From positions 1,798,001 to 1,862,000 of the forward strand of contig NZ_CP047393.1 in the NCBI RefSeq assembly GCF_009858175.1: a stretch of 64,000 nt of DNA, read 5' to 3'. Positions 1 to 64,000 of this stretch are shown in pieces. The translations under genes and the position numbers were made by a program. Origin of the DNA: Pontibacillus sp. HMF3514 (GTDB lineage: Bacteria > Bacillota > Bacilli > Bacillales > BH030062). The first letter of the stretch is position 1; each line of letters opens with the position of its first letter. The notes beneath the pieces were generated by a model. The model was not told the DNA's origin. It saw only the letters and a list, made by a program, of their open reading frames with translations, and ran no database searches.

Positions 1-690
1 CATTTCGGACACCAAACTCGCCGTTGGAACCCGAAAATGAAAAAGTACATTTTCACGGAGCGTAACGGTATCTACATCATCGACCTACAGAAAACAGTTA
101 AAAAGGTGGATGAAGCATTTAACTACGTGAAGAACGTTGCTGCTGAAGGCGGAAACGTACTTTTCGTTGGTACTAAGAAACAAGCACAAGAGTCTGTTAA
201 AGAAGAAGCAACTCGTGCAGGTATGTACTACATCAACCAACGTTGGTTAGGTGGAACACTTACAAACTTTGAAACAATCCGTAAGCGTATCAACCGTCTT
301 AAAGATATTGAGCGCATGGAAGAAGATGGCACATTCGATGTACTTCCTAAGAAAGAAACAGTAGACCTTCTTAAAGAAAAAGAACGTCTTGTTAAATTCC
401 TAGGCGGTATTAAAAATATGGAAAGTCTTCCGGACGTAATGTTCGTAATTGACCCACGTAAAGAGCGCATTGCAGTAGCAGAAGCTCACAAATTAAACAT
501 TCCAATTGTCGGTATTGTTGACACAAACTGTGATCCAGACGAAATCGACTATGTTATCCCTGCGAACGATGACGCGATTCGTGCTGTAAAACTTCTAACT
601 TCTAAAATGGCAGACGCTGTTCTTGAAGCTAAGCAAGGCGAAGAGACAGAAGAGGCTGCAGCAGAAGAAGCAGAAGCTGCTACAGAGTAA
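1..690 (+). CDS. rpsB: 30S ribosomal protein S2 (5' end cut by window edge)
   Basis: Small-subunit ribosomal protein S2, which binds the 30S head-body junction and is needed for S1 or mRNA docking. The frame is open from base 1 and begins [13 protein letters not shown], a segment that in Bacillus S2 lies about 14 residues after the start, so only the first residues are missing. The internal ATG at 37 is not the real start. Family signatures seen include [14 protein letters not shown] and [14 protein letters not shown]. The C-terminus is an Ala/Glu-rich acidic tail. It is followed by a terminator and then tsf, the usual rpsB-tsf arrangement. Confidence 0.97.
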
Positions 691-699
691 GGAAGGTTG

Positions 700-738
700 A
701 AAGGTGATAAGGGGGATATACCTTTTATCACCTTTTTT
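700..738 (+). terminator. Intrinsic terminator after rpsB
   Basis: An 11-bp stem (AAAGGTGATAA with TTATCACCTTT) is followed by a short T run. It lies ten bases after the rpsB stop and separates rpsB from tsf, so tsf may depend on readthrough or on its own promoter. I see no clear promoter in 739-853. Confidence 0.8.
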
Positions 739-853
739 AAGGATTTAAGTCCTTAAACATATAAGACCACAAAGCACATACATGAATTTAAATAGGACAA
801 GTGTTTCTTTTGTTCGTTAAGAAAAGGGCAAACCTTTAAAGGAGGAATATACA

Positions 854-1738
854 ATGGCTGTAACAGCAAAGATGGTTAAAGAACTACGTGAAACAACTGG
901 TGCAGGAATGATGGATTGTAAAAAAGCACTAACTGAAACAGATGGTGACATGGAGAAAGCTGTTGAATGGTTACGCGAAAAAGGTATCTCTAAAGCAGCG
1001 AAAAAAGCTGACCGTATCGCAGCTGAAGGTACAACGCATATCGAAGTAGACGGCAACACTGCTGCAATTATCGAAGTTAACGCTGAAACGGACTTCGTAA
1101 CGAAGAACGATCTTTTCAAAGAGCTTGTAAGTGAGCTTGGAAAGCACATCGTTAAGCAGAAGCCAGAATCTGCAGATGCTGCAATTGAGCAAAACCTTCA
1201 TGGTGACGGCCAACGCGTTGGTGACTACATCACATCAATGATCGCTAAAATCGGAGAAAAAATCTCCCTTCGTCGTCTTGCTATTGTAGAAAAAGGCGAT
1301 AACGATGCATTTGGTGCTTACCTTCACATGGGAGGTCGCATTGGGGTTCTTTCCCTACTAGAAGGTACAACTGATGAGACTGTTGCTAAAGACGTTGCAA
1401 TGCACGTAGCTGCAGTAAACCCACGCTATGTAAACCGTGACGAAGTTCCTGAAGAAGAAGTTAACCAAGAGCGTGAAGCACTTAAGAAAGAAGCGCTTAA
1501 CGAAGGCAAGCCTGAGCATATCGTTGAGAAAATGGTTGAAGGTCGTCTTGGTAAATTCTTCGAAGGTGTTGTTCTTACAGAGCAAGACTTCGTAAAAGAT
1601 CCAGACCAAAAAGTTAAGCAGTATGTTAAAGATAACGACGCTACTGTTAAAGGCTTCGTACGTTACGAAGTAGGCGAAGGTATGGAAAAACGCGAAGAAA
1701 ACTTCGCTGATGAAGTAATGAACCAAGTAAACAAATAA
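854..1738 (+). CDS. tsf: Elongation factor Ts
   Basis: Guanine nucleotide exchange factor that reloads EF-Tu with GTP in the cytosol. The 294-residue protein matches the Bacillus length. The N-terminal UBA-like domain (about 1-55, with [12 protein letters not shown]) is followed by the EF-Tu contact motif in ETDFVTKND (near residue 80) and the two-part core domain. The start has an excellent ribosome site, AAAGGAGG at 838-845. It lies between two terminators, so it can behave as a separate unit from rpsB. Confidence 0.98.
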
Positions 1739-1750
1739 ATGATGGCTTAA

Positions 1751-1781
1751 AAAATAGGGGACACACTGTGTTCCCTATTTT
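1751..1781 (+). terminator. Intrinsic terminator after tsf
   Basis: A 14-bp stem with one G-T wobble (AAAATAGGGGACAC with GTGTTCCCTATTTT) and a 3-base loop. The 3' arm ends in TTTT. It separates tsf from pyrH. Confidence 0.8.
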
Positions 1782-1796
1782 CAAAAGCTTACATAA

Positions 1797-2540
<744 letters not shown>

Positions 2541-2543
2541 ACC

Positions 2544-3101
2544 ATGGCAGATTCAATCATGAAACAAACACGCGAGGAAATGCAGGAAGCAGTAAGAGCT
2601 TTTTCACGTCAACTAGCTACAGTACGCGCTGGACGTGCAAATCCATCTATTCTTGAGCCTGTTAAGGTCGAGTATTATGGTGCAGTTGTTCCGTTAAACC
2701 AACTAGCTACAATCTCAGCACCAGAAGCACGCCTTCTTGTTATTACACCATTTGATAAGTCTTCAATCAACGATATTGAAAAGGCAATCCAAAAGGCTGA
2801 TTTAGGCTTGTCTCCATCAAGTGATGGTAATGTTGTTCGCATTAATATTCCACAACTAAATGAGCAGCGTCGTAAAGACTTAGTGAAGCTTGTTAAGAAA
2901 TATACTGAAGAAGCAAAAGTACAGGTTCGTAACATTCGCCGTGATTCTAATGATCAATTCAAAAAAATGGAGAAAAACGGTGATATTACGGAGGACGAAC
3001 TTCGCAGTTATCAAGATGAGGTTCAAAAAGAAACGGACCAAAACATCAATGAGATTGATAAAATTGCTAAGAGCAAAGAAGAAGAAATTATGGAAGTTTA
3101 A
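2544..3101 (+). CDS. frr: Ribosome recycling factor
   Basis: Works with EF-G to split post-termination ribosomes. The 185-residue length is standard. The N-terminal helix carries [18 protein letters not shown], the family signature, and the C-terminal part is the charged three-helix bundle with [19 protein letters not shown]. Its ribosome site (GAGGGGG) overlaps the end of pyrH, which indicates translational coupling. Confidence 0.98.
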
Positions 3102-3128
3102 CAAATTTCCATGTACAATGAATGGGAG

Positions 3129-3153
3129 ACCCTCTTGTTAGAAGGGGGTTTTT
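3129..3153 (+). terminator. Intrinsic terminator after frr
   Basis: An 8-bp stem (ACCCTCTT with AAGGGGGT, one wobble) with loop GTTAG, then TTTT. It ends the pyrH-frr transcript. Confidence 0.75.
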
Positions 3154-3184
3154 CACATTCAGCTAATCATTTTAGAAACGAGAT

Positions 3185-3280
3185 TGGCTTTCGCTTTACA
3201 GCGGAAGCCACATTTTTCTACCTATACATAAAACGTCACCTTACATTACAATTGAATGCAAGGTTTCGTTATTTTTATTC
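3185..3280 (+). other. Two further hairpins in the uppS leader
   Basis: After the frr terminator there are two more hairpins. The first (3185-3210) pairs TGGCTTTCGC with GCGGAAGCCA and is followed by CATTTTTC. The second (3232-3270) is imperfect, pairing AACG, ACCTT and CATT with AATG, AAGGT and CGTT, and is followed by ATTTTTATT. Both look like terminators. They could be back-up terminators, or attenuators if a promoter lies between them and uppS. I saw no convincing promoter in 3154-3374. Confidence 0.45.
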
Positions 3281-3374
3281 CCCCCTAAAATTATTTATTA
3301 TAAGATGACCTTATTAGTGGAGACATTAAAGTTCTACAATGGACTTTTGTCTTCCTAACGATGGAGGAACTGTT

Positions 3375-4136
3375 ATGTTTTTGAAACGCCCATTTAAAAA
3401 GAAATCACAGCCAACTGAATCATTTGAATTGGATTTAGACAACATACCAGATCACGTCGCAATTATTATGGACGGGAATGGCCGCTGGGCAAAGAAACGC
3501 GGGCTTCCACGTGTCGCAGGACATAAGGAAGGAATGGACGTTGTTAAAAAAATTGTTCGTAGGGCATCTGACCTTAATCTAAAGGTCTTAACATTATATG
3601 CTTTTTCAACAGAAAATTGGAAAAGACCGAAAAATGAAGTAGAATATCTTATGAAGCTACCTGATCAATTTTTAAATACATATTTACCAGAACTTCATGA
3701 AAATAATGTACGAGTTCAAACCATAGGGGATTTTGACCAATTACCTACTCATACGAAAAAAGCTGTAGATAATGCAAAGGAACAAACAAAAGATAATACA
3801 GGTTTGATTTTAAACTTTGCATTGAACTATGGTAGTCGTTATGAAATGGTTCAAGCCACAAAGCAAATCGCAGAAGATGTTCAAAATGGATCTTTGGATA
3901 AAGAAGACATAGATGAAAGCTTGTTTAGCTCATATTTATATACGAAACGTGTTCCAGATCCTGATTTATTAATCCGTACTAGTGGTGAAATTCGTTTAAG
4001 CAATTATTTATTATGGCAACTAGCCTATTCAGAGTTTTGGTTTACAGAGGTATTATGGCCAGATTTTAGTGAACAATTATTTGAAAAAGCCCTTCATGAT
4101 TACCAACAACGAAAGCGTCGTTATGGAGGAGTTTAA
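3375..4136 (+). CDS. uppS: Undecaprenyl diphosphate synthase (cis-prenyltransferase)
   Basis: Condenses eight isopentenyl diphosphates onto farnesyl diphosphate to make the C55 carrier lipid for peptidoglycan and wall polymers, on the cytosolic face of the membrane. ATG 3375 follows GGAGG (about 3363) and gives 253 residues; the upstream ATG 3339 lacks such a site. The P-loop-like catalytic motif MDGNGRWAKKRG holds Asp33. The C-terminal substrate motif RTSGEIRLSNYLLWQLAY is complete. It is followed 15 bases later by cdsA, as in other Bacillaceae. Confidence 0.97.
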   Translation: MFLKRPFKKKSQPTESFELDLDNIPDHVAIIMDGNGRWAKKRGLPRVAGHKEGMDVVKKIVRRASDLNLKVLTLYAFSTENWKRPKNEVEYLMKLPDQFLNTYLPELHENNVRVQTIGDFDQLPTHTKKAVDNAKEQTKDNTGLILNFALNYGSRYEMVQATKQIAEDVQNGSLDKEDIDESLFSSYLYTKRVPDPDLLIRTSGEIRLSNYLLWQLAYSEFWFTEVLWPDFSEQLFEKALHDYQQRKRRYGGV

Positions 4137-4151
4137 GGTGTTGAAGATATA

Positions 4152-4937
4152 ATGAAACAAAGAGTAATCACAGCAATCGTATTAGGCTTATTTTTAATTC
4201 CTGCCATTTTCTTTGGTGAGCTACCTTTTATTATTATTGTTTATGGGTTAGCGACCATTGGGCTAGTTGAGTTATTACAAATGAGAAAGATTGCACCAAC
4301 CTCTTTTCCCGGACTACTCTCCATGGTACTACTTTGGATGCTGTTAGTACCTGAAAAGTCATTTATTTTATTTGATGTAATGACGAAATCTGAAGCAACG
4401 TTAATGGTTGTTTTCATTTTACTCGGTTATACCGTTTTAGTTAAAAACAAATTTACGTTTGATGAGGCTGGATTTCTTTTATTATCATCGATTTATGTAG
4501 GGATGGGCTTTTATTACTTAATCCCAACAAGAGAAGAAGGGGCTCATCTGTTATTCTTTGCTCTGTTTTTAATTTGGGCTACAGATACAGGTGCGTATTT
4601 ATTTGGCAAGATGTTAGGGAAGAGAAAGCTTTGGCCTAAGATTAGTCCCAAAAAAACGATAGAAGGATCTATAGGCGGAATTGTTTTAGCATGCATTGTT
4701 GCAGCGATCTTTCAAATGATTGAGCCTGTACATTCATCTATGTTGATTGTTATTTTAGTAGCAATTCTAGTCTCAGTTTGTGGACAAATAGGCGATTTAG
4801 TTGAATCAGCATACAAACGCCATTACTCTGTGAAAGATTCCGGAAAGCTTTTACCAGGACATGGTGGAGTGTTAGATCGATTTGACAGCTTGATTTTCAT
4901 TGTTCCAATCTTGCATTTTATACAATTTATTTCATAG
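4152..4937 (+). CDS. cdsA: Phosphatidate cytidylyltransferase (CDP-diglyceride synthase)
   Basis: Makes CDP-diacylglycerol from phosphatidic acid and CTP in the membrane, the precursor used by PgsA, which is also in this window. The 261-residue protein is almost entirely hydrophobic, with about seven or eight predicted membrane spans. The CTP/metal signature appears as TDTGAYLFGKMLGKRK and then PKKTIEGSIGG, ending with GDLVESAYKRHYSVKDSGKL and the PGHGGVLDRFDS motif. It is in a tight cluster between uppS and dxr. Confidence 0.96.
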   Translation: MKQRVITAIVLGLFLIPAIFFGELPFIIIVYGLATIGLVELLQMRKIAPTSFPGLLSMVLLWMLLVPEKSFILFDVMTKSEATLMVVFILLGYTVLVKNKFTFDEAGFLLLSSIYVGMGFYYLIPTREEGAHLLFFALFLIWATDTGAYLFGKMLGKRKLWPKISPKKTIEGSIGGIVLACIVAAIFQMIEPVHSSMLIVILVAILVSVCGQIGDLVESAYKRHYSVKDSGKLLPGHGGVLDRFDSLIFIVPILHFIQFIS

Positions 4938-4965
4938 GATTTAATAGGTGTAGGAGCGTGCGCAG

Positions 4966-6111
4966 ATGAAACGAATTGCTTTATTAGGAGCAACTGGATC
5001 GATTGGATTGCAAACGATTGATGTAATTCGAAATCATTCAGATGAATTTGAATTATATGCAATAGCATTTGGTCGTAATATAGAAAAAGCAACACCCATC
5101 ATACAAGAATTCAAACCAAAACTAGTGGTTGTTCAAGATGAACATACTTTACGACAAGTTAGATCGGAGTTTCCTGACCTACAAGTTCGTCTTTCTTTAG
5201 AAGGTATGTATGAAGCTGCAACACATGACAATGTAGATGTTGTTGTAAATGCTGTAATGGGAAGTGTTGGACTATCTGCCACACTAGGTGCGATTGAAGC
5301 CAAAAAACAAGTTGCTATAGCCAACAAGGAAACTCTTGTAACAGCAGGACATTTAGTTATGGACGCTGCTCATCGAAATCAGGTATCACTTCTCCCTATA
5401 GATAGTGAACACTCAGCTATTTATATGTGTTTAAATGGGGAGCGTGAAAAAGATGCTAATAAAATTATTTTAACTGCATCTGGTGGAAGCTTTCGTGATA
5501 AAACAAGGGCAGAGCTAGAAGGAGTTAACGTCGAGGATGCGTTAAACCATCCGAATTGGAGTATGGGAGCTAAAATTACAATTGATTCTGCAACGATGAT
5601 GAATAAAGGTCTTGAGGTTATTGAAGCGCACTGGTTGTTTGATATGCCTTATGACAATATAGATGTTATTCTGCATAAAGAAAGTGTTATTCACTCGATG
5701 GTAGAATTCGTTGACAAGAGTGTTATGGCTCAATTAGGTACTCCTGATATGAGAGTTCCTATTCAGTACGCTCTAACTTACCCTAAACGACTTGAATTAT
5801 CTGATACAAAGACGTTAAACTTAGTTGAAATAGGTAAACTACATTTTCAAGAAATGGATATGGAACGTTTTCCTTGTCTTCGAATGGCATATGAAGCCGG
5901 TCGTCAAGGAGGAACGATGACAACTGTATTAAACGCAGCAAATGAACAAGCTGTGGATCTATTTTTAAAAGGGGAAATCTCATTCTTAACAATTGAGACT
6001 TTAATAGAGAAAGCTTTAGAAGAACATAGCATTGTTCATCAGCCGAACTTAGAAACAATTTTAGCTGTTGATGAAGAGACGCGAAAACGTGTTATATCGT
6101 ACGTAAACTAA
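4966..6111 (+). CDS. dxr: 1-deoxy-D-xylulose 5-phosphate reductoisomerase
   Basis: Second enzyme of the MEP isoprenoid pathway, which makes 2-C-methyl-D-erythritol 4-phosphate with NADPH. The 381-residue length is normal. The N-terminal Rossmann motif [13 protein letters not shown] is at residues 7-19. The metal and substrate segment [14 protein letters not shown] is followed by TASGGSFRD and the lid region with [20 protein letters not shown]. It feeds isoprenoid units to UppS encoded just upstream. Confidence 0.97.
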
Positions 6112-6127
6112 AAGGTAGGTGCTATCT

Positions 6128-7384
6128 TTGACAACCATCATTGCTTTTATATTCATGTTTGGATTATTGGTATTCGTCCATGAATTAGGTCACTTAATTT
6201 TTGCCAAGCGAGCAGGTATGCTTGCAAGAGAATTTGCTATTGGCTTTGGTCCTAAAATCTTTTCAACTAAGAAGAATGAAACATTATACACAATCCGTCT
6301 ACTTCCTATAGGTGGTTATGTTCGTGTTGCAGGCGAAGACCCTGAGATCATTGAAATCAAACCCGGTCATCATATTGGACTTGAATTTAATGGTGAAGGT
6401 AAAGTTAATAAGATCATTGTTAATAACAAATCCAAACATCCTAATGCAAGAGTTATTGAAGTAGAAAAAGCTGATCTTGAACATCAATTAGTAATAGAAG
6501 GATATGAAGTTGATGAAGATGAGAAGCTTTTCTTTGAAGTAGAGCCTACTGCAGATTTTGTTATGGATGAGAAAGAAACACAAATTGCACCTTATAACCG
6601 TCAATTTGCATCTAAAACGTTGCCTCAACGAGCAATGCAACTATTTGCTGGTCCAATGATGAATTTTATCTTGGCAATTATCATCTTCTTCTTATTAGGG
6701 CTTTTCCAGGGGGTTCCTGTCGACAAGGCACAGCTTGGTAAACTAGTCGAAGGTGGACCTGCTGCACAATCTGGCTTACACCAGGGAGATGAAGTTGTAC
6801 AAGTGGATGGTCAATCAGTTGATACGTGGACTGAATTTGTGAAGATTGTACAAAAAAATCCGAGTACACAGTTAGAGGTTACTGTTAAACGTGACCAAAA
6901 CACGGTAACCATTCCTGTACAAACACGTGAAGTTGAAGCCAACGGTGAAACAGTTGGACAAATAGGAGTATATCGACCCGTAGAAAAATCCTTCACGAAA
7001 ACACTCTCTTATGGGTTTACAGAAACTTATGAACTTACTAAGTTAATTTTAGTGAACCTAAGTAAGCTTGTTACGGGAGAACTGTCCATTAATAACTTAT
7101 CTGGACCTGTCGGTATATACGATGCTACTGGCCAAGTCGTTCAACAAAGCTGGCAAATCTATACGAAGTGGATTGCTTTATTAAGCATTAACTTAGGGAT
7201 TATCAATTTACTCCCACTACCAGCACTTGATGGCGGACGCTTACTATTTGTAGGAGTTGAAGCTGTACGCGGAAAACCAATTGATCCTCAAAAAGAGGGA
7301 ATTGTACACTTTATTGGTTTTGCTTTATTAATGCTTCTAATGATTGTGGTTACTTGGAACGATATCCAAAGATTATTTTTATAA
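6128..7384 (+). CDS. rasP: Site-2 zinc metalloprotease RasP/RseP
   Basis: Intramembrane protease that cuts anti-sigma factors such as RsiW and clears signal peptides. I favour a TTG start at 6128, preceded by AGGTAGGTG, giving 418 residues beginning MTTIIAFIFMFG as in relatives; GTG 6119 would sit inside the ribosome site. The zinc motif HELGH is at 18-22 in the first membrane span. A PDZ domain (about 190-265) and the second metal motif LLPLPALDGGRLL lie near the C-terminus. It directly follows dxr. Confidence 0.95.
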   Translation: MTTIIAFIFMFGLLVFVHELGHLIFAKRAGMLAREFAIGFGPKIFSTKKNETLYTIRLLPIGGYVRVAGEDPEIIEIKPGHHIGLEFNGEGKVNKIIVNNKSKHPNARVIEVEKADLEHQLVIEGYEVDEDEKLFFEVEPTADFVMDEKETQIAPYNRQFASKTLPQRAMQLFAGPMMNFILAIIIFFLLGLFQGVPVDKAQLGKLVEGGPAAQSGLHQGDEVVQVDGQSVDTWTEFVKIVQKNPSTQLEVTVKRDQNTVTIPVQTREVEANGETVGQIGVYRPVEKSFTKTLSYGFTETYELTKLILVNLSKLVTGELSINNLSGPVGIYDATGQVVQQSWQIYTKWIALLSINLGIINLLPLPALDGGRLLFVGVEAVRGKPIDPQKEGIVHFIGFALLMLLMIVVTWNDIQRLFL

Positions 7385-7391
7385 ATTAAAT

Positions 7392-7425
7392 GCTCCAACA
7401 CTCACGGATCAATGGGTGTTGGAGC
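7392..7425 (+). other. Strong hairpin between rasP and proS
   Basis: A 13-bp stem (GCTCCAACACTCA with TGGGTGTTGGAGC, one wobble) without a following T run. It is in the 101-base gap before proS. It may be a transcript-processing or stability element, or a poor terminator; no T-box sequence is visible. Confidence 0.5.
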
Positions 7426-7485
7426 TAAATGTCAATAAAACAAAGCTTGAAATCTTATAAAAGAATAGAGACGAGGTGTGTATGG

Positions 7486-9192
7486 ATGAGACAGAGTGAA
7501 ATGCTCTTACCTACTTTAAAAGAAGTGCCTGCAGATGCAGACATTTCTAGCCATCAACTATTAATCCGTGCTGGTTTCATCCGAAAAGTTGCTGCGGGTA
7601 TGTATTCTTTTTTACCAATTGGTAATCGAGTATTACGAAACGTGGAAGCAATTGTTCGAGAAGAGATGGACAAAGCCGGAGCTCATGAAATGAATATGAC
7701 TGTTCTACAGCCTGCAGAATGGTGGCAGGAAACAGGACGTTGGCATTCTTATGGTCCTGAGCTTATGAGAATGCAAGATAGACATGAACGTGAATTTGCT
7801 CTTGGCGCAACGCATGAAGAAGAGATTACAGCAATCATCCGTGATGAAGTAAAAAGCTATAAACAGCTTCCATTAACGTTGTACCAAATCCAATCTAAAT
7901 TCCGTGATGAGAAGAGACCTCGTTTTGGTCTTCTACGTGGACGTGAGTTCTTAATGAAGGATGCTTACTCCTTCCATGATTCCTACGAAAGTTTAGATCA
8001 AGCATATGAACGTTTGTTCCAAGCATATACCAATATTTTTAGTCGCCTAGGTCTTAATTTTAGAGCTGTTATTGCAGATTCTGGTGAAATGGGCGGAAAA
8101 GATAATCATGAGTTTATGGTATTATCAGAGGTCGGAGAAGATACGATTGCGTATTCCGATACCTCTCGCTATGCAGCTAATATTGAAATGGCTCCAGTTG
8201 AACAAACTTACGAAGCATCAGCTGAAGAACCTAAAGAATTAGAGAAGGTTACGACGCCGAATTGCAAAACAATGGCTGAAGCTGCAGAAGCATTAGGTCA
8301 CACTTTAGCTGAAGGCATCAAAGCTCTTATGTTCAATGTGGACGGTAAGCTTGTGATGGTTCTAACTCGTGGAGATCATGAAGTTAATGATGTGAAATTA
8401 AAGAACTTATATGATGCTGATATGATTGAACTTGCTTCTGAAGACGAAACCCGTAATGCATTAGGGACAGGCTTCGGGTCAGTAGGTCCAATCAATGTAT
8501 CAGAAGATGTAGAAATTGTAGCTGACAATGCTGTTAAAGCTATGGTAAATGTAACGTGTGGTGCTAATGAAGATGGCTACCATTTCACAAATGTTACACC
8601 TGGCCATGACTTTAAAGTTAGTCAGTATGCAGATCTTCGTTTCATTCAAGAAGGGGATCCTTCACCAGATGGACAAGGTGCAATTCAGTTTGCAAAAGGT
8701 ATTGAGGTTGGTCACGTCTTTAAATTAGGTACGCGCTATGCTGAACCAATGAAAGCGAAGTTCTTAGATGAAAACGGAAAAGCGAATACAGTGATCATGG
8801 GATGTTATGGTATTGGTATTTCTAGAACTTTAGCTTCTATAGTAGAGCAATATCATGATGAAAAAGGTATTACTTGGCCAACAAACATTGCGCCTTATAA
8901 AGTACATTTACTAGCGTTAAATATGAAAAAAGAAGACCAACAGGAGCTAGCTGAGCGTATTTATTCTACACTACAAGATGCTGGTGTTGATGTATTGTTC
9001 GACGATCGTAAAGAACGTGCAGGTGTTAAATTCGCTGACAGTGATTTAGTAGGAATCCCACTACGTATTACAGTAGGGAAACGAGCAGCTGAAGGCGTAG
9101 TTGAAATGAAAGAACGTCATTCAGGCGAGCAAGATGAGGTTGAGGAAAAAGATCTCCTTGATCGAATTACATCATTTTTGAAACAGAGCTAA
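7486..9192 (+). CDS. proS: Prolyl-tRNA synthetase
   Basis: Class II synthetase that charges tRNA-Pro. ATG 7486 is preceded by GAGGTG and yields 568 residues starting [15 protein letters not shown], the normal bacterial N-terminus. Motif 1 lies in the first 80 residues, motif 2 includes [17 protein letters not shown], and motif 3 is [13 protein letters not shown]. The YbaK-like editing domain is inserted between motifs 2 and 3 (about 225-390), so this is the bacterial-type ProS that clears Ala-tRNA-Pro. The C-terminal anticodon-binding domain is intact. Confidence 0.97.
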
Positions 9193-9197
9193 GATAT

Positions 9198-9236
9198 AGG
9201 TACCTTCTATAACCATTAGGAGGTACCTCTTCTTGT
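9198..9236 (+). terminator. Intrinsic terminator after proS
   Basis: An 11-bp stem (AGGTACCTTCT with AGGAGGTACCT, one wobble) followed by CTTCTTGTT. It separates proS from polC. Confidence 0.6.
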
Positions 9237-9280
9237 TAAAGATAGAAGCAAAGAATACGAGGAGAGAGCATGTTCATCTC

Positions 9281-9340
9281 CAGTGCCTAGCCGACTGAGA
9301 CTGAGTCCAGCCTTACGTCGTTAAACAGGCACTTACGCTA
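9281..9340 (+). repeat. Small interspersed repeat in the polC leader
   Basis: AGTGCCT (9282-9288) and AGGCACT (9327-9333) form the base of a hairpin with an inner CGAC/GTCG pair. The 3' half (GAGTCCAG, then CGTCGTTAAAC and CGCT) resembles 63064-63103 in this window. The fragment 36506-36519 matches the latter in reverse. It appears to be a degenerate member of a dispersed repeat family. Confidence 0.5.
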
Positions 9341-9368
9341 TTCTATTTGCTAAGGGGGGAATTCTATC

Positions 9369-12300
9369 ATGGATGTATCACAAAGTGAGAAAATGCAGTT
9401 ACTGCTAAAGCAAATTGATATGCCTACTGACATTATTGATGAGCATTTTCAAGGAAGCCAGCTTACCAAGCTATCTGTGAATAAACATACAAAAGAGTGG
9501 CATTTTTATTTCTTTATTCCAACAATTCTCCCGCCACAAGTGTATGCCTTATTTACAACTAAATTACAAGAAACCTTTCAGCATATCGCAAGTATTCAGT
9601 GGGCAATTGATACAACCGAAAAGTATTTAGATCAGGATAGTGTATGTGATTATTGGCTACAATTTATTCAATCGATCCCAGATCTATCACCTGCTTATAA
9701 AAACTTTTTGCATGAGCAAAAGCCCGATGTTGATGGGAATAAAATCATTCTCCATGCACGAAATGAAGCTGAAGCACATGCTTTAAAGAGACGATTAAAT
9801 GACCTATTCCAAGCGTATTGCAAAAGAATTGGAGCCTCTGTGTACACGTTAACGGTTCAAGTGAAATCTTCTGAAGAAGATATGCAGAAATTTAAAGAGC
9901 AAAAAGCCAAGGAAGACCAGGACCTCGTTCAAAAGGCAGTCATTGAGAAGGAACAAAAAGCTAAAGAACAGGGAGATGAAGTCTTACATGAAGGTCCTCT
10001 GTTAATCGGCTATAATATTAAAAATGATCCAGAACCTATTGAAACGATTCAAGAAGAAGAGAATACAATGGTTATTCAAGGTCACGTATTTGAAGTGGAA
10101 ATTCGTGAACTTCGATCAGGTCGACATTTGTTGATGGCAAAGCTTACGGATTATACAGACTCGCTTCAAGTGAAAATGTTCTCTCGTCGAGATGATGATG
10201 TGGAGAAGTTTAATCGCTTGAAAGAAGGTATGTGGATTAAAGCTAAAGGAAAAATTCAAACAGATAATTATACAAATGAACTGACTATGATGGGAAGTGA
10301 CATAAACGAAGTAAAACCCGTCAAACGTAAAGATAAAGCGCCTGAAGGTGAGAAACGTGTTGAACTACACGCTCATACAAATATGAGTACAATGGATGCC
10401 ACAGTATCTGCTTCCCGTCTTATCGAACAAGCTGCCAATTGGGGGCACAAAGCTGTAGCGATTACGGACCATGGTGTTGTACAAGCTTATCCTGAGGCTT
10501 ACAGTGCTGGGAGTAAGCACGGAATCAAAATCCTTTATGGTGTAGAAGCAAACCTTGTAGACGATGGTGTTCCAATTGCATATGAAGAGCAGGACAGAGA
10601 TTTAGCTACAGATGAATATGTAGTTTTTGACGTCGAGACAACTGGACTTTCTGCGATCTATGACACGATTATTGAACTCGCCGCTGTTAAGATCAAAGAA
10701 GGCGAGATCATTGACCGGTTTGAGTCCTTTGCAAATCCGCATGAACCTTTATCTCAGACAACCACTGATCTAACTGGAATCACTGATGATATGGTTAAAG
10801 ATGCTCCAGATCCTGATGAAGTCTTGAAAGATTTCTACGAATGGATGGGTAACTCGATTCTTGTAGCGCATAATGCTAGTTTCGATATGGGATTTCTAAA
10901 TACTGGATTGAAAAAGATTGGCTATGGGAAATCAACAAACCCAGTTATTGATACCCTAGAACTAGCTCGTCTATTAGTACCAAGTTTAAAAAACCATCGT
11001 TTAAATACCTTATGTAAATATTTCGATATAGAATTAACCCAACACCACCGTGCGATTTATGATGCGGAAGCTACAGGTTATTTGCTATGGAAACTTATCA
11101 AAGAAGCACGAGAAAAAGATATTCACAATCATTTAGATCTAAACAAATACATGGGAGAAGGAAACGCTTATCAACGATCACGTCCTTCTCATGTAACATT
11201 ACTAGCCAAGAATGCAGAAGGTCTAAAGAATATTTATAAATTGGTTTCAGCATCGCACATTAATTACTTTTATCGTGTTCCTCGAATTCCTCGATCTGTG
11301 TTAACGAAACACCGCGAAGGAATTTTGATAGGATCAGGCTGCGATAAAGGTGAAGTGTTTGAAGCTATGATGCAGAAATCACCTGAAGAAGCTGAAAAGA
11401 TCGCTGAATTCTATGACTTTATTGAAATCCAGCCACCATCGAACTATGTTCACTTAATGGAAAAAGAGCTTGTTAGAAACGAAGCCCACCTCTACGATAT
11501 ATTAAAGAATTTAGTTAATATGGCAGAACGAATGGAAAAGCCTGTGGTGGCATCAGGGAACACACACTATATTGATGAACACGAGAAACAATACCGTAAA
11601 ATCCTTATCGCTTCACAAAGTGGTAATCCACTGAATCGACAAACACAACCAGATGTTCATTTTAAAACAACGAATGAAATGCTTGAAGATTTTAGCTTTC
11701 TTGGAGAAGAAAAAGCTAAACAAGTAGTTGTTACAAACACACAATATGTGGCTGATTTAGTGGAAGAAATACAACCAGTTAAAGACGATCTATATACACC
11801 AAATATCGAAGGCGCAAATGAAGAAATGCGTCAAATGTGTTATGACAAGGCAAAAAGCATCTATGGTGATCCAGTACCAGAACTAGTTGTGAATCGTCTT
11901 GAAAAAGAACTAGAGAGTATTATAGGTAACGGATTCGCAGTTATTTATCTGATTTCACAAAAACTTGTGACAAAATCGTTGGATGATGGCTACCTTGTTG
12001 GTTCTCGTGGTTCCGTTGGGTCATCCTTCGTTGCAACGATGACAGATATTACTGAGGTAAACCCTTTACCTCCTCATTATGTTTGTATGGAATGTAACCA
12101 TTCTGAGTTCTTTACAGATGGTTCTGTGGGTTCAGGATTCGATTTACCTGATAAAAACTGTCCGAATTGTGATGTCCCATACACAAAAGACGGTCAGGAC
12201 ATTCCTTTCGAAACATTCCTTGGATTTAAAGGGGATAAGGTACCTGATATTGACTTGAACTTCTCAGGTGAATATCAACCTCGTGCGCACAATTACACGA

Positions 12301-13664
12301 AAGTCTTATTCGGTGAAGATAAAGTATATCGTGCAGGGACGATTGGTACAGTTGCAGAAAAGACAGCTTATGGATTTGTTAAAGGATATGCTAGTGATCA
12401 TGAACTTCAGTATAAAAGCGCAGAAGTGGATCGACTTGTAAAAGGATGTACAGGAGTTAAGCGTACAACCGGACAACACCCTGGTGGTATAATCGTTGTT
12501 CCAGATGATAAGGAAATTTATGATTTTACACCTATTCAATTCCCTGCTGATGACAAGACTTCTGAATGGAAGACGACACATTTTGATTTCCACTCCATTC
12601 ATGATAATTTACTGAAGCTTGATATACTTGGGCACGATGACCCTACGGTTATTCGTATGCTTCAAGACCTAAGTGGAATTGATCCGAAAACAATTCCAAC
12701 GGCGGATGAAGAAGTTATGAAAATCTTTAGTGGACCTGATGTTTTAGGTGTTACACAAGATCAAATTATGTGTAAAACAGGAACATTAGGTGTTCCAGAA
12801 TTCGGAACACGATTCGTACGACAAATGTTGGAGGATACAAAACCTTCAACTTTCGCCGAGCTTGTTATCATTTCTGGTTTATCTCACGGTACAGACGTAT
12901 GGCTTGGAAACGCAGACCAATTAATTAATGATGGTATATGTGAATTACCTGACGTTATCGGTTGTCGTGACGATATTATGGTATATTTAATGCATAAAGG
13001 ACTTGAGCCATCTATGGCCTTTACCATTATGGAGTTTGTTCGTAAAGGTAGAGGGTTAAAAGATGAGTGGATAGAAGAAATGAAAAAGCACGGGGTACCA
13101 GATTGGTATATTGAATCTTGTAAAAAGATTAAATACATGTTCCCGAAAGCCCACGCAGCCGCATATGTACTAATGGCTGTACGAATTGCTTACTTTAAAG
13201 TACACTATCCAATCTTTTTCTATGCCGCCTACTTTACTGTGCGTGCCAGCGACTTTGATATTGATACAATGGTGAAAGGATCTGCAGCAATCCGTAAACG
13301 CATTGAAGAAATCAATCAAAAAGGTCTAGACGCAACACCGAAAGAAAAGAGTTTATTGACCGTATTAGAGTTAGCATTAGAAATGACTGAGCGTGGCTAT
13401 AGTTTTGGTCATGTCGATCTTTACCGTTCTTCAGCAAGTGAGTTTCTTGTTGAAGGAAATACGTTAATTCCTCCATTCAACTCAGTGGATGGACTTGGAA
13501 CGAACGCAGCCATTAACATTGTGAATGCACGTGAAGATGGTGAGTTCTTATCTAAAGAAGACTTACGTGAGCGCAGTCGTATTTCGAAGACGGTATTAGA
13601 GTATTTAGATAACCACGGGTGCTTAGAAGGTTTACCAGACAAAAACCAGTTGTCATTGTTCTAG
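9369..13664 (+). CDS. polC: DNA polymerase III alpha subunit, PolC type
   Basis: Main replicative polymerase of low-GC Gram-positives, with a built-in 3'-5' exonuclease. It has 1431 residues against about 1437 in B. subtilis. Domains in order are the N-terminal region, an OB fold (about 235-320), a PHP domain beginning [14 protein letters not shown] (about 330), and the inserted DEDD exonuclease starting [13 protein letters not shown] (about 416). Next come a Cys4 zinc site (CMECN and CPNC), the catalytic aspartates in [12 protein letters not shown] (about 958), and the beta-clamp peptide QLSLF at the extreme C-terminus. ATG 9369 follows AAGGGGGGAA. Confidence 0.99.
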
Positions 13665-13830
13665 GATTCTAGCGTACAACTAAGATCTGCTCATTTGGTT
13701 ATTCCACTCCTGGAGATCTTAGCTCTCTGTACGTTCCTTACCAGTCCTCTCCGCTTTTAGTCTCTCTTGCTAAAATCGTCAAGGTATGGTATATTTTTGT
13801 TGGTATGATAAATGATAAGTACTAGTGAAG

Positions 13831-13856
13831 AAGAGTGGGGCTTCCCACTCTTTTGT
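13831..13856 (+). terminator. Intrinsic terminator between polC and rimP (first)
   Basis: A 9-bp perfect stem (AAGAGTGGG with CCCACTCTT), loop GCTT, ending in a TTTT run. With the next hairpin it forms a tandem terminator between polC and the rimP operon. Confidence 0.75.
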
Positions 13857-13888
13857 GTTACTGCCTAATTTGTCCACCGAACGACGCT

Positions 13889-13917
13889 ATTCCCTGCTGC
13901 CTCAGCAGGGAATTTTA
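13889..13917 (+). terminator. Second hairpin before rimP
   Basis: An 11-bp stem (ATTCCCTGCTG with CAGCAGGGAAT) with loop CCT, then TTTAT. It is only 46 bases upstream of the rimP start. It could therefore act as a leader attenuator of the rimP-nusA operon if transcription begins upstream; AT-rich sequence at 13780-13820 might hold a promoter, but I could not assign one. Confidence 0.55.
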
Positions 13918-13962
13918 TACGTAAGGCAAACTGTTTATGAAGTGAAAAGGAGGGAATTCAAG

Positions 13963-14439
13963 TTGGGCGAGCAAAACGTAATTGAAGTAACAGAAAAACT
14001 GGTTCAGCCAATTCTTGATGACATGAATCTTGAACTTGTAGATACTGAATTCGTAAAAGAAGGGAAAAACTGGTTCCTGCGATTGTATGTCGATAAAGAA
14101 GGTGGCGTAGAAATTGAAGAATGTGGCCAGGTAAGTGAGCAATTAAGTGAGAAGCTTGATGAGGAAGACCCCATAACGTTCCCTTACTTTTTAGAAGTAT
14201 CTTCACCTGGTGCAGAGCGTCCATTGAAGACTAAGAAAGACTTTGAAAAGCACGTGGGTCATCATGTTCACGTGAAATTATATGAACATATTGATGGTGA
14301 AAAGGAACTTGAAGGAGAGTTAAAATCCTTCGAGAATGATACAGCTACAATCGAAATAAAAGTAAAAACGCGCAGTAAAGATATTGAAGTTCCATTCGAT
14401 AAAATTGCGAAAGCACGTTTAGCTGTTAGTTTTAATTAA
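13963..14439 (+). CDS. rimP: Ribosome maturation factor RimP
   Basis: Needed for 30S subunit assembly. The frame is open from 13825, but the likely start is TTG 13963, 9 bases after the strong ribosome site AAAGGAGG (13945-13952). It gives 158 residues, close to the usual RimP length, beginning [18 protein letters not shown]. The conserved [19 protein letters not shown] motif is present and the C-terminal SH3-like domain (about 90-155) is complete. It heads the nusA-infB operon, with nusA 15 bases away. Confidence 0.95.
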
Positions 14440-14454
14440 AAGGGGGATATGACA

Positions 14455-15564
14455 GTGAGTAGCGAGCTGTTTGATGCCATTCATTATTTAGAAAAAGAAA
14501 AAGGAATCGACAAGGACGTTCTGATGGAAGCATTAGAAGCTGCTTTGATTTCTGCTTATAAGAAAAATTTTAAATCTGCTACAAATGTACGCGTTGATTT
14601 AGATGAGGACACAGGTGGAATGCATGTGTACGCTCAAAAGACAATCGTAGATGATGTATTAGATCCTCAACAAGAAATTTCATTAGATGAAGCGAAGCAA
14701 ATCAATCCGAACTACGAGGAAGAAGACGTAATTGAGGTTGAAGTAACACCAAAAGACTTCGGTCGAATTGCTGCACAAGCAGCGAAACAAGTGGTTACAC
14801 AACGTGTACGTGAAGCAGAACGAGGTGTTATCTTTAGTGAATATGTCGATCGCGAAGAAGATGTGATGACAGGTATTATTCAACGTAAAGATGCACGTTT
14901 CACTTATGTGAATTTAGGAAAAGTTGAAGCACGTCTACCGGTTAGTGAACAGATGCCTACAGAAGAATATCATGTTCACGATCGATTAAAAGTGTTTGTC
15001 ACAAAAGTGGAAAACACAAATAAAGGACCACACATCTATGTATCACGCACACACCCTGGTCTATTAAAGCGTTTATTTGAAATGGAAGTACCTGAAATTT
15101 ACGATGGAATTGTAGAAATTAATTCTGTTGCTCGTGAAGCGGGCGATCGTTCTAAGATTTCTGTATATGCTCCAGATCCTGAAATCGATCCAGTAGGTTC
15201 TTGTGTAGGACAAAGAGGTCAACGTGTACAAGCCATTGTAAATGAGCTTAAGGGCGAGAAAATTGACATTGTTCAGTGGTCAGAAGATCCTGTTGTATTT
15301 GTTTCTAACGCTTTAAGTCCTGCGAAAGTACTTGAAGTCCGTGTAGATGAAGCAGAAAAAGCAACAACCGTAATTGTACCAGATCACCAGCTTTCATTAG
15401 CTATCGGTAAGCGTGGTCAAAATGCACGTCTTGCAGCTAAGCTAACAGGCTGGAAGATTGATATTAAGAGTGAATCAGAAGCATTAGAGGATGGCACACT
15501 TGATCCTTCTCAAACAAGTGATGAGGATACTTATTCTGAGATCGATGAAGATCCATTTGAATAA
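14455..15564 (+). CDS. nusA: Transcription elongation/termination factor NusA
   Basis: RNA-polymerase-binding factor that modulates pausing, termination and antitermination. GTG 14455 (protein MSSELFDAIHYLEKEKG) is better spaced from AGGGGG than ATG 14449 and gives 369 residues. Domains: N-terminal polymerase-binding domain (1-125), S1 (about 134-200), and two KH domains with GQRGQRVQAIV and IGKRGQNARLAAKLTGW. As in other Firmicutes it lacks the two acidic C-terminal repeats of E. coli NusA and ends in a short acidic tail. Confidence 0.97.
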   Translation: MSSELFDAIHYLEKEKGIDKDVLMEALEAALISAYKKNFKSATNVRVDLDEDTGGMHVYAQKTIVDDVLDPQQEISLDEAKQINPNYEEEDVIEVEVTPKDFGRIAAQAAKQVVTQRVREAERGVIFSEYVDREEDVMTGIIQRKDARFTYVNLGKVEARLPVSEQMPTEEYHVHDRLKVFVTKVENTNKGPHIYVSRTHPGLLKRLFEMEVPEIYDGIVEINSVAREAGDRSKISVYAPDPEIDPVGSCVGQRGQRVQAIVNELKGEKIDIVQWSEDPVVFVSNALSPAKVLEVRVDEAEKATTVIVPDHQLSLAIGKRGQNARLAAKLTGWKIDIKSESEALEDGTLDPSQTSDEDTYSEIDEDPFE

Positions 15565-15576
15565 GGAGGTCTCGAG

Positions 15577-15861
15577 ATGGCTCCTATGAAAAAGAAGAAG
15601 ACGCCTTTACGTAAGTGCGTCGTTACGAAAGAAATGATGCCTAAACAACAATTGATCCGTGTCGTTCGCAATAAAGAAGGTGAAGTCTTTATTGATGAAA
15701 CGGGTAAACAAAACGGACGCGGTGCCTATTTAACAAAAGATTCATCTGTGATTGAAACAGCCCGACAGAAGAATATTCTATCACATCATTTAAAGGCGAA
15801 AGTAGATGAAGAGATCTATGAGAAGCTTTTGAATATTGTAAATGAGGAAGCGAATGAATAG
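15577..15861 (+). CDS. rnpM: RNA-binding YlxR/RnpM family protein
   Basis: Small basic protein of the YlxR family, described as an RNase P modulator in B. subtilis and found in nusA operons. The 94 residues carry the family motif RKCVVTKEMMPKQQLIRVVR and GRGAYLTKD. The start follows a strong AAGGAGGT site twelve bases after nusA. An internal ATG at 15586 is possible but less well spaced. Its end overlaps the start of the next gene. Confidence 0.9.
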   Translation: MAPMKKKKTPLRKCVVTKEMMPKQQLIRVVRNKEGEVFIDETGKQNGRGAYLTKDSSVIETARQKNILSHHLKAKVDEEIYEKLLNIVNEEANE

Positions 15862-16156
15862 TTCTTATTTAAATATGGTGGGACTTGCTTTCCGGGCTGG
15901 AAAATGTACATTAGGCGAAGAAGCCATCATTCGTGACATTCAACGTAACCGAGCCTATCTTATCTTGATTGCTGAAGACACCGGGGTGAATACAAAGAAA
16001 AAGCTTACGGATAAATGTCGATCCTACGAAGTACCTCTCAGAGAGGTTGATGATCGAGATACATTGTCAAATGCAATTGGAAAGTCAGGTAGAGTAGCAA
16101 TCGCTATTACTGAACATGGTTTTGCAAAGAAGATCATGTCCTTGCTCGATGAATAA
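15854..16156 (+). CDS. ylxQ: L7Ae-family RNA-binding protein YlxQ
   Basis: Ribosomal protein L7Ae-like K-turn-binding protein. I place the start at ATG 15854, inside the end of ylxR, because GAGG at 15844-15847 is spaced correctly; ATG 15842 would add four residues. The 100-residue protein has the L7Ae core [39 protein letters not shown] and [14 protein letters not shown]. Overlap with ylxR and 16-base spacing to infB place it inside the operon. Confidence 0.9.
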
Positions 16157-16172
16157 ATTCGGGGGTGAATGT

Positions 16173-18371
16173 ATGACAAAAATGCGCGTATATGAATATG
16201 CCAAAGAGAAAAACGTAACAAGTAAAGATGTTTTAACAAAGTTAGAAAGCCTGAATGTTGAAGTGTCTAATCACATGTCTACCATCACAGAAGATACTAA
16301 GAAACGTTTAGATGAAATGTTCGGCGGAAAAAAGAGTGAAGGTAATCAACAAAAGCCTGCTCAAAACGAACAGAAAAAGGAAAAGCAACAAGGTAATCAG
16401 CAAAAGCCTCAAAACCAACAAAATCAATCTGCTCAAGGGCAGAAGAAAAGAGATCAAAACCAAAACCAATCTATGAATAATACAAATAAACAGCAAAATC
16501 AAAAACCAAACAACAAGAAGAAACACAATAATAACAACAAGCGCCACAACAATAACAGAAACAACCAAGGAAGAAACCAAGGTGGAAAGCAACAAAAACA
16601 GCGTCCACAAATGAAACTTCCTGAAAAGATTACGTACACAGGTAGTCTAACGGTTGCAGAACTAGCAGAGAAACTACACAAAGACTCTTCTGAAATTATT
16701 AAGAAGTTAATGTTCTTAGGAGTTATGGCTACAAAGAACCAAGACTTAGAGCCAGAATCCATTGAACTAATTTGTGACGAGTATGGTGTCGCAGCAGAAG
16801 AAGAAGTAATCGTTGATGAAACAGACTTTGAAAACTACATTCAGGATGACGATCCTGCTGATTTAGTTGAACGACCTTCTGTTGTAACGATTATGGGTCA
16901 CGTAGACCATGGTAAAACGACTCTTCTTGACTCTATCCGTAAGACGAAGGTAACTGCTGGAGAAGCTGGTGGAATCACGCAGCATATCGGTGCTTATCAA
17001 GTTGAGGAGAACGATAAGAAAATTACGTTCTTAGATACACCAGGTCACGCAGCTTTTACAAGCATGCGTTCTCGCGGTGCACAAGTAACAGATATTGCGA
17101 TTCTTGTTGTAGCAGCTGATGACGGTGTTATGCCTCAAACAAAAGAAGCAATTAACCACGCTCAAGCTGCTGAAGTGCCAATTATTGTTGCTGTTAACAA
17201 AATGGATAAAGAAGGCGCAAACCCTGACCGAGTTAAGCAGGAACTAATGGAATACAACCTGGTCCCTGAAGAATTCGGTGGCGATACAATCTTCGTACAC
17301 CTTTCAGCTGTAAAGGGTGAAGGAATTGACGACCTCCTTGAAATGATTGTTCTTGTTTCAGAAGTTGAAGAACTAAAAGCAAATCCTAACCGTTTAGCTA
17401 TGGGTACAGTTATCGAAGCAGAACTTGATAAAGGACGCGGCTCTGTTGCAACCCTTCTTGTTCAAAACGGAACTCTTAATGTAGGAGATCCTATTGTTGT
17501 AGGTAATACATTCGGGCGTGTACGTGCAATGGTTAACGACCTTGGTAAACGCGTTAAGACTGCAGCTCCTTCAACACCAGTTGAAATTACAGGTTTAAGT
17601 GATGTACCAAAAGCTGGCGATCGATTTATTGCATTTGAAGATGAGAAGAAAGCACGTTCCGTTGGTGAAGCAAGACAACAACAGCAAATTGAAGAGCAAC
17701 GTGGAGAAAAAGCGAGAGTTAGCCTTGATGACTTATTCGAACAAATCAAGCAAGGTGATATGAAAGAAATCAATATCATCATTAAAGCTGACGTACAAGG
17801 TTCTGCAGAAGCTCTTGCATCTTCACTACAACAAATCGAAGTAGAAGGCGTAAAAGTTAAGATTATTCACACTGGTGTTGGTGCGATTACAGAATCTGAT
17901 ATTATTCTTGCTTCTGCTTCTAACGCAATTGTTGTTGGATTTAATGTGCGTCCAGATGCTAATGCGAAGAAGACAGCTGAAACAGAAAATGTTGACATTC
18001 GTCTACACCGCATTATCTACAAGGTTATGGAAGAAATCGAAGCTGCAATGAAAGGTCTTCTTGATCCTACTTTTGAAGAGAAGATTATTGGGCAAGCTGA
18101 AGTACGTGAAACATTTAAAGTGTCTAAGATCGGAACCATTGCAGGAAGTTATGTTACAGAAGGTAAAATCACACGTAACTCTGGTGTGCGTTTAATCCGT
18201 GATGGCATTGTACAGTTCGAAGGTGAAATTGACACCTTAAAACGTTATAAAGACGATGCTAAACAGGTTGATAAAGGCTATGAGTGTGGTATTACAATTA
18301 AGAACTTCAACGACATTAAAGAAGGCGACATTATCGAAGCCTACGTGATGGAAGAAGTTCAACCAGTATGA
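16173..18371 (+). CDS. infB: Translation initiation factor IF-2
   Basis: GTPase that places fMet-tRNA in the 30S P site and promotes subunit joining. ATG 16173 follows GGGGGTGA and gives 732 residues. An N-terminal IF2_N domain (1-50) is followed by a long low-complexity linker of Gln, Asn and Lys (about 55-145), then a second IF2_N domain. The G domain has [10 protein letters not shown] (about 242), DTPGHAAF and NKMD. Domains II-IV follow. The linker is unusually Gln/Asn-rich. Confidence 0.98.
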
Positions 18372-18646
18372 TCGCTTCCCTTGAGGTAGAATGCTTTATA
18401 TATGAAGCACATTCCTTAAAAGAAAAGCGTTCTGTAATTAAACGAATTATTACTAGAGCTCATAATGAGTACAATGTTGCTGTCAGTGAATTGGACTTCC
18501 AAAATCTTTGGCAGCGTACATTGCTCGGTTTTGTAACCATTTCTTCTGACAAAGTTCAAGCTGAGAAAGAGTTAAATCGCGTCATCGCTCTAATTGACTC
18601 TTTTCCTGAAATTGAACGAACGACTACAGACGTGATATGGTTATAG
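18368..18646 (+). CDS. ylxP: DUF503 protein YlxP
   Basis: Small conserved protein of the YlxP family, always near infB and rbfA and linked to ribosome maturation; its molecular role is not established. The 92 residues show the family signature [14 protein letters not shown] and [18 protein letters not shown]. Its ATG overlaps the infB stop (ATGA), so it is translationally coupled. Confidence 0.92.
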
Positions 18647-18679
18647 AACCTTCAAACGGACCCTTGAATGGGTTCTTTG
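18645..18679 (+). terminator. Terminator-like hairpin after ylxP
   Basis: AGAACC then TTCAA pairs with TTGAA then GGTTCT around an 8-base loop, with a two-base bulge, followed by TTTGA. It overlaps the ylxP stop codon. It may reduce readthrough into rbfA. Confidence 0.45.
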
Positions 18680-18724
18680 AATAACTATTTATTGCAGTCT
18701 CTCCTTTCAAAGAGGTGAATGAAC

Positions 18725-19081
18725 ATGAGCGATTTAAGAGCAAATCGTGTCGGTGAACAGATGAAAAAAGAATTAGGGGATATCATTGGAAAGAAAATTA
18801 AGGATCCCCGTATTGGCTTTGTAACGGTTACAGAAGTAAAAGTTACAGGAGACCTTCAACAAGCTAAAGTATATATATCTGTTTTAGGTAATGACAAACA
18901 AAAACAAGATACATTAGTTGGCTTAGCTAAAGCAAAAGGGTTTATCCGTTCTGAGATCGGAAAACGAATCCGTCTCCGTAAAACGCCAGAAATCACATTT
19001 GAGTTTGATGAAGCGATTGAGTACGGAAATCGTATAGAATCCATTCTTCAAGACCTCAATGATACTTCAGATGAAGACTAG
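18725..19081 (+). CDS. rbfA: Ribosome-binding factor A
   Basis: KH-fold factor for late 30S maturation and 16S 5' end processing. I use ATG 18725 ([17 protein letters not shown], 118 residues) because AGAGGTG is too close to ATG 18719. The signature [20 protein letters not shown] and the terminal [17 protein letters not shown] are complete. A perfect terminator lies right behind it. Confidence 0.97.
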
Positions 19082-19084
19082 TGC

Positions 19085-19120
19085 AAAAGGATAGACTCTT
19101 ACGGTAGTCTATCCTTTTTA
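19085..19120 (+). terminator. Intrinsic terminator after rbfA
   Basis: A perfect 13-bp stem (AAAAGGATAGACT with AGTCTATCCTTTT) and a T tail. It closes the rimP-nusA-infB-rbfA unit. Confidence 0.9.
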
Positions 19121-19192
19121 TTAGTAATAAAGAATACATACGTTTTATGAAAAGTATGAAATAGTTCCAATAAGGAAATGGAAGTGAGCGTT

Positions 19193-20107
19193 ATGGATGG
19201 AATCCTGCCATTATGGAAGCCAGTTGGTATGACATCACATGATTGTGTCATCAAAATGCGTAAAATACTTGGAACAAAAAAGGTTGGTCACACCGGTACC
19301 CTTGATCCTGAGGTAGCTGGAATGTTGCCAATGTGTATAGGCATGGGAACAAAGATAGCGCAGTACGTGACTGAGTCCAAGAAGGTGTATGAAGCAGAAG
19401 TGAAGCTTGGATATGCTACAGAGACTGAAGATGCTGAAGGTGCTATTATTGACCAAAAAGCTGTTTCATCAACAATTGGACGTGAAGACCTAGAAAAAAC
19501 GCTTGAGGGTTTTGTAGGAACGATCATCCAGGTGCCTCCAATGTATTCTGCTGTTAGAGTAGAAGGGAAGCGCTTATATGAGTATGCAAGAGAAGGTATC
19601 GAAGTAGAGCGTCCTCAAAGAACAGTTACAATATATGATATTTCGCTCTTATCAGATCATATCCTATATGATGCTGAAGGTAGTGCTACGTTTAAAATAA
19701 GCATTACATGTTCAAAAGGAACCTATATCCGTACATTGTGTGTAGATATCGGAAAAGCTCTTGGATACCCTGCTCACATGTCTCATCTTGTGAGAACAGC
19801 AACAGGATCTTTTGAAAAAGAAGAAGGCGTAACATTTGAACAAATACAGACAGCAATGGATGAAGGACGTATCGAAGACTATTTACAGCCTATGGAACGA
19901 GGGGTTCGACATTTAGACCGTCTGTATGTTAAACAAGAAGAGGAAGATCAAGTGTATCATGGTACTTTATTTTCTAAACCGAAAGAAATGCCAACAACAA
20001 ATCCATTTAGTATGATTAGCCAACATGGTAAATTACTTGCAATCTATCAAATTCACCCAGACAAGCCCCATTTAATTAAGCCTGTACGGGTGTTCCAATA
20101 TGACTAG
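19193..20107 (+). CDS. truB: tRNA pseudouridine(55) synthase
   Basis: Makes pseudouridine 55 in the T loop of tRNAs. ATG 19193 follows GGAAGTGAG and gives 304 residues (MDGILPLWKPVGMTSHD); the open frame begins at 19178. The catalytic aspartate is in HTGTLDPEVAGMLP, and the RNA-contact motif YSAVRVEGKRLYEYAREG is present. The C-terminal PUA-like part is short, as in Bacillus. ribF follows after 26 bases. Confidence 0.96.
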   Translation: MDGILPLWKPVGMTSHDCVIKMRKILGTKKVGHTGTLDPEVAGMLPMCIGMGTKIAQYVTESKKVYEAEVKLGYATETEDAEGAIIDQKAVSSTIGREDLEKTLEGFVGTIIQVPPMYSAVRVEGKRLYEYAREGIEVERPQRTVTIYDISLLSDHILYDAEGSATFKISITCSKGTYIRTLCVDIGKALGYPAHMSHLVRTATGSFEKEEGVTFEQIQTAMDEGRIEDYLQPMERGVRHLDRLYVKQEEEDQVYHGTLFSKPKEMPTTNPFSMISQHGKLLAIYQIHPDKPHLIKPVRVFQYD

Positions 20108-20133
20108 TCGTGAACGGAAAAGGGTGAAAAGAA

Positions 20134-21075
20134 ATGGAGATTATTCATCTTCAATACCCCCATTCATTTCAGAAAGAATCATTGCCTGAAACAGTTTTGG
20201 CAATTGGATATTTTGATGGGGTTCATTATGGTCATCAAGAAGTTATTAAAAAAGCAAAATCGATCGCAGAGGAACAAGGACGTGAAAGTGCAGTGATGAC
20301 ATTTCACCCACATCCCTCTGTTGTATTAAAGAAGCAAACGCAACATGTCGAATACATTACACCGATCGATGAAAAGATGAAAATTTTAAATGAAATAGGA
20401 ATGGATCGAGTCTATCTAGTAGAATTCAATACAGATTTAGCGGCATTATTACCGCAAGAGTTTGTCGATCATTTCCTTATTGGATTAAATGTAAAACACG
20501 TAGTAGCTGGTTTCGATTTCTCATATGGACATAAGGGAAGAGGAACGATGGAAACTATTCCTTCTCATTCGCGAGATGAATTTTCTTCAACAGTGGTGGA
20601 CAAAGTGACGCAAGATGGAACGAAAATCAGTTCTACACTTATTAGAGAGAAAATTCAAGAAGGGTCTGCACAAGATATTCAAGCATTGTTAGGGCGACCT
20701 TATGCTATTGTTGGAGAAGTGATTCAAGGTGATCAGCGCGGAAGGACAATTGGATTTCCTACTGCAAATATCAAACCAACAGATGACTTCTTATTACCGA
20801 AAGTAGGCGTCTATGCAGTTAAGGTTTATCATGGAGATCAAGCATACTATGGTATGGCGAATGTCGGGTTTAAACCTACTTTCGAAGGAGAAGCAAAAAA
20901 GCCGACAATAGAAGTGAATATTTTTGATTATAATGGAGACTTATATGGGGAAGAATTACGAATAGAGTGGTACACCCGGATTCGTGAAGAAACAAAATTC
21001 AATGGCGTTGACCAATTAATTGATCAATTGCATGAAGATGAAAGACATATTCGTGAATTTTTTGGTATCAATTAA
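20134..21075 (+). CDS. ribF: Bifunctional riboflavin kinase / FAD synthetase
   Basis: Converts riboflavin to FMN and then FAD. The 313-residue protein has the N-terminal nucleotidyltransferase domain with GYFDGVHYGHQEVI (about 28) and GFDFSYGHKGRGT. The C-terminal kinase domain has the motifs GRPYAIVGEVIQGDQRGRTI and GFPTANIKP. It lies between truB and rpsO as in B. subtilis, where it is called ribC. I see no FMN riboswitch before it. Confidence 0.96.
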   Translation: MEIIHLQYPHSFQKESLPETVLAIGYFDGVHYGHQEVIKKAKSIAEEQGRESAVMTFHPHPSVVLKKQTQHVEYITPIDEKMKILNEIGMDRVYLVEFNTDLAALLPQEFVDHFLIGLNVKHVVAGFDFSYGHKGRGTMETIPSHSRDEFSSTVVDKVTQDGTKISSTLIREKIQEGSAQDIQALLGRPYAIVGEVIQGDQRGRTIGFPTANIKPTDDFLLPKVGVYAVKVYHGDQAYYGMANVGFKPTFEGEAKKPTIEVNIFDYNGDLYGEELRIEWYTRIREETKFNGVDQLIDQLHEDERHIREFFGIN

Positions 21076-21117
21076 GTAAAACCCTTGCATTTTTCCTTAA
21101 AAACATGTACCCTTATA

Positions 21118-21190
21118 TCCGTATGACATTAACCGTCGCTTGGCAAAGCGAAGACACCGACGCTTGCTAGGGGATTGGGGATGAAAAAGA
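21118..21190 (+). promoter_or_regulatory. Structured leader of rpsO, candidate S15 autoregulatory site
   Basis: The leader contains CGTCG (21133-21137) able to pair with CGACG near 21158, enclosing CGCTT/AAGCG around loop GGCA, then G-rich sequence before the ribosome site. S15 represses its own mRNA in Geobacillus by binding a leader structure. This position and folding potential fit, but I did not match specific contact bases. Confidence 0.4.
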
Positions 21191-21207
21191 ATTAGGAGGT
21201 GAATAGG

Positions 21208-21477
21208 ATGGCTATCACACAAGAACGTAAAAATGCACTCATCAATGAGTACAAGACACACGAAAATGACACTGGTTCTCCAGAGGTTCAAATCGCTGTC
21301 CTTACTGAACAGATTACTAATCTGAATGAGCATTTACGTACGCATAAGCAAGACCACCATTCTCGTCGTGGTCTACTAAAAATGGTAGGTAAACGTCGTA
21401 ATCTTTTAAATTATTTACGTAATAACGATGTAACTCGTTACCGTGAACTAATTAAAAAGCTTGGCTTACGTCGTTAA
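21208..21477 (+). CDS. rpsO: 30S ribosomal protein S15
   Basis: Primary 16S rRNA-binding protein of the platform. ATG 21208 gives the standard 89 residues ([15 protein letters not shown]); GTG 21199 would sit in the AGGAGGTGA ribosome site. The motifs [19 protein letters not shown] and [16 protein letters not shown] are exact family features. It is flanked by a structured leader and a strong terminator, so it can be a separate transcript. Confidence 0.98.
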
Positions 21478-21481
21478 TGGT

Positions 21482-21508
21482 AAAAGCGGGAGGTATTCCC
21501 GCTTTTTC
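21482..21508 (+). terminator. Intrinsic terminator after rpsO
   Basis: A 10-bp stem (AAAAGCGGGA with TCCCGCTTTT), loop GGTAT, T run. It separates rpsO from pnpA. Confidence 0.88.
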
Positions 21509-21595
21509 TATAGCCAAAAATAGTACATAAGAGCGATCTTATGAACGCATAACATAATTGTGAAGAACTTTTTACTGAGAGGAGTACAACGACAA

Positions 21596-23722
21596 ATGGC
21601 AGAAGAAAATAAAACATTCTCCATTAATATAGCGGGCCGTACCCTACACGTAGATACAGGCGAATTAGCAAAACAAGCAAACGGAGCTTGTATGATCCGC
21701 TATGGAGATACATCTGTATTATCTACAGCGACGGCATCAAAAGAACCAAAAGATTTACCATTCTTCCCGCTAACTGTAAATTATGAAGAACGTTTGTATG
21801 CAGTCGGAAAAATTCCAGGAGGTTTCATTAAACGTGAAGGTCGTCCAAGTGAAAAAGCTGTACTAGCTTCTCGCTTAATTGACCGTCCTATACGTCCAAT
21901 GTTCCCAGATGGATTCCGTAACGAAGTACAAGTTATTAGTACTGTAATGAGTGTGGACCAGGATTGCTCAACAGAAATGGCAGCTATGCTAGGGTCTTCT
22001 TTAGCTCTTACAATTTCGGACATTCCTTTCAATGGACCTATTGCAGGTGTAATTGTTGGACGTGTTGATGGAGAATTTATCATTAACCCAACGATCGACC
22101 AGCAAGCCAAGAGTGACATTGAATTAACAGTTGCAGGTAACAAGGATGCTGTCAACATGGTTGAAGCAGGAGCAGACGAAGTACCTGAAGATGTGATGCT
22201 TGAAGCAATCATGTTTGGACATGAAGAAATCAAGCGTTTGGTTGAATTCCAAGAGGAAGTTGCAGCACAAGTTGCTAAAGAAAAAATCGAGGTACCACTT
22301 TTCCAACCGGAAGAGGATCTTACTGCTGAAGTAGAAGACAAAGCGAAAGAAGCTTTAGTGAAAGCTATTCAGACAGAAGAAAAGCATGCTCGCGATGAAG
22401 CAATCTCAGAAGTGAAAGACGAAGTTGTTTTAACTTATGAAGAAGCTGAGGCAGATAGTGATAAAATCGCCAAAGTTAAAGCTATTCTAGACAAAATCGT
22501 TAAAGAAGAAGTACGTCGCTTAATTACGAAAGAGAAGGTGCGTCCAGATGGTCGTAAACCAGATGAGATTCGTTCGCTTTCTTCTCGCATCGGTGTATTA
22601 CCACGTACACACGGTTCAGGACTATTTACACGTGGACAAACACAAGCATTATCTGTATGTACGCTAGGTGCTCTTGGAGACGTGCAAATTTTAGATGGAT
22701 TAGATTTAGAAGAATCTAAGCGTTTTATGCACCACTATAACTTCCCACAATTTAGTGTTGGGGAAACAGGTCCCATTCGTGGCCCAGGACGTCGTGAAAT
22801 TGGGCATGGTGCATTAGGTGAACGTGCTCTAGAAAAAGTTATTCCATCTGAACAGGATTTCCCTTATACAATCCGTCTTGTATCTGAGGTATTAGAATCC
22901 AATGGTTCTACATCTCAAGCAAGTATTTGTGCAAGTACGTTAGCCATGATGGATGCAGGTGTTCCAATTAAAGCACCAGTTGCTGGTATTGCCATGGGTC
23001 TTGTTAAGTCTGGAGATGACTATACAGTTCTTACAGATATTCAGGGTATGGAAGACTTCCTTGGAGACATGGACTTTAAAGTTGCAGGTACAGATAAAGG
23101 TGTAACTGCTCTACAAATGGATATTAAAATTGAAGGACTATCTCGTGAAATCTTAGAAGAAGCCCTTAAACAAGCTCAGAAAGGCCGTATGGACATTCTT
23201 AATCATATGACAGAAACGATTTCACAACCACGTGAAGAGCTTTCTGAATATGCTCCTAAGATCATGAAGATGGCAATCAACCCTGATAAAATCCGTGACG
23301 TTATTGGTCCAAGTGGTAAACAGATCAATAAAATCATTGAAGAAACAGGCGTTAAGATTGATATCGAACAAGATGGTACAGTCTTTATTTCTTCTAGTGA
23401 TGCAGATGCAAACGCAAATGCGAAGAAGATTATCGAAGACCTTGTGCGTGAGGTAGAAGCGGGTCAAATGTATATGGGTACAGTAAAACGTATCGAGAAG
23501 TTCGGTGCATTTGTTGAATTATTCCCAGGCAAAGATGGCCTTGTGCACATCTCTCAAATCGCAGAAGAGCGTATTGAAAAAGTAAGCGATGTTCTTGAAA
23601 TTGGCGATGAAATCTTAGTTAAGGTTAAAGAAATCGACAATCAGGGACGCGTTAACTTATCTCGTAAAGATGCTTTACGCGAACAAGAACAACAGAAAAA
23701 AGAAGAAGCATCGAATAACTAA
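21596..23722 (+). CDS. pnpA: Polyribonucleotide nucleotidyltransferase (PNPase)
   Basis: Phosphorolytic 3'-5' exoribonuclease, the main mRNA decay exonuclease in Bacillus and a partner of RNase Y encoded at 53 kb. ATG 21596 follows GAGAGGAG and gives 708 residues. Two RNase PH domains (about 10-215 and 315-545) flank a helical domain. The catalytic region includes [20 protein letters not shown]. The C-terminal KH domain ([15 protein letters not shown]) and S1 domain ([20 protein letters not shown]) are intact. Confidence 0.98.
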
Positions 23723-23726
23723 TATG

Positions 23727-23757
23727 AAAAGAAGCTGGCTATCCAGTTTCTTTTTTT
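23727..23757 (+). terminator. Intrinsic terminator after pnpA
   Basis: An 11-bp stem (AAAGAAGCTGG with CCAGTTTCTTT, one wobble), loop CTAT, then T7. Confidence 0.85.
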
Positions 23758-23883
23758 ATGTGTAATGTTGATGTTTCTATTTTGGGATTAGTAGCCCATT
23801 GCTATTAAGCCGCGTACGCTATAGAAAAGTGTTCTACCTTGTCCTCCCCCATCATAGGTTTGGGGTAAGGAGGGATGAGTGTA

Positions 23884-24864
23884 ATGCGGCGGATTATGCC
23901 TTTTATTGTTTTTATTGGAATGGTTATTGTATCTTATCAAGCTTTCGAAAACCCGTTTTCAAATGACTATATTGCTTCTATTAAAAATGTTTCTGCACCT
24001 GTATCAAATGACCAGGATGAATTGTATCAGGAGATCAAGGCTAAAGCTGAAGCGTATGCAAAGCCAGCAGAAGATGCAGTTTTGCATAAAGTTTGGAAAA
24101 AGATGCCGGGACTGAACGGAATCAAAGTAAATGTAGAAAAATCTTATAAAAAAATGAAAAAGCAAGGCGAGTTTAATGAGGACTTATTGGTTTTTGAACA
24201 AGTCCCTCCAGATGTCACATTAGAAGATCTTCCAGCAGCACCGATTTATCGAGGTCATCCTGATAAAAAGATGGTAGCATTAAACATTAATGTGTCATGG
24301 GGGGAAGACCATATTCCAACCATACTGAATATATTGAAAAAGCAACATGTTAAAGCCACATTTTTTATTGAAGGTAAATGGGCTAACAAACATGAAGATC
24401 TAGTTAAAATGATTGATGAGCAAGGCCATGAAATTGGGAATCATGCTTTTAATCATCCAGATATGAAAAACCTTAGTGCAGAAGAATCACAAAAACAAAT
24501 TCAAGATACTAATAAAATATTGGAGTCTATAACGGGTAACAAGCCAAAATGGTTTGCTCCGCCAAGTGGTAGCTTTAATGAAGATGTTATAAAAGTAGCG
24601 GATGAGTTGGGGATGGAAACGATTCTTTGGACTGTAGATACAGTAGATTGGAAAAAACCTGCTCCTTCCGTTATGATTAATCGGGTAATGGGTAAAGTTC
24701 ATAATGGCGCATTCATTTTAATGCATCCGACAGACCCTGTAGCAGAAGGATTAACTGATTTAATTTTGAAAATAAAAGAGAAAGAATATAAAATTGGTAA
24801 TGTTACCACATTATTAGATGAGGAACGTATTTATATCACATCTCAGAAACAGACAAACAAATAG
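23884..24864 (+). CDS. ylxY: Polysaccharide-deacetylase-like sporulation protein YlxY
   Basis: NodB-fold protein of the YlxY family found in spore formers. I chose ATG 23884 over 23875 because AAGGAGG ends at 23872; this gives 326 residues. A membrane anchor or signal (about 4-20) is followed by a coil and then the NodB domain (about 128-320). Metal-binding histidines remain in GNHAFNHPDM and the LMHPTD motif is present. The usual TFDDGP motif is replaced by NINVSWGED and the usual Arg motif by FAPPSGSF, so deacetylase activity is doubtful. Confidence 0.88.
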   Translation: MRRIMPFIVFIGMVIVSYQAFENPFSNDYIASIKNVSAPVSNDQDELYQEIKAKAEAYAKPAEDAVLHKVWKKMPGLNGIKVNVEKSYKKMKKQGEFNEDLLVFEQVPPDVTLEDLPAAPIYRGHPDKKMVALNINVSWGEDHIPTILNILKKQHVKATFFIEGKWANKHEDLVKMIDEQGHEIGNHAFNHPDMKNLSAEESQKQIQDTNKILESITGNKPKWFAPPSGSFNEDVIKVADELGMETILWTVDTVDWKKPAPSVMINRVMGKVHNGAFILMHPTDPVAEGLTDLILKIKEKEYKIGNVTTLLDEERIYITSQKQTNK

Positions 24865-24875
24865 GAGGATGTAGC

Positions 24876-26096
24876 TTGGTTAAAAAATATACTTGCTCTA
24901 ATGGGCTGAGAATCGTACTAGAAGAAATACCAAACGTTCGCTCGGTCACCATTGGAGTTTGGGTTCTTACTGGTTCACGAAATGAAACCGAAACAAACAA
25001 CGGAATGTCACATTTCATAGAACACATGTTATTTAAAGGAACCGAAAATCGTTCAGCGCGTGACATTGCAGAGAGTTTTGACTCAATTGGAGGACAAGTT
25101 AATGCCTTCACATCAAAAGAATATACGTGCTACTATGCAAAAGTATTAGACAACCACGCCGATCACGCCTTAGATATTCTTGCTGATATGTTCTTTAATT
25201 CAACATTTGATCAGGAAGAAATGGAACGTGAGAAAAAGGTTGTTTTAGAAGAGATAAAAATGTATGAAGATACTCCAGATGATATTGTACATGATTTACT
25301 AGCTAAAGCATCTTTCGGTAACCATGCACTGGGTTATCCGATCTTGGGTACTGATCAAACATTAAAATCATTTACTCCAGAAAAAGCAAAAGAATTTATG
25401 AATCAATTTTACATTCCAGAGAATGTTGTAGTTTCTGTAGCAGGAAACGTGGATGAATCCTTTTTCGATAAAGTTGAATCTTACTTTGGTTCTTATACAA
25501 GTGAACATACATCAGGTCAGTATGATAGAGCTGAGTTTTTAGGTGAAGAAATTCGCCGTAAGAAGGATACGGAACAAGCCCATTTATGTATGGGATATGA
25601 AGGGTTACAAGTAGGAGACGATGATATTTATAACCTTGTCGTACTTAATAATGTGTTAGGTGGAAGCATGAGCTCACGCTTATTCCAAGAGGTACGAGAA
25701 CAACGAGGACTTGCTTATTCCATCTTTTCCTATCATAGCTCTCATTTAGATAATGGTTTGCTTACGATCTATGGTGGAACAGACAAGGATCAATTACCTG
25801 TTTTGAAAGATACGATTGAGAAAACAGTGAATCAGTTTACTAAAGAAGGTCTATCTGAAAAAGAAATTACAAATAGTAAGGAACAGTTAAAAGGAAATAT
25901 CGTTCTTAGCTTGGAAAGTACGAATAGCCGAATGAGTCGAAACGGTAAAAATGAATTACTATTAAACCGTCATCGCTCGTTAGATGAAATGGTTCAACAG
26001 ATTGATAAAGTTGATCATACATCAATAGATCGTATTATGAAGCAAGTATTTAATGGGAAGCAGTCATTAGCGATTATTTCTCCTGAAGGAAATTAG
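24876..26096 (+). CDS. mlpA: M16 family zinc protease MlpA (processing-protease-like)
   Basis: Peptidase of the pitrilysin/mitochondrial processing peptidase family; B. subtilis MlpA (YmxG) affects extracellular protease regulation. TTG 24876 with AGGAGG nine bases upstream gives 406 residues. The zinc motif is HFIEH (46-50), with the distal glutamate in EKKVVLEEIKMYEDTPDD about 75 residues later. The second, inactive half has the typical RGLAYSIFSYHS loop. It follows ylxY by 11 bases, so the two form an operon ending at a strong terminator. Confidence 0.95.
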   Translation: MVKKYTCSNGLRIVLEEIPNVRSVTIGVWVLTGSRNETETNNGMSHFIEHMLFKGTENRSARDIAESFDSIGGQVNAFTSKEYTCYYAKVLDNHADHALDILADMFFNSTFDQEEMEREKKVVLEEIKMYEDTPDDIVHDLLAKASFGNHALGYPILGTDQTLKSFTPEKAKEFMNQFYIPENVVVSVAGNVDESFFDKVESYFGSYTSEHTSGQYDRAEFLGEEIRRKKDTEQAHLCMGYEGLQVGDDDIYNLVVLNNVLGGSMSSRLFQEVREQRGLAYSIFSYHSSHLDNGLLTIYGGTDKDQLPVLKDTIEKTVNQFTKEGLSEKEITNSKEQLKGNIVLSLESTNSRMSRNGKNELLLNRHRSLDEMVQQIDKVDHTSIDRIMKQVFNGKQSLAIISPEGN

Positions 26097-26157
26097 TATA
26101 TGAGCACCTGTGACAGAGTTACTTTGTAGGTGCTTACTCTATAAAGAAGATTAGTAA

Positions 26158-26195
26158 ACACATGCGATTTCACATTTGAAATTGCATGTGTTTTT
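26158..26195 (+). terminator. Intrinsic terminator after mlpA
   Basis: A 15-bp stem (ACACATGCGATTTCA with TGAAATTGCATGTGT, one wobble), loop CATT, then T run. A weaker hairpin (AGCACCT/AGGTGCT, 26103-26134) precedes it. The composite repeat begins 40 bases after it. Confidence 0.9.
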
Positions 26196-26234
26196 AGTTA
26201 GTTTTACTCTCTTTTAGATCTATTTTTTCATTAA

Positions 26235-26946
26235 ATGGCAGTTATCTGGAATAAGCTGGTGCGGGGTGGTTCCGTTGCGTTTATGCAGTGCGGCGGGCTG
26301 TGGAACGGGTTGATTTTCCCCGGCCCCACACGACGTGGGGTCGTTCGATGTTGCTACAGGATGTAGCGCTCTTAGTCGAACTTCCTTGTTTATTTTACAG
26401 CTTCCTCGTCACTTCGTTCCTGCGGGATCTCGCTCGCCCTTTCTACCGGAGGAGTCAACCCGTTCCACAGCCCACCTTAGCCGAATCGTGATGAACGGAA
26501 CCGCAGTGATTATGGAGAGGTGATGCTTAAGGACATCTGTTCCGTTATTTGATCTTAATATGACTTTTATGAAGAGCTTACGGACATTTATTCCGTTATT
26601 TGCATCAAATCACCTTGAAAAAACCCAATTTGTCACAAATAAGGTACCATATGTCCGTAACGACTCTCGAAATGCCTTAAAAGTTCAAAATAACGGAACA
26701 GATGTCCGTAACGTTTATTGCTCAAGAAACTAGGGTCCGTTAATCTCCATAAAAGCAAAGGGGTGAGGGAAACGGCAAACTCCCGCGGTAGAAAGGGCAG
26801 ATGAGACCCCGCAAGGAGCGTAGCGTATGAGGAGGCTCAGCTGGTCTTCCGCAGGAGTATTGCCGTTTCACTGAACCCCTTATTCTTTTTCCAGCAACGG
26901 ACATCCACTGCACATTATCTCAATTTCAAGTCTTCCAGATAAGGGG
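26235..26946 (+). repeat. Composite interspersed element, copy 1
   Basis: The largest of four related elements, starting at ATGGCAGT. The left unit has outer arms GGTTCCGTT/AACGGAACC (26268, 26494) and a perfect 17-bp inner stem (26295-26311 with 26457-26473). It encloses an inverted core (26401-26455) plus an extra about 80-bp insert with CCCCAC/GTGGGG. The linker has a perfect 20-bp inverted repeat (26531-26550 with 26688-26707). The right unit has arms GTCCGTT/AACGGAC (26735, 26896) and AAACGGCAAACTCC pairing with GGAGTATTGCCGTTT, enclosing core 26779-26838. A small TTATCT/AGATAA hairpin ends it. No credible gene lies inside. Confidence 0.88.
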
Positions 26947-27075
26947 ACTAATCTTTAATAAGCCAAGTGTATATCAGTATTGGAACAGAACTCTTACCTA
27001 TCTGTTAATTTTCTAATTCAACTCGGCATGTCACCTTTATTTCGATCATATAGATAGAATAAAGGAGCGGATCGT

Positions 27076-27315
27076 ATGAGATATCGTGATTTAAGTGGAA
27101 AAGAAATCGTCGATGTTCGCCAGGGAGCTCGCCTGGGTGTGCTAGGGCAAACAGATCTTGAGATTGATCCAGTCAGCGGTAAAATAAAATCCTTTTTAGT
27201 ACCAAGTTACAAATGGTTTGGTATGAAAAAGGAAGGAGAAGAAGTACGAATCTATTGGAGAGATATTAAAAAGATTGGGGATGACATGATTATTATTGAT
27301 CCTCCTGACCATTAA
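27076..27315 (+). CDS. ymxH: YlmC/YmxH family PRC-barrel sporulation protein
   Basis: Small PRC-barrel-type protein of the YlmC/YmxH family, conserved in spore formers with no defined biochemical role. The 79 residues start MRYRDLSGKEIVDVRQGARLG after AAAGGAGCG and include the PRC signature DLEIDPVSGKIKSFLV. It has its own terminator. A sequence resembling a sigma-E type promoter (GCATGTC about 14 bases before CATATAGA, 27025-27055) lies upstream; this is weak. Confidence 0.9.
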   Translation: MRYRDLSGKEIVDVRQGARLGVLGQTDLEIDPVSGKIKSFLVPSYKWFGMKKEGEEVRIYWRDIKKIGDDMIIIDPPDH

Positions 27316-27321
27316 TGGAAG

Positions 27322-27350
27322 AGACCTGCATTTTGCGGGTCTTTTTTTTA
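27322..27350 (+). terminator. Intrinsic terminator after ymxH
   Basis: A 9-bp stem (AGACCTGCA with TGCGGGTCT, one wobble), loop TTT, followed by a run of T. Confidence 0.85.
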
Positions 27351-27442
27351 TGGAAAGTAATAAACCTCGTACCTCACATTTAACCCTCCATCAAAGAGCT
27401 TCCCAAAGTAAATCCTCTAAACTTATTCTAATAAGGACATTC

Positions 27443-27470
27443 ACCTTTCTTTTTCAAACCTCATAGGATA
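27443..27470 (+). promoter_or_regulatory. Candidate sigma-K promoter of dpaAB
   Basis: AC at 27443-27444, 17 bases, then CATAGGATA at 27462-27470, a perfect fit to the sigma-K consensus (AC, 16-17 bases, CATANNNTA). It is 46 bases before dpaA. In B. subtilis spoVF is transcribed in the mother cell by sigma-K, so position and function agree. Confidence 0.65.
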
Positions 27471-27515
27471 TGAAAGAATCATGCGACATTACTCGGTGTA
27501 AGGTGAGGTGAAATC

Positions 27516-28412
27516 ATGCTAACAGATTATAAAATCGCCATACTTGGCGGAGATGCAAGACAATTGGAAGTGATTCGTCGATTAAGCGAATGGGATGCCA
27601 CACTGTTTTTAGTCGGTTTTGATCAACTCGATCATGGCTTTACAGGGGCAAAACAATTAAGCATAGATGAAGTGGAACCTGAAAAACTTGATGCGGTGAT
27701 CCTTCCCGTACCTGGAACCAACCCAAAAGGTGTAATTGATACCATATTTTCTAATCAGTCATTAACGTTAACGAAAGAGTGGTTAAGTAAAACCCCTGAG
27801 CATTGCCTCGTGTTTACAGGGATTACGAATTCCTATCTCACTCAAATTACGCAAGAAGCCAATCGTTCGTTAATTCCACTATTTGATCGAGATGATGTAG
27901 CGATCTATAACTCTATTCCTACTGTGGAAGGAACCATTATGATGGCTATTCAAAATACAGACTTTACCATTCATTCTTCTGAAATTTTAGTTCTAGGCTT
28001 AGGTCGAGTAGGTATGAGTGTAGCACGCTCATTTTACTCGTTAGGGGCAAATGTGAAAGTAGGAGCAAGAAAGCCAGAAGATTTAGCTCGAATCCATGAG
28101 ATGGGATTAACATCTTTTAACATTCATGACCTTAAAGATCACACACATGGTTGTGACATTATTATCAATACAATTCCAGCTCCTATCGTATCGGCGGCTG
28201 TCATTCAAAATATGCCGTCTCACGCTTTGATTATAGACTTAGCCTCCAAACCAGGGGGGACAGATTTTCGATATGCTGAGAAAAGAGGAGTTAAAGCCTT
28301 GCTAGCTCCAGGATTACCGGGAATTGTCGCTCCGAAAACTGCAGGAAATATTTTGGCGAAAGTCATTACGAAGATTTTACTAAAAGAATTAGGCGAAAGG
28401 AGTTCTTTTTAA
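27516..28412 (+). CDS. dpaA: Dipicolinate synthase subunit A
   Basis: With DpaB it oxidises dihydrodipicolinate to dipicolinate (DPA), the calcium chelate of the spore core, in the mother cell. The 298-residue protein has an N-terminal Rossmann-like domain (ILGGDARQLEVIRRL, residues 8-22) and a second NAD(P)-binding domain with ILVLGLGRVGMSVARSF (about 158). The start follows AAGGTGAGGTG. The end overlaps dpaB by one base (TAATG). Its substrate comes from DapA, encoded 3 kb downstream. Confidence 0.96.
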   Translation: MLTDYKIAILGGDARQLEVIRRLSEWDATLFLVGFDQLDHGFTGAKQLSIDEVEPEKLDAVILPVPGTNPKGVIDTIFSNQSLTLTKEWLSKTPEHCLVFTGITNSYLTQITQEANRSLIPLFDRDDVAIYNSIPTVEGTIMMAIQNTDFTIHSSEILVLGLGRVGMSVARSFYSLGANVKVGARKPEDLARIHEMGLTSFNIHDLKDHTHGCDIIINTIPAPIVSAAVIQNMPSHALIIDLASKPGGTDFRYAEKRGVKALLAPGLPGIVAPKTAGNILAKVITKILLKELGERSSF

Positions 28413-29002
28413 TGGATTTATCAGGCAAAGTAATTGGGTTTGGCTTGACGGGGTCACATTGCACCTATGAAGCAGTTTTCCCTGAAATAGAAAGACTTGT
28501 AAAAGCAGGTGCTACCGTTGTTCCGGTTGTATCTTACACAGTACAGAAGACGGACACAAAATTCGGGGACGCTGCGGATCATTTAGAGAAAATTAAAGAG
28601 TTAACAGGAGAGAAACTAATTTCAACTATTCCTGAAGCTGAACCACTAGGACCCAAACGACCACTAGATTGTATGGTTATTGCTCCACTTACAGGGAATT
28701 CAATGAGTAAGTTTGCTAATGCACTCACAGACTCTCCTGTGCTTATGGCTGCTAAAGCTACGTTACGAAATGGAAACCCTGTTGTTTTGGGTATTTCAAC
28801 GAACGACGCCTTGGGATTAAACGGAGTAAACTTAATGCGTCTTATGGCTACTAAGAATATCTTCTTTATCCCATATGGCCAGGATGATTTTGTGAAAAAG
28901 CCAAATTCATTAGTGGCAGATATGACACGTTTACAAGAGACAGTGGAGTATGCATTAGAATTAAAACAAATCCAACCAGTTCTTATCCCTCATAAAGAGT
29001 AA
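28412..29002 (+). CDS. dpaB: Dipicolinate synthase subunit B
   Basis: Flavoprotein-fold subunit of dipicolinate synthase. It has 196 residues with VIGFGLTGSHCTYEAVFPEI at the N-terminus and the flavin-binding-like DCMVIAPLTGNSMSKFANAL in the middle. ATG overlaps the dpaA stop; AAAGGAG is upstream. A hairpin (ATCCCTCAT/ATGAGGGAT, 28985-29013) spans its stop codon but has no T run, so transcription may continue into asd. Confidence 0.96.
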   Translation: MDLSGKVIGFGLTGSHCTYEAVFPEIERLVKAGATVVPVVSYTVQKTDTKFGDAADHLEKIKELTGEKLISTIPEAEPLGPKRPLDCMVIAPLTGNSMSKFANALTDSPVLMAAKATLRNGNPVVLGISTNDALGLNGVNLMRLMATKNIFFIPYGQDDFVKKPNSLVADMTRLQETVEYALELKQIQPVLIPHKE

Positions 29003-29101
29003 AAATGAGGGATGTCGGTATCAACAAATCCCGAGTCTGTGGTAAAATAAAATTTAATCTAATGTAATAAAAAAGCATTGTATGGAAGGGAGAAACTATA
29101 A

Positions 29102-30157
29102 ATGGCAAACAATCATCAATATCATGTAGCAATCGTAGGAGCAACAGGTGCGGTAGGTCAAAAAATGCTTGAAACTCTAGAAGATCGTAATTTCCCTATA
29201 CAAACATTAACGTTATTATCATCAAAACGTTCTGCTGGTAAGACAGTACGTTTTCAAAATAAAGATATCACGATTCAAGAAGCTACTCCTGAGAGTTTTG
29301 AAGGTGTAGATATCGCTCTATTCTCTGCAGGTGGTGGCGTAACAAAAGCATTAGCTAATGAAGCGGTTAAACGAGGTGCAGTTGTTGTAGATAACACAAG
29401 CGCTTATCGTATGGATCCAGAAGTGCCTCTTGTCGTACCTGAGGTGAATGCTGATGATCTTAAGGAGCATAAAGGGATTATCGCGAATCCGAACTGCTCA
29501 ACAATCCAAATGGTGGCTGCTCTTGAGCCGTTGCGTAAGGCGTATGGTCTAAGCCGTGTGATTGTTTCTACTTATCAGGCAGTATCAGGCGCTGGTAATG
29601 AAGCAAACGACGAATTGAAGAACCAATCTGAAGCTTATCTTAAAGGAGAAGATCTTTCAGCTGAGATTTTACCTGTAAAAGGGGATGAACGTCATTATCC
29701 AATTGCGTTTAATGCGCTTCCTCAAATTGATAAGTTCCAAGACAACGGATATACGTTTGAAGAGATGAAGATGATCAATGAAACGAAAAAAATTATGCAT
29801 GCGGATAATCTTCCTGTTGCCGCAACATGCGTAAGACTTCCTTTCTTCACTTCCCATGCGGAAAGTGTTTATATTGAGGTAGAAAAGGATAATGTTAGCG
29901 TAGATGATTTCAAGCAACAGTTATCAAACGCACCTGGTATCGTCTTAGAAGATGATCCGTCTACACAAAGTTATCCTACGCCATTAAGTGCTGAAGGGAA
30001 GCGTGATGTGTTTGTAGGTCGTATCCGTAAAGACCTCGACAATGATAAAGGATTCCACCTTTGGGTAGTGTCTGATAACCTCTTAAAAGGAGCAGCTTGG
30101 AATTCAGTTCAAATTGCTGAAGAGCTTATTGAAAAACAACTGCTTACAAAGAAATAA
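29102..30157 (+). CDS. asd: Aspartate-semialdehyde dehydrogenase
   Basis: Reduces aspartyl phosphate to aspartate semialdehyde, the branch point to lysine, DAP, DPA, threonine and methionine. It has 351 residues. NADP-binding [14 protein letters not shown] is near the N-terminus, the catalytic Cys132 lies in [11 protein letters not shown], and the substrate motif [16 protein letters not shown] is present. It is first of asd-dapG-dapA, spaced 22 and 26 bases. Confidence 0.97.
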
Positions 30158-30179
30158 AAAGAAGTTTTGAGGTGTCCAC

Positions 30180-31394
30180 ATGAAAGTATTAGTTCAAAAG
30201 TTTGGAGGCACTTCAGTTAAGGATGCTGAAGGACGACAACTTGCTATGGGGCATGTGCAAACAGCCCTTGATGAAGGTTATAAAGTAGTTGTAGTTGTAT
30301 CAGCTATGGGCAGAAAAGGTGCTCCATATGCTACGGATACATTACTAGAATTGATTAACTTTCCAAATACAAATGTTTCAAAGCGAGAGGAAGATCTCCT
30401 CACATCATGTGGAGAGGTCATTTCGTCCATTGTGTTTTCAAATGAATTGAATGAAAAAGGTTTGAAAGCCACAGCTCTAACTGGAGCACAAGCAGGCTTC
30501 CTTACTACAGAAGATTTTACAGAAGCTAAAATAAAAGCCATGCAGCCTGAGCGTATTAAGCAGGAGTTCGAAACAAATGATGTTGTGGTCGTTGCTGGAT
30601 TCCAAGGGCAGACAGAAAAAGGTGATGTGACCACAATCGGCCGCGGGGGTAGTGATACTTCTGCTGCTGCTTTAGGCGCTGCATTGCAATCAGAATATAT
30701 TGATATTTTCACAGATGTAGAGGGCATCATGACAGCTGACCCACGAATTGTAGAGGCTGCTAGACCTCTAGCTGTGATGACCTATAATGAAATTGTGAAT
30801 TTAGCTTATCAAGGGGCAAAAGTTATTCATCCAAGAGCCGTCGAAATCGCTATGCAAGCTAAAGTACCACTGCGTGTGCGTTCAACGTATTCCTCAGATT
30901 TTGGAACTCTTGTTACGCAATCTAGAAGTGATGGAGATGGAAAAGACATTCCTGACCGTCCGGTAACAGGAATTGCCCATTTATCTGGGATTGCACAGGT
31001 GAAGGTTACAGCAAAAGAAGAGCCTTATCAGCTCCAGTCTGATGTATTTAAATCAATGGCTGAAGCGGGGATTTCAGTTGATTTTATCAACATTTCTCCT
31101 ATGGGAGTTGTCTATACAATTCCTGATGCTTATACCGAAAAAGCAACAGCTATTTTAAATAAATTAGGCTACATGCCTGAAATCACGCATAATTGTGCTA
31201 AGGTATCAACAGTGGGTGCTGGCATTACAGGTGTTCCTGGTATTGCGGCAAAGATTGTTCATACTTTGACAGATGCAGGCGTACAGATCTTACAATCAGC
31301 AGACAGTCATACGACAATCTGGGTGCTTGTGAAAGACGAAGATCTAGTGAAAGCTGTTAATGCATTACACCAAACGTTTGAACTTAACTTGTAA
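30180..31394 (+). CDS. dapG: Aspartokinase I (DapG type)
   Basis: Phosphorylates aspartate, the first step of the aspartate pathway. It has 404 residues, the catalytic domain starting VQKFGGTSVKDAEGR, with GRGGSDTSAAALGAAL and FTDVEGIMTADPRIV. Two ACT domains (about 265-400) carry feedback control. The context (spoVF, asd, dapA) identifies it as the DAP-responsive DapG isozyme rather than LysC. No lysine riboswitch is visible upstream. Confidence 0.94.
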   Translation: MKVLVQKFGGTSVKDAEGRQLAMGHVQTALDEGYKVVVVVSAMGRKGAPYATDTLLELINFPNTNVSKREEDLLTSCGEVISSIVFSNELNEKGLKATALTGAQAGFLTTEDFTEAKIKAMQPERIKQEFETNDVVVVAGFQGQTEKGDVTTIGRGGSDTSAAALGAALQSEYIDIFTDVEGIMTADPRIVEAARPLAVMTYNEIVNLAYQGAKVIHPRAVEIAMQAKVPLRVRSTYSSDFGTLVTQSRSDGDGKDIPDRPVTGIAHLSGIAQVKVTAKEEPYQLQSDVFKSMAEAGISVDFINISPMGVVYTIPDAYTEKATAILNKLGYMPEITHNCAKVSTVGAGITGVPGIAAKIVHTLTDAGVQILQSADSHTTIWVLVKDEDLVKAVNALHQTFELNL

Positions 31395-31420
31395 GGTTAA
31401 CTTGAAAGGAGATGGAGGCC

Positions 31421-32290
31421 ATGAACTTTGGAAAAGTATTAACTGCAATGGTTACCCCATTTGATAATCGTGGAAATCTCGATTTAGAAAAAACAACTCA
31501 TTTAGTAGAATATTTAATTAATAATGGATCTGACGGTCTTGTCATAGCAGGGACGACAGGTGAATCTCCAACGCTAACATCAGAAGAGAAAGTCGCTTTA
31601 TACAATCACGTTGTAAAAGTGGTAAATAAGCGAATTCCTGTAATTGCAGGTACTGGTAGTAATAATACACATGCATCAATAGAGCTGACCAAAAAGGCAG
31701 AGCAAGCTGGTGTAGATGGTATAATGCTTGTTGCTCCTTATTACAACAAACCAAGCCAAGAAGGTCTTTATCAACACTTCTCAAGTATTGCTAAGGAAAC
31801 ATCTTTACCAATCATGCTATATAACATACCAGGGCGTTCAGTTATTAACGTAGACGCAGATACGATTGTTCGTTTATCTGAAATTGACAATATTGTTTCT
31901 GTAAAAGATGCTAGCGGCGATCTTGATCAAATGACAGATGTTGTAGCAAGAACAAGTGATGACTTTTCTGTGTACACTGGTGAAGACAGTATGACACTTC
32001 CATCAGTAGCTGTAGGAGCAACGGGCGTTGTTTCTGTATCCGCTCACGTGATTGGAAATGAAATGCAGGAAATGCTAGGAGCACTTGAAAATGGAGAGGC
32101 AAAAAAAGCTGCAAAACTTCATCAAAAAGTTGTGCCAGTTATGAAAGCATGCTTCATGGCACCATCTCCAACCCCTGTTAAAACGGCTCTTCAGATGAAA
32201 GGGATGGACGTTGGAGGCGTTAGACTTCCACTTATTCCTCTATCAGCAGAAGAGCGTAATACGTTAAGTAATGCATTGAATAGTCTGTAA
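31421..32290 (+). CDS. dapA: 4-hydroxy-tetrahydrodipicolinate synthase
   Basis: Condenses pyruvate with aspartate semialdehyde, the first committed step to DAP, lysine and spore dipicolinate. ATG 31421 gives 289 residues, MNFGKVLTAMVTPFD, aligned with relatives; ATG 31412 is the alternative. AAAGGAG lies nine bases upstream. TIM-barrel motifs: AGTTGESPTLTSEEK, MLVAPYYNKPSQEGLYQHF, LYNIPGRS and the Schiff-base lysine (about 162) in VSVKDASGDL. Confidence 0.97.
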   Translation: MNFGKVLTAMVTPFDNRGNLDLEKTTHLVEYLINNGSDGLVIAGTTGESPTLTSEEKVALYNHVVKVVNKRIPVIAGTGSNNTHASIELTKKAEQAGVDGIMLVAPYYNKPSQEGLYQHFSSIAKETSLPIMLYNIPGRSVINVDADTIVRLSEIDNIVSVKDASGDLDQMTDVVARTSDDFSVYTGEDSMTLPSVAVGATGVVSVSAHVIGNEMQEMLGALENGEAKKAAKLHQKVVPVMKACFMAPSPTPVKTALQMKGMDVGGVRLPLIPLSAEERNTLSNALNSL

Positions 32291-32312
32291 TTCATATAAT
32301 CAGAAATTTTAT

Positions 32313-32350
32313 AAACACATGGGGTTCCATTGGGATCTCATGTGTTTTTT
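32313..32350 (+). terminator. Intrinsic terminator after dapA
   Basis: AAACACATGGGGTTCC pairs with GGGATCTCATGTGTTT through several G-T wobbles, then T run. The composite repeat starts 48 bases later. Confidence 0.82.
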
Positions 32351-32397
32351 ATTGACTTGAAGTTAGTAGGGTCTGAAGGTTATTGCTCCATTATTAA

Positions 32398-32953
32398 ATG
32401 GAAGGATTGTTGAATAAGCTAGTGCGGGGTGGTTCCGTTACGTTTATGCAGTGCGGCGGGCTGTGGAACGGGTTGCTTTCCCCGGAAGACCGATCGAGCT
32501 TCCTCGTCACTTCGTTCCTGTGGGATCTCGCTCGCCCTTTCTACCGGAGGAGTCAACCCGTTCCACAGCCCACCTTAGCCGGATGGTGACTAACGGAACC
32601 GCAGCTATAGTAAGGTTTTCTGATTTAGGATATGTGGTTAAATCATATATGCATCAAAGTGATCTAAAGCCTTATATGTAAAGGTGTTTAGTATCTGAAA
32701 TAATTTTTCTCTTAAGCAAGAAATAAATGAATTCAGCCATGGGTCCGTTAATCTACATATAAGCAAGGGGTGAAGGAAACGGCAAACTCCAGTGGTAGAA
32801 AGGGCAGTTGAGACCCCGCAGAGAACGGAGTGAACGAGGAGGCTCAGCTGGTCTTCCACAGGAGTATTGCCGTTTCTCTGACCCCCTTACTCCTCACAAA
32901 AGCAACGGACTGCTCTCAACTAATCTCTATTCCAATTCTTCCGTATTAGGGGG
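32398..32953 (+). repeat. Composite interspersed element, copy 2
   Basis: Left unit: outer arms GGTTCCGTT (32431) and AACGGAACC (32592), 17-bp perfect inner stem (32458-32474 with 32555-32571), inverted core 32499-32553. The linker (32600-32740) resembles copy 4, not copies 1 and 3. Right unit: GTCCGTT (32743) with AACGGAC (32904), AAACGGCAAACTCC (32777-32790) with GGAGTATTGCCGTTT (32861-32875), core 32786-32845, lower-stem variant GTGG/CCAC. The end hairpin is CTAAT/ATTAG. No gene is contained. Confidence 0.88.
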
Positions 32954-33077
32954 ATATCGCCGAAGATGGATTATAAGCTTTAACTCTTATTGATAGCATG
33001 GAGAGACTTCCATTTTCGTGCATGCTTCGTCCAAACTTCGCTCATACTAAGCGAAAGTGTGAAAGGAGCGATCATGT

Positions 33078-33821
33078 ATGGGTAATGAAGATCAACCAAA
33101 CAAGGATCAGGACCAACAACAACAGCAACAACAGCAGTCTGCTTTAATGCAAAAAATTCAACAGTTAGGGCAGTCCAATGTGCCACAAGCGGCAGACTCT
33201 AATGTTCATATTTTACCAATTATTGGTCAGATAGAAGGGCATGTTCAGTTACCTCCTAAAAACAAAACAACAAAATACGAGCATTTAATCCCACAACTTA
33301 TTGCGATTGAACAAAATCCAAAGATCGAAGGACTCATTGTATTGTTAAATACGGTAGGAGGGGATGTTGAAGCTGGTCTTGCTATTTCAGAGATGATCGC
33401 ATCAATATCAAAACCAACCGTATCGATTGTTTTAGGTGGAGGCCATTCCATTGGAGTTCCAATTGCTGTTGCAACGGATTATTCCTTTATCGTTGAAACA
33501 GCAACGATGACCATTCACCCAGTACGTATGAACGGTCTTGTTATAGGTGTTCCACAAACATTTGAGTACTTAGAGAAAATGCAAGAACGTGTTTTAAATT
33601 TTGTAACTGGAAATTCAAATGTTGATGAAGAGAAGTTAAAAGACTTGATGTTTGCAAAAGGGAACTTGACAAGAGATATCGGTACTAACGTAATTGGTGA
33701 CGATGCAGTGAAATACGGTTTGATTAATGAAGTTGGCGGTGTAAGTCACGCAATCAAAAAACTTAATGAAATGATTGAAGCTAACAAATCAAATGACGGG
33801 GAACAGACGGTGATCCAATAA
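33078..33821 (+). CDS. tepA: ClpP-fold protease TepA
   Basis: ClpP/crotonase-fold protein, B. subtilis translocation-enhancing protein TepA (YmfB), proposed to degrade signal peptides or assist secretion. The 247 residues have the nucleophile serine (about 124) in [15 protein letters not shown] and the histidine-containing [12 protein letters not shown]. The N-terminus has a run of eight glutamines (about 13-20), a low-complexity extension before the fold. The start is ATG 33078 after AAAGGAGCG. It overlaps ylzJ by one base. Confidence 0.93.
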
Positions 33822-34045
33822 TGATTCATTACACACCTTTAAGCGAACATGATATTTACGAAGATGATCCAAAAAGCTATGAAAAACAACGTATCGTGTC
33901 TGTTAACGGAAAAAGTATGAAAGTAAATGACAATGATGACGGAACTGTTCAGCTTGTTCAACTGCTTTCAACGGATCCTCAAGATTATTTAGATCAACGT
34001 TATATTCCTGGTAATACATTTTCTGTGACAGATATCGAGATGTGA
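33821..34045 (+). CDS. ylzJ: YlzJ-like protein
   Basis: Small protein of the YlzJ family, found between tepA and spoIIIE in Bacillaceae, without known role. It has 74 residues, starting [17 protein letters not shown]. It has no membrane segment or recognised domain. Its ATG overlaps the tepA stop, so it is translationally coupled. Confidence 0.88.
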   Translation: MIHYTPLSEHDIYEDDPKSYEKQRIVSVNGKSMKVNDNDDGTVQLVQLLSTDPQDYLDQRYIPGNTFSVTDIEM

Positions 34046-34053
34046 ACAAACTG

Positions 34054-34081
34054 TTCGCATCCTCTATCCATATGATATAAT
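34054..34081 (+). promoter_or_regulatory. Candidate sigma-A promoter of spoIIIE
   Basis: TATAAT at 34076-34081 is preceded by TGA, an extended -10. TTCGCA (34054-34059), a 4/6 match to the -35, is 16 bases upstream. It lies between ylzJ and spoIIIE. Confidence 0.55.
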
Positions 34082-34087
34082 AGACAA

Positions 34088-34114
34088 AGAAAGCAGCCGT
34101 AAAGGCTGCTTTCT
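34088..34114 (+). terminator. Hairpin between ylzJ and spoIIIE
   Basis: An 11-bp perfect stem (AGAAAGCAGCC with GGCTGCTTTCT) with loop GTAAA but little T tail. It is just after the candidate promoter, so it may be a leader structure of spoIIIE rather than a terminator of ylzJ. Confidence 0.5.
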
Positions 34115-34137
34115 GTCATAGGAATAGAGGTGATGAA

Positions 34138-36486
34138 ATGGCCAAGAAAAAACGCAAAAAAACAAAAAAACAAACCAAGATGAAAGATCAGGTGAAATTT
34201 GAGCTGGTCGGCTTACTTTTCATTTTTCTTGCCGTTTTTGCAAGCGGTGCTAGTGCTATTGCTGGGGGGGCAATTCCGAGCGGCCTAGAGAATTTATTCC
34301 GCTTTTTCTTTGGTATCTGGTATATTGTAGTATCTATCTTTTTCTTAATAGTGGGTCTGTATTTAATGATTCAAAGGAAATGGCCGTTATTCTTACATAA
34401 ACGATTTGTTGGATTTTACATACTTTTTGGTGCAATACTTTTACTGACACATGTCCAAACATTTGAAGCCATAATGAAGAATAATGTTGAGCCTTCAATT
34501 ATTAAAACAACTTGGAATCACTTTCAAGCCTATTTACAAGGGGACCTACCACCAACTCAGCTTGGCGGAGGTATCATCGGAGCTTCCCTTTTTGCCTTTA
34601 CGTATTATCTATTTGCCCCAACAGGAGCGAAAATTGTATCCTTTTTTGCAATGGTGGTTGGCGTTTTATTTTTAACAGATCTATCACTAGGAAATGTCTT
34701 GCAGAAAATTGTTGAAAGGATAAAAGCATTTTTTTCAAATCAGTTGGATCTTCTTAAAGAGCAGAAAGAACAATACTCAGAAAAGAAAAAAGAGAAAAAA
34801 GAAGCTGCTGAGCAAAAGAAATTGGAACAACAAGAAGAAGATATGGACAATACACAGTCTGCTCCTTCAGAGATTGAATATGGAGAAGATCAAGAGCCTG
34901 TAATTCAAGACTTTACAGACGTTGCTTATAGTAGTAATACAAGTTCTTCTGAAGGACAGGATAAGCCTGATGGTAACACCGCAGCTCAAACGTCATCAGA
35001 TGGTGAGCAACAAGAGGAAGTGGATATAACACAATCCTTGCCATTAACTGAAGTAGAGAATCTAGACTATCACTTACCTACAATGGACTTATTAGCTGAA
35101 CCAACACATAATGCACAACAACAAGAGCGATCTAAAATTCAAGCAACCGTTAAAAAGCTTGAGCAAACATTCCAAAGCTTTGGCGTTAAAGCGAAAGTAA
35201 CAAAGGTTCACGTAGGTCCATCTGTTACCAAATATGAAGTTTACCCAGATGTGGGAGTAAAGGTTAGTAAGATTGTAAACTTACATGATGATTTAGCCTT
35301 AGCTTTAGCAGCAAAAGATATCCGTATTGAAGCACCAATCCCAGGTAAGTCTGCAGTAGGTATTGAAGTACCAAACCAAGAGGTGGCAACTGTAAGTCTT
35401 CGAGAAGTATTGGATTCGAAATCAGCAAGTGACTCGAAACTATTATTTGCTCTCGGACGAGATATTTCGGGTGATGCTATTGTATCTGAACTGAATAAAA
35501 TGCCTCACTTACTTGTTGCAGGTGCTACCGGAAGCGGTAAATCAGTATGTATTAATGGAATTATTACGAGTATCCTAATGCGAGCAAAACCTCATGAAGT
35601 GAAGATGATGATGATTGACCCGAAAAAAGTCGAACTTAATGTGTACAATGGAATTCCACATCTTTTAGCTCCTGTAGTTACAGATCCGAAAAAAGCATCT
35701 AGAGCTTTGAAGAAAGTTGTATCAGAAATGGAACGTCGCTATGACTTATTTTCAGATACAGGAACGCGTAATATTGAAGGGTACAATGAGTATGTTCGAA
35801 AACACAATCAAGAAGGTCAGGATACTCAGCCACAACTTCCTTATATTGTTGTGCTTGTAGATGAATTAGCAGACTTAATGATGGTTGCTTCTAATGAAGT
35901 GGAGGATGCAATCACAAGGCTAGCCCAAATGGCGCGTGCAGCTGGTATTCACCTTATTATTGCAACTCAGCGACCTTCTGTAGATGTTATAACAGGTGTT
36001 ATTAAAGCGAATATTCCTTCTCGTATTGCATTTAGCGTTTCATCACAAACAGATTCACGTACGATTTTAGATTCAGGTGGAGCAGAAAAACTTCTTGGTC
36101 GAGGCGACATGTTGTTTATTCCAGTAGGAGCTTCTAAGCCAACCCGTGTACAAGGTGCTTTTTTATCTGATGAAGAAGTTGAACGAGTCGTGAATTATTG
36201 TGTTGAACAACAAAAAGCTCAATATGAAGAAGAAATGATCCCAGAAGAAGAGACTGAAGTAAAACAAGAAGTAGACGATGATTTATATGAAGATGCCGTA
36301 CAAATGGTATTAGAAATGCAAAGCGCGAGTGTTTCCATGTTACAACGTAGATTCAGAATTGGTTACACACGAGCAGCGAGACTAATCGATGCAATGGAAG
36401 AACGTAATATTGTTGGTCCCTATGAGGGAAGTAAACCAAGAGAAGTACTCGTTTCCCAACAACAAAATGAAGAACGATCGTCATAA
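34138..36486 (+). CDS. spoIIIE: DNA translocase SpoIIIE/FtsK
   Basis: Septal ATPase that pumps the chromosome into the forespore and clears DNA from closing septa. It has 782 residues. Four membrane spans lie in the first 190 residues, then a charged acidic linker (about 215-330). The motor domain has Walker [14 protein letters not shown] (about 462) and Walker [13 protein letters not shown]. The C-terminal gamma winged helix (about 715-775) has [20 protein letters not shown], the domain that reads polar DNA sequences. Confidence 0.97.
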
Positions 36487-36493
36487 CAAGAAA

Positions 36494-36519
36494 GGCGCAA
36501 GCGCCCGTTTAGCAACGAA
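36494..36519 (+). repeat. Fragment of the small repeat family, reverse orientation
   Basis: GGCGCAAGCGCC is self-complementary. It is followed by CCGTTTAGCAACGA, the exact reverse complement of 63078-63091. It sits directly behind spoIIIE. Confidence 0.5.
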
Positions 36520-36548
36520 TATTATGCAATTTCCTATAACAGAACAAC

Positions 36549-36580
36549 AAAAGGTGTCCTAGTTTTGGGCACCTTTTATT
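36549..36580 (+). terminator. Intrinsic terminator after spoIIIE
   Basis: An 11-bp stem (AAAAGGTGTCC with GGGCACCTTTT, one wobble), loop TAGTTTT. The T tract is within the 3' arm. Confidence 0.7.
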
Positions 36581-36712
36581 ATGCATAAAAGTAGCCCAAT
36601 GATATCACACCTCTACCATCCTCTAACAATTAACCGAAAACCTTCCAAAAACACTGGTGTAACAGTAATCTCAACATAAAATAGTGGGACATAATCATTC
36701 CACAAAAACCTT

Positions 36713-36799
36713 TATGACATACTACTACTTGCAATCGCTTACTCACATGTTTCCCAGTTTATAAGCGTTTTGTTAGAAAATTGTGATTAATATGACATG
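36713..36799 (+). promoter_or_regulatory. Candidate operators for the GntR regulator, upstream of its own gene
   Basis: TATGACATA at 36713-36721 is a palindrome around a central A. A near copy, TATGACATG, is at 36791-36799. The reverse-complement form TATGTCATA is upstream of nupN at 37670-37678, and the 11-mer TTATGACATAC is shared between the first and third sites. Confidence 0.45.
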
Positions 36800-36840
36800 G
36801 GGTCTTTTTCATAAAAATAGTAGAATTCTATTTATTTATG

Positions 36841-36867
36841 TCGAGAAAAGTGTTATATTAATCTCGA
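36841..36867 (+). promoter_or_regulatory. Candidate -10 and flanking inverted repeat upstream of the GntR gene
   Basis: TATATT (36854-36859) is a plausible -10 with only a poor -35. It is flanked by the inverted repeat TCGAGA (36841-36846) and TCTCGA (36862-36867), which may be a second regulatory site or a leader hairpin. Confidence 0.35.
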
Positions 36868-36930
36868 ATGTGATGAGTCGAACGTCAGATGTCAGATCTC
36901 TCACATAGCGATTCGGTTGGGGTGAACTAC

Positions 36931-37656
36931 ATGAGTATAAAAACAGATAATCGTCACCTCTATTTACAGGTGATCGACGAAATTAAAAAAGATATTGATA
37001 GCGGTTTATATCAAGCAAAAGAAAAACTTCCATCCGAGTTTCAGTTATCAAAGAAACTAGGCGTCTCGCGTGCTACGTTACGAGAAGCCTTACGGATACT
37101 AGAAGAAGAAAATGTGGTAACGCGTAGACATGGTGTAGGAACCTTTGTTAATCCTAAACCGGTGTTCTCATCTGGTATTGAAGAACTATTTAGTGTAACA
37201 GAAATGATCGAACGTGGTGGTATGAAGCCAGGGAGTCAGTTTCTGTCAACAGAAATGGTTGAACCAACAGAAGAGGACATTAAAAAATTTTATCCTATAA
37301 ATGTCGAAACATTAGCAAAAATCGAACGTGTTCGTACTGCAGACGATTTACCTGTTGTATATTGCATCGATAAAATCCCAGATCATTTGATACCGATTGA
37401 ACACGTTCATCATGGGGGATCGATGTTTCAGCTATTAGAACAACATAGTGATAAAACAATAAGTTATGCGGTTACATTTTTAGAACCTGTATCTTATCAA
37501 GAAAGGCTCTATTCGATTTTAGACTGTGAACCAGATCAATCTTTATTACTACTTAAGCAAATGCATTATACAGATGAAGATGAACCTGTACTATACTCAA
37601 AAAACTATTTCCGGGCTGACAAGTTTGGTTTCCATGTTTTGAGAAAACGGGTGTAA
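36931..37656 (+). CDS. ymfC: GntR/HutC-family regulator, YmfC type (candidate regulator of the nucleoside importer)
   Basis: Transcription factor with an N-terminal GntR winged helix (about 8-70, [20 protein letters not shown]) and a C-terminal UTRA ligand-binding domain (about 90-235). ATG 36931 with GGGGTGA upstream gives 241 residues; the frame is open from 36889. The gene stands directly before nupNOPQ, and similar 9-bp palindromes lie before both, so I infer it controls the importer in response to a nucleoside or related ligand. The ligand is unknown from sequence. Confidence 0.88.
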
Positions 37657-37669
37657 GGGCTTTCAATTG

Positions 37670-37678
37670 TATGTCATA
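37670..37678 (+). promoter_or_regulatory. Candidate GntR operator upstream of nupN
   Basis: TATGTCATA, the reverse complement of the site at 36713-36721. With flanks, both share TTATGACATAC. It overlaps CATAAT, which could serve as a -10, although no good -35 is seen. Confidence 0.45.
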
Positions 37679-37703
37679 ATGGCGATAGAACTTTAAGGAG
37701 GTG

Positions 37704-37763
37704 ATGGGGGAGAGGTATCAACGTGTTGTCGAACATTTTGAATTTATGAATCTATTAAATTAG
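37704..37763 (+). other. Possible short leader ORF before nupN
   Basis: TAAGGAGGTGAT (37694-37705), a near-perfect complement of the 16S 3' end, precedes a 19-codon frame starting ATG 37704 and ending TAG 37763. The start is only two bases past AGGAGG, which is too close for efficient initiation, so translation is uncertain. It lies entirely between the candidate operator and the nupN start. Confidence 0.25.
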
Positions 37764-37780
37764 CGTAGGGGGTAATTAAT

Positions 37781-38917
37781 TTGAAACAACGTCGTTTTCT
37801 ATTAGTTTTTGCTTTATTATTAGCAGTTGGTATGATCCTTGGCGCATGTGGATCATCTGAAGAAACAGGTGGAGAAAATAACGAAGAGAAAAACAACAGT
37901 GAAGAAGGTTCTAATAACGAGGGCAATAGTGAAGAAGGAAATGGTGACTTTACTGTAGCGATGGTTACAGACGTAGGTGGCGTTGATGACAAATCCTTCA
38001 ACCAATCTGCTTGGGAAGGTCTTCAAGCTTTCGGTAAAGAAAATGGCCTAGAAAAAGGACCGAATGGTTACAACTACGCTCAGTCTGAGTCCGATGCTGA
38101 CTATCTTCCAAACATTACTCGTCTAGTTAAGAAAGACTACAACCTTATTTATGGTATTGGATACTTACTTAACGATGCAATCTCTCAAGCTTCAGAGCGT
38201 TTCCCTGAAACGAACTTTGCAATTGTAGACTCTGTTGTTGATCAGTCAAACGTTGCAAGTATTACATTTAAAGAGCACCAAGGTTCTTTCCTTGTAGGTG
38301 TAGCAGCTGCTATGAAAACTGAATCTAACAAAGTTGGATTTGTTGGTGGCGTCGAAGGTGACCTTATCAAGAAGTTCGAAAGTGGTTTCCGCGCAGGTGT
38401 TAAATCTGTAAACCCTGATATCACAGTTGATGTTAAGTATGCAGGTGGATTTGCAAACGCAGACAAAGGTAAAGTAATCGCGAACACAATGTACAAATCT
38501 GGTATTGATGTAATTTATCACGCTTCTGGTGCGACTGGTAACGGTGTATTCTCCGAAGCAAAAGATATCAAAAACAGTAACCCAGACCGTCAAGTATGGG
38601 TAATCGGTGTTGACCGTGACCAGTATGCTGAAGGTCAAATTGGTGATCATAACGTTACACTTACTTCAATGGTTAAACGTGTAGACGTTGCTGTACAAGA
38701 CATTTCAACTAAAGCAATGAACGGTAACTTCCCAGGTGGAGAAATCGTTAAATACGGTCTAGATGATGATGCTATTTCTGTAGCTCCTACAAACAAAGAA
38801 GCTTACACAGATGAAATTAAACAAAAAGTTGAAGAGTGGAAGAAAAAAATCGTTGATGGTGAAGTCGAAGTTCCAAGCACACGTGAAGAACTTCAAAGTT
38901 ATTTAGACTCTCTTTAA
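37781..38917 (+). CDS. nupN: BMP-family nucleoside-binding lipoprotein
   Basis: Substrate-binding lipoprotein of a purine nucleoside ABC importer; B. subtilis NupN (YufN) serves guanosine uptake. TTG 37781 follows TAGGGGG and gives 378 residues. A signal peptide ends in the lipobox LGAC (Cys about 23), followed by an acidic Asn/Glu/Ser linker to about residue 48. The BMP domain has [38 protein letters not shown] and VIGVDRDQY. It is followed by a strong terminator, which fits higher production than the ATPase and permeases. Confidence 0.93.
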
Positions 38918-38926
38918 GAATTAATT

Positions 38927-38957
38927 GAAAAAGGCTAGATTTTCTAGCCTTTTTCTT
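38927..38957 (+). terminator. Intrinsic terminator between nupN and nupO
   Basis: A 13-bp perfect stem (GAAAAAGGCTAGA with TCTAGCCTTTTTC), loop TTT. It probably gives partial termination, setting the binding protein in excess over the transporter. A second hairpin (GAAAAGG 38997-39003 with CCTTTTC 39021-39027) follows. Confidence 0.85.
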
Positions 38958-39134
38958 CTCTAATCAACAATAAAAAGATAAGAAAAATCATTGAATGAAA
39001 AGGAACTTTCGGGTCCCGGCCCTTTTCATTTGCTGATTTTTACACGTTAGGAATAGGATATGATCTATGTACGAATCAGTAACTATTTAACAACACAGTG
39101 CTTAACGTATTGGGGGAAATAAGGAGTGAGTAGA

Positions 39135-40661
39135 GTGGATTACGTTATTGAAATGTTAAACATTAGAAAAGAATTTCCCGGCATCGTAGCTAATGACAAT
39201 ATTAACCTTCAAGTTAAGAAAGGTGAAATTCACGCTTTACTTGGAGAAAATGGAGCAGGAAAGTCGACTTTAATGAACGTATTATTCGGATTGTATCAAC
39301 CGGAAAAAGGTGAAATTCGTGTAAAGGGTGAACCTGTTAAAATTACAGATCCTAACGTAGCGAACGAGCTTGGAATAGGGATGGTACACCAGCACTTTAT
39401 GCTTGTTGATACGTTTACGGTTACAGAAAATATCATTTTAGGAGCAGAACCTAAAAGTGGTGTAACCGTTGATACCAAAAGTGCAGAACAAGAGGTTCGT
39501 GAGATCTCAGAAAGGTATGGTCTGAAAGTAGATCCTTCAGCCAAAATAAGAGATATCTCAGTTGGGATGCAACAGCGTGTAGAAATCTTAAAGACACTTT
39601 ACCGTGGTGCTGATATTTTAATCTTAGATGAGCCTACAGCGGTTTTAACGCCTCAAGAAATCAAAGAACTTATTCAAATTATGAAAACACTAATTCAAGA
39701 AGGAAAATCTATTATCTTAATTACTCACAAACTAAAAGAAATTATGGAGGTTTGTGATCGTTGTACTGTCATCCGTAAAGGTGAAGGAATTGGTACGGTA
39801 AATGTTGCTGAAACAAATACTACTGAACTTGCATCCTTGATGGTGGGTCGAGAAGTAAGCTTTAATACAGAAAAGGAGCCAGCAAAACCAAAAGAGGATA
39901 TTTTACATATCAGAGATCTTCGTGTCAAAGATACACGTGGAGTGGATATGGTTAAAGATTTGAACCTTGATGTCCGAGCTGGTGAGATCGTTGGTATTGC
40001 AGGGGTTGATGGTAACGGTCAAAGCGAATTAATTGAAGCAATAACAGGATTACGTGATGCTGAAAGCGGTTCTATTGAGTTAAATGGCCAAAATATTACG
40101 AATCTGACACCACGTAAAGTAACGGAATCAGGGGTTTCACATATTCCGCAGGACCGTCATAAATTCGGTCTTGTACTAGATTTTCCTATTGGTGAAAATA
40201 TGGCTCTTCAAAACTATTACCAAAAACCATATGCAAACATGGGGATCTTAAACTATAAAGAGATTTATCGAAAAGCTAATAGCTTAATAGAAGAGTATGA
40301 CGTTAGGACACCAAGTGAATATACACCTGCTCGTGCCCTTTCTGGTGGTAACCAACAGAAAGCTATTATCGGTAGAGAAGTTGACCGTTCACCTGACTTG
40401 TTAATTGCAGCACAACCAACGCGTGGTTTGGATGTTGGTGCGATTGAATTTATTCACAAAAAGCTTGTTGAAGAACGTGATAAAGGAAGAGCTGTTCTAC
40501 TGTTATCTTTTGAATTAGATGAAATTATGAATGTGAGTGACCGAATTGCTGTTATGTTTGATGGGCAAGTGGTTGCCAATGTGAAACCAGAAGAAACGAA
40601 TGAACAAGAGCTCGGCCTTCTCATGGCAGGTAGTAAGAAGCAGAAGGAAGGTGACAGCTAA
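39135..40661 (+). CDS. nupO: Nucleoside ABC transporter ATPase (two NBDs)
   Basis: Double-ATPase subunit of the sugar/nucleoside type. GTG 39135, eight bases after AAGGAG, gives 508 residues starting MDYVIEMLNIRKEFPG; GTG 39126 is the alternative. NBD1 has Walker A GENGAGKST (about 37), DISVGMQQR and LILDEPTAVLTP. In NBD2 Walker A is degenerate (GVDGNGQSE) and Walker B reads LLIAAQPTRGLDVG, as usual in this family, so only one site is likely fully catalytic. It overlaps nupP by one base. Confidence 0.94.
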   Translation: MDYVIEMLNIRKEFPGIVANDNINLQVKKGEIHALLGENGAGKSTLMNVLFGLYQPEKGEIRVKGEPVKITDPNVANELGIGMVHQHFMLVDTFTVTENIILGAEPKSGVTVDTKSAEQEVREISERYGLKVDPSAKIRDISVGMQQRVEILKTLYRGADILILDEPTAVLTPQEIKELIQIMKTLIQEGKSIILITHKLKEIMEVCDRCTVIRKGEGIGTVNVAETNTTELASLMVGREVSFNTEKEPAKPKEDILHIRDLRVKDTRGVDMVKDLNLDVRAGEIVGIAGVDGNGQSELIEAITGLRDAESGSIELNGQNITNLTPRKVTESGVSHIPQDRHKFGLVLDFPIGENMALQNYYQKPYANMGILNYKEIYRKANSLIEEYDVRTPSEYTPARALSGGNQQKAIIGREVDRSPDLLIAAQPTRGLDVGAIEFIHKKLVEERDKGRAVLLLSFELDEIMNVSDRIAVMFDGQVVANVKPEETNEQELGLLMAGSKKQKEGDS

Positions 40662-41707
40662 TGTTCTCAAATAATCGATTAACGAACATACTTATACCCG
40701 TCATATCAGTAGTATTAGGTTTACTTTCAGGCGCAATTATCATGCTTATTTTTGGATATAACCCGATAAGTGGTTATGCTGCTCTATGGAATGGGGCATT
40801 TGGAGATTCGTACTTCTTAGGAGAAACTATTGTTAAAGTTACCCCATATATTTTATCTGGACTAGCCGTGGCATTTGCCTTCCGTACTGGGTTATTTAAT
40901 ATTGGTGTTGAAGGACAAGTATTTGTTGGTTGGCTAGCTGCTGTGTGGGTAGGAACGACTCTTGATTTACCGATGGTTATTCATTTACCGCTAGCGATTT
41001 TAGTAGCTGCAGTAGCAGGAGGAGCTTGGGGGTTTGTGCCAGGCTTTTTAAAAGCTCGATTTGGTGTTCACGAAGTTATTGTTTCCATCATGATGAACTA
41101 CGTTGCATTGTACACATGTAATGCAATCATACGATCTGTTCTAACAGATAATAGTGATAAAACCGATTATGTAAAAGACTCTGCATCATTAGCTTCAACA
41201 TGGCTTTCAGATATTACAGGGTTTTCCCGATTACACTTTGGGTTTGTTATAGCCATTATTGGCGCAATCATTATGTGGTTTATTCTTGAGAAAACCGTTA
41301 AAGGATATGAGTTACGTTCAGTAGGTTATAACCCACATGCCTCCAAATATGCTGGAATGAATGTAAACCGAAATATTATTTTGTCCTTTATTATATCCGG
41401 TGGTTTTGCGGGAGTTGCAGGTGCAATGGAAGGCCTTGGAACATTCCAGTATATGTCCGTTAATAACGCTTTCACTAATATAGGGTTTGACGGAATCGCT
41501 GTTGCCTTACTAGGTGGAAATGCAGCACTAGGAACCGTGTTAGCCGCCTTCTTATTTGGTACGTTGAAAGTCGGGGCCCTGAACATGTCAACATCAGGCG
41601 TTCCACAAGAACTCGTGGACATCGTGGTTGCATTAATTATTCTATTTGTAGCCTCAGGTTATATCATTCGTTGGGCGCTTTCTCGCTTCAAAAAGGAGGA
41701 AAAATAA
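40661..41707 (+). CDS. nupP: Nucleoside ABC transporter permease
   Basis: Integral membrane permease of the BPD_transp_2 (RbsC-like) family. The 348 residues are mostly hydrophobic, about eight to ten spans. The family motif region GLFNIGVEGQVFVGWLAAVWVG and the coupling-loop segment YELRSVGYNPHASKYAGMNV are clear. Start ATG overlaps the nupO stop and it is followed at once by nupQ, so all are translated as a set. Confidence 0.94.
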   Translation: MFSNNRLTNILIPVISVVLGLLSGAIIMLIFGYNPISGYAALWNGAFGDSYFLGETIVKVTPYILSGLAVAFAFRTGLFNIGVEGQVFVGWLAAVWVGTTLDLPMVIHLPLAILVAAVAGGAWGFVPGFLKARFGVHEVIVSIMMNYVALYTCNAIIRSVLTDNSDKTDYVKDSASLASTWLSDITGFSRLHFGFVIAIIGAIIMWFILEKTVKGYELRSVGYNPHASKYAGMNVNRNIILSFIISGGFAGVAGAMEGLGTFQYMSVNNAFTNIGFDGIAVALLGGNAALGTVLAAFLFGTLKVGALNMSTSGVPQELVDIVVALIILFVASGYIIRWALSRFKKEEK

Positions 41708-42685
41708 ATGGGGATTTTAGATGTTTTGACACTAATCGTACCTTCAGCCATATTCTTTGCAGCCCCGCTTATTTTTACAGCATTAGGTGGAGTTTTCAGT
41801 GAACGCTCAGGTGTTGTTAACATTGGATTAGAAGGTTTAATGGTTATGGGTGCGTTTGTAGGTGTTACTGTAAACCTTACAATAGCAGGTCCATTAAGTG
41901 AAATGGGAGAAATCTGGGGAGATTTAACACCATGGATTTCAACATTAGTCGCTATGGTTGTAGCTGCTATCTTTTCTGTTATTCATGCTGTAGCTTCTGT
42001 TACCTTCAGAGCTGATCAGGTAGTTAGTGGCGTAGCAATCAACTTCTTGGCACTTGGTATCGGACTTTTCTTAATTGAAGAGTGGTATGGTAAAGGGCAA
42101 ACGGATATGGTAAATGCACCATTCTATTCTGTACCTACTCCAATCTTAAGTGAAATCCCAATTATAGGGCCAATGTTCTTTGAAGGATATATTACATCGT
42201 TTATCGCGATTGTTTTAGCTTTTGTTGTATGGTTTGTTATTTATAAAACGCCATTTGGACTGCGTCTTCGTTCTGTTGGTGAGCACCCAATGGCAGCTGA
42301 TACAAACGGAATTAACGTTTCCAAAATGCGTTATACAGGTGTAATTCTGTCAGGCGCCTTCGCGGGTATTGGAGGATCTGTGTTTGCGTTAACCTTTACA
42401 CAAAACTTCTCCCACGCGACGATTGCAGGACAAGGATTTATGGCGCTCGCAGCTATGATTTTCGGGAAATGGCATCCATTAGGAGCAATGGGGGCAGCTT
42501 TATTCTTTGGATTTGCTCAAAGTTTAAGCTTAACAGGGTCATCCATTCCATTGTTGCAAGATATTCCATCTGTATTCTTAATGATTGCACCTTACGTGTT
42601 AACAATCCTAGCCCTTGCAGGATTCATCGGCCGCGCCGAAGCTCCAAAAGCGATCGGTACACCATATATTAAGGGTAGTCGTTAA
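41708..42685 (+). CDS. nupQ: Nucleoside ABC transporter permease
   Basis: Second permease of the importer, 325 residues with about eight spans. It has SGVVNIGLEGLMVMGAFVGV and the coupling-loop motif LRLRSVGEHPMAADTNGINV, paralogous to NupP. It starts on the base after the nupP stop, preceded by AAAAGGAGG. A very strong terminator ends the operon. Confidence 0.94.
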   Translation: MGILDVLTLIVPSAIFFAAPLIFTALGGVFSERSGVVNIGLEGLMVMGAFVGVTVNLTIAGPLSEMGEIWGDLTPWISTLVAMVVAAIFSVIHAVASVTFRADQVVSGVAINFLALGIGLFLIEEWYGKGQTDMVNAPFYSVPTPILSEIPIIGPMFFEGYITSFIAIVLAFVVWFVIYKTPFGLRLRSVGEHPMAADTNGINVSKMRYTGVILSGAFAGIGGSVFALTFTQNFSHATIAGQGFMALAAMIFGKWHPLGAMGAALFFGFAQSLSLTGSSIPLLQDIPSVFLMIAPYVLTILALAGFIGRAEAPKAIGTPYIKGSR

Positions 42686-42719
42686 TAACATTAACAAAAA
42701 TAAAGAATGTTGTTCTAAA

Positions 42720-42760
42720 GCACATGTGATTTCTTAAGAGAAATCACATGTGCTTTTATT
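42720..42760 (+). terminator. Intrinsic terminator after nupQ
   Basis: A perfect 15-bp stem (GCACATGTGATTTCT with AGAAATCACATGTGC), loop TAAG, then TTTTATT. Confidence 0.92.
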
Positions 42761-42767
42761 CAGTTTT

Positions 42768-43360
42768 ATGGCAGTAATATTGAATAAGCTGGTGCGGAGT
42801 GGTTCCGTTGCTTTTATGGAGTGCGGCGGGCTGGGAAACGGGCTGCTTTCCCCGGACGAACGATCGAGCCTCCTCATCCGCTACGCTTCTTGCGGGGTCT
42901 CGCTCGCCCGTTTTTCCGGAGGAGTCAGCCCGTTTCCCAGCCCACCTTAGCCGAATGATGATTAACGGAACCACAGCGATATTAAGAAGACGATGCTTAA
43001 GGACATTTGTTCAGCTAATGTCTTTTTAATGATCTTTTTGAAGAGCTTACGGACATTCATCCCGTTATTTGCTCCAAATCATCTTTAAAAGTCCATTTTG
43101 TCACAAATAAGGTACCATATGTCCGCAAGGGTTAGAACTCATACAACTAGGGTCCGTTAACTTCCACAACCTTAAGGGGTGAAGGAAACGGCAAACTCCC
43201 GCGGTAGAAAGGGCAGATGAGACCCCACAGAGAACGGAGTGAACGAGGAGGCTCAGCTGGTCTTCCGCAGGAGTATTGCCGTTTCACTGAACCCCTACCT
43301 CTCATAAAAGCAACGGACTGCTCTCAACTTATCTCGATTTCGAGTCTTCCAGATAAGGGG
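42768..43360 (+). repeat. Composite interspersed element, copy 3
   Basis: It starts at ATGGCAGT. Left unit: outer arms GGTTCCGTT (42801) and AACGGAACC (42964). The inner 17-bp stem (42828-42844 with 42927-42943) differs from copies 1 and 2 at three positions on both arms, always keeping the pair. The inverted core is 42866-42925. The linker resembles copy 1. Right unit: GTCCGTT (43152) with AACGGAC (43312), AAACGGCAAACTCC (43186-43199) with GGAGTATTGCCGTTT (43270-43284), core 43195-43254. It ends in a TTATCT/AGATAA hairpin. No gene is contained. Confidence 0.88.
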
Positions 43361-43371
43361 GCTTTTGTTAA

Positions 43372-43399
43372 TTAACATTTATAAAGTATCGCCTATACT
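43372..43399 (+). promoter_or_regulatory. Candidate sigma-A promoter of the ymfF operon
   Basis: TTAACA (43372-43377), 16 bases, TATACT (43394-43399), each a 5/6 match. It begins 11 bases after the composite element. A leader hairpin (AGCTTTTCTAT with ATAGAAAGGCT, 43466-43490) lies before the ymfF ribosome site. Confidence 0.6.
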
Positions 43400-43527
43400 G
43401 TTCCCATATTATTAGCCACATTCATGAAAAAGCGATACAATCAAAGAATACATAAAATACTGGATAGCTTTTCTATAATATAGAAAGGCTAATGATAAGT
43501 ATCAGTATGATTAAAGGAGGAACCTTA

Positions 43528-44814
43528 ATGCCGCGTGTAGAGGAAAAGCGTTATGAAAGCAAAGGATATGATATACATATCATCCCGAGCAACAAATATA
43601 AAACAAACACAATTGTTGTTAAATTTAAGTCTCCACTCAAAAGAGAGACCATTACAAAACGAGCGATGTTACCTTATGTGTTACAACAGGCTACAGAGAA
43701 CTATCCATCTGCAAGATCGTTTCGAACAGCCCTTGATGACCTATATGGCACTGTATTAAAAGTTGATGCTTCTAAAAAAGGGGAGCATCATGTTATGACA
43801 TTCCGAATGGAAGTAGCGAATGATGAATTTTTGACAGAAGATCATGACCTTCTTCGTAAAGGGTTACAAATGATGCAGGAAGTCATCTTTCATCCTAAAA
43901 AAGATGGAGAATCTCTAGATAAAAACATTGTCGATCGTGAAAAGCAAACCCTAACGCAAAAAATTAAGTCATTAAAAGACGATAAGATGAGTTATGCAAA
44001 TAGTCGTTTACTAGATGAGATGTGTAGTGAGGAGCCTTATCGATATCATGTTCATGGATATGAAGAAGACCTTCAAGACATCACAGGTGAGAGTCTATTT
44101 GCTTATTATCGAGAAATGCTTGCACAAGACAAGATGGACGTATATGTGCAAGGCCGTTTTGACGAAAATAAAATTCAAAACGTTGTAGAAGAGGAAATCA
44201 AACGGGATTCAAATCCAACTATAACGTCAACGGAAACGACTTCGAAAGAGGCACCTGAACAACCTAATGAAGTAATTGATAAGCAAAATGTACAGCAAGG
44301 TAAACTTCACCTTGGTTACCGTACACATATTCGATACGGAGATAAAGATTACGCTGCGCTTCAAGTGTTTAATGGTATATTTGGTGGTTTCCCATCATCT
44401 AAACTGTTTATAAACGTACGAGAAAAGCATAGTCTTGCTTATTATGCTGCATCTCGATTTGAAAGTCATAAAGGCCTTTTACTTGTATTTAGTGGAATTG
44501 ATCCAAATGACTACAAACAAGCTCGAGATATTATTGAAAAACAGATGCAAGCCATGAAAGACGGAGATTTTTCTGATGAAGAAGTACAAGAAACTAAAGA
44601 CCTTGTAGTAAACCAGTTCCTTGAGACATTAGACAACCAACAAGGTGTTGTGGAAGTCCTTTATCATCAGGTGATTTCAGGGAGCGATCGCACACCAGAT
44701 GAACTCATTGAAGAAGTAAAGCAGGTTACAAAAGAGGATGTCTTACGAGTAGCTGAAAAGGTTCATTTAGATACGGTTTACTTCCTAACCAAGCAAGAGG
44801 GAGGCGATGCATAA
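43528..44814 (+). CDS. ymfF: M16-like protein YmfF, probably inactive partner subunit
   Basis: Pitrilysin-fold protein paired with YmfH. ATG 43528 with AAAGGAGG upstream gives 428 residues; the frame is open from 43492. The zinc motif HxxEH is absent: the corresponding stretch reads AMLPYVLQQAT. The substrate-binding half keeps REKHSLAYYAASRFES. By analogy with two-subunit processing peptidases, YmfF probably supplies the substrate-grasping half and YmfH the catalytic half. The stop overlaps the ymfH start. Confidence 0.9.
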   Translation: MPRVEEKRYESKGYDIHIIPSNKYKTNTIVVKFKSPLKRETITKRAMLPYVLQQATENYPSARSFRTALDDLYGTVLKVDASKKGEHHVMTFRMEVANDEFLTEDHDLLRKGLQMMQEVIFHPKKDGESLDKNIVDREKQTLTQKIKSLKDDKMSYANSRLLDEMCSEEPYRYHVHGYEEDLQDITGESLFAYYREMLAQDKMDVYVQGRFDENKIQNVVEEEIKRDSNPTITSTETTSKEAPEQPNEVIDKQNVQQGKLHLGYRTHIRYGDKDYAALQVFNGIFGGFPSSKLFINVREKHSLAYYAASRFESHKGLLLVFSGIDPNDYKQARDIIEKQMQAMKDGDFSDEEVQETKDLVVNQFLETLDNQQGVVEVLYHQVISGSDRTPDELIEEVKQVTKEDVLRVAEKVHLDTVYFLTKQEGGDA

Positions 44815-46103
44815 TGAATACACAACATTATGAGCAAATTGGAGAAACGCTTTATTCCAAGAAACTTGATAACGGATTAGAAGTCTATTTATTACCGAAA
44901 CGCGAAATGGCTAAAACATTTGGGGTCTTTACAACAGAATATGGTTCCATTGATCAAACCTTTTCCCCCATAGGAAAAAGAGAGCGAGTAACGGTACCTG
45001 AAGGGATTGCACACTTTTTAGAGCATAAGCTTTTTGAGAAAGAGGATCGAGATGTATTTCAAGACTTCACGAAGCTAGGAGCATCTCCAAATGCGTTTAC
45101 GTCTTTCACGAGTACAGCTTACTTGTTCTCAGCAACCCAACATATCCAAGAAAATGTGAGAACTCTACTTGATTTTGTTCAAGATCCTTATTTTTCTGAT
45201 GAATCAGTTGAAAAAGAAAAGGGTATCATCGCACAGGAAATTCGCATGTATGATGACCAACCTGATTGGCGAGCATTTTTTGGAACGATCCAAAGCTTGT
45301 TCCAAAACCATCCTGTAAAAGTAGATATCGCAGGGACTGTGGATTCCATTCAAGATATTACAAAAGAAGATCTCTATACGTGTTATAACACGTTTTATCA
45401 TCCATCCAACATGACCTTCTTCGTTGCAGGGAATTTTGACCCTGAGAGTATGATGAAGTTGATTGAAGAGAATCAAAATGCTAAGGAATTTGAAGCTACA
45501 CCTACCATAGATCGAGCTTATCCAGATGAGCCGAAAGGTGTAGCAGAGGCTCATAAGGTTATTGAAATGCCTGTATCTGTTTCCAAATGTTTAGTGGGTG
45601 TTAAAGAGGATACAAAATACTTGAATGAAGATACATTCTTGAAGACGGATATGATGAAGAATATGGTGTTGGATCATTTCTTCTCTAAGAGTGGAGAATT
45701 TTTTGAAGCACTTTATAATGAAGATTTAATTGATGATTCTTTCCATTTCGAAACACATCTTGATAAATCCTTTGGCTTCACGATAATAGGCGGAAATACA
45801 CGTAACCCTGAAAAATTAAGTGAACGTGTAAAGGGAATGCTTCATGAGCTAAAGGGTCGTAATTTAACAGACGAAGAGTTTAATCGTATGAAAAGGAAAA
45901 AGATCGGACAATTTATGCGATCCATGAACTCTCTAGAGTTTATTGCAACAACGTTTGTTCAATATCGTCACCTTGGTATTGATCTATTTCAGGTTTTACC
46001 AGCCATTGAATCCTTAACAAAGGATGAGGTTGAAGAACACCTTAAAGCGTGGATTGATGAAGATCGTATCGCAGTAACAGAAGTACGTCCTTCTGATAAG
46101 TAG
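44814..46103 (+). CDS. ymfH: M16 zinc protease YmfH
   Basis: Catalytic M16 subunit, 429 residues. The inverted zinc motif HFLEH is at 67-71 in PEGIAHFLEHKLFEKED. The distal metal glutamate lies in EKEKGIIAQEIRMYDDQPDW about 75 residues later. TAATG overlap couples it to ymfF. The physiological substrate is unknown; related pairs process small peptides such as bacteriocin or cofactor precursors. Confidence 0.93.
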   Translation: MNTQHYEQIGETLYSKKLDNGLEVYLLPKREMAKTFGVFTTEYGSIDQTFSPIGKRERVTVPEGIAHFLEHKLFEKEDRDVFQDFTKLGASPNAFTSFTSTAYLFSATQHIQENVRTLLDFVQDPYFSDESVEKEKGIIAQEIRMYDDQPDWRAFFGTIQSLFQNHPVKVDIAGTVDSIQDITKEDLYTCYNTFYHPSNMTFFVAGNFDPESMMKLIEENQNAKEFEATPTIDRAYPDEPKGVAEAHKVIEMPVSVSKCLVGVKEDTKYLNEDTFLKTDMMKNMVLDHFFSKSGEFFEALYNEDLIDDSFHFETHLDKSFGFTIIGGNTRNPEKLSERVKGMLHELKGRNLTDEEFNRMKRKKIGQFMRSMNSLEFIATTFVQYRHLGIDLFQVLPAIESLTKDEVEEHLKAWIDEDRIAVTEVRPSDK

Positions 46104-46115
46104 AAAGGAAGTAAG

Positions 46116-46838
46116 ATGGGGAAAACATGCCTAATTATAGGTGCTAGTGGAGATATTGGAGCTTCTATTGCCATATCTTTTGCAGAACAAGGGTATAAAT
46201 TAATTCTTCACTATCATCAAAATGAAGAAGCGATTAAGAAAATAAAGGAACAGATACCTCATGGATCTGTTCTCCAAATTATTCAATCGGATTTGAGTTC
46301 GGGAATAGGTATAGAGAGTCTTTGTGAGACACTCGAACACCCTGTTGATACAGTGGTATTCTCAAGTGGCGTTAGCCAAGTAAAGCTCTTCCAAGACGTA
46401 ACAGATGGAGATATGGACATGATGTATAATGTTCATGTAAAAGCTCCTTGGAAAATTACGCGTCACCTTTTACCATCCATGATTCAGAATAAAGCTGGTA
46501 ATATTATTGTGATCTCTTCTATTTGGGGAGATGTGGGTGCAAGTTGTGAAGTGTTGTATTCAACGGTTAAAGGTGCTCAGGATAGTTTTATCAAATCACT
46601 TGCTAAAGAAGTGGGGCCCTCTGGAGTTTCTGTGAATGGGATTCGTCCTGGTATTATTGAAACAAAGATGAATCGTCACTTGAGTGAGGAAGAAAAACAA
46701 GAGATTATAGAAGAAATTCCTGTGAATAGAATGGGGCAAGTAGAAGATATTGCTCATACTGCATTATTTTTAGCGGATGACCGTTCTTCTTATATACAAG
46801 GTGAATTGATCAATGTCACAGGGGCTTGGAATGGATGA
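46116..46838 (+). CDS. ymfI: Short-chain dehydrogenase/reductase YmfI
   Basis: NAD(P)-dependent SDR related to 3-oxoacyl-ACP reductases. It has 240 residues, the cofactor motif GASGDIGASIA (about 9-19), the catalytic YSTVK (about 153) with a serine in VISSIWGD, and RPGIIETKM. The usual NNAG is changed to SSGV. It lies 12 bases behind ymfH. The substrate cannot be told from sequence; a role in fatty-acid elongation is doubtful since FabG is normally in another operon. Confidence 0.9.
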   Translation: MGKTCLIIGASGDIGASIAISFAEQGYKLILHYHQNEEAIKKIKEQIPHGSVLQIIQSDLSSGIGIESLCETLEHPVDTVVFSSGVSQVKLFQDVTDGDMDMMYNVHVKAPWKITRHLLPSMIQNKAGNIIVISSIWGDVGASCEVLYSTVKGAQDSFIKSLAKEVGPSGVSVNGIRPGIIETKMNRHLSEEEKQEIIEEIPVNRMGQVEDIAHTALFLADDRSSYIQGELINVTGAWNG

Positions 46839-46919
46839 TGACTTTTCCTTCTTTCATGAATAAAAGCGGATGTCTTTTCAAAAGATAATCCTGTAAGTTG
46901 AATTAAGGAGGAATTAGAC

Positions 46920-47177
46920 ATGTCTGTATTAGATAACTGGGATTCCTGGAAAGACTTTTTAGGGGATCGCCTACACCAAGCACAAGGTGATGGAATGAAC
47001 GATCAAGCCGTTTCTAACCTTGCCTATGAAGTAGGTGACTATTTAGCAAACCAAGTAGATGCGAAAAATGACCAAGAGGCTATGCTTCGTGATCTATGGA
47101 GTGTTGCTTCTCAAGAAGAACAACACGCAATTGCTAATATGATGGTAAAACTTGTACAAAATAACGGAACGAAGTAA
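46920..47177 (+). CDS. ymfJ: DUF3243 protein YmfJ
   Basis: Small acidic soluble protein of the DUF3243 family, 85 residues, starting MSVLDNWDSWKDFLGDRLHQ after AAGGAGGAATT. It appears all-helical, with no membrane segment. Function is not known. It is the last gene before a terminator. Confidence 0.88.
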   Translation: MSVLDNWDSWKDFLGDRLHQAQGDGMNDQAVSNLAYEVGDYLANQVDAKNDQEAMLRDLWSVASQEEQHAIANMMVKLVQNNGTK

Positions 47178-47210
47178 AAGCGAGAGGGTCTTCCTCTTGC
47201 TTTTTCTTTT
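47176..47210 (+). terminator. Intrinsic terminator after ymfJ
   Basis: A 12-bp stem (AAAAGCGAGAGG with CCTCTTGCTTTT, one wobble), loop GTCTT, then TCTTTT. It overlaps the stop codon by two bases. Confidence 0.85.
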
Positions 47211-47415
47211 GTTATGAAACTAATTGGAGATGGTGTTCGTCTTATGAAATAGCCGCTCTTTTCTGAAATCTTTCCTTACTACCTGATAACTTCTGCAAAA
47301 AATGTGAAGTTTTTGGACCATATTAGCCTTTTCTAATATTTCAATTTGCTTTATGATAGGAATAACTAACATTTTCATTATCTACGTTTAGGTTTAATGA
47401 GGAAGGAGTTGTGAT

Positions 47416-48207
47416 ATGGATAAGAAGGAATGGTACCTGGAATATGAAATTAAGTATAATCGTCCAGGGTTGCTGGGTGATATATCCTCCTTGTTAGGAA
47501 TGCTATCCATTAATATCGTTACGATTAATGGTGTTGAAGATTCTAGACGAGGAATGCTTTTATTATGCAAACATGATGAACAAATTAATCGTTTGAAATC
47601 AATTTTACAAACGATGGATACGATCTCAGTTACGAAATGTCGTCGTCCTAAATTGCGTGATCGCTTAGCCGTGAGACACGGGCGTTATATACATAGTGAC
47701 ATTGATGATAAAAAAACATTTCGTTTTGTCCGTGAAGACCTTGGTCTTTTAGTAGATTTTATGGCTGAATTGTTCAAAAAAGACGGACATAAACTTATTG
47801 GAATTAGAGGGATGCCTCGAGTAGGAAAGACAGAATCTATAGTAGCTGCAAGTGTATCTGCCAATAAAAAATGGCTTTTTGTATCAAGTACATTACTTAA
47901 ACAAACGATACGTAGTCAATTAATCGAGGATGAGTACTCCCCTGAGAATCTCTATATTCTCGACGGAATTGTTTCGACAAAAAGAGCAAATGAAAGACAT
48001 TGGCAACTTGTACGAGAGATTATGCGCCTTCCAGCAACTAAGGTTGTTGAACATCCAGATATGTTCGTACGAGAAACGGAATATAAATTAGGTGATTTCG
48101 ACTACATCATCGAGCTACGCAATAGTGAGGATGAAGAAATTACATACGAAACAGTAGATAAGTCAGAATTTAATCAAGATGATGGCTTTTCCATGTTTGA
48201 CTTTTAA
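47416..48207 (+). CDS. ymfK: DUF3388 protein YmfK (ACT-like plus P-loop-like)
   Basis: Conserved Bacillaceae protein of unknown function, 263 residues. The N-terminus (about 5-80, YEIKYNRPGLLGDISSLLGM) resembles an ACT ligand-binding domain. The centre has GIRGMPRVGKTES (about 135), which fits a Walker A motif. An acidic tail ends it. This reads as a ligand-sensing NTPase, but that is inference. It lies 19 bases before rodZ. Confidence 0.85.
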   Translation: MDKKEWYLEYEIKYNRPGLLGDISSLLGMLSINIVTINGVEDSRRGMLLLCKHDEQINRLKSILQTMDTISVTKCRRPKLRDRLAVRHGRYIHSDIDDKKTFRFVREDLGLLVDFMAELFKKDGHKLIGIRGMPRVGKTESIVAASVSANKKWLFVSSTLLKQTIRSQLIEDEYSPENLYILDGIVSTKRANERHWQLVREIMRLPATKVVEHPDMFVRETEYKLGDFDYIIELRNSEDEEITYETVDKSEFNQDDGFSMFDF

Positions 48208-48225
48208 AATGGATGGTGTTTAAAG

Positions 48226-49176
48226 ATGGAAATCGGTGCTAGGTTAAAAGAAGCAAGAGAAGCAAAGAATATGTCTCTTGATGATGTCCAAAATGAAACG
48301 AAAATCCAAACCCGTTATCTACAAGCCATTGAAAAAGGCAATTTCAGTATTATGCCGGGTAAGTTCTACACAAGAGCATTTATTCGGCAATATGCTGAAG
48401 CGGTTGGATTAGATCCCGATTTAATCATGGAAGAACATGCGAATGAGCTTCCAAGTTCAAGTGAAGAAGAATATATTCAATACACAAGATTACAACGACA
48501 TAAAGACGAAACATCCACTAAGGGATCTGCTATCTTTACATTTTTACCTAAATTTATTATCGGTTTGCTTGTAATTGGTATTCTTGTAGTTGGGTATATT
48601 TTCTATCAAAAAACAATTGATTCAAATCCTGCTGACACACCTGCTCAGGATGAAGACGGCGTAAGTGATGAAGTCTTCAGAGATGAGGATGGAGATTCAG
48701 GTAACTCGGATAGCTCTGGCGATAGTAGTGAAGGGGATCAGAATAATTCTGATCAAACAAACGAAAATAACGGAGAAGATAATCAAGGGGATACACAAGA
48801 AACTCAAGAACCTGAAGAACCTAAGCAAGAAATTAATGTGGTAGAAAAAGGGTCTGGGGCAGAACCTGAATCTACTTTAGAATTGGTTAATGCAGATGAA
48901 TTAAAATTTAGAGCAGAAATTATACAAGAAAATGATGAAAGCTTTTTAGGTGTTCGTAACGGAAAAGGAAAAGAGTTCTTCGGGAAAATCCTTAACTCAG
49001 ACACCCCTGAAATGAGTTTAGACCTTACTGGAGAAGAACGTATTCGAATCCGTGTTGGTCGAGCCAATCAAACCAACATCTTTATAAATGATCAGAAGCT
49101 AGAGTATCCAGTGAATCCAGAAGAAAATATTGTTCAAACCATTTGGATTAACGTAAAAGGTTCATCAGTACAATAG
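48226..49176 (+). CDS. rodZ: Cytoskeletal membrane protein RodZ (YmfM)
   Basis: Links MreB filaments to the wall-synthesis complex. It has 316 residues: a cytoplasmic helix-turn-helix domain (about 1-75, ARLKEAREAKNMSLDDVQNE), one membrane span (about 105-127), a long acidic Asp/Glu/Ser/Asn linker outside (about 135-205), and a C-terminal DUF4115 beta domain (about 210-316). The length and acidity of the linker suggest adaptation to high salt. Confidence 0.93.
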   Translation: MEIGARLKEAREAKNMSLDDVQNETKIQTRYLQAIEKGNFSIMPGKFYTRAFIRQYAEAVGLDPDLIMEEHANELPSSSEEEYIQYTRLQRHKDETSTKGSAIFTFLPKFIIGLLVIGILVVGYIFYQKTIDSNPADTPAQDEDGVSDEVFRDEDGDSGNSDSSGDSSEGDQNNSDQTNENNGEDNQGDTQETQEPEEPKQEINVVEKGSGAEPESTLELVNADELKFRAEIIQENDESFLGVRNGKGKEFFGKILNSDTPEMSLDLTGEERIRIRVGRANQTNIFINDQKLEYPVNPEENIVQTIWINVKGSSVQ

Positions 49177-49184
49177 TCTAAGGA

Positions 49185-49217
49185 AAAAGAGTCATCTTGA
49201 AAAAGATGACTTTTTTC
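49185..49217 (+). terminator. Intrinsic terminator after rodZ
   Basis: A 14-bp stem (AAAAGAGTCATCTT with AAGATGACTTTTTT, one wobble), loop GAAA, T run. Confidence 0.88.
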
Positions 49218-49265
49218 TAGTCAATCATTATACGTTTCACGGGAACAGAAAATGGAGGAAAAATT

Positions 49266-49844
49266 ATGAATATACCAAATCGCATTACGATATCACGCAT
49301 ACTATTGATTCCCATCATTATCTTTTTACTTTCAGTGCCATTAGATTGGGGTACTTGGGACATTGGTGAAAGCTCTTTACCTGTATCTCACTTTGTGGCA
49401 GCCATTCTATTTATAATCGCTTCCATTACAGACTGGGTTGATGGTTACTACGCTAGAAGGTATAACCTTGTCACAAATTTAGGGAAGTTTTTAGATCCCT
49501 TAGCAGATAAATTGCTTGTTTCTGCAGCTTTAATCTCTCTTGTAGAACTTGACATGGCTGCGGCATGGTTAGTGATCTTGATTGTAAGCCGAGAATTTGC
49601 TGTGACTGGCTTACGTTTAGTAGCAGCTGGTGAAGGGATTGTTCTTGCAGCTGGACAAATGGGGAAATTAAAAACATGGATTCAAATTATTGCAGCTTCA
49701 GCGCTTCTATTACACAACTTTCCGTTTTCATTTGTTGGTTTTCCATTCGCAACAATTTCTTTATGGGCTGCGATGCTCATAACAGTTGCTTCCGGTGTAG
49801 AATACTTTGTGAAAAACTGGCATGTGATGGAGGGGTCTAAGTAA
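49266..49844 (+). CDS. pgsA: Phosphatidylglycerophosphate synthase
   Basis: Membrane CDP-alcohol phosphatidyltransferase that makes phosphatidylglycerol phosphate from CDP-diacylglycerol, the product of CdsA at 4 kb. It has 192 residues, about four to six spans. The family motif DG-2-AR-8-G-3-D-3-D is complete (DWVDGYYARRYN then GKFLDPLADKLL, from about residue 56). ATG follows GGAGG. The stop overlaps the cinA start. Confidence 0.95.
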   Translation: MNIPNRITISRILLIPIIIFLLSVPLDWGTWDIGESSLPVSHFVAAILFIIASITDWVDGYYARRYNLVTNLGKFLDPLADKLLVSAALISLVELDMAAAWLVILIVSREFAVTGLRLVAAGEGIVLAAGQMGKLKTWIQIIAASALLLHNFPFSFVGFPFATISLWAAMLITVASGVEYFVKNWHVMEGSK

Positions 49845-51103
49845 TGGGAAATGGTGTGAAAGCAGAAATTATTGCAGTTGGTACAGAATTGCTTTTAGGC
49901 CAAATCTCCAATACAAATGCTCAATGGATTTCTGAGAAACTGGCATTGCATGGAGTCAACATATTTCATCATAGTGTTATTGGAGATAATTACGATCGCT
50001 TAACCTCTCTTTTCTCTTTAGCTCAGGATCGGTCAGATTTAGTTATCGTTACAGGGGGACTTGGTCCAACCGATGATGATTTAACACGTGAAGCGGCTTC
50101 TGAGATCTTAAAAAAGCCAATTTTTGAAGATCAAGAGACAATGAGAAATATTGAGTCTTATTATGAACAAAATGGTCAATCCATGAGCCCTAACAACCGA
50201 AAGCAAGCACGAATTTTTGAAGGGGCCGATATTTTAAAAAATGATGTTGGTATGGCTCCAGGCATGGCTGTTCAAAAGGATGAAACACTTTGGATATTCT
50301 TACCTGGCGTACCTAGAGAAATGAAAGCGATTATGGAGCAAAGTGGTTTTCCATATATTCAAAACACATTTCCTAATCAAAGCCCTATCTTTTCAAGGAT
50401 GCTTCGTTTTATAGGTATTGGTGAGTCTCAACTTGAGCATGAGTTAAGAGATCTTATTTCAGCACAGCAAAACCCTACCATTGCTCCTTTAGCTAGTAAT
50501 GGTGAAGTTGCTATACGTCTTACTGCAAAAGCTGAGTCAGAAACAAAAGCAAAGGAACTTGTACAAGCAACAGAGCAGCAGATTTACGAACGTGTTGGAG
50601 ATTTTGTATATGGATATGACGAGGATTCTATTGAAGAAACAGTTTTTAAACTTTTAAAAGAAAAGAATCTCTCTATATCTGCTGCTGAAAGTTTAACAGG
50701 TGGACAATTTGTAGAGCGTCTTGTTACATTAGAGGGTGCTTCAAGCGTTTGTAACGGTGGAGTAGTATGTTATGCCAAAAGCGTGAAAGAAAACTTGCTA
50801 GAGGTTCCAAAATTAATTATCAGTCATTATGGAACGGTTAGTGAAGCTTGTGCAGTATCTATGGCCGTTAATGTTGCAAAGAAACTTGAATCAAAAATTG
50901 GAATTAGTTTCACAGGTGTCGCAGGGCCTGATGAGGTAGAAGGGCAGTCAGCAGGAACAGTCTACATCGGGTTATATGTTGATGGAGAATCACCTTTTGC
51001 GAAACGTTTCTATATTAATGGAGATCGCGACATGGTGCGCACTAGAGCTGTAAAAAAAGGATATGAACTTTTATATCATCATTTAAAGCAAAAAAATTAT
51101 TAA
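49844..51103 (+). CDS. cinA: CinA, competence/damage-inducible protein
   Basis: 419 residues. The N-terminal MoCF-like domain (1-170, EIIAVGTELLLGQISNTNAQ, VTGGLGPTDDDLTREA) resembles ADP-ribose pyrophosphatase enzymes. The C-terminal PncC-like NMN deamidase domain (about 255-415) has SAAESLTGGQF and GISFTGVAGPDE. It is coupled to pgsA by a one-base overlap and lies upstream of recA, the standard order. Confidence 0.95.
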   Translation: MGNGVKAEIIAVGTELLLGQISNTNAQWISEKLALHGVNIFHHSVIGDNYDRLTSLFSLAQDRSDLVIVTGGLGPTDDDLTREAASEILKKPIFEDQETMRNIESYYEQNGQSMSPNNRKQARIFEGADILKNDVGMAPGMAVQKDETLWIFLPGVPREMKAIMEQSGFPYIQNTFPNQSPIFSRMLRFIGIGESQLEHELRDLISAQQNPTIAPLASNGEVAIRLTAKAESETKAKELVQATEQQIYERVGDFVYGYDEDSIEETVFKLLKEKNLSISAAESLTGGQFVERLVTLEGASSVCNGGVVCYAKSVKENLLEVPKLIISHYGTVSEACAVSMAVNVAKKLESKIGISFTGVAGPDEVEGQSAGTVYIGLYVDGESPFAKRFYINGDRDMVRTRAVKKGYELLYHHLKQKNY

Positions 51104-51195
51104 AATTATATTTTGAAGCTGTTTTCAAAGCCTAAAATGACAAGATTCATAGAGGGAAATTGAAAAGTTATTCCTTCATACTCATTAAAAAATGG

Positions 51196-51209
51196 GGAAC
51201 GTTTATTCG
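51196..51209 (+). promoter_or_regulatory. LexA (DinR) box upstream of recA
   Basis: GGAACGTTTATTCG fits the Bacillus SOS consensus CGAACNNNNGTTCG at 8 of 10 defined positions. It lies nine bases before the -35. Confidence 0.7.
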
Positions 51210-51217
51210 TATTTTTC

Positions 51218-51246
51218 TTGTTAAATTGAATAAAAAGAGTTATGAT
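51218..51246 (+). promoter_or_regulatory. Sigma-A promoter of recA
   Basis: TTGTTA (51218-51223), exactly 17 bases, TATGAT (51241-51246), 31 bases before the GTG start. It lies just downstream of the LexA box, so SOS repression is expected. Confidence 0.75.
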
Positions 51247-51277
51247 TGTAATAGTTCAATCTTAAGGGGGAAGAAAC

Positions 51278-52315
51278 GTGAGTGATCGTAAACAAGCGCT
51301 CGACATGGCGTTACGTCAAATAGAAAAGCAATTCGGTAAAGGCTCTGTAATGAAGTTAGGGGAGCAAGCCGAGAAGAAAATAAATACTGTACCAAGTGGT
51401 TCCTTGGCATTAGATGTTGCTTTAGGTGTTGGTGGTTATCCACGTGGTCGTATCGTTGAGATCTACGGACCTGAATCTTCTGGTAAAACAACTGTTGCTT
51501 TACATGCAATTGCAGAAGCACAACGTCAAGGTGGACAAGCAGCATTTATTGATGCCGAGCATGCTCTAGACCCCGTTTATGCACGTGCATTAGGCGTAGA
51601 TATTGAAGAATTACTTCTATCCCAGCCTGATACAGGAGAACAAGCTCTAGAGATTGCAGAAGCACTAGTTCGTAGTGGTGCAATTGATATGATCGTAATC
51701 GACTCTGTTGCAGCGCTTGTTCCAAAAGCGGAGATCGAAGGTGAAATGGGAGATTCCCACGTAGGTCTTCAAGCTCGTCTAATGTCTCAAGCTTTACGTA
51801 AGCTTGGTGGTGCCATTAACAAATCGAAGACAACAGCTATTTTCATTAACCAAATCCGTGAAAAAGTCGGTGTCATGTTTGGTAACCCAGAAACAACTCC
51901 TGGTGGACGTGCGCTGAAATTCTACTCTTCAGTTCGCCTTGAAGTACGTCGTGCGGAAACATTAAAACAGGGGAATGAAATGGTTGGTAATAAAACGAAG
52001 CTCAAAGTCGTGAAAAATAAGGTAGCACCTCCATTTAAACAAGCTGAAGTAGATATCATGTACGGTGAAGGTATTTCAGCTGAAGGTGAGCTTCTTGATA
52101 TCGGTACAAACTTAGATATTATTACGAAGAGTGGTTCCTGGTACTCGTATAATGACGAGCGCTTAGGCCAAGGTCGTGAAAATGCTAAGCAATTCTTCAA
52201 AGAGAATCCAGAAACGTATCACGAAATCCATGCAAAAATCCGTCAGCATTACGGAATGGATGAAACTCCAGATGAAGAAGAATCTGAAGAAAACCAAAGT
52301 AGTTTAGACGTTTAA
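51278..52315 (+). CDS. recA: Recombinase RecA
   Basis: ATP-dependent strand-exchange protein and SOS co-protease. GTG 51278 after AAGGGGGAAG gives 345 residues. Walker A is GPESSGKTT (about 65-73), Walker [14 protein letters not shown]. The DNA-binding loop has [20 protein letters not shown]. The C-terminal tail is acidic, as usual. It is controlled by a LexA box and ends with its own terminator. B. subtilis has pbpX after recA; here the composite repeat occupies that place. Confidence 0.98.
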
Positions 52316-52318
52316 TAT

Positions 52319-52352
52319 ATCCCCCCTGCCAAATAGGTAGGGGGGATTTTTA
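52319..52352 (+). terminator. Intrinsic terminator after recA
   Basis: A 12-bp stem (ATCCCCCCTGCC with GGTAGGGGGGAT, one wobble), loop AAATA, then TTTTATT. Confidence 0.92.
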
Positions 52353-52382
52353 TTGAGTGGCTTAATTGAAGTATTCAATAAT

Positions 52383-52798
52383 ATGGCAGTGCTGGTGCGG
52401 GATGGTTCCACAGCCCACCTTAGCCGAATGGTGAATAACGGAACCGCAGCTATCGTAAGGTTTTCTGATTTAAAATCTGTGGTTAAATCAAATATTCCTT
52501 AAAGTGATCTAAAGCCTTATATGTAGAGGGGGTTAGTATCTAAAATAAAATCACCTTAAGCATGATATTAAATGATCTCATCCTTGGGTCCGTTAACCTC
52601 CATAACAGCAAGGGGTGAAGGAAACGGCGAACTCCAGTGGTAGAAAGGGCGGCCGAGACCCCGCAGGGAACGAAGTGAGTGAGGAGGCTCGGACGGTCTT
52701 CCACAGGAGTATCGCCGTTTCAATGAACCCCTTACTCTTTTTTCGGCAACGGACCTCTACCGCACGTTATCTCGAAACCAAGTCTTCAAGATAAGGGG
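52383..52798 (+). repeat. Composite interspersed element, copy 4 (left unit deleted)
   Basis: It starts at ATGGCAGT. GGTTCC (52404) runs straight into ACAGCCCACC, the distal side of the left stem, so about 128 bp present in copy 2 is missing, including the left core. Only AACGGAACC (52437) remains of the outer partner. The linker resembles copy 2. The right unit is complete: GTCCGTT (52588) with AACGGAC (52748), AAACGGCGAACTCC (52622-52635) with GGAGTATCGCCGTTT (52706-52720), core 52631-52690, lower-stem variant GTGG/CCAC. It ends in TTATCT/AGATAA. Confidence 0.85.
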
Positions 52799-52921
52799 CT
52801 TATCTTGAATACCGAACAAATTCATCTACAATAAGAACCAAAGCATATTGAATAAAAACGAGAAAAAGCAAAATATTTAGACGAATTCAATCTTGCTCAT
52901 TTTGTTTTATGCGACCATTCC

Positions 52922-52950
52922 TTGACAATACTGGTAGTCAAGCTTAAAAT
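52922..52950 (+). promoter_or_regulatory. Candidate sigma-A promoter of rny
   Basis: TTGACA (52922-52927, perfect), 17 bases, TAAAAT (52945-52950). CTTGAC and GTCAAG (52921-52942) form an inverted repeat over the -35 and spacer. The leader to rny is about 140 bases. Confidence 0.7.
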
Positions 52951-53094
52951 TAATATGTATAATTTTCATTTTTATTTACCTTATACAAATGTAATGATGA
53001 TTAAACACACGAAAATGAAAATGGAACAATGAACATCTAAGTACATGCCGACAAACATGTATGGTACAAGTAAATAGCAAGAGGAGGTGAACGT

Positions 53095-54657
53095 ATGGGT
53101 ACAATGACACTAATCATCTCCATTTTGCTTACCCTTATAGTCGGTTTGTTTGTTGGTTATTTGGTTCGGAAATCCATTGCCGAAGCGAAGATTTCCAGTG
53201 CAGAAGAATTGGCGAAGCAAATTGTGGACGAAGGGCATCGTAACGCTGATGCAGCGAAAAAGGAAGCTCTTTTAGAAGCAAAAGAAGAGAACCATAAATT
53301 TCGTCAGGAAGCTGAACAGGAAGTTAAAGAGCGTCGCAATGAACTTCAGAAGCAAGAAAGCCGTTTAATGCAAAAAGAAGAGAATCTGGATCGTAAAAGT
53401 GAAACGCTGGATAAGCGCGAGCTCATGTTAGAGAAGAAAGAAGAGTCACTAACAGAAAAACAACAACAAATTGAAGTAACGGAAAGCAAAGTGGAAGAGA
53501 TGAGAGAGCAGCAACAGTCTGAGCTTGAACGCATTTCCGGTTACACAACAGATCAAGCTAAACAGATTATTTTAGAACGTGTAGAACAAGAAGTTTCCCA
53601 TGAATCAGCGCTTATGGTGAAAGAAGCGGAAAATCGTGCGAAAGAGGAAGCTGATAAGAAAGCGAAAAACATTCTATCACTTGCCTTACAACGTTGTGCT
53701 GCCGATCACGTTGCAGAGACAACCGTTTCCGTTGTCAACTTACCAAATGACGAAATGAAAGGTCGTATTATTGGACGTGAGGGACGTAATATCCGTACGT
53801 TAGAAACATTAACGGGGATTGACCTTATTATTGATGATACACCAGAAGCAGTTATTTTATCTGGGTTTGACCCAATTCGACGAGAGACTGCTCGCATTGC
53901 TTTAGAGAAATTAGTACAGGATGGACGTATCCACCCTGCACGCATTGAAGAAATGGTAGAGAAATCTCGTCGTGAAGTAGATGAATATATTCGTGAGGTT
54001 GGTGAACAAACAACATTTGAAGTTGGTGTTCACGGTCTACATCCTGATCTTGTGAAGATCTTAGGACGTCTAAAATATCGTACAAGCTATGGTCAAAATG
54101 TGTTGAAACACTCCACGGAAGTAGCATACCTATCAGGCTTGTTAGCTGCTGAACTAGGGGAAGACGAAACACTTGCTCGACGCGCTGGATTACTACATGA
54201 CATTGGTAAAGCCATTGATCATGAAGTAGAAGGTAGTCACGTTGAAATTGGTGTTGAATTGGCTACGAAGTATAAAGAAAATGACACAGTCATCAATGCA
54301 ATTGCATCTCACCATGGAGATGAAGAAGCTACATCCATTATATCTGTACTAGTAGCTGCAGCGGACGCTCTTTCTGCCGCTCGCCCTGGTGCACGTAGTG
54401 AAACACTTGAAAACTACATTAAGCGTCTTGAGAAGTTAGAAGAAATCTCTGAATCCTATGACGGAGTAGAGAAATCCTTTGCTATTCAAGCTGGACGTGA
54501 AGTGCGCATCATGGTTAAGCCTGAAGATATCGATGATCTGAAATCTGTTCAGTTAGCTCGAGACGTTCGAAACCGGATTGAGAATGAACTGGATTACCCA
54601 GGTCACATTAAAGTAACCGTTGTACGCGAAACAAGAGCAGTTGAATATGCGAAATAA
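53095..54657 (+). CDS. rny: Ribonuclease Y
   Basis: Membrane-anchored endoribonuclease that starts bulk mRNA decay. It has 520 residues: an N-terminal membrane span (about 4-24), a long coiled coil (about 30-190), a KH domain ([19 protein letters not shown], about 222), and an HD domain with the metal motif [10 protein letters not shown] (about 367). The start follows AGGAGGTGA. PNPase at 21.6 kb is its usual partner. Confidence 0.97.
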
Positions 54658-54659
54658 AG

Positions 54660-54688
54660 AAAGCGATCCCTTAGGGGGTCGCTTTTGA
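54660..54688 (+). terminator. Intrinsic terminator after rny
   Basis: An 11-bp stem (AAAGCGATCCC with GGGGTCGCTTT, one wobble), loop TTAG. The T run is short. Confidence 0.75.
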
Positions 54689-54885
54689 TTTGTTTTCAGG
54701 GTGTTAGGTACTTTGCCAAAAGCTTTAATTATAAAGGTGGATAGTTTGTAATTCGACCATAGAGCCTCATGACAAAGGTATAATGCATTCAACTGCACCC
54801 AATACTACAAGAACCAGAGTTTTGACATCCACACACCTCTGTGTGACACTATAAAAGAATTTTACATAAAGAGAGGAAATACGAT

Positions 54886-55683
54886 ATGAAAATATTATTT
54901 GTAGGCGACGTTGTAGGATCTCCAGGAAGACAGATGGTTCAAGATTATTTACCAAAATTAAAACAAGCGTACCATCCAAACTTTACGATTATTAATGGTG
55001 AAAATGCTGCCTCCGGTAAAGGCATTAATGAAAAAATATATAGAAGTTTTATTGAACAAGGAGCACAGGCTGTAACGCTAGGAAACCATGCATGGGATAA
55101 GAAAGAGATTTTTGATTTTATCGATAAGGCAGATAAAATGGTTCGTCCCGCAAACTTTCCGGAAGGTACACCTGGGAAAGGTCTTACTTTCATAAAAGAT
55201 AATGGGGTAGAATTAGCCATCATTAATCTTCAGGGAAGAACATTTATGCCACCATTAGATGATCCATTCACAAAAGCGGATGAATTGATTAAAGAAGCAA
55301 AAAAACGAACAAACCTAATATTCGTTGACTTCCATGCCGAAGCGACTTCTGAAAAACAAGCGATGGCTTGGTATTTAAATGGGCGAGTTAGTGCTATTGT
55401 TGGTACTCATACACACGTTCAAACGGCAGATGACCGAATTTTGCCTGATGGTACAGCTTATATTACAGATGTAGGAATGACGGGACCTTATGACGAGATT
55501 TTGGGAACGGATAAAGAAGCAGTGATAAAAAAATTCCTTACAAGTTTACCTGTACGTTTTGAGATACCAAAAACGGGTAGAACACAACTAAGTGGATTTT
55601 TGGTAGATGTTGACTCTTCTTCCGGTAAAGCTACAAAGGTGAAGCGCATATTAATTAATGACGATCATCCATTCTTTACCTAA
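54886..55683 (+). CDS. ymdB: Metallophosphodiesterase YmdB
   Basis: Binuclear metal phosphodiesterase; the B. subtilis protein acts on 2',3'-cyclic AMP and affects biofilm and late adaptive gene expression. It has 265 residues. Metal ligands appear in FVGDVVGSPGR (Asp8), NGENAASGKG, LGNHAWDKKEI, VDFHAEATSEK and GTHTHVQTAD. Start follows AGAGAGG. The 54690-54885 gap holds TATAAT (54778-54783) without a good -35. Confidence 0.95.
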   Translation: MKILFVGDVVGSPGRQMVQDYLPKLKQAYHPNFTIINGENAASGKGINEKIYRSFIEQGAQAVTLGNHAWDKKEIFDFIDKADKMVRPANFPEGTPGKGLTFIKDNGVELAIINLQGRTFMPPLDDPFTKADELIKEAKKRTNLIFVDFHAEATSEKQAMAWYLNGRVSAIVGTHTHVQTADDRILPDGTAYITDVGMTGPYDEILGTDKEAVIKKFLTSLPVRFEIPKTGRTQLSGFLVDVDSSSGKATKVKRILINDDHPFFT

Positions 55684-55718
55684 TTATTTGAATTATTCAA
55701 AAAATTCATTCATAATAA

Positions 55719-55745
55719 GGGGGAATAACTTTCAACTCCATGAAT
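55719..55745 (+). promoter_or_regulatory. Candidate sigma-H promoter of spoVS
   Basis: GGGGGAATA (55719-55727), 11 bases, CATGAAT (55739-55745) fits the sigma-H form RNAGGAWWW/RNNGAAT with one mismatch in each half. spoVS is a sigma-H gene in B. subtilis. Confidence 0.6.
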
Positions 55746-55792
55746 ATAGTAAAAGTGGAAGATTATATTAGGATATGAAGGAGGAACTAGTA

Positions 55793-56053
55793 GTGGAAAT
55801 ATTAAAAGTTTCAGCTAAATCCAACCCGAATTCTGTAGCAGGAGCACTCGCGAACGTACTAAGAGAACGCGGATCAGCGGAAATCCAAGCCATCGGTGCT
55901 GGTGCATTAAACCAGGCCGTGAAAGCGGTAGCAATCGCTAGAGGATTTGTTGCCCCAAGTGGTGTTGATCTTATTTGTATTCCAGCTTTTACAGACATTA
56001 TGATTGATAACGAAGAGCGTACAGCTATTAAACTAATCGTAGAACCTCGATAA
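55793..56053 (+). CDS. spoVS: Stage V sporulation protein S
   Basis: Small Alba-fold nucleic-acid-binding protein needed for septation control and coat assembly. GTG 55793, ten bases after AAGGAGG, gives the standard 86 residues (MEILKVSAKSNPNSVAGAL); ATG 55775 is inside the ribosome site region. AEIQAIGAGALNQAVKAVAI and SGVDLICIPAFTDI are near identical to B. subtilis. Confidence 0.97.
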   Translation: MEILKVSAKSNPNSVAGALANVLRERGSAEIQAIGAGALNQAVKAVAIARGFVAPSGVDLICIPAFTDIMIDNEERTAIKLIVEPR

Positions 56054-56067
56054 GTATCATATAGGTT

Positions 56068-56101
56068 ACCTGTTTGCTAGATGGCAAGCAGGTTTTCTTT
56101 T
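56068..56101 (+). terminator. Intrinsic terminator after spoVS
   Basis: A 10-bp stem (ACCTGTTTGC with GCAAGCAGGT, one wobble), loop TAGATG, then TTTTC. Confidence 0.85.
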
Positions 56102-56165
56102 CGTAGGTTCAAAGATTTATATTTCCACTATACAAAAAAGTTCTTAATTTCATTTACATATAATG

Positions 56166-56196
56166 AGACTCGGCTTAAAGAAGCCGAGTCTTTTTA
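56166..56196 (+). terminator. Second strong terminator, in the dipeptidase leader
   Basis: A perfect 11-bp stem (AGACTCGGCTT with AAGCCGAGTCT), loop AAAG, T run. It ends about 30 bases before the dipeptidase start. Transcription of that gene must either initiate within this gap or pass the terminator. Confidence 0.85.
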
Positions 56197-56224
56197 CTCA
56201 AGATCTATATTTGGAGGGACAAAA

Positions 56225-57163
56225 ATGATTATCGATGCACATTGTGATGCTCTATATAAATTATGGGAAAAACCAGATTTATCTTTTCTATCTAGTCCTG
56301 AACTAGGTGTGAATTACGAGAAGTGGCAAAAGAATCAGGTGAAGGTACAATGCTTTGCTATATATGTTCCAGATTATGTCCATCAGGATCACCAATATCA
56401 GGTCGCTTTAGAAATGGTTGATTTATTTTTCGAAAGAATTATAAAGCCAAACCCTAACATTATATGGGTTCAATCACAGCAAGATCTTTTAAATTTAAAG
56501 CCTGATGAAAAGGGAGCAATTCTTACATTAGAAGGATGTCACCCTATTGGAGCAGATTTAGTGAAGCTTAAAACGTTAATACGCTTAGGTGTCCGAGCAG
56601 TAGGTTTAACTTGGAATCAAGCAAATGCCGTGAGTGATGGTATACGAGAAGAACGTGGTGCAGGCCTATCAGCATTCGGGAAAGAGGTTGTGCAATTGTT
56701 AAATGAAAACCATATATGGACAGACGTTTCACACTTATCCTATCAGGGGTTTTGGGATGTTATGGAACTTGCGAAATATCCGATGGCGTCCCACTCAAAT
56801 GTATATGCGCTGTGTCCACATCCTCGTAATCTAGATGATAAGCAGTTAACTGCTCTGATTAAAAGGAAGGCTTTTATTGGAGTCACGTTTGTATCTGGGT
56901 TCTTAGATGAATCAAAAGTGGCGACACCATCTCAAGTAATTCAACATATTCAATACATTCTCCAAATGGGTGGAGAGGACTCTTTAGGATTTGGATCGGA
57001 TTTTGATGGGACAGATATGATTGTTGATGGTCTCGTTGATTATGATGATTATGATGCCTTTATTAATGTACTCCGAAATCATTACCCTCAAAACATCATT
57101 AATAAAATAACCCATGAAAACTTTATTAGAACATTTCCATTCAAATACCAAGAAGTGCTTTAA
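56225..57163 (+). CDS. Membrane-dipeptidase family (M19) peptidase
   Basis: Zinc dipeptidase of the renal-dipeptidase fold. ATG 56225, after GGAGGG, gives 312 residues; the frame is open from 56081. Metal ligands: HCD in IDAHCDALYKLW, the bridging glutamate in LTLEGCHPIGADL, and histidines in DVSHLSYQGFWD and MASHSNVYALCPHPRNL. A GFGSDFDGTD segment near the C-terminus carries the conserved aspartate. I see no signal peptide, so it is probably cytosolic. The same neighbourhood (spoVS, dipeptidase, oxoacid oxidoreductase) occurs in other Bacillus. Confidence 0.9.
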   Translation: MIIDAHCDALYKLWEKPDLSFLSSPELGVNYEKWQKNQVKVQCFAIYVPDYVHQDHQYQVALEMVDLFFERIIKPNPNIIWVQSQQDLLNLKPDEKGAILTLEGCHPIGADLVKLKTLIRLGVRAVGLTWNQANAVSDGIREERGAGLSAFGKEVVQLLNENHIWTDVSHLSYQGFWDVMELAKYPMASHSNVYALCPHPRNLDDKQLTALIKRKAFIGVTFVSGFLDESKVATPSQVIQHIQYILQMGGEDSLGFGSDFDGTDMIVDGLVDYDDYDAFINVLRNHYPQNIINKITHENFIRTFPFKYQEVL

Positions 57164-57205
57164 CAACCCTTAGGAAAACACGCATATTTCCTCCCTTATC
57201 GTGCG

Positions 57206-57211
57206 TATAAT
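57206..57211 (+). promoter_or_regulatory. Candidate -10 upstream of the oxidoreductase genes
   Basis: TATAAT, 90 bases before korA. ACGCA and TGCGT flank it on the 5' side. No good -35 is visible. Confidence 0.35.
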
Positions 57212-57300
57212 AAGAGAGAAGAAGATTACTAGATTTCATCATGATACATAAGACATCTTAGAGTGCACGTATAAGGAGATATGCGAAAGGGTGTAAAAGT

Positions 57301-59046
57301 ATGAAAAAGCAGCTCTCATGGAAGGTTGGTGGACAGCAAGGGGAAGGGATCGAAAGTACTGGAGAGATTTTTTCCATTGCTCTAAACCGAATGGGTTATT
57401 ACTTATATGGTTATAGGCATTTTTCGTCACGGATTAAAGGAGGACATACAAATAATAAAGTTCGTGTATCCACTTCTCAGGTACGTTCTGTTTCGGATGA
57501 TCTAGATATTTTGGTTGCTTTTGATCAAGAAACCATTGATGTGAATTTTTATGAACTCCAACAGAATGGAATTGTCATCGCTGATGAAAAATTCCAACCT
57601 ACAATTCCTGAAGGAAGCAATGTCACATTGTATGTTGTGCCTTTTACTAAAATTGCAAAAGACCTTGGCAATGCACTTATGAAAAACATGGTTGCTGTCG
57701 GTGCCTCTAGTGCCATACTTGAATTAAATCCAGAATCGTTTCGAGAGGTTGTAGAAAGTATATTCGGACGTAAGGGTGAAAGTGTCGTAGAAAATAACAT
57801 GGAAGCTATACGTCAAGGGGCACAATATGTACAAGACCAAGCGAGTGGGAATATATCTACAATGAAACTGGAAGAAGCAGATGGAAAGAAAAGAATGTAT
57901 ATGATCGGGAACGATGCTATCGCACTGGGCTTTTTAGCTGGTGGTTGTCGCTTTATGTCTGCCTACCCCATTACACCAGCATCTGAGATTATGGAATATA
58001 TGATTAAAAAACTACCTGAATTCGGTGGAACAGTTATCCAGACTGAAGATGAGATGGCTGCCGCGACAATGGCTATTGGGGCGAATTATGCAGGAGTTCG
58101 AACGATTACGGCATCTGCAGGACCTGGATTATCGCTTATGATGGAGTCAATTGGATTAGCTGGTATGACTGAAACGCCTCTCGTTATTGTCGATACACAA
58201 CGTGGGGGTCCAAGTACAGGCCTTCCTACCAAACAGGAGCAATCGGATTTGATGGCCATGATCTATGGTACACACGGTGAAATCCCAAAAGTCGTGATGG
58301 CTCCAAGTACGGTACAGGAGGCTTTCCATGATGCTGTTGAAGCTTTAAATATTGCAGATGAGTATCAATGTCCTGTAATCCTATTATCTGACCTTCAATT
58401 GTCGCTTGGAAAACAGACTGTCGAACCCTTAGACCAACGTTCCATTTCCATTCGTCGTGGTAAAATAAAAGAGGGCGAGGCACTCCCTGTACTAGAAAAA
58501 GGTGAAACATTTAAAAGATACGAAACGACAGAAGATGGGGTTTCTCCTCGTGTTCTCCCTGGAACGAAAAACGGAATTTTCCATGTTACGGGTGTTGAGC
58601 ATAATGAAGCTGGAAAACCTTCAGAGCTTTCGGAAAACCGACAAGTTCAAATGGATAAACGAATGCGAAAACTAAAAGATTTACCTAAAACGTTCAACAT
58701 TCCTGTTTATAAAGATACCCCACACGAACTAGCAGATGTTTTACTAGTTGGGTTTAATTCCACACGCGGAACAATCGAAGAAGCCAAGCTACTTTTAGAA
58801 AAAGATGGATATAAAGTCAATCACGCACAAATACGATTAATTCATCCTTTTCCAATAGATGAAATGTTGCCACTTATTTCATCAGCTAATAAAGTGCTTG
58901 TTATCGAACATAACGCTACAGGACAATTAGCGAGTATTCTTAGAATGAACGTAGGTAATGCCCACAAAATGGCTAGTGTTCTGAAGTATGATGGTACACC
59001 GTTTAAACCTGGCGAGATGTATAAAGAATGCAAGGGGTTGATCTAA
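57301..59046 (+). CDS. korA: 2-oxoacid:ferredoxin oxidoreductase, fused gamma-alpha subunit
   Basis: Oxidises a 2-oxoacid (probably 2-oxoglutarate) to acyl-CoA, passing electrons to ferredoxin. It has 581 residues. The gamma domain (about 1-190) begins WKVGGQQGEGIESTGEIFS. The alpha domain has MSAYPITPASEIMEYM (about 219), TEDEMAAATMAIGANYAG and RGGPSTGLPTKQEQSDL. It lacks the ferredoxin-like delta cysteines, as in other Bacillus two-subunit enzymes. Substrate choice between pyruvate and 2-oxoglutarate is not settled by sequence. Confidence 0.92.
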   Translation: MKKQLSWKVGGQQGEGIESTGEIFSIALNRMGYYLYGYRHFSSRIKGGHTNNKVRVSTSQVRSVSDDLDILVAFDQETIDVNFYELQQNGIVIADEKFQPTIPEGSNVTLYVVPFTKIAKDLGNALMKNMVAVGASSAILELNPESFREVVESIFGRKGESVVENNMEAIRQGAQYVQDQASGNISTMKLEEADGKKRMYMIGNDAIALGFLAGGCRFMSAYPITPASEIMEYMIKKLPEFGGTVIQTEDEMAAATMAIGANYAGVRTITASAGPGLSLMMESIGLAGMTETPLVIVDTQRGGPSTGLPTKQEQSDLMAMIYGTHGEIPKVVMAPSTVQEAFHDAVEALNIADEYQCPVILLSDLQLSLGKQTVEPLDQRSISIRRGKIKEGEALPVLEKGETFKRYETTEDGVSPRVLPGTKNGIFHVTGVEHNEAGKPSELSENRQVQMDKRMRKLKDLPKTFNIPVYKDTPHELADVLLVGFNSTRGTIEEAKLLLEKDGYKVNHAQIRLIHPFPIDEMLPLISSANKVLVIEHNATGQLASILRMNVGNAHKMASVLKYDGTPFKPGEMYKECKGLI

Positions 59047-59912
59047 TGGCAACATTTAAAGATTTTCGGAATAAAGTAAAGCCGAACTGGTGTCCAGGTT
59101 GTGGTGATTTTTCCGTACAGGCCTCTATTCAAAAGGCGGCTGCAAATATTGGGTTAGAGCCTGAAGACGTTGCATTAATCTCAGGTATTGGATGTTCGGG
59201 TCGTATATCTGGGTATATACACGCCTATGGATTTCACGGCATCCATGGTCGAGCTCTACCTTTAGCTCAAGGCGTAAAAATGGCTAACAAGGATTTAACG
59301 GTTATAGCGTCAGGTGGTGATGGTGATGGATTTGCGATCGGTATGGGTCACACCATACATGCCATTCGTAGAAATATGAATATCACGTATATTGTCATGG
59401 ATAACCAAATCTATGGATTAACAAAAGGGCAGACATCGCCCCGAAGTGAAATGGGCTTTGTGACGAAAAGTACGCCAGAAGGATCGATCGAGTCATCTGT
59501 TAATGTTATTGAGATGGCACTCTCTTCAGGAGCTACTTTTGTAGCACAGAGTTTTTCCAGTGACTTAAAAGATCTCACGTCTATTATTGAACAGGGCATT
59601 CAGCATGATGGGTTTTCCTTTATCAATGTTTTTAGTCCTTGTGTGACCTACAACAAAATAAATACGTATGAATGGTTTAAAGATAATCTAGTTAAACTTA
59701 AAGATATAGAAGGTTATGATGCGAGTAGTAGAGAAGAAGCTATGCGCACATTGATGAATTATGACGGGCTTGTGTCAGGATTAATCTATCAAAATAAGGA
59801 ACAAAAATCCTATCAGGAGCTTATCCATGGCTATAAAGAAGATTCATTAGTTACATCAGAGCTAAACATGAATGACGATCATTTTGAAAAACTTATTTCA
59901 GAATTTATGTAA
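59046..59912 (+). CDS. korB: 2-oxoacid:ferredoxin oxidoreductase, beta subunit
   Basis: TPP and iron-sulfur subunit. ATG 59046 overlaps the korA stop (TAATG), with AAGGGG upstream, giving 288 residues. NWCPGCGDFSVQ holds two cluster cysteines. SGIGCSGRISGYIHAYGFH and the TPP motif GGDGDGFAIGMGHTIHA, ending in NQIYGLTKGQTSPRS, are complete. It forms a heterodimer or heterotetramer with KorA. Confidence 0.94.
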   Translation: MATFKDFRNKVKPNWCPGCGDFSVQASIQKAAANIGLEPEDVALISGIGCSGRISGYIHAYGFHGIHGRALPLAQGVKMANKDLTVIASGGDGDGFAIGMGHTIHAIRRNMNITYIVMDNQIYGLTKGQTSPRSEMGFVTKSTPEGSIESSVNVIEMALSSGATFVAQSFSSDLKDLTSIIEQGIQHDGFSFINVFSPCVTYNKINTYEWFKDNLVKLKDIEGYDASSREEAMRTLMNYDGLVSGLIYQNKEQKSYQELIHGYKEDSLVTSELNMNDDHFEKLISEFM

Positions 59913-59926
59913 TGATAAAATGTACG

Positions 59927-59955
59927 AAACCGCTCTTATCAAGGGCGGTTTTTTA
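59927..59955 (+). terminator. Intrinsic terminator after korB
   Basis: An 11-bp stem (AAACCGCTCTT with AAGGGCGGTTT, one wobble), loop ATC, then T run. Confidence 0.88.
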
Positions 59956-59964
59956 ATTTCTTTT

Positions 59965-59978
59965 TGTAAACGCTTTCT
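59965..59978 (+). promoter_or_regulatory. Candidate cre (CcpA) site upstream of tdh
   Basis: TGTAAACGCTTTCT matches the cre consensus TGWAANCGNTNWCA except at the last base. It is about 72 bases upstream of a TATAAT (60050-60055) that could be the tdh -10. Such a distance fits an activating cre or one that serves another start site. Confidence 0.55.
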
Positions 59979-60094
59979 CGTGTGTGCAAATGTACATGTG
60001 AGGAGGACATAATCGTAATAAATACTGGCGCTTTTTCATGAAATATGATTATAATAGTGTTAGATTAATAATTTAACGGTAAGAGGTGTTCACC

Positions 60095-61144
60095 ATGGAT
60101 GGAAGAATGAAAGCGCTAGTAAAGCATGAACGTGCTAAAGGTGCTCAACTTCAAGAAGTAGATATTCCTAAAATAGGAGACTTAGATGTTTTAATAAAAG
60201 TAAAAGCGACTTCAATTTGTGGGACAGACCTCCACATCTATAATTGGGATGAATGGTCTGCTAGTCGAGTGAATCCACCATATGTATTCGGACATGAATT
60301 TTCTGGTGAAGTTGTTGAAGTAGGGAGTAAAGTTTCGAAAGTAAATGTTGGGGACTATGTAAGTGCAGAGACACATATTGTATGTCACCAATGCCCTCAA
60401 TGTTTAACAGGGAAGTTCCACATCTGTGAGAACACTCAAATTATTGGAGTAGATACGAACGGATGCTTTGCAGAATATGTAGCTCTTCCAGAAGAGAATA
60501 TGTGGAAGAATCCAGATACAATGTCAACTGACATTGCGTCCATACAAGAACCGATGGGGAATGCAGTACATACAGTTCTTAACGGTGATGTAGCTGGGAA
60601 AAATGTAGCCATTATCGGATGTGGACCAATTGGATTAATGGCAGTAGGTGTTGCTAAGGCTGCAGGGGCTTCACAAGTTCTTGCTTTTGACTTGAATCCT
60701 TATCGCTTAGAATTAGCTGAGAAGATGGGTGCCACAACGATTGTTAACTCGAAAGAAATGGATCCAGTAGCAAAGGCCAAAGAGCTAACAGACGGTCATG
60801 GTGTTGATGTCGTATGTGAAATGAGTGGTCACCCTATCGCAATGGATCAAGGCTTCAAGATGGTTACGAACGGTGGTCGTGTTTCGATTTTAAGTCTGCC
60901 TGTAAAACCTGTTACCCTTGATGTAACAAATGATATTGTTTTTAAAGGTATAGAAGTACAAGGAATTGCTGGGCGTAAGATGTTCGAAACATGGCAGCAG
61001 GTATCTCGTTTACTTCAATCGAATCAGGTAGATGTAACCCCAATTATTACGCACCATCTTCCTATGGAGGATTTTGAAAAAGGGTTCCAATTAATGAATG
61101 AAGGGAAATGCGGTAAAGTCGTATTACACCCGAATGCTTATTAG
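60095..61144 (+). CDS. tdh: L-threonine 3-dehydrogenase
   Basis: Zinc medium-chain dehydrogenase that oxidises threonine to 2-amino-3-ketobutyrate, used by Kbl. ATG 60095, six bases after AAGAGGTG, gives 349 residues; ATG 60107 is possible. Catalytic zinc region: SICGTDLHIYNW and VFGHEFSGEVVEVG. Structural zinc cysteines lie in CHQCPQCLTGKFHIC. NAD site: IIGCGPIGLMAVGVAK. The GNAT gene starts inside its last codons. Confidence 0.96.
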   Translation: MDGRMKALVKHERAKGAQLQEVDIPKIGDLDVLIKVKATSICGTDLHIYNWDEWSASRVNPPYVFGHEFSGEVVEVGSKVSKVNVGDYVSAETHIVCHQCPQCLTGKFHICENTQIIGVDTNGCFAEYVALPEENMWKNPDTMSTDIASIQEPMGNAVHTVLNGDVAGKNVAIIGCGPIGLMAVGVAKAAGASQVLAFDLNPYRLELAEKMGATTIVNSKEMDPVAKAKELTDGHGVDVVCEMSGHPIAMDQGFKMVTNGGRVSILSLPVKPVTLDVTNDIVFKGIEVQGIAGRKMFETWQQVSRLLQSNQVDVTPIITHHLPMEDFEKGFQLMNEGKCGKVVLHPNAY

Positions 61145-61595
61145 CATTTTCAGACGAGCTATTCCAGAAGAATCACCACATTTATCAAATATTGCTATAA
61201 AGTCCAAAGCCTATTGGGGATATAGTGAGGCGTTTATGAAGGAATGTGAGCTTCTTTTACACGTTCCTTCTGATCGCATTGCGAAAGATCATGTCTATGT
61301 GATCGAGGATGGAGGTTCTGTTACAGGGTTTTATTCTATAATTCAAAACAAAAATCATGCGTGGCTTGAGGATTTCTATTTAGACCCTGTATACATAGGA
61401 GAAGGACTTGGCAAAAGAATGTGGTATCATATGGTTAGTGTTGCCAGGAACTATTCTATAGAAAAAATAGAATGGGAAAGTGACCCGTATGCTGCTCCTT
61501 TTTATGAATGGATGGGAGCAACGAAAATCGGAGACACTGCTACTGGGGCCAACCAAAAACCATTACCTAAATATCAGTATATTGTATTAGATTAA
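61134..61595 (+). CDS. GNAT-family N-acetyltransferase
   Basis: Acetyltransferase of unknown substrate. ATG 61134 overlaps the end of tdh by 11 bases and gives 153 residues; the frame is open from 61098. I see no ribosome site, so translation probably depends on coupling to tdh. The acetyl-CoA motif is DPVYIGEGLGKRMWYHMV (about 95-112), followed by YEWMGATKIGD. It sits between tdh and kbl, which in B. subtilis are adjacent, so it is an insertion into the threonine operon. Confidence 0.85.
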   Translation: MLISIFRRAIPEESPHLSNIAIKSKAYWGYSEAFMKECELLLHVPSDRIAKDHVYVIEDGGSVTGFYSIIQNKNHAWLEDFYLDPVYIGEGLGKRMWYHMVSVARNYSIEKIEWESDPYAAPFYEWMGATKIGDTATGANQKPLPKYQYIVLD

Positions 61596-61607
61596 GGAGG
61601 CGATTGC

Positions 61608-62783
61608 ATGAAGGGTTTTGAGCATTTACAAGAAGAACTTAATCAAATGAAAGACGAAGGTACGTTTCGTGAATTAATCCCACTAGAATCAGCACAAGGA
61701 TCTCGTGTAACGATTAAAGGGAAGGATGTTATTCAACTTTCCTCTAACAACTACCTTGGTTTAACCAATCATCCTCGTATGAAGGAAGCGGCTGAAAAGG
61801 CAATTGAAGAGTATGGTGTAGGTACAGGATCAGTTCGTACAATTGCAGGTACTCTTTCTATGCACGAAGAGTATGAGCGTAAACTTGCAAAATTTAAGCA
61901 CACAGAAGCAGCGCTTGTATTCCAATCTGGTTTTACGACGAACCAAGGTGTTCTTTCTTCCATGTTAAATGATCAGGACGTTGTCATTTCTGATGAATTA
62001 AACCACGCTTCAATCATTGATGGCATCCGTCTAACTAAAGCAGCGCGTAAAATTTACAAGCACGTTGACATGGAATCTTTAGAGGAAGCACTAAAAGCTT
62101 CTAGTGAGTACCGTACACGTTTAGTTGTAACAGATGGTGTTTTCTCTATGGACGGAAACATTGCACCATTACCAGAAATCGTTGAATTAGCTGAGAAATA
62201 TGATGCCCTTATTATGGTAGATGATGCTCATGCTAGTGGTGTGCTTGGTGAAAATGGCCGAGGCACAGTAAATCACTTTGGTTTAGATGGTCGTGTACAT
62301 ATTCAGGTTGGTACGCTAAGTAAAGCTATTGGTGTACTTGGTGGGTATGTAGCAACATCTCAAACATTAAAAGAGTACTTAATCCACAAAGGCCGTCCAT
62401 TCCTGTTCAGTACATCACACCCGCCAGCAGTTACAGCAGCATGTGACGCAGCAATTGATGTATTACTTGAAGAACCAGAGTTAATTCAAAAGCTATGGGA
62501 TAACACGAAATTCTTCAAGGATGGTTTAACGAAGCTAGGCTTTGATACAGGTATCAGTAAAACACCGATTACACCAGTAATGATTGGTGACGACGCACTG
62601 ACACATAAATTTTCCGATGAACTGTTCAAAGAAGGCGTGTTTGCACAAGGTATTGTTTTCCCAACTGTACCAAAAGGAAAAGCACGTATTCGTACGATTG
62701 TTACAGCAGAGCACTCTAAAGAAGAGCTCCAAGAAGCATTGGACGCATTTGAGCGCGCTGGTAAGAATTTGGGAATTTTATAA
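61608..62783 (+). CDS. kbl: 2-amino-3-ketobutyrate CoA ligase (glycine C-acetyltransferase)
   Basis: PLP enzyme that splits 2-amino-3-ketobutyrate with CoA to glycine and acetyl-CoA. It has 391 residues of the alpha-oxoamine synthase family. [12 protein letters not shown] is near the N-terminus, [17 protein letters not shown] binds PLP, and the Schiff-base lysine (about 239) is in [13 protein letters not shown]. It could also be annotated as a BioF-like synthase, but the tdh neighbour argues for Kbl. Start follows AAGGAGGCG. Confidence 0.94.
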
Positions 62784-62791
62784 CAGTGAAG

Positions 62792-62823
62792 AGCTGACCT
62801 CGATATGTGGGGTCAGCTTTTGT
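62792..62823 (+). terminator. Intrinsic terminator after kbl
   Basis: A 10-bp stem (AGCTGACCTC with GGGGTCAGCT, one wobble), loop GATATGT, then TTTT. Confidence 0.85.
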
Positions 62824-62857
62824 TATGGACAAGATGTGACATCTAGCTCCACCGCCC

Positions 62858-63103
62858 AGCAACGAAGGGGCTTGGGCCCACACGACGTGAGTCAGATCGA
62901 CGTTGTCACAGGACGTGACGAACTTGGGGTCACACGATGTGGGTCAGATCGGCGTTGTCACAGGACGTGACGAACTTAGCCGATCATCCTTTTTACTTTC
63001 TCCGTTCGATAAGTCAACATCAAATTGCTTCACAATTTGTGTTTCCTTTATCTCACTACGGGCTCAGTCCAGTCCCTTCGTTGCTAAACGGACGGATTCG
63101 CTT
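62858..63103 (+). repeat. Repeat module bounded by inverted copies
   Basis: AGCAACGAAGGGGCT (62858-62872) and AGTCCCTTCGTTGCT (63071-63085) are inverted with one mismatch and enclose the tandem repeat below. The right end, TTGCTAAACGGACGG, continues into the motif seen at 9320 and, reversed, at 36506. There is no credible gene between kbl and miaB. Confidence 0.6.
62879..62982 (+). repeat. 52-bp tandem direct repeat, two units
   Basis: Units at 62879 and 62931, each beginning CACACGAYGTG and containing GTTGTCACAGGACGTGACGA. They differ at three of the first 47 positions. Each unit holds GTCAC/GTGAC inverted pairs. A diverged relative (CACACGACGTGGGGTCGTTC, then GCTACAGGATGTAGCG) is inserted in composite copy 1 at 26327-26390. 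Confidence 0.75.
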
Positions 63104-63149
63104 TTGTTAATTTTGTCACGAAATGTCCTTTTATTTTTGCTTTCAAGCC

Positions 63150-63158
63150 TGATATAAT
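63150..63158 (+). promoter_or_regulatory. Candidate extended -10 promoter of miaB
   Basis: TGATATAAT, an extended -10 with perfect TATAAT (63153-63158). The -35 (TTTATT, 17 bases upstream) is weak. It lies about 40 bases before miaB. Confidence 0.6.
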
Positions 63159-63198
63159 ATTACAGTTAGAGAGACCGTACGAAAGGAGATCTCCATTA

Positions 63199-64000
63199 AT
63201 GAACGAAAAGCAAAGACTTGAACAACAAATTATCAATAAGAATCCATCGGACATAAAATCCGAGAAGGATCAAGATTTAGAAAGAATTAAAAGTACATCA
63301 TCAGATGAAATGATTGCGAAATACTTTCAAACCACATACCAGGCACCTAATATGAAGGATGCTAAAAAACGCGGAAAACAAGATACTCAGGTCCATTATG
63401 ACTTTAAAATCCCGGAAGATATGAAAAATATCGGAGAAGGAAAAAAGTTTCTAATCCGTACTTATGGTTGCCAGATGAACGAACATGACACAGAAGTTAT
63501 GGCTGGTATCCTTGCTGACATGGGTTATGAAACCACATATGATCAACATGAAGCGGATATTATTCTGCTAAACACTTGTGCAATCCGTGAAAATGCAGAG
63601 AATAAAGTGTTTGGTGAAATCGGTCACTTAAAAGCATTGAAGCGTGAAAATCCAGACTTAATTCTAGGTGTATGTGGCTGTATGTCACAGGAAGAATCCG
63701 TGGTAAATCGTATTCTACAAAAGCACCAATTTATTGATCTGATATTTGGTACCCATAACATCCACCGTTTACCACAGCTACTTAAAGAAGCACTGTTCGG
63801 TAAAGAAATGGTCGTTGATGTATGGTCGAAGGAAGGGGATATCATTGAAAACCTTCCACGCCAACGTAAAGGGAATATCAAAGCTTGGGTAAACATTATG
63901 TACGGGTGTGACAAATTCTGTACGTATTGTATTGTACCATTCACGCGCGGTAAAGAGCGTAGTCGCCTACCTGAAGACATTATTCAGGAAGTTCGTCATT
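63199..64000 (+). CDS. miaB: tRNA-2-methylthio-N6-dimethylallyladenosine synthase, 5' part (cut by window edge)
   Basis: Radical-SAM methylthiotransferase that modifies A37 of tRNAs reading U-starting codons. ATG 63199 after AAAGGAGAT opens a frame that runs off the window, 267 codons visible. The N-terminal extension (1-80) is typical of Bacillus. The UPF0004 domain has [27 protein letters not shown] and GVCGCMSQ, giving the three auxiliary-cluster cysteines. The radical-SAM CxxxCxxC appears as CDKFCTYC near the end. ymcA and cotE would be expected next. Confidence 0.96.

Follow-up and report, generated by a model that had tools for sequence, protein, structure and literature searches.

Four composite hairpin repeats of Pontibacillus sp. 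HMF3514 and a candidate integron-like gene-cassette system

Composite elements in the window and across the genome

Four composite elements lie in the window, the whole 64-kb stretch of the Pontibacillus sp. HMF3514 genome (G000) that was analyzed, and reading of the sequence confirmed all four copies where the initial annotation had placed them. Its description of two inverted homologous hairpin units per element was borne out by a repeat search, in which left and right units show 70-77% complementarity (inverted left/right matches include I1-I4, I7, and I9-I13) and the right units form one direct-repeat family (D1) with 71-84% identity to copy 1. The presence of a left and a right unit in each intact copy holds for copies 1-3, whereas copy 4 is without most of the left hairpin; the accompanying small hairpin is actually an imperfect palindrome, one per element end. 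The word GGTAGAAAGGGC occurs exactly six times in the window, every time inside the reported cores, and at two or fewer mismatches it has 10 matches versus 3.2 expected, a number reached by none of 100 shuffles. The left core of copy 1 includes a Bacillaceae-1 RNA (Rfam) at 26325-26391. The features of the four copies, with the state of the corresponding position in a congener, are as follows.

26223-26961: copy 1 with its end sites; congener without element at this position
26223..26256, + strand: left end site (outer arm, TGGCAG, inner arm TTATCTGGAATAAGC)
26268..26502, - strand: left hairpin unit, bracket GGTTCCGTT...AACGGAACC, with the Bacillaceae-1 RNA within
26541..26733, no strand: middle stretch with ACGGACAT.TGTTCCGT words, direct and inverted (by eye)
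26734..26902, + strand: right hairpin unit, GGTCCGTT...AACGGAC
26915..26961, + strand: right end site, TTATCTC..CAAGTCTTC..ATAA-GGGGAC-outer arm
32386-32967: copy 2 with its end sites; in the congener, an interior of inverted order adjoins the right end
32386..32420, + strand: left end site, diverged, GGAAG
32431..32600, - strand: left hairpin unit
32742..32910, + strand: right hairpin unit
32921..32967, + strand: right end site
42756-43375: copy 3 with its end sites; interior of the same type in the congener
42756..42789, + strand: left end site, TTATTCAGTTTTA-TGGCAG-TAATATTGAATAAGC
42801..42972, - strand: left hairpin unit
43151..43318, + strand: right hairpin unit
43329..43375, + strand: right end site, TTATCTCGATTTCGAGTCTTCCAGATAA-GGGGGC-outer arm
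52371-52813: copy 4 with its end sites (start set by eye); left hairpin still visible in the congener's counterpart (L274)
52371..52394, + strand: left end site, outer arm and GGCAG
52404..52445, - strand: left-unit remnant, hairpin lost between short repeats
52587..52754, + strand: right hairpin unit
52767..52813, + strand: right end site

The GGCAG of the left end is present in 31 of the 33 copies examined, the two others (copy 2 and L012) having GGAAG. A genome-wide query with one element returned at least 82 matching pieces in G000, with 40 of 151 candidate places scored, and no fewer than 70 elements sharing the ends of the four copies were identified; the earlier reading of the repeats as an interspersed family was correct. 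The first 33 copies are biased to composites, as nearly all are best matches to the full composite. An unbiased sample consists of 42 further places chosen solely by the left-end pattern, and in 37 of these a right end lies 195-773 bp from the left end; a right-end match in L295 was false and removed by eye, L325 is a chance match, and L291, L302, and L324 are without a right end within the stretch. Both cores in inverted order were found in 25 of the 37 two-ended elements, the right core only in three, the left core only in one, and no core by the pattern used in eight, while the sequences of L292 and L307, which have the same ends and were examined in full, are tandem repeats. Thus the two units co-occur rather than being independent at random spacing, and among the interiors between the shared ends the two-hairpin composite is the most frequent, though not the sole one. 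A replication-strand bias of the copies was judged by hand and dropped as weak.

End sites, gene-cassette arrays and the recombinase

Each end is composed of an outer arm (consensus near TTATTCCA), a six-base center, and an inner arm. The centers are TGGCAG on the left and GGGGGC on the right, and this difference makes a plain double-strand exchange between both ends unworkable. The inner arm of the right end, read inward, is TTAT.TGGAAGACTTGG.TCGAGATAA, and the same inner arm with a GGGCGC center is found at the sites between genes in arrays. The likeness of element ends to cassette-array sites was missed in the initial annotation.

Recurring sites lie between the small genes of the arrays (site counts of 14 and 5 in G000 and of 11 and 5 in G001), and the G000 ORFs are mostly on the site strand, with the exceptions of an opposed sigma-factor pair and, in array 2, also two IS copies. 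Anti-phage models gave no match to six proteins of array 1. A profile from dispersed right ends alone (n=32) matched four array stretches from G000 and a congener 38 times at E<=0.01, a count in which a palindromic site may appear twice; the best E value in arrays was 4.4e-11, versus 0.15 in four G000 control regions and 4.1 in shuffled arrays. Across 47 array sites from seven stretches of five genomes, the distance from inner arm to center is near-constant. The pattern AAGTCTTCN4-7GGGSGC has 104 matches in G000, array and dispersed combined (0 for the reversed pattern), and 94 in the congener G002. For the left end, the profile from five G002 elements matches a site in a genome of another family (G104, array-site center CGGAGC) at E=1.6e-6, and the G000-type profile reached at best E=0.17 in arrays. 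A fold follows the array sites (mean z -2.36, with 21 of 35 below -2) and is missing in the same test at dispersed right ends (mean z -0.26, with 4 of 33 below -2). The scanned array stretches of G000 and G001 hold no hairpin cores of the composite class.

A gene for a 280-aa Xer-type tyrosine recombinase lies inside a G000 array with a site on either side, and homologs are near such sites in G001, G002, G175, G176, and G104. The catalytic R, K, HxxR, H, and Y are present by eye. The protein scores 220.4 bits with the XerA model NF040815, at the very limit of the cut-off of 220, and stays below the cut-offs of the integron-integrase model TIGR02249 (103.1 versus 265 bits) and of PRK15417 (62.2 versus 435 bits). 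The attC core GTTRRRY was found within six bases of the center start at none of the 47 array sites. Near the gene, attI-like candidates are a 60-bp palindrome with a central GGGCAG about 100 bp 3' of it in G175 and a shorter GGCAGGATTG.GGAAG in G176 and G088, with none clear in G000. Two further G000 genes are, judging from their size, presumably XerC and XerD. Next to array 1 lie two integrases of 407 aa, which were rejected as the enzyme because they look like island neighbors. Of the stretches compared, a single P. marinus one (L194) has a protein that matches the first integrase over its full length, and this protein shares 61% identity with the second.

A recombinase match was obtained in 48 genomes, 38 of them without a site-pattern match, and a site-pattern match in 31 genomes, 21 of them without a recombinase match. 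In recombinase genomes lacking the pattern the site sequence may differ, as the CGGAGC center of G104 illustrates.

Exchange of interiors and competing explanations

Orthologous G002 sites were located for 20 of the 21 tried. The interior is of another type at ten of them (inverted unit order or tandem repeats) and of the same type at six, and four have no element; 10 of the 16 occupied sites therefore differ in interior type. The same ends thus enclose different interiors, whether copies of a single genome or orthologous sites are compared. Six of the ten exchanged sites show one end only, as the congener contig runs out there. Outer-arm variants are site-specific and common to orthologs (for example, L003/L061 and L007/L068). 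No clean empty site fixing the crossover is among the G002 sites compared, and at L016, where the congener has no element, divergence is too high to tell if the outer arms pre-existed.

The interpretation that we favor, and hold to be somewhat more probable than its negation, is that the four repeats are non-coding mobile units, bounded on both sides by half-sites belonging to an integron-like system of gene cassettes. In this proposal the sites would be paired and exchanged by a lone Xer-type tyrosine recombinase, one copy of which lies inside an array. Within arrays its action would release and integrate gene cassettes; at the 70 or more scattered sites 3' of genes it would add non-coding cassettes or replace one by another, these being hairpin pairs, single hairpins, or tandem repeats. 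That one recombinase acts on both array and dispersed sites is something we infer, as are the choice of strand and the choice of new sites. Weighing against this reading are the unequal centers of the two ends, the missing fold at dispersed right ends, the poor array match of the G000-type left-end profile, the lack of composite cores in the array stretches scanned, the many genomes with a recombinase match or a site-pattern match but not the other, the four composite-bearing congeners G004-G007 in which the recombinase was not found, and palindromic empty sites that do not exceed control.

Alternatively, the elements could be old fixed interspersed repeats on which no enzyme acts now, with ectopic gene conversion from copy to copy accounting for the replaced interiors. 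In favor of this, two non-orthologous G000 copies (L002 and L003) are up to 96-99% identical to copy 3, versus 85-88% for its G002 ortholog, which matches piecewise, and the recombinase (E<=1e-55) was not found in four congeners that carry two-core composites (G004-G007). We nevertheless consider fixed repeats unlikely, since the interchanging interiors share about 20-40 bp at their ends, presumably too little for homologous conversion, and interior type differs at so many occupied orthologous sites. Under this alternative, the likeness between array sites and element ends would go back to an ancient capture of one's site by the other; the match that the left-end profile still has to the site in G104 also speaks against it.

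The initial annotation had likened the repeats to a REP/BIME or MITE-like family. Tens of copies with inverted similar ends, and four G002 sites without an element, are what a MITE would leave, mobilized as a non-autonomous DNA transposon by an unseen DDE transposase. Such an origin is very unlikely in our opinion: by eye no target duplication is seen at the assumed ends, whose exact boundary is not fixed, and palindromic empty target sites in nine genomes are not above control (12 forward matches versus 15). The envisaged transposase with matching ends was not seen among 61 matches, the opposite end being located for only 23, while five long end-to-end stretches examined are all gene arrays, and swapped interiors would be left unexplained. 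Mobilization of REP/BIME elements by a RAYT (Y1 transposase), already disfavored, is to us the least credible explanation. It would accommodate the inverted hairpin pairs, and Y1 matches were obtained in 14 of 15 genomes by a PF01797 search. However, the sole Y1 (RAYT-like) gene of G000 and its G002 ortholog are flanked on both sides by a different, unrelated REP, AAGTGCCTGACCCCCAC, which leaves a REP/RAYT origin of the composites, and the REP-like descent first suggested, without support; a loose pattern scan of 21 Y1 loci gave no convincing core or end, and G014 has the core without a Y1 match.

Relation to known systems and distribution

The favored integron-like system resembles integrons (IntI, attI, attC) in that its small genes, mostly on one strand, form arrays in which an intergenic site recurs, and likewise in the tyrosine recombinase in the locus, the non-coding cassettes, and the genome-scattered sites; ORF-less cassettes and attG secondary sites have been reported for integrons. 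It differs in the Xer-like recombinase below the integron-integrase cut-off, in the GTTRRRY count of 0 of 47, in the position of the recombinase gene between array sites, and in the at least 70 dispersed sites of G000. By two defining tests, the integrase-model cut-off and the GTTRRRY core, this is not a classical integron.

In Xer/dif and pdif sites, a 6-bp center is flanked by two inverted arms, each about 11 bp long. The layout here is alike, and the 280-aa recombinase just reaches the XerA model; the differences are the many sites, the two different centers per element, and the additional presence of XerC/XerD-size genes. REP/BIME elements with their RAYT (PMC3733652) are likewise interspersed intergenic hairpins in inverted pairs, but REPs are 20-40 nt long, whereas the units here are about 170-235 nt and have their own end sites, and the RAYT of G000 has another REP. 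The Bacillaceae-1 RNA (RF01690) is a 67-nt module in few copies, cargo rather than the element itself.

On a broader reading, a Bacillales integron-like system with a stand-alone Xer-type recombinase and its own inner arm plus GGGCGC sites would, through Pontibacillus non-coding cassettes at no fewer than 70 swapping chromosomal sites, constitute a genome-wide dispersed integron, a proposal to which we give even weight for and against. Among the open-licence papers listed we recognized no description of this system, and Bacillus names have 0 occurrences in PMC7923331. A single complete integron in Firmicutes is recorded by IntegronFinder 2.0 (PMC9024848), where integrons of this phylum are described as extremely rare. 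If true, the proposal would provide another recombinase and site class that helps explain the Firmicutes integron gap, and such a system would likely have been missed by attC models. Gene turnover in Bacillales would also have a concrete source in it, and a Bacillaceae hairpin-repeat class would have a route of spread in one genus.

Composites can also exist without these ends, as indicated by G005, in which they are present with 0 matches to the site pattern. Beyond the genus, single cores were found in five genomes: one is from the same family, the remaining four from other families.

Composite elements and their interior types

The initial annotation had described four interspersed copies of an element built from two inverted homologous units, and both parts of this description held. 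The copies (copies 1 to 4, at window positions 26223-26961, 32386-32967, 42756-43375 and 52371-52813) are real and above chance, and an intact copy has an end site on either side; between the two lie, in order, the left hairpin unit (minus strand), a middle stretch and the right hairpin unit (plus strand). Each end site joins an outer arm, a six-base centre and an inner arm, which read TTATTC..TTA.A-TGGCAG-TTAT.T.GAATAA on the left and, inward, TTATTCCATTAAA-GCCCCC-TTAT.TGGAAGACTTGG.TCGAGATAA on the right. For the GC-rich core of the right unit, RNAalifold on nine sequences (one partial) predicted 42 pairs, seven of which are retained via both-side changes in at least one sequence; covariation support is slight, because the covariation term was +0.15 kcal/mol. 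The middle of copy 1 (26541-26733), like that of longer copies generally, contains several near-palindromes, direct and inverted, of the form ACGGACAT.TGTTCCGT, whose words are found again in the brackets of the left and the right hairpin unit. Two features matching a known RNA family were listed in the window:

26325-26391, Bacillaceae-1 RNA (RF01690), within copy 1, in its left core
62929-62995, Bacillaceae-1 RNA (RF01690), within a short tandem duplication that begins at 62871

By eye, Bacillaceae-1-like sequence also lies inside the cores of copies L003, L027 and L030 and of the congener loci L090-L092.

A single-copy query against the genome (G000, a 3.98-Mb single contig) gave at least 82 matching pieces when 40 of the 151 candidate places were scored. 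We read 33 copies (L001-L030 and the other three of the window), nearly all picked by likeness to the full composite and hence subject to selection bias. The order left then right was constant in all 33, the exceptions to the full structure being copy 4, without the left hairpin, and L028, without the right end. By a crude ORF rule, 14 and 10 copies lay between same-strand genes, nine between convergent genes and none between divergent ones.

The left-end pattern provided a fairer sample, with 51 matches in G000, nine of them among the copies already read. In 37 of the remaining 42 places a right end was found 195-773 bp from the left end, and 25 of these 37 elements carry two inverted cores, which bears out the co-occurrence of the two units. 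The other 12 had the right core only (3), the left core only (1) or no core by pattern (8). On full reading, two of the eight (L292 and L307) proved to contain tandem repeats. This third interior type, in which the same ends flank tandem repeats of approximately 20 bp (GGGTAGGCGACGGAATCGCTC-like), is also present at L064, L068 and L271 of the congener G002. A second left-end type (L005 and others) occurs 22 times in G000; together with at least 50 left ends of the first type, the genome therefore holds 70 or more elements. One short element (L284, C1:183999-185199) has its left core directly joined to the 3' part of the right unit, and looks as if its two inverted homologous units had recombined.

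End-site sequence in arrays of small genes

In Pontibacillus marinus, five stretches with the right-end arm enclose genes, not hairpins; the opposite end is 1.3-2.3 kb off in four of them, and none was found within 3 kb in the fifth (L194). In G000, the arm is repeated among small genes at about 322.7-349.7 kb and 2365.5-2375.5 kb (arrays 1 and 2), and further GGGCGC sites at C1:1110997-1115910 probably form a third array. The P. marinus array locus L177 lies 3' of a gene that is not followed by an array in G000. We scanned 20 proteins, namely 18 of array 1 and two 407-aa integrases at its edges. Families among the 18 include GNAT, HAD/PNK3P, HIT, histidine phosphatase, NIF3, a kinase, sigma factor and barstar, while seven, plus one cut piece, had no family. 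The arrays may store immunity genes, since array 1 starts with a 2375-aa RHS-repeat protein (L224:3058-10185) and ends with a barstar-like gene (L225:9296-9628). An IS3-like transposase gene pair (family by eye) occurs twice within array 2 (L227; C1:2368020-2369139 and 2372345-2373464).

A profile built from 32 dispersed right ends, with none from arrays, matched four array stretches from G000 and the congener G001 a total of 38 times at E<=0.01, the best control values being 0.15 for same-genome regions and 4.1 for shuffled arrays. The pattern AAGTCTTCN4-7GGGSGC had 104 matches in G000 (array and dispersed sites pooled) and none when reversed; it is present in 31 of 199 genomes, and a regular-expression listing of seven stretches from five genomes comprised 47 sites. 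Counting against a link between arrays and dispersed elements, the fold following array sites is missing from dispersed right ends, the G000-type left-end profile misses the array starts, and no core was found within the G000 and G001 arrays scanned. The G002-type left-end profile finds array starts weakly (E 0.0003 to 0.02).

Occurrence in relatives and interiors at orthologous sites

The left-end pattern had 38 matches in G002 and no more than five in each of seven other genomes searched. Composites are also present in the congeners G004-G007, one locus with two cores in G001, and single cores in five genomes of other genera. A search for the right inner arm across named genomes gave 60 stretches, all from P. 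marinus or P. yanchengensis, with genomes very near G000 possibly excluded. G002 appears to be P. marinus, because the flank in L188 is identical to that in L062.

Among 21 sites sought in G002, 20 were located (L029 was not found). Six have the same interior type (L001, L011, L014, L018, L022 and copy 4), including L014 and L018 with internal deletions and L022 and copy 4 visible from the left only. Ten have another type (L003, L005, L006, L007, L008, L013, L019, L024, L026 and copy 2), with both ends visible in four and one end in six; the type of L026 was judged from the left end only, and the interiors of L024 and copy 2 were read. No element was present at L002, L016, L017 and copy 1. Site-peculiar outer-arm variants are common to both species though the interiors differ.

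A candidate recombinase and a proposed mechanism

The candidate enzyme is a lone 280-aa Xer-type tyrosine recombinase (C1:337109-337951), which scores 0.4 bits above the cut-off of the XerA model but far under that of the integron-integrase model (a classification of tyrosine recombinases is available in PMC8138268); among solved chains, it matches XerD 1a0p and the XerC-like 4a8e best. Matches at E<=1e-55 occur in 48 of 199 relatives, four with only ~40% identity and several others with fragments only, and none was found in G004-G007. The site pattern is present in 10 of the 48 genomes and absent from 38. In G175, array sites follow a full GGGCAG-containing palindrome situated about 100 bp 3' of the recombinase gene. 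Sites also lie near the gene in G176, G104 and G001, weak ones at most in G088, G158 and G136, and no convincing one near the more distant homologs in G074, G120, G107 and G078.

Arrays and dispersed elements have common arms, the recombinase gene lies among the sites, and interiors differ between the same ends. We propose that the recombinase would bind the inverted arms and exchange strands at the 6-bp centre, and that cassettes would exit in circular form and integrate at sites in arrays or at dispersed ones. The hairpins and tandem repeats would represent non-coding cargo, and insertion 3' of genes would be tolerated. Such a system would work like an integron; we do not class it as one because it failed two of the tests that define classical integrons. 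Integrons are described as extremely rare in Firmicutes in the IntegronFinder 2.0 paper (PMC9024848). Among the open-licence papers searched, we recognised no description of the system. G000 also contains a REPtron, in which a Y1 transposase gene lies between copies of its own REP AAGTGCCTGACCCCCAC (L119, C1:3433847-3434173).

Near the start palindrome of array 2, a stretch is 60% identical over 67 residues to the 280-aa recombinase. The sequence TTTGAAATAATTGGTATTAAG is conserved 3' of most recombinase genes in L259, L260, L261, L262, L263 and L264, as well as elsewhere in these loci, and might serve as a promoter or belong to a primary site.
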